From positions 48,002,001-48,066,000 of the forward strand of contig CP141127.1 in the NCBI GenBank assembly GCA_035236585.1: 64,000 nt of DNA, read 5' to 3'. This document shows positions 1 through 64,000 of this stretch, in pieces. Within the stretch, counting starts at the first letter, position 1. Each line of letters starts with the position of its first letter. The translations under genes and the position numbers were made by a program. The notes beneath the pieces are model-generated. The model did no database searches, was not told where the DNA came from, and saw only the letters and a program-made list of their open reading frames with translations. The DNA comes from Warburgia ugandensis. Lineage: Eukaryota > Streptophyta > Magnoliopsida > Canellales > Canellaceae.

Positions 1-444
1 GATTTTATATTTGAAAGTTGCTATAGATTCCTCGTTACTTGTATAAGGTACTGAACTCAGAAAATTTATGCTTTGATGCATGTAAAATTCTGTTAATAAA
101 GAAAAGTATTACAAATTCCTATGATTAGTGAAATTTGGAATAATCAGACTTTATAATTCTAATCCATTAATGATCTTGTGATTCTGGAACATGGAATCAA
201 TGGTTAGAAGTGACTGATTATGTGTTTAATGAAGAAACCTAGCCTTAAAAGAAGAAAAATCATAAAAATAAGCATGGATCTTCATGATATGATTAATCAA
301 GCATGATCATACCTTTCATAATAGTTTATAAGATGATCTAAATGTATAATTACAATAATTAAATGGTTAAATGTAATTTATTTTCTAGATCTTAAGATCT
401 TGACCCTTAAAAGTAGTAAAATTCATAAAAGTAAATGGTAATTT

Positions 445-465
445 CCTTGATCAGTTTGATCAAGG
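445..465. repeat. Hairpin 1 in LTR
   Basis: Arms CCTTGATC and GATCAAGG are perfectly complementary around a 5-nt loop. The equivalent hairpin is present in both nested LTRs (near 5382 and 14145), so it is a family feature and not a private event. Confidence 0.6.
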
Positions 466-596
466 ATGATTGGACAGTGTGGATGTATTTCGATGATGAT
501 ATAAAGTTAAGATCATATGGATTGATGGGCTTGATGATGATAATTTGGCATAGATTAAGATCCATGGCCTTAAATTGGATAAAATGGCTTAAGATC

Positions 597-619
597 TTCT
601 TGATCGGTTAGATCAAGAA
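597..619. repeat. Hairpin 2 in LTR
   Basis: Nine-base arms TTCTTGATC and GATCAAGAA flank a 5-nt loop. The hairpin is kept in the nested LTR at 5228-5250 and is weaker in the other LTR near 13981. It lies about 150 bp from hairpin 1 and has nearly the same arm sequence. Confidence 0.6.
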
Positions 620-624
620 GGATC

Positions 625-803
625 AAATCATGTGATAAGATGATATCAATGATCTAGTATGAGATCACTATGATAAAATGAGTAGATCTGATAAAAATAA
701 AAGATCAAGATCTAAATCATGTGATAAGATGATATCAATGATCTAGTGATGAGATCACTATGATAAAATGAATAGATCTAATAAAAATAAAAGATCAAGA
801 TCT
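625..803 (+). repeat. 89-bp tandem duplication
   Basis: Two adjacent copies (625-713 and 714-803) begin with AAATCATGTGATAAG and end with AGATCAAGATCT. They differ at only a few positions. The nested LTRs carry one copy in the matching place, so the duplication happened in the outer LTR after the copies separated. Confidence 0.8.
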
Positions 804-1074
804 AAAACCCTAAATAGGATGAAATATGATTAGAAATGAAAGATGACCATTAGATCATGATGATATGTTAAATGTGTTTATTTAAATTATTAATGTTATT
901 GTAAATGTCTTTTATTACTTAGTAGATTTAATTGTTAGATTTACTTATTTATTTATGATTTAATGCTTATGTTATATAAATTACATTGAAAATGTAATTA
1001 AATAAAAAATAGAGTTGAAGGACATTTACATGGAATGAATGACATGGACTTAATAATAGTAAAGATTATAGTTA

Positions 1075-1430
1075 GCAGGACAATATAAGGATTTTCAAAT
1101 CCTTGGCCCAAACTAGGAGAATAATAAACCCCATGAATGACATTTTAAATGTTCATAGATTTAATTAAAATCAATTAGAAAGAGTTCTTAGGGTTAAAAT
1201 GCTCATAGGAACCTTATGGAAGGTTAAGCTAAGGACACTCTAGTGAATGCTGAACATGGTGGTTAAGGGGGTTTTCTAATAGAGCCCTGTTCTTCCCCTA
1301 CCTTCCATTGACATTTGTGAGGTCTAAATTCCTCCTTAGATGAGGATTGAAGTAACCACTTTGTGTTCAGCCATTCAACTAGTAAGCCTTAGTCAATTGG
1401 AAATAAGAGGAACTATCTAGACTTAGGATG
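1075..1430 (+). repeat. Shared ~350-bp module, LTR copy
   Basis: This segment aligns, with gaps and roughly 60-65% identity by eye, to about 25945-26300 in the internal part of the downstream tandem unit. Anchors in the same order are TTGGCC...CTAGGA, TAAAATCAAT, ATGCTC.TAGGA, CACTCTAGTG, TTGTGAGGTCTAAAT and TAACCAC. Minus-strand copies lie at about 4495-4850 and 13240-13595 in the nested LTRs. No reading frame is conserved. Confidence 0.65.
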
Positions 1431-2262
1431 AAATAAGCTATCTTCCACCAATAAAACATTAAATTGTTGAATAATAATAAGAGCATAAAAGGTTAGTAAA
1501 TTATCTAATCTTAATAAAAATTGTAAGCTAGATAAGGATGATCAAACAAGATCCATAGGATCTTGAATGATTAAGAACAATCAAAATCCTAATTTTGTAT
1601 TTTATTATGTATCCATGTATATATGTTGTAGACAAATCTAGATCATTAGATTAGATAATCCAAACCCTTGATCAAATATGATTCACGAAAGAGAACTAGG
1701 ATCATCCTCCTTAGGGATGAGGGATGATGAAATAATTGAACTTAGATAAAAGAAGAACTAGATGATAGAATATCTAGGCCCATGATCTTTATCAACAAGT
1801 ATAAATTGTTGATCAAAGGATCTATGAAAGATCAAGATCAAAGAGATGGATACACAAAGACTTAGAGATAGAAAATACTTAGATTTGAAAGATTAGAAGA
1901 TCATTCTGACCATCAGATCTATTGATTAATAGGATAAACACTATCTGTGAAAGATAGATTGTATGAATTATAGGAACACAAGATAGATCTTGATCCTTTA
2001 TATCAAAGGACAAGATTAGATAAGGAATATAGATAGGATATTATCCAAAATTGTAGAAATAATGATAGTATGCATGCATTTACAGATTACATATGTCAAT
2101 CACGGAAGATTTGAAGGGATGAATCACTACATGAAGGTAGATGGAACTTTAAGAATACAAGACCTATGGTCTATGGAATTGTTATTATACACAGACACTA
2201 CAATGCTTAAGGATGATAATATGCTTAATTACAATTGAATCATAATTCATGTATATGAGATA

Positions 2263-2267
2263 GAAAT
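2263..2267. repeat. Probable target-site duplication, left
   Basis: The 5 bp before the nested element are GAAAT and the 5 bp after it are AAAAT (16564-16568), a 4/5 match. Five-base duplications are normal for LTR retrotransposons. The outer LTR sequence reads continuously across the two flanks once the insert is left out. Confidence 0.6.
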
Positions 2268-5200
2268 TGTGGCGACCCAGGTTTTTGAAATACAGTTTCA
2301 TTATTCATTTTCAAATGGTGGTCGACCAATTTTGCAAAAATTTTGAAAACTTAAGCAGTGAAAATATTTTCTTTGAAATTCTTTTTAGAAGACCTGAATG
2401 CCACATTTCACTCATATATACATACATAATTTTGTATACAATATATGTTTCCAAAGAAACTCATTTTATTAAAATTGTAGGATCGATCCAGTGGTTCACA
2501 TACACAACCCCTTTATTACATCTTATATCCATAATACACAAATCAAACTACAATCCAATCCTTCCCACAATAGTACATAGTTTTGATCAACAGTATGGTC
2601 TTCATCTTCCCATGTCATATCCCTTTAGTCCTTCTTTTCTGTATCTGAGATATTGTAAACATTCAAACATTTACAATATCTTAACAAGCAATGCTTGGTA
2701 GGGGATTTAAGAACATATGGAATTGTATAATTCAAAAGTACAGTATTCATAATCATCATATTCCATATGAATCACATAATTCAATTTCCATGAACCATAC
2801 CATATATGATCATTCTAGCATATAATTTATCATGTAACATCTACTATGACAATCCGAAACCACTCACCACCATATCGTATGTATATATATATATATATAT
2901 TTATACGGTCAAAAACTGTGAAAAATAATCAATATCTCAAACATCAATAATCATACTCAGATATACTGAGTTAATAAATCATCTAGTCTTTTGCTAAAAA
3001 AATACTCCTTCATTAGGGTAGTATTGGCATCTCACTATGCCATGCAGCATAATGCAAAATAGTCAAGGACTACCACGCTGTAATCTAATCCGTACTAACA
3101 CTGTTACATGTTCACCACTGATACCATGGTGGAAAATATTGTGTCACTGCCCATATGGAGAGACAAGACTTTCATAGTGGAGCCTTCCCATAATTGCCCC
3201 ACCCAACTTTTAACCTCTCTTTGGGCAATGTATCATAATATCATCAAATTTCGGGAAGCATGTAACCAAACCCTCATAACTTCCCTAGCATAGCATCCTT
3301 AGGCTTATGCTTATTTAAAACAAAACCACGAGCCTCTATGCTTGTATCTAAAATACTTCTTGTACATCTTAGACAATTTGTCTATTTATATTATCATCCT
3401 CATATTCAATATACTCATACTAAGAATATAATCTCATTTCCAGATTTAGGGATCCTCATTTACAATGAATGATACCCATTTTCATATTTAAGGATTAATC
3501 ATTTATTGTAAATGATCCCCATTTCCTTTAATTTGGTATTCATATACTAAATATTATTAAGTTTAAGGATACTCATTTGATACAAATGGTATCCATTATT
3601 ATTATGTTCTTATCCTAGTTTAGGGGTAATCATAAATGATACCCATGTATTTATTATGTATTCCATCTAATTTCAACAATTATTTCTACCTCAAATACAT
3701 GAATTATAATTCAAATGTAATTAAGCATATTATCATCCTTAAGCATTATAATTTCTATATACAATAACAATTCCATAGACCATAGGTCTTGCATTCTTAA
3801 AGTTCCACCTACCTTCATGTAGTGATCCATCCCTTCAGATCCTCCATGATTGAATTATGTAATCTATAAGTACATACATATTGTCATTATTTGTACAATT
3901 TTGGATAATCTCCTATCTATATTCCTTATCTATTCTTGTCTTTTGATAAAAGGTTGTGTTCCTATCATCCATATAATCTATCTTTCTTAGATAGTATTTA
4001 TCTTATTGATCAATAGATCTGACTGTTAGAATGATCTTCTAATTTTTCAGATTTAAGTGTTTTCTATCTCTAAGTATTTGTATGTCCATCTCTTTGATCT
4101 TGATCTTTCATAGATCCTTTGATCAACAATCTATACTTGTTGATATAGATCAAGGGCCTAGATCTTCTATCATCTAATTCTTCTTTGATCTAAGTTCAGT
4201 TATTTGATCATTCTTAAGGAGGATGATCCTGGTTCTCTTCCTTGAATCATACTTGATCAAGGGTTTGGATTATCTAATCTAATGATCTAGATTTGTCTAC
4301 AACATACATACATGGATACATAATAAAATACAACATTAAGATTCTGATTGTTTTTTATCATTCAAGATCCTATAGATCTTGATTATCTTGCTTACCATTT
4401 TTATTAAAATTAAATATTTTAATAACCTTTTATGATCTTATTATTATTATTATTCAACTAGTTAATGTTTTATTGGTTGAAGATAGCTCATTTCATCCTA
4501 AGTCTAGACTGCGTCTCTTATTTCTAATTGACTAAGGCTTACTAGTTGAATAGCTGAACACAAAGAGATTACTTCAATCATCATGTAAGGAGGCATTTAG
4601 ACCTCACAAATGTCAACGAAAGGTAGGAGAAGAGCGAGGCACTATAAGAAAACCCCCTTGACCACCCTGTTTAGCATTCACTAGAGTGACTTTAGCTCAA
4701 CCTTTCATAAGGTTCCTATATGCATTTTATCCCTAAGTACTCTTTCTAATTGATTTTAATTAAGTCTATGAACATTTAAAATGTCATTCATGGGGTTTAT
4801 TATTTTCCTAGTTTGGGCCAAGGATTTGCGAATCCTTATATTTTCCTACTAATTATAGCCCTTACTATTATTAAATCCATGTCATTCATTCCATGTAAAT
4901 GTCCTTCAACTCTATTTTTCATTTAATTACATTTTCAATGTAATTTACATAACATAAGCATTAAAGCATAAATAAATAATTAAGTAAAATTAACAATTAT
5001 ATCTACTAAGAAATAAAAGACATTTACAATATCATTCAATAATTCAAATGAAAATTTAACATGCCATAACTGTTCATGATGATCCAACGGTCATATTTGA
5101 TTTCTATTCATTTTTCATCCCATTTAGGGTTTAGATCTTGATCTTTTATTTTCTTTTAGATCAATACATTTTCTTAATGTGATTTTATCACTAGCTCATT

Positions 5201-7847
5201 GATGCATCTCATCAAATGATCTGGTCCTTCTTGATCCAACCGATCAAGAAGATCTTAAGCCATTTTATCCAATTTAAGGGCATCGATCTTAACCAATCCC
5301 AAATTATCATCATCAAGTCCATCAATCCATATGATATTAACTTTATATCATCATCCAAATAAATCCACACTATGAAATCATCCTTGATCAAACTAGTCAA
5401 GGAGATTACCATTCATTTTTATGGATTTTACTACTTTTAAGGGTCAAGATCTTAAGATCTGGAAAATAAATTACATCCAACCATTTAATTATTGTAATTG
5501 TACATTCAGATCATCATATAAACTTTCTTTGAAAGATCTAATCATGCTTGATTAATCAGATCATGAAGATCCATGTTCATTTTTATGATTTTTCTTCTTT
5601 TAAGGCTAGGTTTCTTAATTAATCACAGATTAGTTACTTCTAACCATTGATTTAATGTTCCAGAATCACAAGATCATTGTCGCATTAGAATTATAAAGTT
5701 TGATCATTCCAAATTTCACTGATCAAGAATGTTAATACCATTATCTCTTTAAAAACATAAATTTTAATGAATTTAATTTATGATTTTATTAGTTGATTGG
5801 GTTCTCCTCATTAAGAGGAATCCAACCCAACTTTTTTTTATCTCAATTTGGAGTTAAATTGAGATCAAATTTTGGATTTTAAGATTTCAACCTGTTTTAA
5901 TGGCTGTTATTGATCTTTACTGTTTTTATTCAATTAATAGATCTAGGTATTACTATGATCATGGTCATTAAGGTTTTGGGACCTCTTGAATCCATCCATC
6001 AGTTTAGATTTCTATTTTAAGGTCATCTTGATCATGATTCATTACTAGTGGAATGAATTTTAGTGATTATCGCAAGTAAATATAATTAAAAACATAAATC
6101 TAATATCTCCATTAGATTCTAAACAAAATCAGAAATTCATAGCAACTTTCTGATCTAAAATCGGAGCTAAAATGAGCTCTCAATTGAAGAAACAAGATTT
6201 TAGGTAAAAAAATCAATGGCCCGGATTTGATCTGGCCATTAGAATGTGTTTTAGATGATCTGGAATATGGAAAGATGATCTGAAACGTAACTAGACAAGC
6301 CTAGAATGTGGCTAAATGATCTGAGCGGGTCAGGCTCAAATCAACGCTTGATCTGGGAGATTAGTTGAGATGGTCCGATCTAGACCGTCAAATCAACCCT
6401 TCTCTAGATCTCCCAAATCTGAAACATCCAAGGGCCAATATTTCTTAGCCTGGAGTTTCTTGGCCCCAGAAATTCATCCAATGGGTCAGAAGTTGCATAT
6501 GAACTATCCTTGGAAGAGATCTCAATCCCTGTTGCCAAATCTATCGTTCTCAACAGATCAACAGTCAGGGGAGCTCAGGGATGGCCAAAAAACCTCAAGG
6601 GTGTGCCGAAAAATAACAATGGAAGGAGATTGCACCTACTTGGTCTGGTCCAACAAAGTAATTTCACCAAAAATGAGCGAAATCACACTGAAAAATAAGA
6701 AATCCACTTCAAAACCCTAGCTACGTTAGATTTTGCATATAGAGAGATTTGTTTGGTTTTGTTGTCGGAGAAGTAATAAAACCATAGGGGAAACGTAGAT
6801 CCCCACATTCTAGAGTGATTCATTGGTTTGAGATTGAATTATACCAGCTGGATTGGCCAAAAATTCATGAAGAACTTGCCAGAGACATTGTCAATACTGG
6901 ATCTGACATTCATTTTGCATTTTCCAATGATACAACCATTAGATCATCATGATTTCTTGGGGCTTTTGTGGATAATTCGAGCCTGAATCAATCCAATGGT
7001 GGAGATGGTGATTGGTTGGCTGGAATTTTATGGCTAATCAAATTAGTGATTTCTAGGTGGAACCTAGGTTCCATTGGGGATGATGCTTCCAAGGAAGCGC
7101 TCGACAGTTCCAATTGACTTAGATTGTTTGGTGCTTCTGGGGAAATGCCTAAGGCAAAATGAATAAAAGAGGGAGAGAGAGGGGGGGGGGGAGTTTTGAT
7201 TTGGGATTTTAGGTCATTGTGGGGACCTTGTGAAGAATGTTAGGAAAAAATTTGGGAATTTTTATGGGGTATTTATAGGTGTTTTTGAATTTTTTATGAT
7301 TACATGTAATTATCATGTTTCAATTCTTTTTATTATTAAATTGGAATCGGATTCCAACTACCACCTCCTTCTCCACTAGTAGGTAATAGTGGTTTGACTC
7401 ATGATGGTGGTCTTCTAGGCTAACGGTCTAGGCCCCACATAGTTGTGAAAAGACCAATTTGCCCTTTTAATTCCAAAAATGGAGAAAAATAGGGTTTATT
7501 CCTATGAGCTCGAAATTGAGCGTACTTATGTCCTTTCGATGTGTTTTCTGAGTACAGTCCAAATTTTGATGTCTTTGGTCTCAGTTATGAGTAAAATTAC
7601 TCTTTTACCCTTTTATTCATAAAAATAGAGAAAAATAAAGATTTTTCATCCAAACTCAGAATTTGATGTACTTATAGTCATTCTGATCGGTTTTTCGAGT
7701 ACATTGAAAATATCCAAGTTTTAAGTCTTGATTTTATTTTTATAAAAATGAATTTTCTTGGAACTCAAAGTTTTAGTTCTACTTTTAAATTTTCAACTTT
7801 TAATTTTAAATAATTCAATTATATTCATAAAAATTGGGGTTATTACA
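2268..7847 (-). repeat. 3' LTR of nested element (5580 bp)
   Basis: Aligns along its whole length with 11022-16563 in the same orientation and with the flanking outer LTR in the opposite one. Terminal bases read TG...CA. It holds an (AT)n run near 2880-2902 and a short G/A-rich tract near 7165-7192 where the partner LTR has a long (AG)n microsatellite. No protein-coding signal is evident. Confidence 0.85.
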
Positions 7848-7862
7848 ATCTTCCCCCTTTAT
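7848..7862 (-). promoter_or_regulatory. Polypurine tract of nested element
   Basis: On the minus strand the tract reads AAAGGGGGAAGAT directly before the 3' LTR start. This is the expected place and composition for the plus-strand primer of an LTR retrotransposon. Confidence 0.75.
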
Positions 7863-10812
7863 AATAATTTTGTCCTCAAAATTTGCATATCAACTCACTC
7901 AGAAGTTTTCATAGATCTTTCATAGCTTTACACATGTGGCCTTGCTACTTAAGGAAATCTCTATTTTCTTTCATTCATTTCTCATACTACCTTCTCCTCA
8001 AAGGTATAAATCACATGATTGGTTCACCTATTGACATATTAAAATGCTCACACATGCACTATTCACTTATCTAGATCCTCACTAAACTTCTAAAAGGTTT
8101 AATAACTCTTAACTGAGTTATCCTCCTATTTCAAAACCTTCTATTTTACTTGACCGGTATAATACTTTCCCCAATCCTAATTGTAATAATTCATATTTTC
8201 TCATTCTTATGCTATTTATCAAGATTCACATCTTGATTTGATTCACTAATCTTCTTTGTAACAATCTTCCAAAATATTGGAAGTAATCATCTCTTTCCAT
8301 GTTCTTCCATTATTTGGAAGTGATTACCTCATTTCTGTTCTAATTTCATTCTATTGACAATTTCTTTTCAAATTCTATCATTGAATAATAGTTTCCTTGT
8401 AATGATTCTTCCCTCATTTTCATTCCATTTATTGTTTTTGTTACACTCCTTGTGTGTCATTTTATTCATAATACTTGACTTTCTATATTTTTCCTTCCAA
8501 AATGGTTTATGGATAGTGTCATTTAAATCTTCACATATATTCCTTATCCTCTTTTGTTATCTCTTTCTCATATTCAAAACAATACTTTGAAAATTCTTAC
8601 AACCAATGATAATATTTATTTATTTCATAGATATATCTATATATCCTAAATTTTTAGATTGAAATTTTACTTCATGCTTCCTTGAAGCACCCTACACAAC
8701 TTTTCCATATTCTTTCTAATCCTCTATTCTCATAATTTCTACTAGAAAAGTTTGTGGTCAGCCTCTTCTTAACTCTTAAACTCTTTGTGATTTGCCATGT
8801 ATTCTTCATGGATTATGTACTCAATGGTTAGAGTATGCTAAAAAGTATTTCTCTATAGTATGTTATAACATTAGTAAGAGATAAATTTCTCTAACTATCA
8901 AAGTCATTTCACAATTTATTTTCATCTCCAATCTTTGTTGGGTCAACTTCCATATCATCCTTAGAATTTATATGACCCTAAACCTTATTCTCTTTAGTCA
9001 ATACTTACCAGATAGTTGCTAAGTTTTGTAAATGTTTAGCATATACTCTATAATTGCTCATCATTTTCTTATATCAATTCCATATATCATTACCAATTCA
9101 TTTAATATATTTCATTCTCCTCAAATTCATGAATATCATTTATCCAACTCATATAACTCAAAATTTATTGTGATTTCATACTATGATGTTTCATTTCCAA
9201 TTCCCAATTGATAATAATAAATTTGGAAATTCTCATCCTTATAGAGTAAAAGGGTACTTAATTTCCTCAATAATATCATTTATGTTCAATGCATCCTCAC
9301 ATTAATCCTTCCTTTTACTTTTTCCAAGGAAATTTGTTACTTTCCTAATGTAAATTTCTATAATCACTCCTAATCCTTAAAATTTGTTCTTTCAACTCAT
9401 TCAAATAATTTGATGTCATTTTCCTCAATTACTCTAGATATTTTCTCATTCAATCTCATGTTAGATTGAAAATCTTCAAAATATCTTAAACTTTCTAACC
9501 ACATATTTCTCCCAAAATCTGGATTCAAACCTCATTCATAATCATCTCATTTTTCCAAAATTTAAACTTAAGTCTAGCTACCAATATTTGTTTATAGGTC
9601 TTCATTTCTCATGTTTATTTCACCATTCCTTCAAAATATATTTCTCCTTATTATGTTTCTTAAATCTTTCAATATTACCAAATCTATCATATAAGTGAAT
9701 TCAATATTTCTATTCTTTATATAGCTCTTTATTCACTATGATCAATACGATGTACTCCTCTTTATGATAATCAATAACTATATTTTCCTAAATCATCATA
9801 TCAATATTTCTCTTTGTTTTCATTTTCCATGATCATTTCACCATTAATGCCAAATGTACTTCTCTTTACTATAGTCCTAAAATTATTTTCAATGTCACCA
9901 AAGTTATCATGTCAATATCCCTCTAATTCTTGATAATCCTTTTGTGCTAATTTTCACAATTGATTTATCATACCAATATAATTTCTAACTTAGTGATTCC
10001 ATATTTGTTGTACCATATATGGACTATAATTTCTTTGTTAACCATATATTTTAATTATCTTTCTTAATAAGTTTGGAATTATATATATTTTTCAACATAT
10101 CTAACTCTCTTCTTCCTTATGATTTTATTCTAATTTTAAAGATCATCCCTTCATGTTCTAAAATTTTATCATCTCTTTATGAAACCCTTTTCCTTTACTA
10201 ATTTTGGAGAGAAAATACTTACTTATCTCCTTATTCATCTTTATTTAAAACTATTCTCATTTGCTAAATTTGAAATTTCTCACTTATCTCCATAAATTCC
10301 TTTCAAGTAATATCATCTCTATTTTGATGATTAAATCCATTTAACTAATTTCCATAATACTATATATGTAGCAATTGTAACTCTTACATTTATATTTATT
10401 TATATATTTATTATTATTTTCAAATTTTATAATAATTCTAAGGTTTCATCTTTAGTACCTATTTCTCATAAATTTCTATATCACCTTTTCTATAAAGGTT
10501 GAAGTTTTTCTACACCATTTCCTTCATATTTTTCCAATTTATCACTTCTTTCTCTTAATCTCCATTATTTCCCTTAATAATGGTTATATACATACTAGTA
10601 TTGGTGTACTTGATTTCTACATATGTATGTTTACTCAGGACTTCAGGTTAGACCTGAATATCATACATTACATCTTTATCTATTGTAATGTTTTCCTTAT
10701 TGATTTCTATATCTTACTATTCCCTCTATTGGGATTCTTACTTACTAAGTAGTATGCCTAGTCCTTTCACTAAGTAATATCTACATGTACTATACTATTC
10801 CTTCATTATACT

Positions 10813-10910
10813 AACTCTTTCTATACTTATCCTTAACTAATGAGTTAACTCTTTCTATACTCATCCTTAACTAATGAGTGAACTCTTTCTATACTCATTC
10901 TTAACTAAGA
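10813..10910. repeat. 34-bp tandem repeat, about 3 copies
   Basis: The motif starting AACTCTTTCTATACT recurs at 10813, 10847 and 10881 with a period of 34 bp and only a few differences. It lies about 110 bp from the primer-binding site, in the leader of the element. Confidence 0.8.
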
Positions 10911-10996
10911 TTCTCCTATTTCTCAATTCACTCACTATTTCTCATCTTCCACTTGGATTGTCATAATCATATTGGACATAAGGGGCTACAAGTGAC

Positions 10997-11020
10997 TGGA
11001 TGAACCTGCTCTAGTGCCAA
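10997..11020 (-). promoter_or_regulatory. Primer-binding site (tRNA-iMet type, degenerate)
   Basis: On the minus strand, one base after the 5' LTR, the sequence reads TTGGCACTAGAGCAGG and continues TTCATCC. It resembles the TGGTATCAGAGC site complementary to initiator-Met tRNA that many plant LTR retrotransposons use. This sets the element's orientation and its 5' LTR boundary. Confidence 0.75.
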
Positions 11021-11021
11021 C

Positions 11022-14000
11022 TATGGGGACTTGGGTTTCTGAAATACATTTTCGTTATTTATTTTCAAATGGTGGTTGGCCAATTTTGCAAAAAATTTGA
11101 AAACTTTAGCAACGAAAATATTTTGTTTGAAATTCTTTTTAGAAAACCTGAATACCACATTTCACTCACATATACATGCATAATTTTGTATAAAACATAT
11201 GTTTCTAAAGAAACTCATTTTATTAAAATTGCAGAATTGATCCAATGGTTCACATACATAACCCCTTTATTACATCCTATGTCTAAAATACACAAATCAA
11301 AATACAATCCAATCCTTTCCACAATAGTACATAGTCTTGATCAACAGTATGGTCTTCGTCTTCCCATGTCGTATCCCTTCATTCCTTCCTTTCTGTATTT
11401 GAGATATTGTAAACATTCAAATATTTACAATATCTCAGCAAGCTATGCTTGGTAGGGGATTCAAGAACATATGGAATTGCATAATTCAAAAGTACAGTAT
11501 TCATAATCATCATATTCCATATGAATCACATAATTCAATTTCCATGAACCATACCATATATGATCATTCTATCATATAATTTATCATGTAACATCTACTA
11601 TGACAATCCCAAACCACTTACCACTATATTATATGTAATATATATGGTCAAAAACTATGAAAAATAGTCAATATCTCAAACATTAATAATCATACTCAGA
11701 TATACTAAGTTGATAAATCATCTAGACTTTTGCTAGGAAAATACTCCCTCATTAGGGCAGTATTGGCATCTCACTATACCATGCATCATAATGCAAAATA
11801 CTCAAGGACTACTATGCTACAGTCTGATCCGTACTAGCGCTCTCGAATAACTGTTCTGTTCACCACTGATACCATAGTGGAAAATATTGTGTCCCTGCCT
11901 GTATGAGGAGATAGGACTTTCATAGTGGGGCCTTCCCATAATTGTCCCTTCCAACTTTTAGACTCTTTTTGGGTAAGGTATCATAATATTATCAAATTTT
12001 GGGAAGTGGGTGGCCAAACCCTCATAGCTTCCCTAGCATAGTATCCCCAGACTTATGCTTGTTTAAAACAAAACCACAAGCCTCCATGTTTGTATTTAAA
12101 ATACTCTTTGTATATCTCAGATGATCTGTCTGTTTATATTATCATCCTCATATTCAATATCCTCATACTAAGGATATAATCTCATTTCTAGGTTTAGGGA
12201 TCCTCATTTACAATGAATGATACCCGTATTCATATAAGTTTAGGGATTAATCATTTATTGTAAATGATCCCCATTTCCTTTAATTTGGTATTCATATACT
12301 AAATATTATTAAGTCTAAGGATACTCATTTGATACAAATGATATGTTATTATTATGTTCTTATCTAAGTTTAGGGGTAATCATAAATGATACCCATGTAT
12401 TTATTATATATTCCATCTAATTTCAACAGTTATATCTATCTCATATACATGAATTATGATTCAAATGTAACTAAGCATTTTATCATTCTTAAGCATTATA
12501 ATGTCTATGAACAACAACAATTCCATAGACCATAGGTCTTGTATTCTTAAATATCCATCCCTTTAGATCCTCCATGATTGACGTATGTAACTTGTAAATG
12601 CATACACACTGTCATTATTTGTACAATTTTGGATAATCTCCTATCTATATTCCTTATCTAATCTTGTCCTTTGATATAAAGGATATAGATATATCTTGTG
12701 TTCCTATCATCCATATAATCTTTCTTTCTCAGATAGTAGTTATCCTATTGATCAATAGATCTGATGGTTATAATGATCTTCTAATCTTTCAAATCTAAGT
12801 ATTTTCTATCTCTAAGTCTTTCTATGTCCATCTCTTTGATCTTGATCTTTCATAGATTCTTTGATCAACAATCTATACTTGTTGATAAAGATCAAGGGCC
12901 TAGATCTTCTATCATCTAGTTCTTCTTTGATCTAAATTCAGTTATTTGATCATCCCTAAGGAGGATGATCTTAGTTCTCTTTCTTGAATCATATTTGATC
13001 AAGGGTTTAGATTATCTAATCTACTGATCTAGATTTGTCTACAACATACATACATGGATACATAATAAAATACAATATTAAGATTCTTATTATTCTTGAT
13101 CATTCTAGATCCTATGGATCTTTTTTGATCAAGATTATCATACTTACCATTTTTATGAAGATTAGATATTTTACTAACCATTTATGACCTTATTATTATT
13201 ATTCAACCAGTTAATGTTTTATTGGTTGAAGATAGCTTATTTCACCATAAGTCTAGAATGCTCCTCTTAGTTCAAATTGAATAAGGCTTGCTAGTTGAAT
13301 GGTTGAACACAAAGTGGTTACTTCAATCCTCATGTAAGGAGGCATTTAGACCTCACAAACATCAACAGAAGGTAGGGGAAGAGCGAGGCTCTATTAGAAA
13401 ACCCCCTTAACCACCATGTTTAGCATTCACTGGAGTAATCTTAGCTCAACCTTTCATAAGGTTCCTATGTGCATTTTAACCCCAAGTACTCTTTCTAATT
13501 GATTTTATTTAAGCCCATGAACATTTAAAATATCATTCATGGGGTTATTATTCTCCTAGTTTGGGCCAAGGATTTGATAATTCTTATATTGTTCTACTAA
13601 CTATAGCCCTTACTATCATTAAATCCATGTCATTCATTCCATGTAAATGTCCTTCAACTCTATTTTTTATTTAATTATATTTTCAATGTAATTTATATAA
13701 CATAAGCATTAAAGCATAAATAAATAAATAAATAAGTAAATCTAAGAATTATATCTACTAAGAAATAAAATACATTTACAATATCATTCAATAATTCAAA
13801 TGAAAATTTAACATGCCATAAATATTCATCATGATCCAATAGTCATATTTGATTTCTATTTTTTTTTCATCCCATTTAGGGTTTAGATCTTGATCTTTTA
13901 TTTTCCTTTAGATCTAATACATTTTCTTAATGTGATTTTATCACTAGATCATTGATGCATCACATCAAATGATCTAATCCTCCTTGATCCAACTGATTAA

Positions 14001-15826
14001 GAAGATCTTAAGCCATTTTATCCAATTTAAGGGCATAGATCTTAATCTATCCCAAATTATCATACTCAAGTCCATCATTCCATATGATATTAACTTTATA
14101 TCATCATCCAAATAAATCCACACTATCCAATCTTCCTTGATCAAACTGATCAAGGAGATTACCATTCATTTTTATGGATTTTACTACTTTTAAGGATCAA
14201 GATCTTAAGATCTGGAAAATAAATTACATCCAACCATTTAATTATTGTAATTATACACTTAGATCATCATATAAACTATTTTGAAAGGTCTAATCTTGCG
14301 TGATTAATCTGATCATGAATATTCAGGTTCATTTTTATGATTTTTCTTCTTTTAAGGCTAGGTTCCTTAATTAAACACAGATCAGTTACTTCTAACAATT
14401 GATTCCATGTTCTAGAATCATAAGATCATTATTGGATCAGAATTATAAAGTTTGATCACTCCAAATTTCACTGATCAAGGATGTTAGTACCATTATCTCT
14501 TTAAAAATAGAATTTTTCATGAACTTAATTTATGATTTTATTACTTCAATGGCTTCTCCTCATCAAGAGGAATCCAACCCAACTTTCCAATCTCAATTTG
14601 GAGTTAAATTGAGATCAAAATTGAGATTTTAAGATTTTAGCCAGTTTTAACGGCTGTTATTGATCTTTACTATTTTTATCCAATTAATCAATCTAGGTAT
14701 CCAGAATTTTTACTATGATCATGGTGATTAGGGTTTTGGGACCTCCTAAATCCATCCATCGGTTCAAATTTCCATTTTAAGGTCATCTTGATCATGATTC
14801 ATTACTATTGGAATAGATTTTAGTGATTATCACAAGTAAATACAATTAAAAACATAAATATAATATCTCCATTAGATTCTAAACAACACCAGAAATTTAT
14901 AGAAACTTTTTGATCTAAAATTGGAGCTAAAACGAGCTCTCAATTGAAGAAACAAGATTTTAGTTTAAAAAATCAACAGCCCAGATTTGGAACATGGCAA
15001 GATAATTTGAAATGTAACTAAACAATCCTAGAATGTAGCTAAATGATATAAGTGGGGTCAGGCTCAAATCAACGCTTGATTTGGGAGATAGGTTGAGACT
15101 GTCCGATCTAGACCGTCGAATCAACCCTTCTCCATATCTCCCAAATTTGAAACATCCAAGGGCCAAGATTTCTTACCTTGGGGTTTCTGGGCCTTAGGAA
15201 TTCATCCAATGGGTCACAAGATGCATACGATCTGTCTTTGGATGAGATCTCAACCCTTGTTGCTGGATCCATCGTTCTCGATGAATCAATGGCTAGGGAG
15301 CTCAGGGATGGCTAGAAAACCTCAAGGGAGTGCCAAAAAGTAACAAGGGAAGGAGAGTGCACCTACCTAGTTTGGTCTGGTGAAGTAATTTCACCAAAAA
15401 TGAGAGAAATCACACCGAAAAATAAGAAATCCACTTTAAAACCCTAATTGCGTCAGATTTTGCATATAGAGAGAGATTTCTCCGGTTTCATTGGAATAAA
15501 ACCATAGGGGAAACATAGATCCCCGCATTTTGGAGTGATTCATTGGTTTGAGATTGAATTATACCAGATGGATTGGCTAGAATTTCATGAAGAACTTGCT
15601 GGAGACATTGTCAATACCGGATCTGACTTTTGTAGATAATTAGAGCCTGAATCAATCCAACGGTGGAGATGGTGATTGGTTGGCTAGAATTTTATGGCTA
15701 ATCAAATTAGTGATTTCTGGGTGGAACCTAGGTTCCATTGGGGATGACGCTTCCAGGCAAGCGTCCGACAGTTCCAATTGACTTGGATCATCTGGTGCTT
15801 CTAGGGAAAAGCCTAAGGCAAAATGA

Positions 15827-15899
<73 letters not shown>

Positions 15900-16563
15900 A
15901 TTTGGAATTTTAGGATATTGTAGGGGACCTTGTGAAGAATGTTAGGAAAATTTTTGGGAATTTTTATGGGGTATTTGTAGGTGTTTTTGAATTTTTTATG
16001 ATTACATGTAATTATCATGTTTCAATTCTTTTTATTATTAAATTGGCATCGGATTCCAACTACCACCCCCTTTTCCACTAGAAGCTAATAGTGGTTTGAC
16101 TCATAATGGTGGTCTTCTAGACCGTTGGTCCACCTTGTGGGTCCCACATAGTTGTGAAAAGACCAATTTGCCCTTTTAATTCCAAAAATGGAGAAAAATA
16201 GGGTTTATTCCTATGAACTCAAAATTGAGCGTACTTAGTGTCCTTTTGATGGGTTTTTCTATTACATTCCAAATTTTGATGTCTTTGGTCTCAGTTATGA
16301 GTAAAATTACTATTTTACCCTTTTATTCATAAAAATAGAGAAAAATAAGGAATTTTCATCTGAACTCAGAATTTAACGTACTTATAGTCATTCTGATCGG
16401 TTTTTTGAGCACATTACAAATATCCAAGTTTTAAGTCTTGATTTTATTTTTATAAAAATAAATTTTCTTGGAACTCAAAGTTCTAGTTCTAGTTCTACTT
16501 TTAAAATTTTAACTTTTAATTTTTATTAATTCAATGATATTCATAAAAATTGGGGTTATTACA
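11022..16563 (-). repeat. 5' LTR of nested element (5542 bp)
   Basis: Full-length partner of the LTR at 2268-7847, slightly shorter and with an expanded (AG)n tract. Its left edge is fixed by the adjacent primer-binding site. Its right edge ends in ATTACA on the plus strand (TGTAAT on its own strand). No coding signal. Confidence 0.85.
15829..15894. repeat. (AG)33 microsatellite
   Basis: An uninterrupted AG dinucleotide run of 66 bp. The matching place in the other LTR has only a short impure G/A tract, so the expansion postdates insertion. A minus-strand open frame with serine-leucine repeats here (15788-16018) is only the translation of this run. Confidence 0.95.
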
Positions 16564-17976
16564 AAAATAAATGTTAAAATTAGATGGAATACATAATAAA
16601 TACTTGGGTATCCTTTATAATTACCCCAAAACTTAGATAAGAACATAATAATAATGGATATCATTTGTAGCAAATGAGTATCTTTACACTTAATAACATT
16701 TGGTATATGAATACCAAATTAAAGGAAATGGGGATCATTTACAATAAATGATTAATCACTAAACTTAAATGAACATGGGTATCATTCATTGTAAATAAGA
16801 ATCCCTAAATCTAGAAATGAAATTATATCCTTAGTATGAGGATATTGAATATGAAGATGAAAATATAAACAGACAGATTGTCTAAGATGTACACGAAGTA
16901 TTTTAGATACAAGCATGGAGGCTTGTGGTTTTGTTTTAAATAGGCATAAGCCTGGGGATGCTATGCTTGGGTAGTTATGAGGGTTTGGCCACTTGTTCCC
17001 CAAATTTGATGATATTATGATACTTTGCCCAAATAGAGGCTAAAAGTCAGGTGGGGCAATTATGGGAAGGTGCCACTATGAAAGTCCTGTCTCCCTATAC
17101 TGGCAGTGACATAATATTTTCTACCATAGTATCAATGGTGAACAGGATAGTTATCCGAGCGCGCTAGTATTGATAAGACTACAACATGGTAGTCCTTGAG
17201 TATTTTGTATTATGATGCATGGCATAGTGAGATGCCAATATTACCCCAGTGAGGTAGTATTTTTCTAGCAAAAGTCTAGATGATTTATCAACTCAGTATA
17301 TTCGAGTATGATTATTGATGTTTGAGATATTGACTATTTTTCATAGTTTTTTACTATATATATATACATATGATATAGTGGTGAGTGGTTTGGAATTATC
17401 AAAGTAGATGTTACATGATAAATTATATGATAGAATGATCATATATGGTATGGTTCATGGAAATTGAATTATATGATTCATATGGAATATGATGATTATG
17501 AATACTTACTTTTGAATTATACAATTCCATATGTTCTTGAATCCCCTACCAAGAATAGCTTGCTGAGATATTGTAAATGTTTGAATATTTACAATATCTC
17601 AAATACAGAAAGAAAAGAATGGAGGGATACGACATGGGAAGACGACGACCATACTGTTGATCAAGACTATGTACTATTGTGGAAAGGATTAGATTGTATT
17701 TTGATTTGTGTATTTTGGACATCATATATAATAAAGGGGTTGTGTATGTGAACCATTGGATCGATCCTGCAATTTTAATAAAATGAGTTTCTTAGGAAAC
17801 ATATGTTGTATAAAAAATTATGTATGTATATGTAAGTGAAATTGGCATTCGGGTTTTCTGAAAAGAATTTCAAAAAAAATATTTTCGTTGCTTAAGTTTT
17901 CAAAATTTTTGGAAAATTGGTACCACCACTTGAAAATAAATAACAAAAATGTATTTCAAAAGCTAGGGTCGCCACA
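16564..17976 (+). mobile_element. Outer LTR, right piece
   Basis: Reverse complement of about 2268-3680, so it continues the plus-strand LTR interrupted at 2267. It ends in GGGTCGCCACA at 17976, the family's 3' LTR end. No primer-binding site follows, which excludes a 5' LTR. It is a 3' LTR or a solo LTR. The next base is already inside MULE coding sequence. Confidence 0.85.
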
Positions 17977-19702
17977 ATATGGTTATGTGCCATCAAGTGA
18001 TAATGGTTGTAATGAATTATACTTCAATGAAAGTGAGGGCACTATGAAGGAAGCGATGGTGTTTACGAATGTTGAAGAATGTAGACTTGCAATTCAATCT
18101 TATGCTGTGAAATTTTCATACAAGCTTAGAAATATTAAATCTGATCAAGGGTGACTTATTGTTGATTGCAGTTCAGATGGTTGTAATTGGAGGTGTCATT
18201 GTTGAAGGACCAGTGATCGTTTAAGCTTCCAAGTTAAGAAAATTAATTGCTAGCATACTTGTATAGTCAGCAATGCTGACTAGTCAGCATATGTGAAATG
18301 GCTGGAAAAATGGGTGCATTGTGGTATGAAGCATGATATGGATAAGTTTGTCATGACATTAATGAAAGACTTGTACTCTTTGCCATGGATTGAACTTGAA
18401 GAATCATAAAGTTTGGCGTGGTTGTGAGATGGCATTAAACAGAATAAGAGGATCATATGAGTTCTCTTTTAGCATTATTCCAAGGTACTACCATGTAGTA
18501 ATTAAGTTTAAACCTTGTAGTATAGTAACATATTTGTTGGAAGGAGAACATTGTTTCAAAAGGGTGTTTATATCCTTGCATGCTTCAAGGGTGGGGTTTA
18601 TTAGTAGATGCTAGGATTTATAGGTTTGGACGGTTGCCACTTGAAAGGCAATTATAAAGGAACACACTTATGTGTTATAGGAACTATTCTTGAATCTAAA
18701 AAAAGAGATATGGGGATATTGTGTGATTGTTTGGTATTAGACATATAGTATTGGAAAGGTTTGGTGGATTCCATAGGTCATGTTTTTCCCAACTATGCAC
18801 ATCGTTTTTGTGCTAGACATCTATATGCAAACTTCAAGAAGCTTCATGTTGGTATACACTTCAAACAGTTATTTTAGCAAGCAGCACAAGTGTATAGAAG
18901 AGAAGAATTTTATGAGGATATGAGGCAACTTAAGTAAGCATCAAATTTGGCACAAAGTGGTTATCTATAGTCCCTCAAAGTTGTTGGTCAAGATCACATT
19001 TGTAGACTAACTCAAATTGTGACATTTTAACCAACAACTGAGTAGAATCTTTTAATGTCCTAATTGCAAGTGCAACGGACTTTCCAGTCGTGGAGTTGCT
19101 AGAATATATTTGGTAGAAATTGATGATCTTTTTCAATAAAAGACTAGAAGATGCAAATGGGTTGCAAACTACTATAGTTCCAAATATGTAAAAAAATAAT
19201 AATACAAGGTCTCATAACACTAGGAAGGAACTTGACACCATTTTTATCTTCCTATTTTAAGTGGGAAGTTATAATACATAATTCATGGATCACAACAAGA
19301 AATGTGGTCAATATTGAGGAATTTAAATGTAAATGTCATCTATGGGATGTATCAGCATTCCATGTATATACACACTTATTTTCATACAAAATCTAAGATT
19401 GAGTGTTGCCAACTATTGTAGTCATTATTTCTATGTTGACAAGTTGAGAAAGGCTTATTGTACACCCATAGCAAGAATGCCAGATATTTCAATGTGACTT
19501 ATTGCCAATCTACTTTAGCCACAACTCCCTCATTCTCGGAGACCACTTGACCAGCCAAAAGAGAATAAAACTTAGGGTGAAGATGAAGCTAGTGGAATTA
19601 GGCAAGCAAGTAGAGGAACTAAATGATGGGAAGGATGTGGTGGACATGGACATAATCAAAGATCATTATAAGGCTTCTATACAGGGTATAATACGTAATT
19701 GA
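17977..19702 (+). pseudogene. MuDR-like (MULE) transposase pseudogene
   Basis: Broken relic of a plant Mutator-like transposase. Translated pieces match the family in order: the acidic GYVPSSD...ELY stretch (from ~17980) and the MuDR N-terminal domain (FTNVEECRLAIQSYAVKF, then CSSDGCNWRC near 18170-18200). The pre-catalytic region follows (VWRGCEMALNRIRGSYEF, FKRVFISLHASRVGF, 18410-18605). The first catalytic motif is GLDGCHLKGNYKG, with Asp at 18629-18631. HRFCARHLYANFKKLH lies at 18800-18845 and a SWIM-like zinc finger with CKCHLW at 19328. The C-terminal basic tail is near 19500-19700. Most of it reads in one frame, with a shift around 18390-18614 and several stops. Only ~57 codons separate the first Asp from HRFC, shorter than usual, so the second catalytic Asp region seems deleted. 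The finger's second Cys is missing. The 5' part is cut off by the outer LTR. Confidence 0.85.
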
Positions 19703-19713
19703 TCATAGTGAAG

Positions 19714-19828
19714 GTAAATATATTTGTTATCCTTTATTTATTTTATTAATTTGCTCATTTATGTTTTTCGCGAAGCATTATTTTCTTAGTATAACCCTTT
19801 CTGTATTTTTTTTTTCTGTCCTATGCAG
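19714..19828 (+). other. Possible intron of the MULE gene
   Basis: Begins GTAAATATAT and ends CCTATGCAG after a T-rich tract, with an AT-rich body, which is a plausible plant intron. It follows directly after the last recognisable transposase codons. The downstream sequence (19829 onwards) shows no recognised exon, so this is weak. Confidence 0.25.
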
Positions 19829-20381
19829 ATGGTCAAGGAATTGTTGTCATAGCAATCCATTGTAAAATGAAGGCTCCTTCTCAATTGTAGCAAAATGAAA
19901 TTCTTATGAAGCAAGCATAACAAAAGTACATTCAATCCTAAGGTCTAAAGGAGCAGTAACATAAATCCAAATAGTAGGAAGCTGATTGTGTATTTCAAAA
20001 GTTTTGTAATATGAAAAACAAAGTATTTCTTAAGAAACTTAGTTAGAAACTTGAGGATGATGTCTATGTATGAATCCCTCTCTAGTTGTAATCAATGGGT
20101 CATTAACTAGAAATTTGTATACAGTCTTTTTGCTACTGGTTTATTGAGATCAGTTTACTAGTGACTATTAATTAAGAATACTTTGATTCCTTAAAGAAAA
20201 TGTCTACCTTCCAATGTACACACTAAGCAAGACCATAACATATATAAAACAAAAAAATTATCTTAGCTACAAGAGATTTTGATGTTAGAAAATGGAGAAT
20301 GATTATCCTTGTGAACTAGAAGAGCATTACTAAAGATGATTAAAACCCAAATTCAAAATTCTTCAAAAACTATCAATATAA
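19829..20381. other. Unrecognised AT-rich stretch
   Basis: No open frame of note, no repeat boundary and no family match that I can name. It may be the decayed 3' portion of the MULE. Confidence 0.4.
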
Positions 20382-20457
20382 GGATCTTGGTAGATTTGAA
20401 CCACCATCCTCTTGAGATGAATTCCAGAGCACTCTACCTCATTTGAGCTAAAGATCC
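20382..20457 (-). tRNA. tRNA-like sequence, probable pseudogene
   Basis: On the minus strand this 76-nt stretch has a perfect 7-bp acceptor stem (GGATCTT with AAGATCC) and a D-arm with an A-box-like TAGCTCAAATGAGG. It also has a T-arm with a GGTTCAAATCT B box and a GGTGG/CTACC stem. A T5 run follows about 10 nt downstream, as a pol III terminator would. The anticodon arm does not fold normally: CTCT pairs with AGAG around a 13-nt loop and no canonical anticodon loop is found. It is either a decayed tRNA gene or a tRNA-derived fragment; no SINE-like body follows. Confidence 0.5.
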
Positions 20458-21254
20458 AAATGCACCCACAATTAAGGTGAGTGCATTGATGCCATTACAC
20501 AAAATGTTCACATAGTAGTATCATGAACCCATTACAACGTATCAAAAACAATCATTTAATCATAAAGGAAACAAAAAGCATATATATAACTATAACAAGT
20601 AGAATCTTTATCATTTGAAGATTAGCCTTCATCAACTATAGCTCAGGATACCTCCCGTGCACTTGAAGGTGATCTTTCCCCTAATGATAATTATCCTACT
20701 TGATGGTACATGTTGATGAAGATAATAAAGAATGATATTCTTCATACCGAGCAAACTAGTCACACCTCCTTGCTGGATGATGGTAGTAAAACGTTCCAGG
20801 ATTTGCCTTTGACTTTGACTTTGTAGCCACAAGTTCAAATCCACAAGAACATTTGCACATGGTGGAAGAACTACCTGTAGACTACATTTTCTACATATAA
20901 TCATAATTCATATACACATCTTAGAAAGACCACTATGATAAACAGCAACAACTAAAGAGCTACAACAAAACACAAAGCAAAAACTATGATAAAAAGCAAT
21001 AATTAAGTGATCATTAACCACACCTAGAAAAAATATTTTAGAAGTCCTATAAATAGAACTAAAAAATAACATGTTGGTGGGAACATAGCAGCTAGTAAAT
21101 TACTACATAGCTTACTTACTAGTTGTGTTAACACTAACATGAACTAACAGTCTATTGGAAGATATAATAGGAAGCATAAACCTAAGTGCATTTTATCATA
21201 AATTATAGACAAAACTACATAATAGCTTTAGTAGTAGCACAAACATATTAATAA
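20458..21254. other. Unrecognised intergenic stretch
   Basis: Contains a 90-codon minus-strand open frame (20632-20904). Its product has no domain I recognise, and I do not support it as a gene. Nothing else stands out. Confidence 0.4.
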
Positions 21255-21378
21255 CTCTAAAAACAAGGTGTTGATAGAAGTGTCTATGTTGACACAAGTA
21301 AATGCACCTATCTTAGAAAACTTTAAAAACAAGGTGTCAATAGAAGTGTCTATGTTGATACATGTAAACACACCTAGT
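21255..21378 (+). repeat. 58-bp direct duplication, 66-bp period
   Basis: Copies at 21255-21312 and 21321-21378 share TAAAAACAAGGTGT and AATAGAAGTGTCTATGTTGA-like cores and differ at about 8 positions. They are separated by 8 bp. Confidence 0.8.
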
Positions 21379-22139
21379 CAATAGCAGTGGCTATTTTGAA
21401 GCTTCAGACGTGGTTAAGAATGAAAAAGGAAAGAATTGATCTACCATTTCTTGGACTGAATAATGAACAAAGTTCACTTCTACATACAGTAGTTAAAACA
21501 ATCTTTTGTATCTTATGATACCAAAGGAGTGAGATTCTTTGTCTTGGACACTAATCAAAATTAGGGATATCATTTAGTGTTAAGTCACCCACTCAACCAA
21601 GTCACTAATCTAACAAACATACCCATTGTTTGAATGCTTGGAAACCAACCATAGTTGCCATAGGTAGAAGCAAATACGAGAAGCAATGTGGTATCACTAA
21701 TGTCGAAAAGAACAAAAGCCTAGGATAGTGGAGACCATCACAAGAAAGGACACGATGCATGTACATCAAAGGAAACAAAGATGAGGCATATAAGAAGTAT
21801 CAAAGAAGGTGTAGTAGAATTATTAGACAAAGATTATTAAAGGTTTCATGGTTCTAAAATTACCATCAGAAATAACTACAAATCTTTCAAGGAAATTCAT
21901 AATTTAAGCTCTAAGCATTAAGCTAAGCTAAATGGAAGGCCATGATTGGTGGAGAAGTTGAAGGATCATCCATGAGTTTCTAAGGGATATTTTGAAGAGA
22001 ATTAAACTAAAATTCATTTGGATAAGTTAACATGTGTTCCAATAGGATTAGACCCTTATATTTTTATGTTTTTCCTATCTTTTTATTACTTTCCACCTTA
22101 TTGTGAAATAGCACTACAAATTTAACTTTCCATTCAAGA
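21379..22139. other. Unrecognised AT-rich stretch
   Basis: No coding or structural signal that I can support. It may include the upstream (U3) part of the LTR fragment that follows. Confidence 0.35.
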
Positions 22140-23525
22140 GTCCTACCATTCCAAGACTCCACCTTATTGAACTCCCATTCAAACCACCCAACCGATCCCA
22201 ATATCTTAGGAAACTACCTAGCCAATCAAATTTCCCCACCTCAGCTTTCTTTCTTATTTTTCCCACCACTTTCTCTTCTCCCATTATCTCCTTCTCTATC
22301 TTACCTCATCACTCCACCTAACTTTCCATTTTTTAAGGGATTTACATGTTTTTTTTTAAGGGGGATACCTCCTCTTAAAAAGTAAGCACTACCCTACTTG
22401 ATGTCATCTTAATACAGTCCTTTTGTTCCTATTTAAAAATTTAGTTTCCTTGACATCTTTGCCATCCAATTTCCCACTTTTCATCTCCAATGTACATCCA
22501 TTTTAGGTTACCTAGAAAATAGAGGAAAATTATAAAAATCCATCAAGTATTAAGGGTTGGGCATCCTTAGTGTTCTTCAAGCTTGACTTTAGTTTCTAGT
22601 GGGATTTTCCCTTTGCTTATTCATGATTGATTGTTGAAACAATTGAAGAAGGACTACCTTGTGGTTGTGGGTGATTAAGAGCAAGTGAACTTCATTGTAA
22701 TAGAATTTAGTTTTTAGATTTGAATTACATGTATAGTGCATTATGTTGAGGAATTTCTTATGTGATTCAATAAAAGTATTTGACGTTTTCAATTCATACT
22801 TATGTCCAGAAATTAATGATCTTCATTAGTGAATGTTTACTTGCATTAGAATTGATTAATTCCATGTTTTCCAAGTTCCTTTAAGTGAATGATTCAAATA
22901 GCATGGTTCTGGAATTTGTGTGGATGGATTGTTTATGTTAATTTCCAGCACCATATACTTTATGCTCGCTTGATTTTTTAAATCCCATGTAAATTGTTAG
23001 ATAAATTAGTTAATATTAGGGTAAGATTGCATGCTTTAGGTTTCCATATTAGTAGATTAGATCCATTTTAACCCAATGAATCATGCGTACCATTCCATTG
23101 TCACATGCATAACACTTGGTTAGTTCTCCTTCCATTGCTTGTTAATGATTCTTTTTCCTTATTCCTGTTGTTTAGTTGTAGTTAGATTCCATTAGTTTGA
23201 ATCTTAGTTAGTTTCTAATTTTTTTGTTAGAAAATTAATTAATTTTATTAGAGTTGCTTAAGTAGGTGATTTGGTTGCTTAATTTTCTTAGATTTGCATG
23301 ATTTAGGAAAGTTACTTAATTGGAAATTTTTTAAATTTTAGATTGTTCCTAGTTTCCATGTGTTTTTGTTCTTAGTTTAGGTCAAAGATGTCTTGAATTT
23401 TGGCTAGGTTAAATAGTTTAAAGTAGGGACAACTAGTATTACATTCATTCAACTCCTTGTGGGATCGACCTCATAAGCTACTATATTACAGCCAATTCAT
23501 GCACTTGCAAGTTAACTTAAAATAC
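22140..23525 (+). mobile_element. Probable LTR 3' portion of an Athila/Tat-like element
   Basis: Ends with CTCCTTGTGGGATCGACC (23453-23470), then a TACTATATTACAG...GCACTTGC string. That is the same order and spacing as the LTR 3' end in the tandem array to the right, and typical of plant Athila/Tat-type LTR ends. The C/T-rich tract at 22200-22330 would fit the start of the transcribed region. No primer-binding site follows, so it is a solo or 3' LTR remnant. The left edge is a guess. Confidence 0.4.
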
Positions 23526-23818
23526 ACAAGACACATCCTTCTTCAGACCATTTCATTAGAAATGTATTTTTAGATCTTGATACATTTTTTGTTGCACCAA
23601 AATGAATTGTATACAATGCATGATCTACCTCTTTGAAAATTTCTTGCCTTAGCTCAGCACTCACTGAAAATTTCTTGCCTTAGAAAAATCATAGTCTTTC
23701 TAGTACTCCATCCATCTCCTATACCTCATATTCAATTCCTACTATAAGAAGATATACTGGAGGATCTTATGGTCAGTGAATGTTAAGTGTTTAATTTTGG
23801 CTAAAAGACCCTTAGTTT
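23526..23818. other. Left flank of the tandem array
   Basis: Unique-looking AT-rich sequence holding an 18-bp direct repeat (GAAAATTTCTTGCCTTAG) near 23635-23683. It lacks the GCTGGTTGGGG polypurine tract that precedes all later LTRs, so the array's true left edge is at about 23819. Confidence 0.6.
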
Positions 23819-24225
23819 AGCATTCAATTAGATCATCTAACTGTTCAAAATTGCAAAATTTAGCTCGATTTTTAATTTAGCTCATATTGACCATCCAAAC
23901 TTTAAACTTTTCAAAATCAACGGTCAGATAATCATTAGAGCTTATTAAATGACAAATGTGCAGTTTAGATGATTCTAATTTAGTCTTTTATTTTGCAGAT
24001 CAACTAAAAGAAATTGGATGGCTCGGATCTATGTTCAATGGTGTAGATCAAGTGAAGATCAATAAGGCAAGAGTCCTAATTGGAAGAGGATTCCTAATGA
24101 GAAGAGTCCTAATTAGAAAAGGATTCCTAATGAGAAGAGTCCTAATTTGGGAGAGGAGAAAGTTTCCTCATAGGAAGCTACCTCTTCAAGGAAAGAGTTT
24201 GAGACAAATAAGGAAGTGCAAAGAC

Positions 24226-24231
24226 TATAAA
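24226..24231 (+). promoter_or_regulatory. TATA box of LTR 1
   Basis: GACTATAAAGAGGG lies about 400 bp into the LTR and is followed by a C/T-rich leader, as expected at the U3/R border. The same motif is kept in all thirteen LTRs. Confidence 0.6.
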
Positions 24232-25303
24232 GAGGGAAACCGAGTGAGGGAGGAGTTGTTTTTTTTTTAGAGTTTGGAGATTTTGGAGTTCTCTTAGTTG
24301 TTTTACTTGCCACTTTCTTTTTCTTGTTGTTTGGAGTTTCTCTTGTTTACTCGTGTCTATTTCACGTTGACAACCGTCTCTTGCCTTTCATCAACATCTT
24401 CCTCTTCAACATCTAGATTTCCATTTGTTTACCACACCATCATCTTCTTCACATCCTTCTTTCATCCATCGCACTACAATCACCACCCAGTATCTCCACA
24501 TCTGATGCATCCAAAACTCTAGGCTAATGCACCAAACCAACACCGGTCTTCATAGGTCGCACGCCCAGTGAAATTTCAGGAAACATTCCAATTTTACCCC
24601 TGCTTGAATAATTAAATTTACATTCCATGTGCTGTACAATTTTTATTCCCATTTTATGTTATTCCCATTTTGAGTTATTCGCATTCTGTATTATGTCATT
24701 ACTGTTTAATGCAATTAATGGTACTGGTTTAACTACAGAAAACCATTAATTTCTTATTTATTTTAATTCATAATTGCAATTAAATTTCCTAGAATATTTT
24801 GAGGATAGTTTCTAGTTGAATTACTATTCCTAATCTTTATTTTGGATTCTAAGAATAGATCTATGCCGTTGAATCTTAATTTCATTAATTTGATTAGATC
24901 TCTAAATATTTGAAGAACTTGACAAATTCCTCCGTCGGATCATTAATCCAGGGCATGTTGAACATAGTGATATAGGTTGATCAAATTTTTGGAAACCTAA
25001 AGTGAAGAAATTGGACAATATTAATCTAGGGAATTAGATTTTCTTAATTTTTCTAGTTTTAGTTTTAATTAAGGTTTTAGTGGTTATTTTTTTGTTCTTT
25101 TTCAAAATAGACTTCTAGAAGTTCATTGGTAAACTAAATATGAAGTTCAAATTTTTTTTGTTAATTTTTTTTTCAATTGATTAAATTTTAAATAATTAAA
25201 TTTTATTAAAAACTCCAAAATTTTAAAGCAAGTCCTTGTGGGATCGACCCGTATTTGCATAGCTATACTACAATAGCTTGTGCACCTGCGAAAAACATCA
25301 ACA

Positions 25304-25330
25304 AGTTTTTGGCACCGTTTTTGGGACTTG
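25304..25330 (+). promoter_or_regulatory. Primer-binding-site-like motif, unit 1
   Basis: TTTTTGGCACCGTTTTTGGG directly after the LTR end resembles the TGGCGCCGTTGCCGGGG site of plant Athila/Tat-type Ty3/gypsy elements. The preceding TCCTTGTGGGATCGACCCG is also characteristic of their LTR 3' ends. It is degenerate, but every unit keeps it with little or no change. Confidence 0.65.
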
Positions 25331-25944
25331 CAAAGAAGTTTTTAAAGAATTTAATTTAAAATTCCAAAAAAATCCAATTTTTTTTTAAAATAAAAAATAT
25401 TAGGAATTGCATTTTAGGCATTTTTAGGTGCATATTTTATTTTTTTGTCAGAACCACTTTATTTCCTGAATTTGCTACTAATTGTTATATGTCTTTTTCA
25501 GGAAATTGTCAAGTGGAGCATTATCAATTAAATAGATTTTTCTTGCTTTCTTAGATTAGGAAATTTTCTTTTTTTTTTTAGTGAATCTTGTAGTGAGGCC
25601 CCTTTGTAATTTTCTCTTTTAATTTTAATTTTTAAAGGGTTGTAATAATACAGGGCAAGTGTGGGATAAGGTGGCCCACACTTGATCTTCATTAGAAACC
25701 CCACCGTAAGTCTTCTCACTCATTTAATTTCTAGATTAGGGTTTGCATTTAGAATAATTTTGCATTGGTTAGTAGTTTAATTGCATATAGAAAGCATCCT
25801 TTATAATTTTTGCATTTTTCGAGTTTTGCATTAGTTTATTGCTTTTCATTGCATCTTAGGACACGGTTAATGCTTTAAGGTGATATATATGCTGATCGAA
25901 TTTCCATGGAGTGTGGAATTAATTAGTAAGGGAACCCTACCTCC

Positions 25945-26300
25945 ATAAGATCAGGGGTGGATTTCATCACCACTCATTGGCCTACCTAGGATAATCACCT
26001 CAAGCACATTACCTTAACTTTCAATCAAGTTAAAATCAATCAGAAGAGACCTATAGGGCCATCACATGCTCGTAGGACCCTCTTACTAAGAAGAGATTTA
26101 TTGTCACTCTAGTGGCTTTTGAGCACTATGGTTATTGAGGGTTGTCTAATAGATCCTCGCTCTTCCCTCACCTCTTGTTGACGTTTGTGAGGTCTAAATG
26201 CCTCTTTACATGAGAGTTGTATTAACCACCTTGCGAAGAACCTAATTGGTAAGTAATAATCAAGTCTAGAGGAGAGGAGGAGTGCTAGAGTAGGCTAAAT
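25945..26300 (+). repeat. Shared ~350-bp module, tandem-unit copy
   Basis: Counterpart of 1075-1430 in the giant LTR. Ordered anchors include TTGGCCTACCTAGGATAAT, TAAAATCAATCAGAA, CACTCTAGTGG, CTAATAGATCCTCGCTCTTC and TTGTGAGGTCTAAATGCCTC. Present at the same offset in every unit, and nearly invariant among units. Confidence 0.65.
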
Positions 26301-26431
26301 AAAAGCATTGTCTGGACACAAATTCAAGAAAATCAATATGCTGCTTATTAACCTCAAGGATTATATTGTGTCCTTTGTTTGTTCATCTTTCTAGGAGGTT
26401 AGGTTGCATCATGTAGGTTAGTTTCGTCTTT

Positions 26432-26451
26432 AAAAAAAAGAAAAAAAAAGA
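26432..26451 (+). repeat. Interrupted poly(A) tract, unit 1
   Basis: A8-G-A9-G-type run in the internal segment. Its length varies between units: extended by an extra A-block in units 3 and 4 and shortened in unit 7. It behaves as a slippage marker inside the array. Confidence 0.8.
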
Positions 26452-26957
26452 AGATGGAGCCATCAGCTTATTGGATTCGGTCACATAATGAGAGAAATAT
26501 GTTTAACCCCTTGTTTGAGAGTTTTTTTTCTGAGCGTATACCTATGACGATTTGAGGTCAAGGTATATTTCCAATGGAATGTAAGCATATCCAATTAGAA
26601 AGATTTATGTTGCTGTACACACACATATGCACTTCGAGAAATAGCTCAAATAAAATGTCTTTAATATGTGTATGGTGAGTAAAATTGTCAAATCCTCTAC
26701 ATTAAGTTATGAAAAATTAGTAAAATTACTAATGAATGAGGATTCTCTAAGATAAAATAGGGGACTCGACTTTATTGAATTTTGTGGGTATATTCACTAC
26801 AAACCCTTATGAGGCCTAACTCGTCCACTAGGGGTAACCTAGCGGTTCAAGGGCTTATTTCATGTGCTAAATGCAAACGTGAGTACCTACGAAAGTGACA
26901 ACTTATACCAGTTTTGTGTAAAATTTGTCTGCATGTTTTGCTTCGGACTAGCAAAAT

Positions 26958-26970
26958 GCTGGTTGGGGTG
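26958..26970 (+). promoter_or_regulatory. Polypurine tract before LTR 2
   Basis: GCTGGTTGGGGTG directly before the LTR start TGTGTCAATTAG. The context CGGACTAGCAAAATGCTGG resembles the 3' end of the internal region in plant Athila/Tat-like elements. It recurs before each of LTRs 2-13. Confidence 0.65.
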
Positions 26971-29900
26971 TGTGTCAATTAGATCATGTAACCATTCAAA
27001 ATTGTAAAATTTAGCTTGATTTTTAATTTAGCTCAAATTGACCATCCAAACTTTAAAAATTTCAAAAATCAACGGTCAGATGATCATTAGAGCTTATTAG
27101 ATGACTAATGTATGGTTTAGATTATTCTAATTTAGTCTTTTATTTTGCAGATCAACTAAAAGAAATTGGATGGCTCGAATCTATGTTCAATAGTGTTGAT
27201 CAAGTGAACATCAATAAGGCAAGAGTCCTAGTTGGAAGAGGATTCCTAATGAGAAGAGTCCTAATTTGGGAGAGGAGAAAGTTTCCTCATAGGAAGCTAC
27301 CTCTTCAAGGAAAGAGTTTGAGACAAATAAGGAAGTGCAAAGACTATAAAGAGGGAAACCGAGTGAGGGAGGAGTTGTTTTTTTTTTAGAGTTTGGAGTT
27401 TTTGGAGTTCTCTTAGTTGTTTTACTTGCCACTTTCTTTTTCTTGTTGTTTGGAGTTTCTCTTGTTTACTCGTGTCTATTTCACGTTGACAACCGTCTCT
27501 TGCCTTTCATCAACATCTTCCTCTTCAACATCTAGATTTCCATTTGTTTACCACACCATCATCTTCTTCACATCCTTCTTTCATCCATCGCACTACAATC
27601 ACCACCCAGTATCTCCACATCTGATGCATCCAAAACTCTAGGCTAATGCACCAAACCAACACCGGTCTTCATAGGTCGCACGCCCAGTGAAATTTCAGGA
27701 AACATTCCAATTTTACCCCTGCTTGAATAATTAAATTTACATTCCATGTGGTGTACAATTTTTATTCCCATTTTATGTTATTCCCATTTTGAGTTATTCG
27801 CATTCTGTATTATGTCATTACTGTTTAATGCAATTAATGGTACTGGTTTAACTACAGAAAACCATTAATTTCTTATTTATTTTAATTCATAATTGCAATT
27901 AAATTTCCTAGAACATTTTGAGGATAGTTTCTAGTTGAATTACTATTCCTAATCTTTATTTTGGATTCTAAGAATAGATCTAAGCCGTTGAATCTTAATT
28001 TCATTAATTTGATTAGATCTCTAAATATTTGAAGAACTTGACAAATTCCTCCGTCGGATCATTAATCCAGGGCATGTTGAACATAGTGATATAGGTTGAT
28101 CAAATTTTTGGAAACCTAAAGTGAAGAAATTGGACAATATTAATCTAGGGAATTAGATTTTCTTAATTTTTCTAGTTTTAGTTTTAATTAAGGTTTTAGT
28201 GGTTATTTTTTTGTTCTTTTTCAAAATAGACTTCTAGAAGTTCATTGGTAAACTAAATATGAAGTTCAAATTTTTTCTGTTAATTTTTTTTTCAATTGAT
28301 TAAATTTTAAATAATTAAATTTTATTAAAAACTCCAAAATTTTAAAGCAAGTCCTTGTGGGATCGACCCGTATTTGCATAGCTATACTACAATAGCTTGT
28401 GCACCTGCGAAAAACATCAACAAGTTTTTGGCACCGTTTTTGGGACTTGCAAAGAAGTTTTTAAAGAATTTAATTTAAAATTCCAAAAAAATCCAATTTT
28501 TTTTTAAAATAAAAAATATTAGGAATTGCATTTTAGGCATTTTTAGGTGCATATTTTATTTTTTGTCAGAACCACTTTATTTCCTGAATTTGCTACTAAT
28601 TGTTATATGTCTTTTTCAGGAAATTGTCAAGTGGAGCATTATCAATTAAATAGATTTTTCTTGCTTTCTTAGATTAGGAAATTTTCTTTTTTTTTTTAGT
28701 GAATCTTGTAGTGAGGCCCCTTTGTAATTTTCTCTTTTAATTTTAATTTTTAAAGGGTTGTAATAATACAGGGCAAGTGTGGGATAAGGTGGCCCACACT
28801 TGATCTTCATTAGAAACCCCACTGTAAGTCTTCTCACTCATTTAATTTCTAGATTAGCGTTTGCATTTAGAATAATTTTGCATTGGTTAGTAGTTTAATT
28901 GCATATAGAAAGCATCCTTTATAATTTTTGCATTTTTCGAGTTTTGCATTAGTTTATTGCTTTTCATTGCATCTTAGGACACGGTTAATGCTTTAAGGTG
29001 ATATATATGCTGATCGAATTTCCATGGAGTGTGGAATTAATTAGTAAGGGAACCCTACCTCCATAAGATCAGGGGTGGATTTCATCACCACTCATTGGCC
29101 TACCTAGGATAATCACCTCAAGCACATTACCTTAACTTTCAATCAAGTTAAAATCAATCAGAAGAGACCTATAGGGCCATCACATGCTCGTAGGACCCTC
29201 TTACTAAGAAGAGATTTATTGTCACTCTAGTGGCTTTTGAGCACTATGGTTATTGAGGGTTGTCTAATAGATCCTCGCTCTTCCCTCACCTCTTGTTGAC
29301 GTTTGTGAGGTCTAAATGCCTCTTTACATGAGAGTTGTATTAACCACCTTGCGAAGAACCTAATTGGTAAGTAATAATCAAGTCTAGAGGAGAGGAGGAG
29401 TGCTAGAGTAGGCTAATTAAAAGCATTGTCCTGACACAAATTCAAGAAAATCAATATGCTGCTTATTAACCTCAAGGATTATATTGTGTCCTTTGTTTGT
29501 TCATCTTTCTAGGAGGTTAGGTTGCATCATGTAGGTTAGTTTCGTCTTTAAAAAAAAGAAAAAAAAAGAAGATGGAGCCATCAGCTTATTGGATTCGGTC
29601 ACATAATGAGAGAAATATGTTTAACCCCTTGTTTGAGAGTTTTTTCTGAGCGTATACCTATGACGATTTGAGGTCAAGGTATATTTCCAATGGAATGTAA
29701 GCATATCCAATTAGAAAGATTTATGTTGCTGTACACACACATATGCACTTCGAGAAATAGCTCAAATAAAATGTCTTTAATATGTGTATGGTGAGTAAAA
29801 TTGTCAAATCCTCTACATTAAGTTATGAAAAATTAGTAAAATTACTAATGAATGAGGATTCTCTAAGATAAAATAGGGGACTCGACTTTATTGAATTTTG

Positions 29901-30088
29901 TGGGTATATTCACTACAAACCCTTATGAGGCCTAACTCGTCCACTAGGGGTAACCTAGCGGTTCAAGGGCTTATTTCATGTGCTAAATGCAAACGTGAGT
30001 ACCTACGAAAGTGACAACTTATACCAGTTTTGTGTAAAATATTTGTCTGCATGTTTTGCTTCGGACTAGCAAAATGCTGGTTGGGGTG
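26971..30088 (+). mobile_element. Array unit 2 (3118 bp)
   Basis: LTR 26971-28422 (1452 bp), internal 28423-30088. The TATA motif is at 27345-27350. Same variant class as unit 1 at nearly all diagnostic sites (GGGATCG, ATCAACAAG, CTTGATCTTC, GATCAGGGG, CCTCAAGG). The LTR 5' end reads CATGTAACCATTC. Confidence 0.9.
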
Positions 30089-33000
30089 TGTGTCAATTAG
30101 ATCATGTAACCATTCAAAATTGTAAAATTTAGCTTGATTTTTAATTTAGCTCAAATTGACCATCCAAACTTTAAAAATTTCAAAAATCAACGGTCAGATG
30201 ATCATTAGAGCTTATTAGATGACTAATGTATGGTTTAGATGATTCTAATTTAGTCTTTTATTTTGCAGATCAACTAAAAGAAATTGGATGGCTCGAATCT
30301 ATGTTCAATAGTGTTGATCAAGTGAACATCAATAAGGCAAGAGTCCTAGTTGGAAGAGGATTCCTAATGAGAAGAGTCCTAATTTGGGAGAGGAGAAAGT
30401 TTCCTCATAGGAAGCTACCTCTTCAAGGAAAGAGTTTGAGACAAATAAGGAAGTGCAAAGACTATAAAGAGGGAAACCGAGTGAGGGAGGAGTTGTTTTT
30501 TTTTTAGAGTTTGGAGTTTTTGGAGTTCTCTTAGTTGTTTTACTTGCCAGTTTCTTTTTCTTGTTGTTTGGAGTTTCTCTTGTTTACTCGTGTCTATTTC
30601 ACGTTGACAACCGTCTCTTGCCTTTCATCAACATCTTCCTCTTCAACATCCAGATTTCCATTTGTTTACCACACCATCTTCTTCTTCACATCCTTCTTTC
30701 ATCCATCGCACTACAATCACCACCCAGTATCTCCACATCTGATGCATCCAAAACTCTAGGCTAATGCACCAAACCAACACCGGTCTTCATAGGTCGCACG
30801 CCCAGTGAAATTTCAGGAAACATTCCAATTTTACCCCTGCTTGAATAATTAAATTTACATTCCATGTGGTGTACAATTTTTATTCCCATTTTATGTTATT
30901 CCTATTTTGAGTTATTCGCATTCTGTATTATGTCATTACTGTTTAATGCAATTAATGGTACTGGTTTAACTACAGAAAACCATTAATTTCTTATTTATTT
31001 TAATTCATAATTGCAATTAAATTTCCTAGAATATTTTGAGGATAGTTTCTAGTTGAATTACTATTCCTAATCTTTATTTTGGATTCTAAGAATAGATCTA
31101 AGCCGTTGAATCTTAATTTCATTAATTTGATTAGATCTCTAAATATTTGAAGAACTTGACAAATTCCTCCGTCGGATCATTAATCCAGGGCATGTTGAAC
31201 ATAGTGATATAGGTTGATCAAATTTTTGGAAACCTAAAGTGAAGAAATTGGACAATATTAATCTAGGGAATTAGATTTTCTTAATTTTTCTAGTTTTAGT
31301 TTTAATTAAGGTTTTAGTGGTTATTTTTTTGTTCTTTTTCAAAATAGACTTCTAGAAGTTCATTGGTAAACTAAATATGAAGTTCAAAATTTTTTTGTTA
31401 ATTTTTTTTTTCAATTGATTAAATTTTAAATAATTAAATTTTATTAAAAACTCCAAAATTTTAAAGCAAGTCCTTGTGGGATCGACCCGTATTTGCATAG
31501 CTATACTACAATAGCTTGTGCACCTGCGAAAAACATCAATATGTTTTTGGCACCATTTTTGGGACTTGCAAAGAAGTTTTTAAAGAATTTAATTTAAAAT
31601 TCCAAAAAAATCCAATTTTTTTTTAAAATAAAAAATATTAGGAATTGCATTTTAGGCATTTTTAGGTGCATATTTTATTTTTTTGTCAGAACCACTTTAT
31701 TTCCTGAATTTGCTACTAATTGTTATATGTCTTTTTCAGGAAATTGTCAAGTGGAGCATTATCAATTAAATAGATTTTTCTTGCTTTCTTAGATTAGGAA
31801 ATTTTCTTTTTTTTTTTAGTGAATCTTGTAGTGAGGCCCCTTTGTAATTTTCTCTTTTAATTTTAATTTTTAAAGGGTTGTAATAATACAGGGCAAGTGT
31901 GGGATAAGGTGGCCCACACTTGATCTTCATTAGAAACCCCACTGTAAGTCTTCTCACTCATTTAATTTCTAGATTAGGGTTTGCATTTAGAATAATTTTG
32001 CATTGGTTAGTAGTTTAATTGCATATAGAAAGCATCCTTTATAATTTTTGCATTTTTCGAGTTTTGCATTAGTTTATTGCTTTTCATTGCATCTTAGGAC
32101 ACGGTTAATGCTTTAAGGTGATATATATGCTGATCGAATTTCCATGGAGTGTGGAATTAATTAGTAAGGGAACCCTACCTCCATAAGATCAGGGGTGGAT
32201 TTCATCACCACTCATTGGCCTACCTAGGATAATCACCTCAAGCACATTACCTTAACTTTCAATCAAGTTAAAATCAATCAGAAGAGACCTATAGGGCCAT
32301 CACATGCTCGTAGGACCCTCTTACTAAGAAGAGATTTATTGTCACTCTAGTGGCTTTTGAGCACTATGGTTATTGAGGGTTGTCTAATAGATCCTCGCTC
32401 TTCCCTCACCTCTTGTTGACGTTTGTGAGGTCTAAATGCCTCTTTACATGAGAGTTGTATTAACCACCTTGCGAAGAACCTAATTGGTAAGTAATAATCA
32501 AGTCTAAAGGAGAGGAGGAGTGCTAGAGTAGGCTAATTAAAAGCATTGTCTGGACACAAATTCAAGAAAATCAATATGCTGCTTATTAACCTCAAGGATT
32601 ATATTGTGTCCTTTGTTTGTTCATCTTTCTAGGAGGTTAGGTTGCATCATGTAGGTTAGTTTCGTCTTTAAAAAAAAGAAAAAAAAAGAAAAAAAAAGAA
32701 GATGGAGCCATTAGCTTATTGGATTCGGTCACATAATGAGAGAAATATGTTTAACCCCTTGTTTGAGAGTTTTTTTTCTGAGCGTATACCTATGACGATT
32801 TGAGGTCAAGGTATATTTCCAATGGAATGTAAGCATATCCAATTAGAAAGATTTATGTTGCTGTACACACACATATGCACTTCGAGAAATAGCTCAAATA
32901 AAATGTCTTTAATATGTGTATGGTGAGTAAAATTGTCAAATCCTCTACATTAAGTTATGAAAAATTAGTAAAATTACTAATGAATGAGGATTCTCTAAGA

Positions 33001-33220
33001 TAAAATAGGGGACTCGACTTTATTGAATTTTGTGGGTATATTCACTACAAACCCTTATGAGGCCTAACTCGTCCACTAGGGGTAACCTAGCGGTTCAAGG
33101 GCTTATTTCATGTGCTAAATGCAATCGTGAGTACCTACGAAAGTGACAACTTATACCAGTTTTGTGTAAAATATTTGTCTGCATGTTTTGCTTCGGACTA
33201 GCAAAATGCTGGTTGGGGTG
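30089..33220 (+). mobile_element. Array unit 3 (3132 bp)
   Basis: LTR 30089-31541, internal 31542-33220. Transitional: it keeps the unit 1-2 states GGGATCG, CTTGATCTTC and CCTCAAGG, but has the ATCAATATG junction after the LTR and the GCAATCGTGAG state found in units 4-9. The A-rich tract has an extra A9-G block (32670-32700), shared only with unit 4. Confidence 0.9.
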
Positions 33221-36200
33221 TGTGTCAATTAGATCATCTAGCCATTCAAAATTGTAAAATTTAGCTTGATTTTTAATTTAGCTCAAATTGACCATCCAAA
33301 CTTTAAAAATTTCAAAAATCAACGGTCAGATGATCATTAGAGCTTATTAGATGACTAATGTATGGTTTAGATGATTCTAATTTAGTCTTTTATTTTGCAG
33401 ATCAACTAAAAGAAATTGGATGGCTCGAATCTATGTTCAATAGTGTTGATCAAGTGAACATCAATAAGGCAAGAGTCCTAGTTGGAAGAGGATTCCTAAT
33501 GAGAAGAGTCCTAATTTGGGAGAGGAGAAAGTTTCCTCATAGGAAGCTACCTCTTCAAGGAAAGAGTTTGAGACAAATAAGGAAGTGCAAAGACTATAAA
33601 GAGGGAAACCGAGTGAGGGAGGAGTTGTTTTTTTAGAGTTTGGAGTTTTTGGAGTTCTCTTAGTTGTTTTACTTGCCAGTTTCTTTTTCTTGTTGTTTGG
33701 AGTTTCTCTTGTTTACTCGTGTCTATTTCACGTTGACAACCGTCTCTTGCCTTTCATCAACATCTTCCTCTTCAACATCCAGATTTCCATTTGTTTACCA
33801 CACCATCTTCTTCTTCACATCCTTCTTTCATCCATCGCACTACAATCACCACCCAGTATCTCCACATCTGATGCATCCAAAACTCTAGGCTAATGCACCA
33901 AACCAACACCGGTCTTCATAGGTCGCACGCCCAGTGAAATTTCAGGAAACATTCCAATTTTACCCCTGCTTGAATAATTAAATTTACATTCCATGTGGTG
34001 TACAATTTTTATTCCCATTTTATGTTATTCCTATTTTGAGTTATTCGCATTCTGTATTCTATCATTACTGTTTAATGCAATTAATGGTACTGGTTTAACT
34101 ACAGAAAACCATTAATTTCTTATTTATTTTAATTCATAATTGCAATTAAATTTCCTAGAATATTTTGAGGATAGTTTCTAGTTGAATTACTATTCCTAAT
34201 CTTTATTTTGGATTCTAAGAATAGATCTGAGCCGTTGAATCTTAATTTCATTAATTTGATTAGATCTCTAAATATTTGAAGAACTTGACAAATTCCTCCG
34301 TCGGATCATTAATCCAGGGCATGTTGAACATAGTGATATAGGTTGATCAAATTTTTGGACACCTAAAGTGAAGAAATTGGACAATATTAATCTAGGGAAT
34401 TAGATTTTCTTAATTTTTCTAGTTTTAGTTTTAATTAAGGTTTTAGTGGTTATTTTTTTGTTCTTTTTCAAAATAGACTTCTAGAAGTTCATTGGTAAAC
34501 TAAATATGAAGTTCAAAATTTTTTTGTTAATTTTTTTTTTCAATTGATTAAATTTTAAATAATTAAATTTTATTAAAAACTCCAAAATTTTAAAGCAAGT
34601 CCTTGTGCGATCGACCCGTATTTGCGTAGCCATACTACAATAGCTTGTGCACCTGCGAAAAACATCAATATGTTTTTGGCACCATTTTTGGGACTTGCAA
34701 AGAAGTTTTTAAAGAATTTAATTTAAAATTCCAAAAAAATCCAATTTTTATTTTAAAATAAAAAATATTAGGAATTCCGTTTTTGGCATTTTTAGGTGCA
34801 TATTTTATTTTTTTGTCAGAACCACTTTATTTCCTGAATTTGCTACTAATTGTTATATTTCTTTTTCAGGAAATTGTCAAGTGGAGCATTATCAATTAAA
34901 TAGATTTTTCTTGCTTTCTTAGATTAGGAAATTTTCTTTTCTTTTGTAGTGAATCTTGTAATGAGGCCCCTTTGTAATTTTCTCTTTTAATTTTAATTTT
35001 TAAAGGGTTGTAATAATACAGGGCAAGTGTGGGATAAGGTGGCCCACACTTGCTCTTCATTAGAAACCCCACTGTAAGTCTTCTCACTCATTTAATTTCT
35101 AGATTAGGGTTTGCATTTAGAATAATTTTGCATTGGTTAGTAGTTTAATTGCATATAGAAAGCATCCTTTATAATTTTTGCATTTTTCGAGTTTTGCATT
35201 AGTTTATTGCTTTTCATTGCATCTTAGGACACGGTTAATGCTTTAAGGTGATATATATGCTGATCGAATTTCCATGGAGTGTGGAATTAATTAGTAAGGG
35301 AACCCTACCTCCATAAGATCGTGGGTGGATTTCATCACCACTCATTGGCCTACCTAGGATAATCACCTCAAGCACATTACCTTAACTTTCAATCAAGTTA
35401 AAATCAATCAGAAGAGACCTATAGGGCCATCACATGCTCGTAGGACCCTCTTACTAAGAAGAGATTTATTGTCACTCTAGTGGCTTTTGAGCACTATGGT
35501 TATTGAGGGTTGTCTAATAGATCCTCGCTCTTCCCTCACCTCTTGTTGACGTTTGTGAGGTCTAAATGCCTCTTTACATGAGAGTTGTATTAACCACCTT
35601 GCGAAGAACCTAATTGGTAAGTAATAATCAAGTCTAAAGGAGAGGAGGAGTGCTAGAGTAGGCTAATTAAAAGCATTGTCTGGACACAAATTCAAGAAAA
35701 TCAATATGCTGCTTATTAACCTCGAGGATTATATTGTGTCCTTTGTTTGTTCATCTTTCTAGGAGGTTAGGTTGCATCATGTAGGTTAGTTTCGTCTTTA
35801 AAAAAAAGAAAAAAAAAGAAAAAAAAAGAAGATGGAGCCATTAGCTTATTGGATTCGGTCACATAATGAGAGAAATATGTTTAACCCCTTGTTTGAGAGT
35901 TTTTTTTCTGAGCGTATACCTATGACGATTTGAGGTCAAGGTATATTTCCAATGGAATGTAAGCATATCCAATTAGAAAGATTTATGTTGCTGTACACAC
36001 ACATATGCACTTCGAGAAATAGCTCAAATAAAATGTCTTTAATATGTGTATGGTGAGTAAAATTGTCAAATCCTCTACATTAAGTTATGAAAAATTAGTA
36101 AAATTACTAATGAATGAGGATTCTCTAAGATAAAATAGGGGACTCGACTTTATTGAATTTTGTGGGTATATTCACTACAAACCCTTATGAGGCCTAACTC

Positions 36201-36350
36201 GTCCACTAGGGGTAACCTAGCGGTTCAAGGGCTTATTTCATGTGCTAAATGCAATCGTGAGTACCTACGAAAGTGACAACTTATACCAGTTTTGTGTAAA
36301 ATATTTGTCTGCATGTTTTGCTTCGGACTAGCAAAATGCTGGTTGGGGTG
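33221..36350 (+). mobile_element. Array unit 4 (3130 bp)
   Basis: LTR 33221-34670, internal 34671-36350. First unit with GCGATCG, TTTGCGTAG, CTTGCTCTTC, CCTCGAGG and GATCGTGGG, the states that mark the middle block. It shares the long A-rich tract with unit 3 and has a private change in the primer-side spacer near 34748-34785. Confidence 0.9.
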
Positions 36351-39300
36351 TGTGTCAATTAGATCATCTAACCATTCAAAATTGTAAAATTTAGCTTGAT
36401 TTTTCATTTACCTCAAATTGACCATCCAAACTTTAAAAATTTCAAAAATCAACGGTCAGATGATCATTAGAGCTTATTAGATGACTAATGTATGGTTTAG
36501 ATGATTCTAATTTAGTCTTTTATTTTGCAGATCAACTAAAAGAAATTGGATGGCTCGAATCTATGTTCAATAGTGTTGATCAAGTGAACATCAATAAGGC
36601 AAGAGTCCTAGTTGGAAGAGGATTCCTAATGAGAAGAGTCCTAATTTGGGAGAGGAGAAAGTTTCCTCATAGGAAGCTACCTCTTCAAGGAAAGAGTTTG
36701 AGACAAATAAGGAAATGCAAAGACTATAAAGAGGGAAACCGAGTGAGGGAGGAGTTGTGTTTTTTTTAGAGTTTGGAGTTTTTGGAGTTCTCTTAGTTGT
36801 TTTACTTGCCACTTTCTTTTTCTTGTTGTTTGGAGTTTCTCTTGTTTACTCGTGTCTATTTCACGTTGACAACCGTCTCTTGCCTTTCATCAACATCTTC
36901 CTCTTCAACATCCAGATTTCCATTTGTTTACCACACCATCTTCTTCTTCACATCCTTCTTTCATCCATCGCACTACAATCACCACCCAGTATCTCCACAT
37001 CTGATGCATCCAAAACTCTAGGCTAATGCACCAAACCAACACCTGGTCTTCATAGGTCGCACGCCCAAAGTGAAATTTCAGAAACATTCCAATTTTACCC
37101 CTGCTTGAATAATTAAATTTACATTCCATGTGGTGTACAATTTTTATTCCCATTTTATGTTATTCCTATTTTGAGTTATTCGCATTCTGTATTATGTCAT
37201 TACTGTTTAATGCAATTAATGGTACTGGTTTAACTACAGAAAACCATTAATTTCTTATTTATTTTAATTCATAATTGCAATTAAATTTCCTAGAATATTT
37301 TGAGGATAGTTTCTAGTTGAATTACTATTCCTAATCATTATTTTGGATTCTAAGAATAGATCTAAGCCGTTGAATCTTAATTTCATTAATTTGATTAGAT
37401 CTCTAAATATTTGAAGAACTTGACAAATTCCTCCGTCGGATCATTAATCCAGGGCAAGTTGAACATAGTGATATAGGTTGATCAAGTTTTTGGACACCTA
37501 AAGTGAAGAAATTGGACAATATTAATCTAGGGAATTAGATTTTCTTAATTTTTCTAGTTTTAGTTTTAATTAAGGTTTTAGTGGTTATTTTTTGTTCTTT
37601 TTCAAAATAGACTTCTAGAAGTTCATTGGTAAACTAAATATGAAGTTCAAATTTTTTTTGTTAATTTTTTTTTTCAATTGATTAAATTTTAAATAATTAA
37701 ATTTTATTAAAAACTCCAAAATTTTAAAGCAAGTCCTTGTGCGATCGACCCGTATTTGCGTAGCTATACTACAATAGCTTGTGCACCTGCGAAAAACATC
37801 AATATGTTTTTGGCACCGTTTTTGGGACTTGCAAAGAAGTTTTTAAAGAATTTAATTTAAAATTCCAAAAAAATCCAATTTTTTTTTAAAATAAAAATAT
37901 TAGGAATTCCATTTTAGGCATTTTTAGGTGCATATTTTATTTTTTTGTCAGAACCACTTTATTTCCTGAATTTGCTACTAATTGTTATATTTCTTTTTCA
38001 GGAAATTGTCAAGTGGAGCATTATCAATTAAATAGATTTTTCTTGCTTTCTTATATTAGGAAATTTTCTTTTCTTTTGTAGTGAATCTTGTAGTGAGGCC
38101 CCTTTGTAATTTTCTCTTTTAATTTTAATTTTTAAAGGGTTGTAATAATACAGGGCAAGTGTGGGATAAGGTGGCCCACACTTGCTCTTCATTAGAAACC
38201 CCACTGTAAGTCTTCTCACTCATTTAATTTCTAGATTAGGGTTTGCATTTAGAATAATTTTGCATTGGTTAGTAGTTTAATTGCATATAGAAAGCATCCT
38301 TTATAATTTTTGCATTTTTCGAGTTTTGCATTAGTTTATTGCTTTTCATTGCATCTTAGGACACGGTTAATGCTTTAAGGTGATATATATGCTGATCGAA
38401 TTTCCATGGAGTGTGGAATTAATTAGTAAGGGAACCCTACCTCCATAAGATCGTGGGTGGATTTCATCACCACTCATTGGCCTACCTAGGATAATCACCT
38501 CAAGCACATTACCTTAACTTTCAATCAAGTTAAAATCAATCAGAAGAGACCTATAGGGCCATCACATGCTCGTAGGACCCTCTTACTAAGAAGAGATTTA
38601 TTGTCACTCTAGTGGCCTTTGAGCACTATGGTTATTGAGGGTTGTCTAATAGATCCTCGCTCTTCCCTCACCTCTTGTTGACGTTTGTGAGGTCTAAATG
38701 CCTCTTTACATGAGAGTTGTATTAACCACCTTGCGAAGAACCTAATTGGTAAGTAATAATCAAGTCTAAAGGAGAGGAGGAGTGCTAGAGTAGGCTAATT
38801 AAAAGCATTGTCTGGACACAAATTCAAGAAAATCAATATGCTGCTTATTAACCTCGAGGATTATATTGTGTCCTTTGTTTGTTCATCTTTCTAGGAGGTT
38901 AGGTTGCATCATGTAGGTTAGTTTCGTCTTTAAAAAAAAGAAAAAAAAAGAAGATGGAGCCATCAGCTTATTGGATTCGGTCACATAATGAGAGAAATAT
39001 GTTTAACCCCTTGTTTGAGAGTTTTTTTCTGAGCGTATACCTATGACGATTTGAGGTCAAGGTATATTTCCAATGGAATGTAAGCATATCCAATTAGAAA
39101 GATTTATGTTGCTGTACACACACATATGCACTTCGAGAAATAGCTCAAATAAAATGTCTTTAATATGTGTATGGTGAGTAAAATTGTCAAATCCTCTACA
39201 TTAAGTTATGAAAAATTAGTAAAATTACTAATGAATGAGGATTCTCTAAGATAAAATAGGGGACTCGACTTTATTGAATTTTGTGGGTATATTCACTACA

Positions 39301-39471
39301 AACCCTTATGAGGCCTAACTCGTCCACTAGGGGTAACCTAGCGGTTCAAGGGCTTATTTCATGTGCTAAATGCAATCGTGAGTACCTACGAAAGTGACAA
39401 CTTATACCAGTTTTGTGTAAAATATTTGTCTGCATGTTTTGCTTCGGACTAGCAAAATGCTGGTTGGGGTG
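36351..39471 (+). mobile_element. Array unit 5 (3121 bp)
   Basis: LTR 36351-37804, internal 37805-39471. First LTR with TTTACCTCAAATT near its start, the form kept by all later units. It carries the CCCAAAGTG and ACCTGGTCTT variants in the leader, and CAAGTTTTTGG shared with unit 7 only. Confidence 0.9.
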
Positions 39472-42400
39472 TGTGTCAATTAGATCATCTAACCATTCAA
39501 AATTGTAAAATTTAGCTTGATTTTTCATTTACCTCAAATTGACCATCCAAACTTTAAAAATTTCAAAAATCAACGGTCAGATGATCATTAGAGCTTATTA
39601 GATGACTAATGTATGGTTTAGATGATTCTAATTTAGTCTTTTATTTTGCAGATCAACTAAAAGAAATTGGATGGCTCGAATCTATGTTCAATAGTGTTGA
39701 TCAAGTGAACATCAATAAGGCAAGAGTCCTAGTTGGAAGAGGATTCCTAATGAGAAGAGTCCTAATTTGGGAGAGGAGAAAGTTTCCTCATAGGAAGCTA
39801 CCTCTTCAAGGAAAGAGTTTGAGACAAATAAGGAAGTGCAAAGACTATAAAGAGGGAAACCGAGTGAGGGAGGAGTTGTTTTTTTTTTAGAGTTTGGAGT
39901 TTTTGGAGTTCTCTTAGTTGTTTTACTTGCCACTTTCTTTTTCTTGTTGTTTGGAGTTTCTCTTGTTTACTCGTGTCTATTTCACGTTGACAACCGTCTC
40001 TTGCCTTTCATCAACATCTTCCTCTTCAACATCCAGATTTCCATTTGTTTACCACACCATCTTCTTCTTCACATCCTTCTTTCATCCATCGCACTACAAT
40101 CACCACCCAGTATCTCCACATCTGATGCATCCAAAACTCTAGGCTAATGCACCAAACCAACACCGGTCTTCATAGGTCGCACGCCCAGTGAAATTTCAGG
40201 AAACATTCCAATTTTACCCCTGCTTGAATAATTAAATTTACATTCCATGTGGTGTACAATTTTTATTCCCATTTTATGTTATTCCTATTTTGAGTTATTC
40301 GCATTCTGTATTATGTCATTACTGTTTAATGCAATTAATGGTATTGGTTTAACTACAGAAAACCATTAATTTCTTATTTATTTTAATTCATAATTGCAAT
40401 TAAATTTCCTAGAATATTTTGAGGATAGTTTCTAGTTGAATTACTATTCCTAATCATTATTTTGGATTCTAAGAATAGATCTAAGCCGTTGAATCTTAAT
40501 TTCATTAATTTGATTAGATCTCTAAATATTTGAAGAACTTGACAAATTCCTCCGTCGGATCATTAATCCAGGGCAAGTTGAACATAGTGATATAGGTTGA
40601 TCAAATTTTTGGACACCTAAAGTGAAGAAATTGGACAATATTAATCTAGGGAATTAGATTTTCTTAATTTTTCTAGTTTTAGTTTTAATTAAGGTTTTAG
40701 TGGTTATTTTTTTGTTCTTTTTCAAAATAGACTTCTAGAAGTTCATTGGTAAACTAAATATGAAGTTCAAATTTTTTTTGTTAATTTTTTTTTTCAATTG
40801 ATTAAATTTTAAATAATTAAATTTTATTAAAAACTCCAAAATTTTAAAGCAAGTCCTTGTGCGATCGACCCGTATTTGCGTAGCTATACTACAATAGCTT
40901 GTGCACCTGCGAAAAACATCAATATGTTTTTGGCACCATTTTTGGGACTTGCAAAGAAGTTTTTAAAGAATTTAATTTAAAATTCCAAAAAAATCCAATT
41001 TTTTTTTAAAATAAAAATATTAGGAATTCCATTTTAGGCATTTTTAGGTGCATATTTTATTTTTTTGTCAGAACCACTTTATTTCCTGAATTTGCTACTA
41101 ATTGTTATATTTCTTTTTCAGGAAATTGTCAAGTGGAGCATTATCAATTAAATAGATTTTTCTTGCTTTCTTATATTAGGAAATTTTCTTTTCTTTTGTA
41201 GTGAATCTTGTAGTGAGGCCCCTTTGTAATTTTCTCTTTTAATTTTAATTTTTAAAGGGTTGTAATAATACAGGGCAAGTGTGGGATAAGGTGGCCCACA
41301 CTTGCTCTTCATTAGAAACCCCACTGTAAGTCTTCTCACTCATTTAATTTCTAGATTAGGGTTTGCATTTAGAATAATTTTGCATTGGTTAGTAGTTTAA
41401 TTGCATATAGAAAGCATCCTTTATAATTTTTGCATTTTTCGAGTTTTGCATTAGTTTATTGCTTTTCATTGCATCTTAGGACACGGTTAATGCTTTAAGG
41501 TGATATATATGCTGATCGAATTTCCATGGAGTGTGGAATTAATTAGTAAGGGAACCCTACCTCCATAAGATCGTGGGTGGATTTCATCACCACTCATTGG
41601 CCTACCTAGGATAATCACCTCAAGCACATTACCTTAACTTTCAATCAAGTTAAAATCAATCAGAAGAGACCTATAGGGCCATCACATGCTCGTAGGACCC
41701 TCTTACTAAGAAGAGATTTATTGTCACTCTAGTGGCTTTTGAGCACTATGGTTATTGAGGGTTGTCTAATAGATCCTCGCTCTTCCCTCACCTCTTGTTG
41801 ACGTTTGTGAGGTCTAAATGCCTCTTTACATGAGAGTTGTATTAACCACCTTGCGAAGAACCTAATTGGTAAGTAATAATCAAGTCTAAAGGAGAGGAGG
41901 AGTGCTAGAGTAGGCTAATTAAAAGCATTGTCTGGACACAAATTCAAGAAAATCAATATGCTGCTTATTAACCTCGAGGATTATATTGTGTCCTTTGTTT
42001 GTTCATCTTTCTAGGAGGTTAGGTTGCATCATGTAGGTTAGTTTCGTCTTTAAAAAAAAGAAAAAAAAAGAAGATGGAGCCATCAGCTTATTGGATTCGG
42101 TCACATAATGAGAGAAATATGTTTAACCCCTTGTTTGAGAGTTTTTTTTCTGAGCGTATACCTATGACGATTTGAGGTCAAGGTATATTTCCAATGGAAT
42201 GTAAGCATATCCAATTAGAAAGATTTATGTTGCTGTACACACACATATGCACTTCGAGAAATAGCTCAAATAAAATGTCTTTAATATGTGTATGGTGAGT
42301 AAAATTGTCAAATCCTCTACATTAAGTTATGAAAAATTAGTAAAATTACTAATGAATGAGGATTCTCTAAGATAAAATAGGGGACTCGACTTTATTGAAT

Positions 42401-42592
42401 TTTGTGGGTATATTCACTACAAACCCTTATGAGGCCTAACTCGTCCACTAGGGGTAACCTAGCGGTTCAAGGGCTTATTTCATGTGCTAAATGCAATCGT
42501 GAGTACCTACGAAAGTGACAACTTATACCAGTTTTGTGTAAAATATTTGTCCGCATGTTTTGCTTCGGACTAGCAAAATGCTGGTTGGGGTG
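39472..42592 (+). mobile_element. Array unit 6 (3121 bp)
   Basis: LTR 39472-40924, internal 40925-42592. Differs from unit 5 at about a dozen sites (~0.4%). Shares GGTATTGGTTT with unit 10 only, an example of non-adjacent variant sharing. Confidence 0.9.
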
Positions 42593-45500
42593 TGTGTCAA
42601 TTAGATCATCTAACCATTCAAAATTGTAAAATTTAGCTTGATTTTTCATTTACCTCAAATTGACCATCCAAACTTTAAAAATTTCAAAAATCAACGGTCA
42701 GATGATCATTAGAGCTTATTAGATGACTAATGTATGGTTTAGATGATTCTAATTTAGTCTTTTATTTTGCAGATCAACTAAAAGAAATTGGATGGCTCGA
42801 ATCTATGTTCAATAGTGTTGATCAAGTGAACATCAATAAGGCAAGAGTCCTAGTTGGAAGAGGATTCCTAATGAGAAGAGTCCTAATTTGGGAGAGGAGA
42901 AAGTTTCCTCATAGGAAGCTACCTCTTCAAGGAAAGAGTTTGAGACAAATAAGGAAGTGCAAAGACTATAAAGAGGGAAACCGAGTGAGGGAGGAGTTGT
43001 ATTTTTTTTAGAGTTTGGAGTTTTGGGAGGTCTCTTAATTGTGTTACTTGCCACTTTCTTTTTCTTGTTGTTTGGAGTTTCTCTTGTTTACTCGTGTCTA
43101 TTTCACGTTGACAACCGTCTCTTGCCTTTCATCAACATCTTCCTCTTCAACATCCAGATTTCCATTTGTTTACCACACCATCTTCTTCTTCACATCCTTC
43201 TTTCATCCATCGCACTACAATCACCACCCAGTATCTCCACATCTGATGCATCCAAAACTCTAGGCTAATGCACCAAACCAACACCGGTCTTCATAGGTCG
43301 CACGCCCGAGTGAAATTTCAGAAACATTCCAATTTTACCCCTGCTTGAATAATTAAATTTACATTCCATGTGGTGTACAATTTTTATTCCCATTTTATGT
43401 TATTCCTATTTTGAGTTATTCGCATTACGTATTATGTCATTCTTGTTTAATGCAATTAATGGTACTGGTTTAACTACAGAAAACCATTAATTTCTTATTT
43501 ATTTTAATTCATAATTGCAATTAAATTTCCTAGAATATTTTGAGGATAGTTTCTAGTTGAATTACTATTCCTAATCATTATTTTGGATTCTAAGAATAGA
43601 TCTAAGCCGTTGAATCTTAATTTCATTAATTTGATTAGATCTCTAAATATTTGAAGAACTTGACAAATTCCTCCGTCGGATCATTAATCCAGGGCAAGTT
43701 GAACATAGTGATATAGGTTGATCAAGTTTTTGGACACCTAAAGTGAAGAAATTGGACAATATTAATCTAGGGAATTAGATTTTCTTAATTTTTCTAGTTT
43801 TAGTTTTAATTAAGGTTTTAGTGGTTATTTTTTTGTTCTTTTTCAAAATAGACTTCTAGAAGTTCATTGGTAAACTAAATATGAAGTTCAAATTTTTTTT
43901 GTTAATTTTTTTTTTCAATTGATTAAATTTTAAATAATTAAATTTTATTAAAAACTCCAAAATTTTAAAGCAAGTCCTTGTGCGATCGACCCGTATTTGC
44001 GTAGCTATACTACAATAGCTTGTGCACCTGCGAAAAACATCAATATGTTTTTGGCACCGTTTTTGGGACTTGCAAAGAAGTTTTTAAAGAATTTAATTTA
44101 AAATTCCAAAAAAATCCAATTTTTTTTTAAAATAAAAATATTAGGAATTCCATTTTAGGCATTTTTAGGTGCATATTTTATTTTTTTGTCAGAACCACTT
44201 TATTTCCTGAATTTGCTACTAATTGTTATATTTCTTTTTCAGGAAATTGTCAAGTGGAGCATTATCAATTAAATAGATTTTTCTTGCTTTCTTATATTAG
44301 GAAATTTTCTTTTCTTTTGTAGTGAATCTTGTAGTGAGGCCCCTTTGTAATTTTCTCTTTTAATTTTAATTTTTAAAGGGTTGTAATAATACAGGGCAAG
44401 TGTGGGATAAGGTGGCCCACACTTGCTCTTCATTAGAAACCCCACTGTAAGTCTTCTCACTCATTTAATTTCTAGATTAGGGTTTGCATTTAGAATAATT
44501 TTGCATTGGTTAGTAGTTTAATTGCATATAGAAAGCATCCTTTATAATTTTTGCATTTTTCGAGTTTTGCATTAGTTTATTGCTTTTCATTGCATCTTAG
44601 GACACGGTTAATGCTTTAAGGTGATATATATGCTGATCGAATTTCCATGGAGTGTGGAATTAATTAGTAAGGGAACCCTACCTCCATAAGATCAGGGGTG
44701 GATTTCATCACCACTCATTGGCCTACCTAGGATAATCACCTCAAGCACATTACCTTAACTTTCAATCAAGTTAAAATCAATCAGAAGAGACCTATAGGGC
44801 CATCACATGCTCGTAGGACCCTCTTACTAAGAAGAGATTTATTGTCACTCTAGTGGCTTTTGAGCACTATGGTTATTGAGGGTTGTCTAATAGATCCTCG
44901 CTCTTCCCTCACCTCTTGTTGACGTTTGTGAGGTCTAAATGCCTCTTTACATGAGAGTTGTATTAACCACCTTGCGAAGAACCTAATTGGTAAGTAATAA
45001 TCAAGTCTAAAGGAGAGGAGGAGTGCTAGAGTAGGCTAATTAAAAGCATTGTCTGGACACAAATTCAAGAAAATCAATATGCTGCTTATTAACCTCGAGG
45101 ATTATATTGTGTCCTTTGTTTGTTCATCTTTCTAGGAGGTTAGGTTGCATCATGTAGGTTAGTTTCGTCTTTAAAAAAGAAAAAAAGAAGATGGAGCCAT
45201 CAGCTTATTGGATTCGGTCACATAATGAGAGAAATATGTTTAACCCCTTGTTTGAGAGTTTTTTTCGAGCGTATACCTATGACGATTTGAGGTCAAGGTA
45301 TATTTCCAATGGAATGTAAGCATATCCAATTAGAAAGATTTATGTTGCTGTACACACACATATGCACTTCGAGAAATAGCTCAAATAAAATGTCTTTAAT
45401 ATGTGTATGGTGAGTAAAATTGTCAAATCCTCTACATTAAGTTATGAAAAATTAGTAAAATTACTAATGAATGAGGATTCTCTAAGATAAAATAGGGGAC

Positions 45501-45706
45501 TCGACTTTATTGAATTTTGTGGGTATATTCACTACAAACCCTTATGAGGCCTAACTCGTCCACTAGGGGTAACCTAGCGGTTCAAGGGCTTATTTCATGT
45601 GCTAAATGCAATCGTGAGTACCTACGAAAGTGACAACTTATACCGCTTTGTGTAAAATATTTGTCTGCATGTTTTGCTTCGGACTAGCAAAATGCTGGTT
45701 GGGGTG
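42593..45706 (+). mobile_element. Array unit 7 (3114 bp)
   Basis: LTR 42593-44045, internal 44046-45706. The shortest full unit, owing to shorter A and T runs near 45172-45265. It has GATCAGGGG inside a block that is otherwise GATCGTGGG, and the ATACCGCTTTGTG end shared with unit 12. GTCATTCTTG in the LTR is shared with unit 10. Confidence 0.9.
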
Positions 45707-48700
45707 TGTGTCAATTAGATCATCTAACCATTCAAAATTGTAAAATTTAGCTTGATTTTTCATTTACCTCAAATTGACCATCCAAACTTTAAAAATTTCA
45801 AAAATCAACGGTCAGATGATCATTAGAGCTTATTAGATGACTAATGTATGGTTTAGATGATTCTAATTTAGTCTTTTATTTTGCAGATCAACTAAAAGAA
45901 ATTGGATGGCTCGAATCTATGTTCAATAGTGTTGATCAAGTGAACATCAATAAGGCAAGAGTCCTAGTTGGAAGAGGATTCCTAATGAGAAGAGTCCTAA
46001 TTTGGGAGAGGAGAAAGTTTCCTCATAGGAAGCTACCTCTTCAAGGAAAGAGTTTGAGACAAATAAGGAAGTGCAAAGACTATAAAGAGGGAAACCGAGT
46101 GAGGGAGGAGTTGTTTTTTTTTTAGAGTTTGGAGTTTTTGGAGTTCTCTTAGTTGTTTTACTTGCCAGTTTCTTTTTCTTGTTGTTTGGAGTTTCTCTTG
46201 TTTACTCGTGTCTATTTCACGTTGACAACCGTCTCTTGCCTTTCATCAACATCTTCCTCTTCAACATCCAGATTTCCATTTGTTTACCACACCATCTTCT
46301 TCTTCACATCCTTCTTTCATCCATCGCACTACAATCACCACCCAGTATCTCCACATCTGATGCATCCAAAACTCTAGGCTAATGCACCAAACCAACACCA
46401 GGTCTTCATAGGTCGCACGCCCAAGTGAAATTTCAGAAACATTCCAATTTTACCCCTGCTTGAATAATTAAATTTACATTCCATGTGGTGTACAATTTTT
46501 ATTCCCATTTTATGTTATTCCTATTTTGAGTTATTCGCATTACGTATTATGTCATTACTGTTTAATGCAATTAATGGTACTGGTTTAACTACAGAAAACC
46601 ATTAATTTCTTATTTATTTTAATTCATAATTGCAATTAAATTTCCTAGAATATTTTGAGGATAGTTTCTAGTTGAATTACTATTCCTAATCATTATTTTG
46701 GATTCTAAGAATAGATCTAAGCCGTTGAATCTTAATTTCATTAATTTGATTAGATCTCTAAATATTTGAAGAACTTGACAAATTCCTCCGTCGGATCATT
46801 AATCCAGGGCAAGTTGAACATAGTGATATAGGTTGATCAAATTTTTGGACACCTAAAGTGAAGAAATTGGACAATATTAATCTAGGGAATTAGATTTTCT
46901 TAATTTTTCTAGTTTTAGTTTTAATTAAGGTTTTAGTGGTTATTTTTTTGTTCTTTTTCAAAATAGACTTCTAGAAGTTCATTGGTAAACTAAATATGAA
47001 GTTCAAATTTTTTTTGTTAATTTTTTTTTTCAATTGATTAAATTTTAAATAATTAAATTTTATTAAAAACTCCAAAATTTTAAAGCAAGTCCTTGTGCGA
47101 TCGAATTCGTATTTGCGTAGCTATACTACAATAGCTTGTGCACCTGCGAAAAACATCAATATGTTTTTGGCACCGTTTTTGGGACTTGCAAAGAAGTTTT
47201 TAAAGAATTTAATTTAAAATTCCAAAAAAATCCAATTTTTTTTTAAAATAAAAATATTAGGAATTCCATTTTAGGCATTTTTAGGTGCATATTTTATTTT
47301 TTTGTCAGAACCACTTTATTTCCTGAATTTGCTACTAATTGTTATATTTCTTTTTCAGGAAATTGTCAAGTGGAGCATTATCAATTAAATAGATTTTTCT
47401 TGCTTTCTTATATTAGGAAATTTTCTTTTCTTTTGTAGTGAATCTTGTAGTGAGGCCCCTTTGTAATTTTCTCTTTTAATTTTAATTTTTAAAGGGTTGT
47501 AATAATACAGGGCAAGTGTGGGATAAGGTGGCCCACACTTGCTCTTCATTAGAAACCCCACTGTAAGTCTTCTCACTCATTTAATTTCTAGATTAGGGTT
47601 TGCATTTAGAATAATTTTGCATTGGTTAGTAGTTTAATTGCATATAGAAAGCATCCTTTATAATTTTTGCATTTTTCGTGTTTTGCATTAGTTTATTGCT
47701 TTTCATTGCATCTTAGGACACGGTTAATGCTTTAAGGTGATATATATGCTGATCGAATTTCCATGGAGTGTGGAATTAATTAGTAAGGGAACCCTACCTC
47801 CATAAGATCGTGGGTGGATTTCATCACCACTCATTGGCCTACCTAGGATAATCACCTCAAGCACATTACCTTAACTTTCAATCAAGTTAAAATCAATCAG
47901 AAGAGACCTATAGGGCCATCACATGCTCGTAGGACCCTCTTACTAAGAAGAGATTTATTGTCACTCTAGTGGCCTTTGAGCACTATGGTTATTGAGGGTT
48001 GTCTAATAGATCCTCGCTCTTCCCTCACCTCTTGTTGACGTTTGTGAGGTCTAAATGCCTCTTTACATGAGAGTTGTATTAACCACCTTGCGAAGAACCT
48101 AATTGGTAAGTAATAATCAAGTCTAAAGGAGAGGAGGAGTGCTAGAGTAGGCTAATTAAAAGCATTGTCTGGACACAAATTCAAGAAAATCAATATGCTG
48201 CTTATTAACCTCGAGGATTATATTGTGTCCTTTGTTTGTTCATCTTTCTAGGAGGTTAGGTTGCATCATGTAGGTTAGTTTCGTCTTTAAAAAAAAGAAA
48301 AAAAAAGAAGATGGAGCCATCAGCTTATTGGATTCGGTCACATAATGAGAGAAATATGTTTAACCCCTTGTTTGAGAGTTTTTTTTCTGAGCGTATACCT
48401 ATGACGATTTGAGGTCAAGGTATATTTCCAATGGAATGTAAGCATATCCAATTAGAAAGATTTATGTTGCTGTACACACACATATGCACTTCGAGAAATA
48501 GCTCAAATAAAATGTCTTTAATATGTGTATGGTGAGTAAAATTGTCAAATCCTCTACATTAAGTTATGAAAAATTAGTAAAATTACTAATGAATGAGGAT
48601 TCTCTAAGATAAAATAGGGGACTCGACTTTATTGAATTTTGTGGGTATATTCACTACAAACCCTTATGAGGCCTAACTCGTCCACTAGGGGTAACCTAGC

Positions 48701-48829
48701 GGTTCAAGGGCTTATTTCATGTGCTAAATGCAATCGTGAGTACCTACGAAAGTGACAACTTATACCAGTTTTGTGTAAAATATTTGTCTGCATGTTTTGC
48801 TTCGGACTAGCAAAATGCTGGTTGGGGTG
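45707..48829 (+). mobile_element. Array unit 8 (3123 bp)
   Basis: LTR 45707-47161, internal 47162-48829. Private GATCGAATTCG in the LTR tail, where others have GATCGACCCG. Shares GTGGCCTTTGAGC with unit 5, and CATTACGTATT with units 7 and 10. Confidence 0.9.
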
Positions 48830-51800
48830 TGTGTCAATTAGATCATCTAACCATTCAAAATTGTAAAATTTAGCTTGATTTTTAATTTACCTCAAATTGA
48901 CCATCCAAACTTTAAAAATTTCAAAAATCAACGGTCAGATGATCATTAGAGCTTATTAGATGACTAATGTATGGTTTAGATGATTCTAATTTAGTCTTTT
49001 ATTTTGCAGATCAACTAAAAGAAATTGGATGGCTCGAATCTATGTTCAATAGTGTTGATCAAGTGAACATCAATAAGGCAAGAGTCCTAGTTGGAAGAGG
49101 ATTCCTAATGAGAAGAGTCCTAATTTGGGAGAGGAGAAAGTTTCCTCATAGGAAGCTACCTCTTCAAGGAAAGAGTTTGAGACAAATAAGGAAGTGCAAA
49201 GACTATAAAGAGGGAAACCGAGTGAGGGAGGAGTTGTTTTTTTTTTAGAGTTTGGAGTTTTTGGAGTTCTCTTAGTTGTTTTACTTGCCAGTTTCTTTTT
49301 CTTGTTGTTTGGAGTTTCTCTTGTTTACTCGTGTCTATTTCACGTTGACAACCGTCTCTTGCCTTTCATCAACATCTTCCTCTTCAACATCCAGATTTCC
49401 ATTTGTTTACCACACCATCTTCTTCTTCACATCCTTCTTTCATCCATCGCACTACAATCACCACCCAGTATCTCCACATCTGATGCATCCAAAACTCTAG
49501 GCTAATGCACCAAACCAACACCGGTCTTCATAGGTCGCACGCCCAGTGAAATTTCGGGAAACATTCCAATTTTACCCCTGCTTGAATAATTAAATTTACA
49601 TTCCATGTGGTGTACAATTTTTATTCCCATTTTATGTTATTCCTATTTTGAGTTATTCGCATTCTGTATTATGTCATTACTGTTTAATGCAATTAATGGT
49701 ACTGGTTTAACTACAGAAAACCATTAATTTCTTATTTATTTTAATTCATAATTGCAATTAAATTTCCTAGAATATTTTGAGGATAGTTTCTAGTTGAATT
49801 ACTATTCCTAATCATTATTTTGGATTCTAAGAATAGATCTAAGCCGTTGAATCTTAATTTCATTAATTTGATTAGATCTCTAAATATTTGAAGAACTTGA
49901 CAAATTCCTCCGTCGGATCATTAATCCAGGGCAAGTTGAACATAGTGATATAGGTTGATCAAATTTTTGGACACCTAAAGTGAAGAAATTGGACAATATT
50001 AATCTAGGGAATTAGATTTTCTTAATTTTTCTAGTTTTAGTTTTAATTAAGGTTTTAGTGGTTATTTTTTTGTTCTTTTTCAAAATAGACTTCTAGAAGT
50101 TCATTGGTAAACTAAATATGAAGTTCAAATTTTTTTTGTTAATTTTTTTTTTCAATTGATTAAATTTTAAATAATTAAATTTTATTAAAAACTCCAAAAT
50201 TTTAAAGCAAGTCCTTGTGCGATCGACCCGTATTTGCGTAGCTATACTACAATAGCTTGTGCACCTGCGAAAAACATCAATATGTTTTTGGCACCGTTTT
50301 TGGGACTTGCAAAGAAGTTTTTAAAGAATTTAATTTAAAATTCCAAAAAAATCCAATTTTTTTTTAAAATAAAAATATTAGGAATTCCATTTTAGGCATT
50401 TTTAGGTGCATATTTTATTTTTTTGTCAGAACCACTTTATTTCCTGAATTTGCTACTAATTGTTATATTTCTTTTTCAGGAAATTGTCAAGTGGAGCATT
50501 ATCAATTAAATAGATTTTTCTTGCTTTCTTAGATTAGGAAATTTTCTTTTCTTTTGTAGTGAATCTTGTAGTGAGGCCCCTTTGTAATTTTCTCTTTTAA
50601 TTTTAATTTTTAAAGGGTTGTAATAATACAGGGCAAGTGTGGGATAAGGTGGCCCACACTTGCTCTTCATTAGAAACCCCACTGTAAGTCTTCTCACTCA
50701 TTTAATTTCTAGATTAGGGTTTGCATTTAGAATAATTTTGCATTGGTTAGTAGTTTAATTGCATATAGAAAGCATCCTTTATAATTTTTGCATTTTTCGA
50801 GTTTTGCATTAGTTTATTGCTTTTCATTGCATCTTAGGACACGGTTAATGCTTTAAGGTGATATATATGCTGATCGAATTTCCATGGAGTGTGGAATTAA
50901 TTAGTAAGGGAACCCTACCTCCATAAGATCAGGGGTGGATTTCATCACCACTCATTGGCCTACCTAGGATAATCACCTCAAGCACATTACCTTAACTTTC
51001 AATCAAGTTAAAATCAATCAGAAGAGACCTATAGGGCCATCACATGCTCGTAGGACCCTCTTACTAAGAAGAGATTTATTGTCACTCTAGTGGCTTTTGA
51101 GCACTATGGTTATTGAGGGTTGTCTAATAGATCCTCGCTCTTCCCTCACCTCTTGTTGACGTTTGTGAGGTCTAAATGCCTCTTTACATGAGAGTTGTAT
51201 TAACCACCTTGCGAAGAACCTAATTGGTAAGTAATAATCAAGTCTAAAGGAGAGGAGGAGTGCTAGAGTAGGCTAATTAAAAGCATTGTCTGGACACAAA
51301 TTCAAGAAAATCAATATGCTGCTTATTAACCTCGAGGATTATATTGTGTCCTTTGTTTGTTCATCTTTCTAGGAGGTTAGGTTGCATCATGTAGGTTAGT
51401 TTCGTCTTTAAAAAAAAGAAAAAAAAAGAAGATGGAGCCATCAGCTTATTGGATTCGGTCACATAATGAGAGAAATATGTTTAACCCCTTGTTTGAGAGT
51501 TTTTTTTCTGAGCGTATACCTATGACGATTTGAGGTCAAGGTATATTTCCAATGGAATGTAAGCATATCCAATTAGAAAGATTTATGTTGCTGTACACAC
51601 ACATATGCACTTCGAGAAATAGCTCAAATAAAATGTCTTTAATATGTGTATGGTGAGTAAAATTGTCAAATCCTCTACATTAAGTTATGAAAAATTAGTA
51701 AAATTACTAATGAATGAGGATTCTCTAAGATAAAATAGGGGACTCGACTTTATTGAATTTTGTGGGTATATTCACTACAAACCCTTATGAGGCCTAACTC

Positions 51801-51950
51801 GTCCACTAGGGGTAACCTAGCGGTTCAAGGGCTTATTTCATGTGCTAAATGCAATCGTGAGTACCTACGAAAGTGACAACTTATACCAGTTTTGTGTAAA
51901 ATATTTGTCTGCATGTTTTGCTTCGGACTAGCAAAATGCTGGTTGGGGTG
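48830..51950 (+). mobile_element. Array unit 9 (3121 bp)
   Basis: LTR 48830-50282, internal 50283-51950. Middle-block states in the LTR tail (GCGATCG, GCGTAG, CAATATG), combined with GATCAGGGG and CTTAGATTAGG in the internal part. This makes it a mosaic at the block border. Confidence 0.9.
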
Positions 51951-54900
51951 TGTGTCAATTAGATCATCTAACCATTCAAAATTGTAAAATTTAGCTTGAT
52001 TTTTAATTTACCTCAAATTGACCATCCAAACTTTAAAAATTTCAAAAATCAACGGTCAGATGATCATTAGAGCTTATTAGATGACTAATGTATGGTTTAG
52101 ATGATTCTAATTTAGTCTTTTATTTTGCAGATCAACTAAAAGAAATTGGATGGCTCGAATCTATGTTCAATAGTGTTGATCAAGTGAACATCAATAAGGC
52201 AAGAGTCCTAGTTGGAAGAGGATTCCTAATGAGAAGAGTCCTAATTTGGGAGAGGAGAAAGTTTCCTCATAGGAAGCTACCTCTTCAAGGAAAGAGTTTG
52301 AGACAAATAAGGAAGTGCAAAGACTATAAAGAGGGAAACCGAGTGAGGGAGGAGTTGTTTTTTTTTTAGAGTTTGGAGTTTTTGGAGTTCTCTTAGTTGT
52401 TTTACTTGCCAGTTTCTTTTTCTTGTTGTTTGGAGTTTCTCTTGTTTACTCGTGTCTATTTCACGTTGACAACCGTCTCTTGCCTTTCATCAACATCTTC
52501 CTCTTCAACATCCAGATTTCCATTTGTTTACCACACCATCTTCTTCTTCACATCCTTCTTTCATCCATCGCACTACAATCACCACCCAGTATCTCCACAT
52601 CTGATGCATCCAAAACTCTAGGCTAATGCACCAAACCAACACCGGTCTTCATAGGTCGCACGCCCAAAGTGAAATTTCAGAAACATTCCAATTTTACCCC
52701 TGCTTGAATAATTAAATTTACATTCCATGTGGTGTACAATTTTTATTCCCATTTTATGTTATTCCTATTTTGAGTTATTCGCATTACGTATTATGTCATT
52801 CTTGTTTAATGCAATTAATGGTATTGGTTTAACTACAGAAAACCATTAATTTCTTATTTATTTTAATTCATAATTGCAATTAAATTTCCTAGAATATTTT
52901 GAGGATAGTTTCTAGTTGAATTACTATTCCTAATCTTTATTTTGGATTCTAAGAATAGATCTGAGCCGTTGAATCTTAATTTCATTAATTTGATTAGATC
53001 TCTAAATATTTGAAGAACTTGACAAATTCCTCCGTCGGATCATTAATCCAGGGCATGTTGAACATAGTGATATAGGTTGATCAAATTTTTGGACACCTAA
53101 AGTGAAGAAATTGGACAATATTAATCTAGGGAATTAGATTTTCTTAATTTTTCTAGTTTTAGTTTTAATTAAGGTTTTAGTGGTTATTTTTTTGTTCTTT
53201 TTCAAAATAGACTTCTAGAAGTTCATTGGTAAACAAAATATGAAGTTCAAATCTTTTCTGTTAATTTTTTTTTTCAATTGATTAAATTTTAAATAATTAA
53301 ATTTTATTAAAAACTCCAAAATTTTAAAGCAAGTCCTTGTGCGATCGACCCGTATTTGCATAGCTATACTACAATAGCTTGTGCACCTGCGAAAAACATC
53401 AATAAGTTTTTGGCACCGTTTTTGGGACTTGCAAAGAAGTTTTTAAAGAATTTAATTTAAAATTCCAAAAAAATCCAAATTTTTTTTAAAATAAAAAATA
53501 TTAGGAATTCCATTTTAGGCATTTTTAGGTGCATATTTTATTTTTTTGTCAGAACCACTTTATTTCCTGAATTTGCTACTAATTGTTATATTTCTTTTTC
53601 AGGAAATTGTCAAGTGGAGCATTATCAATTAAATAGATTTTTCTTGCTTTCTTATATTAGGAAATTTTCTTTTCTTTTGTAGTGAATCTTGTAGTGAGGC
53701 CCCTTTGTAATTTTCTCTTTTAATTTTAATTTTTAAAGGGTTGTAATAATACAGGGCAAGTGTGGGATAAGGTGGCCCACACTTGCTCTTCATTAGAAAC
53801 CCCACTGTAAGTCTTCTCACTCATTTAATTTCTAGATTAGGGTTTGCATTTAGAATAATTTTGCATTGGTTAGTAGTTTAATTGCATATAGAAAGCATCC
53901 TTTATAATTTTTGCATTTTTCGAGTTTTGCATTAGTTTATTGCTTTTCATTGCATCTTAGGACACGGTTAATGCTTTAAGGTGATATATATGCTGATCGA
54001 ATTTCCATGGAGTGTGGAATTAATTAGTAAGGGAACCCTACCTCCATAAGATCGTGGGTGGATTTCATCACCACTCATTGGCCTACCTAGGATAATCACC
54101 TCAAGCACATTACCTTAACTTTCAATCAAGTTAAAATCAATCAGAAGAGACCTATAGGGCCATCACATGCTCGTAGGACCCTCTTACTAAGAAGAGATTT
54201 ATTGTCACTGTAGTGGCTTTTGAGCACTATGGTTATTGAGGGTTGTCTAATAGATCCTCGCTCTTCCCTCACCTCTTGTTGACGTTTGTGAGGTCTAAAT
54301 GCCTCTTTACATGAGAGTTGTATTAACCACCTTGCGAAGAACCTAATTGGTAAGTAATAATCAAGTCTAAAGGAGAGGAGGAGTGCTAGAGTAGGCTAAT
54401 TAAAAGCATTGTCTGGACACAAATTCAAGAAAATCAATATGCGCTTATTAACCTCAAGGATTATATTGTGTCCTTTGTTTGTTCATCTTTCTAGGAGGTT
54501 AGGTTGCATCATGTAGGTTAGTTTCGTCTTTAAAAAAAAAGAAAAAAAGAAGATGGAGCCATCGACTTATTGGATTCGGTCACATAATGAGACAAATATG
54601 TTTAACCCCTTGTTTGAGAGTTTTTTTCTGAGCGTATACCTATGACGATTTGAGGTCAAGGTATATTTCCAATGGAATGTAACCATATCCAATTAGAAAG
54701 ATTTATGTTGCTGTACACACACATATGCACTTCGAGAAATAGCTCAAATAAAATGTCTTTAATATGTGTATGGTGAGTAAAATTGTCAAATCCTCTACAT
54801 TAAGTTATGAAAAATTAGTAAAATTACTAATGAATGAGGATTCTCTAAGATAAAATAAGGGACTCGAATTTATTGAATTTTGTGGGTATATTCACTACAA

Positions 54901-55070
54901 ACCCTTATGAGGCCTAACTCGTCCACTAGGGGTAACCTAGCGGTTCAAGGGCTTATTTCATGTGCTAAATGCAATCGTGAGTACCTACGAAAGTGACAAC
55001 TTATACCAGCTTAGTGTAAAATATTTGTCTGCATGTTTTGCTTCGGACTAGCAAAATGCTGGTTGGGGTG
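51951..55070 (+). mobile_element. Array unit 10 (3120 bp)
   Basis: LTR 51951-53404, internal 53405-55070. First of the third block: ATCAATAAG junction, TTTGCATAG, CACTGTAGTGG, GAGACAAATATG and GTAACCATATCC. It has private changes near 54442 and 54564. Confidence 0.9.
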
Positions 55071-58000
55071 TGTGTCAATTAGATCATCTAACCATTCAAA
55101 ATTGTAAAATTTAGCTTGATTTTTAATTTACCTCAAATTGACCATCCAAACTTTAAAAATTTCAAAAATCAACGGTCAGATGATCATTAGAGCTTATTAG
55201 ATGACTAATGTATGGTTTAGATGATTCTAATTTAGTCTTTTATTTTGCAGATCAACTAAAAGAAATTGGATGGCTCGAATCTATGTTCAATAGTGTTGAT
55301 CAAGTGAACATCAATAAGGCAAGAGTCCTAGTTGGAAGAGGATTCCTAATGAGAAGAGTCCTAATTTGGGAGAGGAGAAAGTTTCCTCATAGGAAGCTAC
55401 CTCTTCAAGGAAAGAGTTTGAGACAAATAAGGAAGTGCAAAGACTATAAAGAGGGAAACCGAGTGAGGGAGGAGTTGTATTTTTTTTAGAGTTTGGAGTT
55501 TTTGGAGTTCTCTTAGTTGTTTTACTTGCCACTTTCTTTTTCTTGTTGTTTGGAGTTTCTCTTGTTTACTCGTGTCTATTTCACGTTGACAACCGTGTCT
55601 TGCCTTTCATCAACATCTTCCTCTTCAACATCCAGATTTCCATTTGTTTACCACACCATCTTCTTCTTCACATCCTTCTTTCATCCATCGCACTACAATC
55701 ACCACCCAGTATCTCCACATCTGATGCATCCAAAACTCTAGGCTAATGCACCAAACCAACACCGGTCTTCATAGGTCGCACGCCCAAAGTGAAATTTCAG
55801 GAAACATTCCAATTTTACCCTGCTTGAATAATTAAATTTACATTCCATGTGGTGTACAATTTTTATTCCCATTTTATGTTATTCCTATTTTGAGTTATTC
55901 GCATTCTGTATTATGTCATTACTGATTAGTGCAATTAATGGTACTGGTTTAACTACAGAAAACCATTAATTTCTTATTTATTTTAATTCATAATTGCAAT
56001 TAAATTTCCTAGAATATTTTGAGGATAGTTTCTAGTTGAATTACTATTCCTAATCTTTATTTTGGATTCTAAGAATAGATCTGAGCCGTTGAATCTTAAT
56101 TTCATTAATTTGATTAGATCTCTAAATATTTGAAGAACTTGACAAATTCCTCCGTCGGATCATTAATCCAGGGCATGTTGAACATAGTGATATAGGTTGA
56201 TCAAATTTTTGGACACCTAAAGTGAAGAAATTGGACAATATTAATCTAGGGAATTAGATTTTCTTAATTTTTCTAGTTTTAGTTTTAATTAAGGTTTTAG
56301 TGGTTATTTTTTTGTTCTTTTTCAAAATAGACTTCTAGAAGTTCATTGGTAAACAAAATATGAAGTTCAAATCTTTTCTGTTAATTTTTTTTTTCAATTG
56401 ATTAAATTTTAAATAATTAAATTTTATTAAAAACTCCAAAATTTTAAAGCAAGTCCTTGTGCGATCGACCCGTATTTGCATAGCTATACTACAATAGCTT
56501 GTGCACTGCGAAAAACATCAATAAGTTTTTGGCACCGTTTTTGGGACTTGCAAAGAAGTTTTTAAAGAATTTAATTTAAAATTCCAAAAAAATCCAAATT
56601 TTTTTTAAAATAAAAAATATTAGGAATTCCATTTTAGGCATTTTTAGGTGCATATTTTATTTTTTTGTCAGAACCACTTTATTTCCTGAATTTGCTACTA
56701 ATTGTTATATTTCTTTTTCAGGAAATTGTCAAGTGGAGCATTATCAATTAAATAGATTTTTCTTGCTTTCTTATATTAGGAAATTTTCTTTTCTTTTGTA
56801 GTGAATCTTGTAGTGAGGCCCCTTTGTAATTTTCTCTTTTAATTTTAATTTTTAAAGGGTTGTAATAATACAGGGCAAGTGTGGGATAAGGTGGCCCACA
56901 CTTGCTCTTCATTAGAAACCCCACTGTAAGTCTTCTCACTCATTTAATTTCTAGATTAGGGTTTGCATTTAGAATAATTTTGCATTGGTTAGTAGTTTAA
57001 TTGCATATAGAAAGCATCCTTTATAATTTTTGCATTTTTCGAGTTTTGCATTAGTTTATTGCTTTTCATTGCATCTTAGGACACGGTTAATGCTTTAAGG
57101 TGATATATATGCTGATCGAATTTCCATGGAGTGTGGAATTAATTAGTAAGGGAACCCTACCTCCATAAGATCAGGCATGGATTTCATCACCACTCATTGG
57201 CCTACCTAGGATAATCACCTCAAGCACATTACCTTAACTTTCAATCAAGTTAAAATCAATCAGAAGAGACCTATAGGGCCATCACATGCTCGTAGGACCC
57301 TCTTACTAAGAAGAGATTTATTGTCACTGTAGTGGCTTTTGAGCACTATGGTTATTGAGGGTTGTCTAATAGATCCTCGCTCTTCCCTCACCTCTTGTTG
57401 ACGTTTGTGAGGTCTAAATGCCTCTTTACATGAGAGTTGTATTAACCACCTTGCGAAGAACCTAATTGGTAAGTAATAATCAAGTCTAAAGGAGAGGAGG
57501 AGTGCTAGAGTAGGCTAATTAAAAGCATTGTCTGGACACAAATTCAAGAAAATCAATATGCTGCTTATTAACCTCAAGGATTATATTGTGTCCTTTGTTT
57601 GTTCATCTTTCTAGGAGGTTAGGTTGCATCATGTAGGTTAGTTTCGTCTTTAAAAAAAAGAAAAAAAAAGAAGATGGAGCCATCAGCTTATTGGATTCGG
57701 TCACATAATGAGACAAATATGTTTAACCCCTTGTTTGAGAGTTTTTTTTCTGAGCGTATACCTATGACGATTTGAGGTCAAGGTATATTTCCAATGGAAT
57801 GTAACCATATCCAATTAGAAAGATTTATGTTGCTGTACACACACATATGCACTTCGAGAAATAGCTCAAATAAAATGTCTTTAATATGTGTATGGTGAGT
57901 AAAATTGTCAAATCCTCTACATTAAGTTATGAAAAATTAGTAAAATTACTAATGAATGAGGATTCTCTAAGATAAAATAAGGGACTCGAATTTATTGAAT

Positions 58001-58192
58001 TTTGTGGGTATATTCACTACAAACCCTTATGAGGCCTAACTCGTCCACTAGGGGTAACCTAGCGGTTCAAGGGCTTATTTCATGTGCTAAATGCAATCGT
58101 GAGTACCTACGAAAGTGACAACTTATACCAGTTTTGTGTAAAATATTTGTCTGCATGTTTTGCTTCGGACTAGCAAAATGCTGGTTGGGGTG
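55071..58192 (+). mobile_element. Array unit 11 (3122 bp)
   Basis: LTR 55071-56523, internal 56524-58192. Third-block states throughout. Private GATCAGGCATGG at 57171-57180. Shares a GTTGTATTTTTTT run with unit 7. Confidence 0.9.
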
Positions 58193-61100
58193 TGTGTCAA
58201 TTAGATCATCTAACCATTCAAAATTGTAAAATTTAGCTTGATTTTTAATTTACCTCAAATTGACCATCCAAACTTTAAAAATTTCAAAAATCAACGGTCA
58301 GATGATCATTAGAGCTTATTAGATGACTAATGTATGGTTTAGATGATTCTAATTTAGTCTTTTATTTTGCGGATCAACTAAAAGAAATTGGATGGCTCGA
58401 ATCTATGTTCAATAGTGTTGATCAAGTGAACATCAATAAGGCAAGAGTCCTAGTTGGAAGAGGATTCCTAATGAGAAGAGTCCTAATTTGGGAGAGGAGA
58501 AAGTTTCCTCATAGGAAGCTACCTCTTCAAGGAAAGAGTTTGAGACAAATAAGGAAGTGCAAAGACTATAAAGAGGGAAACCGAGTGAGGGAGGAGTTGT
58601 TTTTTTAGAGTTTGGAGTTTTTGGAGTTCTCTTAGTTGTTTTACTTGCCTCTTTCTTTTTCTTGTTGTTTGGAGTTTCTCTTGTTTACTCGTGTCTATTT
58701 CACGTTGACAACCGTCTCTTGCCTTTCATCAACATCTTCCTCTTCAACATCCAGATTTCCATTTGTTTACCACACCATCTTCTTCTTCACATCCTTCTTT
58801 CATCCATCGCACTACAATCACCACCCAGTATCTCCACATCTGATGCATCCAAAACTCTAGGCTAATGCACCAAACCAACACCGGTCTTCATAGGTCGCAC
58901 GCCCAAAGTGAAATTTCAGAAACATTCCAATTTTACCCCTGCTTGAATAATTAAATTTACATTCCATGTGGTGTACAATTTTTATTCCCATTTTATGTTA
59001 TTCCTATTTTGAGTTATTCGCATTCTGTATTATGTCATTACTGTTTAATGCAATTAATGGTACTGGTTTAACTACAGAAAACCATTAATTTCTTATTTAT
59101 TTTAATTCATAATTGCAATTAAATTTCCTAGAATATTTTGAGGATAGTTTCTAGTTGAATTACTATTCCTAATCTTTATTTTGGATTCTAAGAATAGATC
59201 TGAGCCGTTGAATCTTAATTTCATTAATTTGATTAGATCTCTAAATATTTGAAGAACTTGACAAATTCCTCCGTCGGATCATTAATCCAGGGCATGTTGA
59301 ACATAGTGATATAGGTTGATCAAATTTTTGGACACCTAAAGTGAAGAAATTGGACAATATTAATCTAGGGAATTAGATTTTCTTAATTTTTCTAGTTTTA
59401 GTTTTAATTAAGGTTTTAGTGGTTATTTTTTTGTTCTTTTTCAAAATAGACTTCTAGAAGTTCATTGGTAAACAAAATATGAAGTTCAAATCTTTTACTG
59501 TTAATTTTTTTTCAATTGATTAAATTTTAAATAATTAAATTTTATTAAAAACTCCAAAATTTTAAAGCAAGTCCTTGTGCGATCGACCCGTATTTGCATA
59601 GCTATACTACAATAGCTTGTGCACCTGCGAAAAAACATCAATAAGTTTTTGGCACCGTTTTTGGGACTTGCAAAGAAGTTTTTAAAGAATTTAATTTAAA
59701 ATTCCAAAAAAATCCAAATTTTTTTTAAAATAAAAAATATTAGGAATTCCATTTTAGGCATTTTTAGGTGCATATTTTATTTTTTTGTCAGAACCACTTT
59801 ATTTCCTGAATTTGCTACTAATTGTTATATTTCTTTTTCAGAAATTGTCAAGTGGAGCATTATCAATTAAATAGATTTTTCTTGCTTTCTTATATTAGGA
59901 AATTTTCTTTTCTTTTGTAGTGAATCTTGTAGTGAGGCCCCTTTGTAATTTTCTCTTTTAATTTTAATTTTTAAAGGGTTGTAATAATACAGGGCAAGTG
60001 TGGGATAAGGTGGCCCACACTTGCTCTTCATTAGAAACCCCACTGTAAGTCTTCTCACTCATTTAATTTCTAGATTAGGGTTTGCATTTAGAATAATTTT
60101 GCATTGGTTAGTAGTTTAATTGCATATAGAAAGCATCCTTTATAATTTTTGCATTTTTCGAGTTTTGCATTAGTTTATTGCTTTTCATTGCATCTTAGGA
60201 CACGGTTAATGCTTTAAGGTGATATATATGCTGATCGAATTTCCATGGAGTGTGGAATTAATTAGTAAGGGAACCCTACCTCCATAAGATCAGGGGTGGA
60301 TTTCATCACCACTCATTGGCCTACCTAGGATAATCACCTCAAGCACATTACCTTAACTTTCAATCAAGTTAAAATCAATCAGAAGAGACCTATAGGGCCA
60401 TCACATGCTCGTAGGACCCTCTTACTAAGAAGAGATTTATTGTCACTGTAGTGGCTTTTGAGCACTATGGTTATTGAGGGTTGTCTAATAGATCCTCGCT
60501 CTTCCCTCACCTCTTGTTGACGTTTGTGAGGTCTAAATGCCTCTTTACATGAGAGTTGTATTAACCACCTTGCGAAGAACCTAATTGGTAAGTAATAATC
60601 AAGTCTAAAGGAGAGGAGGAGTGCTAGAGTAGGCTAATTAAAAGCATTGTCTGGACACAAATTCAAGAAAATCAATATGCTGCTTATTAACCTCAAGGAT
60701 TATATTGTGTCCTTTGTTTGTTCATCTTTCTAGGAGGTTAGGTTGCATCATGTAGGTTAGTTTCGTCTTTAAAAAAAAGAAAAAAAAAGAAGATGGAGCC
60801 ATCAGCTTATTGGATTCGGTCACATAATGAGACAAATATGTTTAACCCCTTGTTTGAGAGTTTTTTTTCTGAGCGTATACCTATGACGATTTGAGGTCAA
60901 GGTATATTTCCAATGGAATGTAACCATATCCAATTAGAAAGATTTATGTTGCTGTACACACACATATGCACTTCGAGAAATAGCTCAAATAAAATGTCTT
61001 TAATATGTGTATGGTGAGTAAAATTGTCAAATCCTCTACATTAAGTTATGAAAAATTAGTAAAATTACTAATGAATGAGGATTCTCTAAGATAAAATAGG

Positions 61101-61310
61101 GGACTCGAATTTATTGAATTTTGTGGGTATATTCACTACAAACCCTTATGAGGCCTAACTCGTCCACTAGGGGTAACCTAGCGGTTCAAGGGCTTATTTC
61201 ATGTGCTAAATGCAATCGTGAGTACCTACGAAAGTGACAACTTATACCGCTTTGTGTAAAATATTTGTCTGCATGTTTTGCTTCGGACTAGCAAAATGCT
61301 GGTTGGGGTG
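58193..61310 (+). mobile_element. Array unit 12 (3118 bp)
   Basis: LTR 58193-59643, internal 59644-61310. Third-block states, with ATACCGCTTTGTG at its end as in unit 7. The leader has CCCAAAGTG, as in units 5, 10 and 11. Confidence 0.9.
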
Positions 61311-64000
61311 TGTGTCAATTAGATCATCTAACCATTCAAAATTGTAAAATTTAGCTTGATTTTTAATTTACCTCAAATTGACCATCCAAACTTTAAAAAT
61401 TTCAAAAATCAACGGTCAGATGATCATTAGAGCTTATTAGATGTCTAATGTATGGTTTAGATGATTCTAATTTAGTCTTTTATTTTGCAGATCAACTAAA
61501 AGAAATTGGATGGCTCGAATCTATGTTCAATAGTGTTGATCAAGTGAACATCAATAAGGCAAGAGTCCTAGTTGGAAGAGGATTCCTAATGAGAAGAGTC
61601 CTAATTTGGGAGAGGAGAAAGTTTCCTCATAGGAAGCTACCTCTTCAAGGAAAGAGTTTGAGACAAATAAGGAAGTGCAAAGACTATAAAGAGGGAAACC
61701 GAGTGAGGGAGGAGTTGTGTTTTTTTAGAGTTTGGAGTTTTTGGAGTTCTCTTAGTTGTTTTACTTGCCAGTTTCTTTTTCTTGTTGTTTGGAGTTTCTC
61801 TTGTTTACTCGTGTCTATTTCACGTTGACAACCGTCTCTTGCCTTTCATCAACATCTTCCTCTTCAACATCCAGATTTCCATTTGTTTACCACACCATCT
61901 TCTTCTTCACATCCTTCTTTCATCCATCGCACTACAATCACCACCCAGTATCTCCACATCTGATGCATCCAAAACTCTAGGCTAATGCACCAAACCAACA
62001 CCGGTCTTCATAGGTCGCACGCCCAGTGAAATTTTAGGAAACATTCCAATTTTACCCCTGCTTGAATAATTAAATTTACATTCCATGTGGTGTACAATTT
62101 TTATTCCCATTTTATGTTATTCCTATTTTGAGTTATTCGCATTCTGTATTATGTCATTACTGTTTAATGCAATTAATGGTACTGGTTTAACTACAGAAAA
62201 CCATTAATTTCTTATTTATTTTAATTCATAATTGCAATTAAATTTCCTAGAATATTTTGAGGATAGTTTCTAGTTGAATTACTATTCCTAATCTTTATTT
62301 TGGATTCTAAGAATAGATCTGAGCCGTTGAATCTTAATTTCATTAATTTGATTAGATCTCTAAATATTTGAAGAACTTGACAAATTCCTCCGTCGGATCA
62401 TTAATCCAGGGCATGTTGAACATAGTGATATAGGTTGATCAAATTTTTGGACACCTAAAGTGAAGAAATTGGACAATATTAATCTAGGGAATTAGATTTT
62501 CTTAATTTTTCTAGTTTTAGTTTTAATTAAGGTTTTAGTGGTTATTTTTTTGTTCTTTTTCAAAATAGACTTCTAGAAGTTCATTGGTAAACTAAATATG
62601 AAGTTCAAATCTTTTCTGTTAATTTTTTTTTTCAATTGATTAAATTTTAAATAATTAAATTTTATTAAAAACTCCAAAATTTTAAAGCAAGTCCTTGTGC
62701 GATCGACCCGTATTTGCATAGCTATACTACAATAGCTTGTGCACTTGCGAAAAACATCAATAAGTTTTTGGCACCGTTTTTGGGACTTGCAAAGAAGTTT
62801 TTAAAGAATTTAATTTAAAATTCCAAAAAAATCCAAATTTTTTTTAAAATAAAAAATATTAGGAATTCCATTTTAGGCATTTTTAGGTGCATATTTTATT
62901 TTTTTTGTCAGAACCACTTTATTTCTTGAATTTGCTACTAATTGTTATATTTCTTTTTCAGGAAATTGTCAAGTGGAGCATTATCAATTAAATAGATTTT
63001 TCTTGCTTTCTTAGATTAGGAAATTTTTTTTTTTTTTTTAGTGAATCTTGTAGTGAGGCCCCTTTGTAATTTTCTCTTTTAATTTTAATTTTTAAAGGGT
63101 TGTAATAATACAGGGCAAGTGTGGGATAAGGTGGCCCACACTTGATCTTCATTAGAAACCCCACTGTAAGTCTTCTCACTCATTTAATTTCTAGATTAGG
63201 GTTTGCATTTAGAATAATTTTGCATTGGTTAGTAGTTTAATTGCATATAGAAAGCATCCTTTATAATTTTTGCATTTTTCGAGTTTTGCATTAGTTTATT
63301 GCTTTTCATTGCATCTTAGGACACGGTTAATGCTTTAAGGTGATATATATGCTGATCGAATTTCCATGGAGTGTGGAATTAATTAGTAAGGGAACCCTAC
63401 CTCCATAAGATCAAGGGTGGATTTCATCACCACTCATTGGCCTACCTAGGATAATCACCTCAAGCACATTACCTTAACTTTCAATCAAGTTAAAATCAAT
63501 CAGAAGAGACCTATAGGGCCATCACATGCTCGTAGGACCCTCTTACTAAGAAGAGATTTATTGTCACTGTAGTGGCTTTTGAGCACTATGGTTATTGAGG
63601 GTTGTCTAATAGATCCTCGCTCTTCCCTCACCTCTTGTTGACGTATGTGAGGTCTAAATGCCTCTTTACATGAGAGATGTATTAACCACCTTGCGAAGAA
63701 CCTAATTGGTAAGTAATAATCAAGTCTAAAGGAGAGGAGGAGTGCTAGAGTAGGCTAATTAAAAGCATTGTCTGGACACAAATTCAAGAAAATCAATATG
63801 CTGCTTATTAACCTCAAGGATTATATTGTGTCCTTTGTTTGTTCATCTTTCTAGGAGGTTAGGTTGCATCATGTAGGTTAGTTTCGTCTTTAAAAAAAAG
63901 AAAAAAAAAGAAGATGGAGCAATCAGCTTATTGGATTCGGTCACATAATGAGAGAAATATGTTTAACCCCTTGTTTGAGAGTTTTTTTTCTGAGCGTATA
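61311..64000 (+). mobile_element. Array unit 13, cut by window end
   Basis: LTR 61311-62762, internal 62763 to the window end (about 430 bp missing). Third-block LTR tail, but it returns to the unit 1-3 states CTTGATCTTC and CTTAGATTAGG in the internal segment and to GAGAGAAATATG. A related subtype may therefore continue to the right. Confidence 0.9.

Follow-up and report, generated by a model that had tools for sequence, protein, structure and literature searches.

The window, by which we mean the whole stretch of 64,000 nucleotides that was analysed (C2:48002001-48066000), carries from position 23781 to its right edge a head-to-tail array in which LTRs and internal segments alternate in a single orientation and without insertion. 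Comparison of the window with itself gave one long diagonal at an offset of 3,119 bp (24102-60879 against 27221-64000, 99.2% identity), together with its multiples, and the units, measured from anchor to anchor (n = 12), are 3,114-3,152 bp long, i.e. about 3.12 kb. Chance is excluded as the origin of such an array. The inner LTRs start, on the plus strand, at 26973, 30091, 33223, 36353, 39474, 42595, 45709, 48832, 51953, 55073, 58195 and 61313. A query spanning the internal end, U3 and R-U5 recovered 12 complete inner LTRs and the two terminal ones among the 41 matches listed. The array spans C2:48025781-48067154 (41,374 bp, or 41.4 kb) and comprises 14 LTRs and 13 internal segments, and both of its ends adjoin unique sequence. 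Its features are as follows, with positions in the window unless another sequence is named.

23776..23780, no strand: candidate left copy of a target-site duplication, GTGAA, to the left of the first LTR; the right end of the last LTR is missing
23781..64000, plus: the array within the window, beginning with the first LTR and continuing with alternating internal segments and LTRs to window-equivalent 65154
23781..25303, plus: first LTR (LTR5), the sole LTR with the full family start TGTTAAG
23822..24079, plus: outer part of LTR5, a relic that escaped homogenisation (21-22 differences in 258 sites against each inner LTR)
24080..24160, plus: interval of LTR5 in which relic sequence switches to array-type sequence
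24069-24157, plus: 33-bp tandem repeat in LTR5, one copy more than in the other units
24567..24580, plus: LTR-deletion junction, AGTGAAA joined to TTTCAGG, with ~0.6 kb absent that the last LTR retains; shared by the inner LTRs
25304..26972, plus: first internal segment, 1,669 bp, without a large ORF
near 26449, plus: internal-deletion junction of the first segment, ~2.8 kb absent relative to relatives
26973..28422, plus: first inner LTR, 1,450 bp, missing the initial 40 bp of the family LTR; eleven others follow
28423..30090, plus: second internal segment, 1,668 bp, its start adjoining the PBS-like TTTTTGGCACCG
61313..64000, plus: last LTR to start in the window and the beginning of the 13th internal segment, split by the window edge
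L009:2435-3756: 14th LTR, outside the window, starting at window-equivalent 64435

The original prediction had described a period of about 3.12 kb, head to tail, in one direction and with no foreign insertion, and had put forward a self dot-plot as a check; the continuous diagonal and the 12 measured units bear this out. Its picture of non-coding units with shared LTRs was equally sound, no ORF of 100 aa being present in the unit examined. Thirteen LTRs start in the window, and of the internal segments 12 are complete and the 13th is partial. Two points on the limits of the array needed correction. Firstly, the array starts not at 23819 but at 23781, a position that the relatives confirm as an LTR start. 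Secondly, the array had been thought to be perhaps much longer; an extension far past the window is ruled out, since unit similarity stops at C2:48067154, within the 14th LTR and 1,154 bp outside the window.

Elsewhere in the window, a second repeat family is represented by a 3.95-kb direct repeat (2280-6229 and 11034-14989, 89% identity), which is surrounded by inverted pieces at 709-2267, 12432-13979 and 16565-17978 and has at least 24 further matches of at least 3 kb in the genome, at 85-89%, among the 40 matches listed. The sole Rfam match in the window is tRNA-like (RF00005, 20381-20457, minus strand, 39.3 bits); ARAGORN reported no tRNA in the window, that interval included. To the right of the array, L009:3820-4080 contains short repeated motifs around AAAGTC and AAAACGACTTT, resembling a small palindromic element.

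Anatomy of the unit and its parent family

The limits of the LTR were likewise corrected, by means of relatives found in searches over the 1.12-Gb genome (14 contigs); sequence was examined in 18 stretches around the best matches elsewhere, in two stretches of the right flank and in twelve adjoining ones. Relatives in which both LTRs could be placed have an LTR pair 6-11 kb apart, each LTR running from the motif found at 23781 (TGTTAAG) to that found at 25303 (CATCAACA), directly before a PBS-like site. This site, TTTTTGGCACCG, which would fit a tRNA, lies next to the LTR's end both in the window and in three relatives (1 of 12 bases differs in L013). Placing the LTR end at the right end of the array is ruled out, as the LTRs of the relatives continue to the PBS-like site. 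Of 10 relatives, 4 have an exact 5-bp target-site duplication and one more has a duplication that agrees at 4 of 5 bases; the remaining five have unsettled borders or a mismatch.

Each unit is thus made of an LTR of ~1.45 kb and an internal segment of ~1.67 kb. When compared with relatives or with the terminal LTRs, it has lost ~2.8 kb of the internal region, ~0.6 kb of the LTR middle and 40 bp of the LTR start, the last of these being missing from every LTR except the first. An A-rich tract is rejected as a PPT and instead marks the internal deletion. A coding function is ruled out by the longest open frame, 94 aa from stop to stop in the one unit examined, and by a Pfam scan of two unit frames, in which no match was found. 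The unit is non-coding and derives, by deletion, from a family of LTR retrotransposons that is dispersed in the genome.

That family is probably Ty3/gypsy. The LTR start of L014 and its R-U5 plus 5’ internal part match the unit at 78-87%, and between its LTRs this relative encodes a Retrotrans_gag domain (E 4.6e-11) and, with a score below cutoff, an aspartyl protease. Four of the six ORFs from relatives that were compared with Pfam gave no match, and one ORF of L016 has a weak PDB match to reverse transcriptase/RNase H (E 0.0093). The LTRs of L013, L014, L016, L022 and L024 have their first ~500 bp and R-U5 in common while their middles mostly cannot be aligned to each other, which suggests that the LTR middle of this family is modular or very fast-changing.

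Terminal LTRs, inner LTRs and the turnover of units

The first LTR has a full start and a deleted middle, the last lacks the 40 bp and keeps its middle, and both deletions are present in 12 of 12 inner LTRs, a distribution that we ascribe to unequal exchange which spared the outer edges. Where the units have their LTR deletion, the last LTR runs on through ~0.6 kb of sequence that is absent from all of them (L009:3155-3756). This stretch is LTR sequence and not plain flank, because L042 (on C5) contains U3, the 0.6-kb stretch and R-U5 in that order, with ~0.23 kb unmatched before R-U5, and because several copies elsewhere are paired on the same strand, at distances of 6-11 kb and in one case of 16 kb. 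R-U5 is missing from the last LTR, which is therefore incomplete: no unit match was found up to C2:48084000, and among the 40 matches listed for R-U5 there is none near the array beyond the 13 known copies. In a relative on C1, the last position of the 0.6-kb stretch is 31487883 and the first of R-U5 is 31487896. Judged from this relative, the end of the last LTR and the right-hand breakpoint of the unit’s LTR deletion coincide to within ~13 bp, at the U3/R-U5 border, a coincidence that may be due to chance, to a breakage hotspot or to a trace of the founding exchange.

The substitutions are in accord with the deletions. We counted 30 sites at which the first and last LTRs differ and the inner LTRs are uniform; two mixed sites, at which 11 of 12 inner LTRs resemble the last and one the first, were left out. 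Up to 24079 the inner LTRs resemble the last LTR at 19 of 21 sites, and from 24160 they resemble the first at 8 of 9. Between them, the first and last LTRs differ at 21 of 258 sites outside and at 5 of 378 inside, in the inner U3 (p 4e-5; the intervals between and after, at 1/51 and 5/27, were omitted from this test). Compared with the inner LTRs, the last one has 4-5 differences in 259 sites and 2-7 in 378, and 5 in 27 where it adjoins its unique stretch. This first-last-inner pattern indicates that the terminal LTRs are original at their outer edges only and that further inwards they have undergone exchange with the array. The likeness of the two terminal LTRs in the inner U3 (5/378) rules out a single founding crossover with terminal LTRs untouched ever since; later exchange is therefore needed at both ends.

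Within the array, pairwise unit identity is 98.5-99.8% (n = 12 units; mean divergence 0.85%, range 0.22-1.51%) and each aligned unit has 1-7 private substitutions. Adjacent units share 81 minor variants against a permutation mean of 32, a value reached in none of 2000 permutations; units two apart share 48 against a mean of 29 (112 of 2000 permutations as high), and units three or more apart share fewer than the permutation mean. This likeness of neighbours points to local unequal exchange. By the neighbour test the units are locally homogenised, and the locus is a long homogenised tandem array.

The outer part of LTR5 gives a measure of how much older the element is than its present interior. 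It diverges from one inner LTR 10.6 times as much as units do from each other, the outer distance of 8% resting on 22 differences in 258 bp, with a corrected distance of 0.056-0.138. Substitution rates are 1.3e-8 or 7e-9 per site and year, at which the outer edge of LTR5 would date to 3.5 or 6.5 My and the units to 0.33 or 0.61 My, respectively.

Proposed growth in place and its alternatives

Neither deletion junction is crossed outside the array among the ~40 matches listed per search. The internal-deletion junction occurs in 13 of 40 matches listed and the LTR-deletion junction in 13 of 41 (12 inner LTRs and the first), all of them in the array. Among the matches listed, long matches elsewhere have identities of 82-89% for R-U5 plus the 5’ internal part and 79-92% for U3; the maximum is 91% in the 3’ internal part and 92% in R-U5. 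Since, among the matches listed, the junctions are confined to the array and identity elsewhere does not exceed 92%, we conclude that the array grew in place. The interior is nearly identical from unit to unit, as predicted, and it is far more uniform than the element’s outer edge. The word satellite, used in the same prediction, is not supported: both junctions are found at this one 41-kb locus, and among the matches listed no other copy of either, and no amplification beyond one locus, was found.

Other members of the family lie scattered in the genome. The 41 matches listed for U3 include seven pairs that lie on one strand at a spacing of 6-10 kb and look like ordinary single elements. On C4, two minus-strand matches to R-U5 plus the 5’ internal part (C4:37810335-37811551 and C4:37814899-37816076) lie 4.6 kb apart and form a possible second, short LTR-internal tandem.

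Local uniqueness, relic edges, the presence of both deletions in the inner LTRs and the likeness of neighbours are observed directly. We propose, with a probability of roughly 0.8, that a resident, internally deleted retrotransposon was multiplied in place by misaligned recombination and that its interior was homogenised. One copy of the element, lacking ~2.8 kb of its internal region, would have resided at the site, its two LTRs diverging from each other. Homologous recombination in misaligned register between sister chromatids or homologues, first between LTRs and then between whole 3.12-kb units, would have led to 13 internal segments and 14 LTRs, and recurrent unequal exchange or conversion would have kept the interior uniform while the outer edges of the terminal LTRs escaped. 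A crossover between the two LTRs is the simplest option for the first duplication, and exchange may continue today.

The first duplication could, less probably, have been an illegitimate join at the U3/R-U5 border, between the U3 end of the last LTR and the R-U5 start of the first, followed by homologous amplification. This border is indeed where the LTR deletion has its right breakpoint and where the last LTR ends, to within ~13 bp if the C1 relative is taken as the guide, the U3 of the inner LTRs is close to the last LTR throughout, bar its last 27 bp, and illegitimate recombination is invoked for the maize tandems CRM1TR and CRM4TR in the part of PMC3648361 used here. Such a join would, however, have left the first LTR its middle, which is absent and must then have been lost in a later exchange, and in itself it does not account for the truncation of the last LTR at the border. 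An extended form of this idea, in which the array is a nascent satellite that arose by illegitimate exchange at a recurrent U3/R-U5 breakpoint and was then enlarged by homologous exchange, with individuals still differing in their number of units, seems to us just as speculative.

We consider it somewhat less likely again that the tandem arose during retrotransposition, by read-through of a one-LTR circle or by cDNA recombination, and was inserted as a dimer or small multimer whose unit number was then altered by exchange. Relic edges would be expected after such an insertion too, and the passages of PMC11899658 consulted keep a retrotransposition mechanism open for rice tandems. Insertion as a tandem nevertheless calls for an additional mechanism where the demonstrated exchange would suffice, and no closely related copy, single or tandem, was found among the 40 matches listed (best 92%). 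Insertion of the full 13-segment multimer at once is further disfavoured: outer and inner LTRs would be expected to be of equal age, yet they stand at 8% and 0.7%.

A short tandem wrongly expanded in the assembly is very improbable. The 1-7 private substitutions in each of 12 units are not expected of a simple duplicated contig, unit lengths vary from 3,114 to 3,152 bp, and unique sequence is joined at both array ends. Serial or nested insertion of independent copies, despite the known clustering of LTR elements, is ruled out for practical purposes by the shared deletion junctions and the single shared LTRs with no flanking DNA interposed between units.

The locus suggests a simple test for other assembled tandems, namely to set the inner LTRs against the outer edges of the two LTRs at the ends; in this comparison, old private edges around a young uniform interior denote growth in place. 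It also provides a relative age that is free of any rate, the outer edge of the first LTR being about ten times as far from an inner LTR as units are from each other. The array stands midway between a single element and a satellite derived from LTRs.

Comparison with known tandem systems

Shared-LTR tandems are frequent in plants according to a 2025 survey (PMC11899658), which describes tandem LTR-retrotransposons with shared internal LTRs in rice, Arabidopsis, almond and cotton; the sections drawn on here leave their origin, by tandem insertion or by recombination, open, and the present array bears on that question. Like those tandems, it alternates LTRs with internal segments, has highly similar units (98.5-99.8%) and represents one insertion, with an LTR at both ends, the last one incomplete. 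A 5-bp target-site duplication surrounds the whole tandem in 10 of 28 rice cases of the survey. The two loci detailed in those sections have two internal regions each, whereas 13 are present here, and the 28 selected tandems encode protein domains, unlike the present unit with its lack of a 100-aa ORF.

Other comparisons place the array by unit size and composition. The maize tandems CRM1TR and CRM4TR likewise derive from a gypsy LTR with adjoining untranslated sequence and are locally homogenised; their monomers of ~0.7-1.4 kb comprise part of the LTR and UTR, whereas the unit here contains a nearly whole LTR, with its deletions, and both ends of the internal region (PMC3648361, in the part used). 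The same source cites the Sobo satellite of wild potato, which also has a kilobase-sized, gypsy-LTR-related unit (4.7 kb) but occupies ~360 kb and includes other sequences in its monomer, in contrast to 41 kb and one element here. Cassandra arrays (PMC7215508, as far as excerpted) show the same alternation with shared LTRs, in units of ~0.5 kb (~6 kb for 12) with 5S-like LTRs, compared with LTRs of 1.45 kb here; the Rfam scan of the window found no 5S match, and the short, 5S-like LTR of Cassandra and TRIM elements is thus not what the array contains. Satellites derived from repeats within Ogre elements are another case (PMC7004042, in the portion seen). By description and not by sequence, the array is also akin to a centromeric megasatellite of a kangaroo endogenous retrovirus, cited in the consulted part of PMC11899658, in which an LTR element is repeated with its structure kept and LTR-LTR recombination is proposed. 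The array thus belongs to the known kind of shared-LTR tandems, ordinary in kind and unusually legible in detail.
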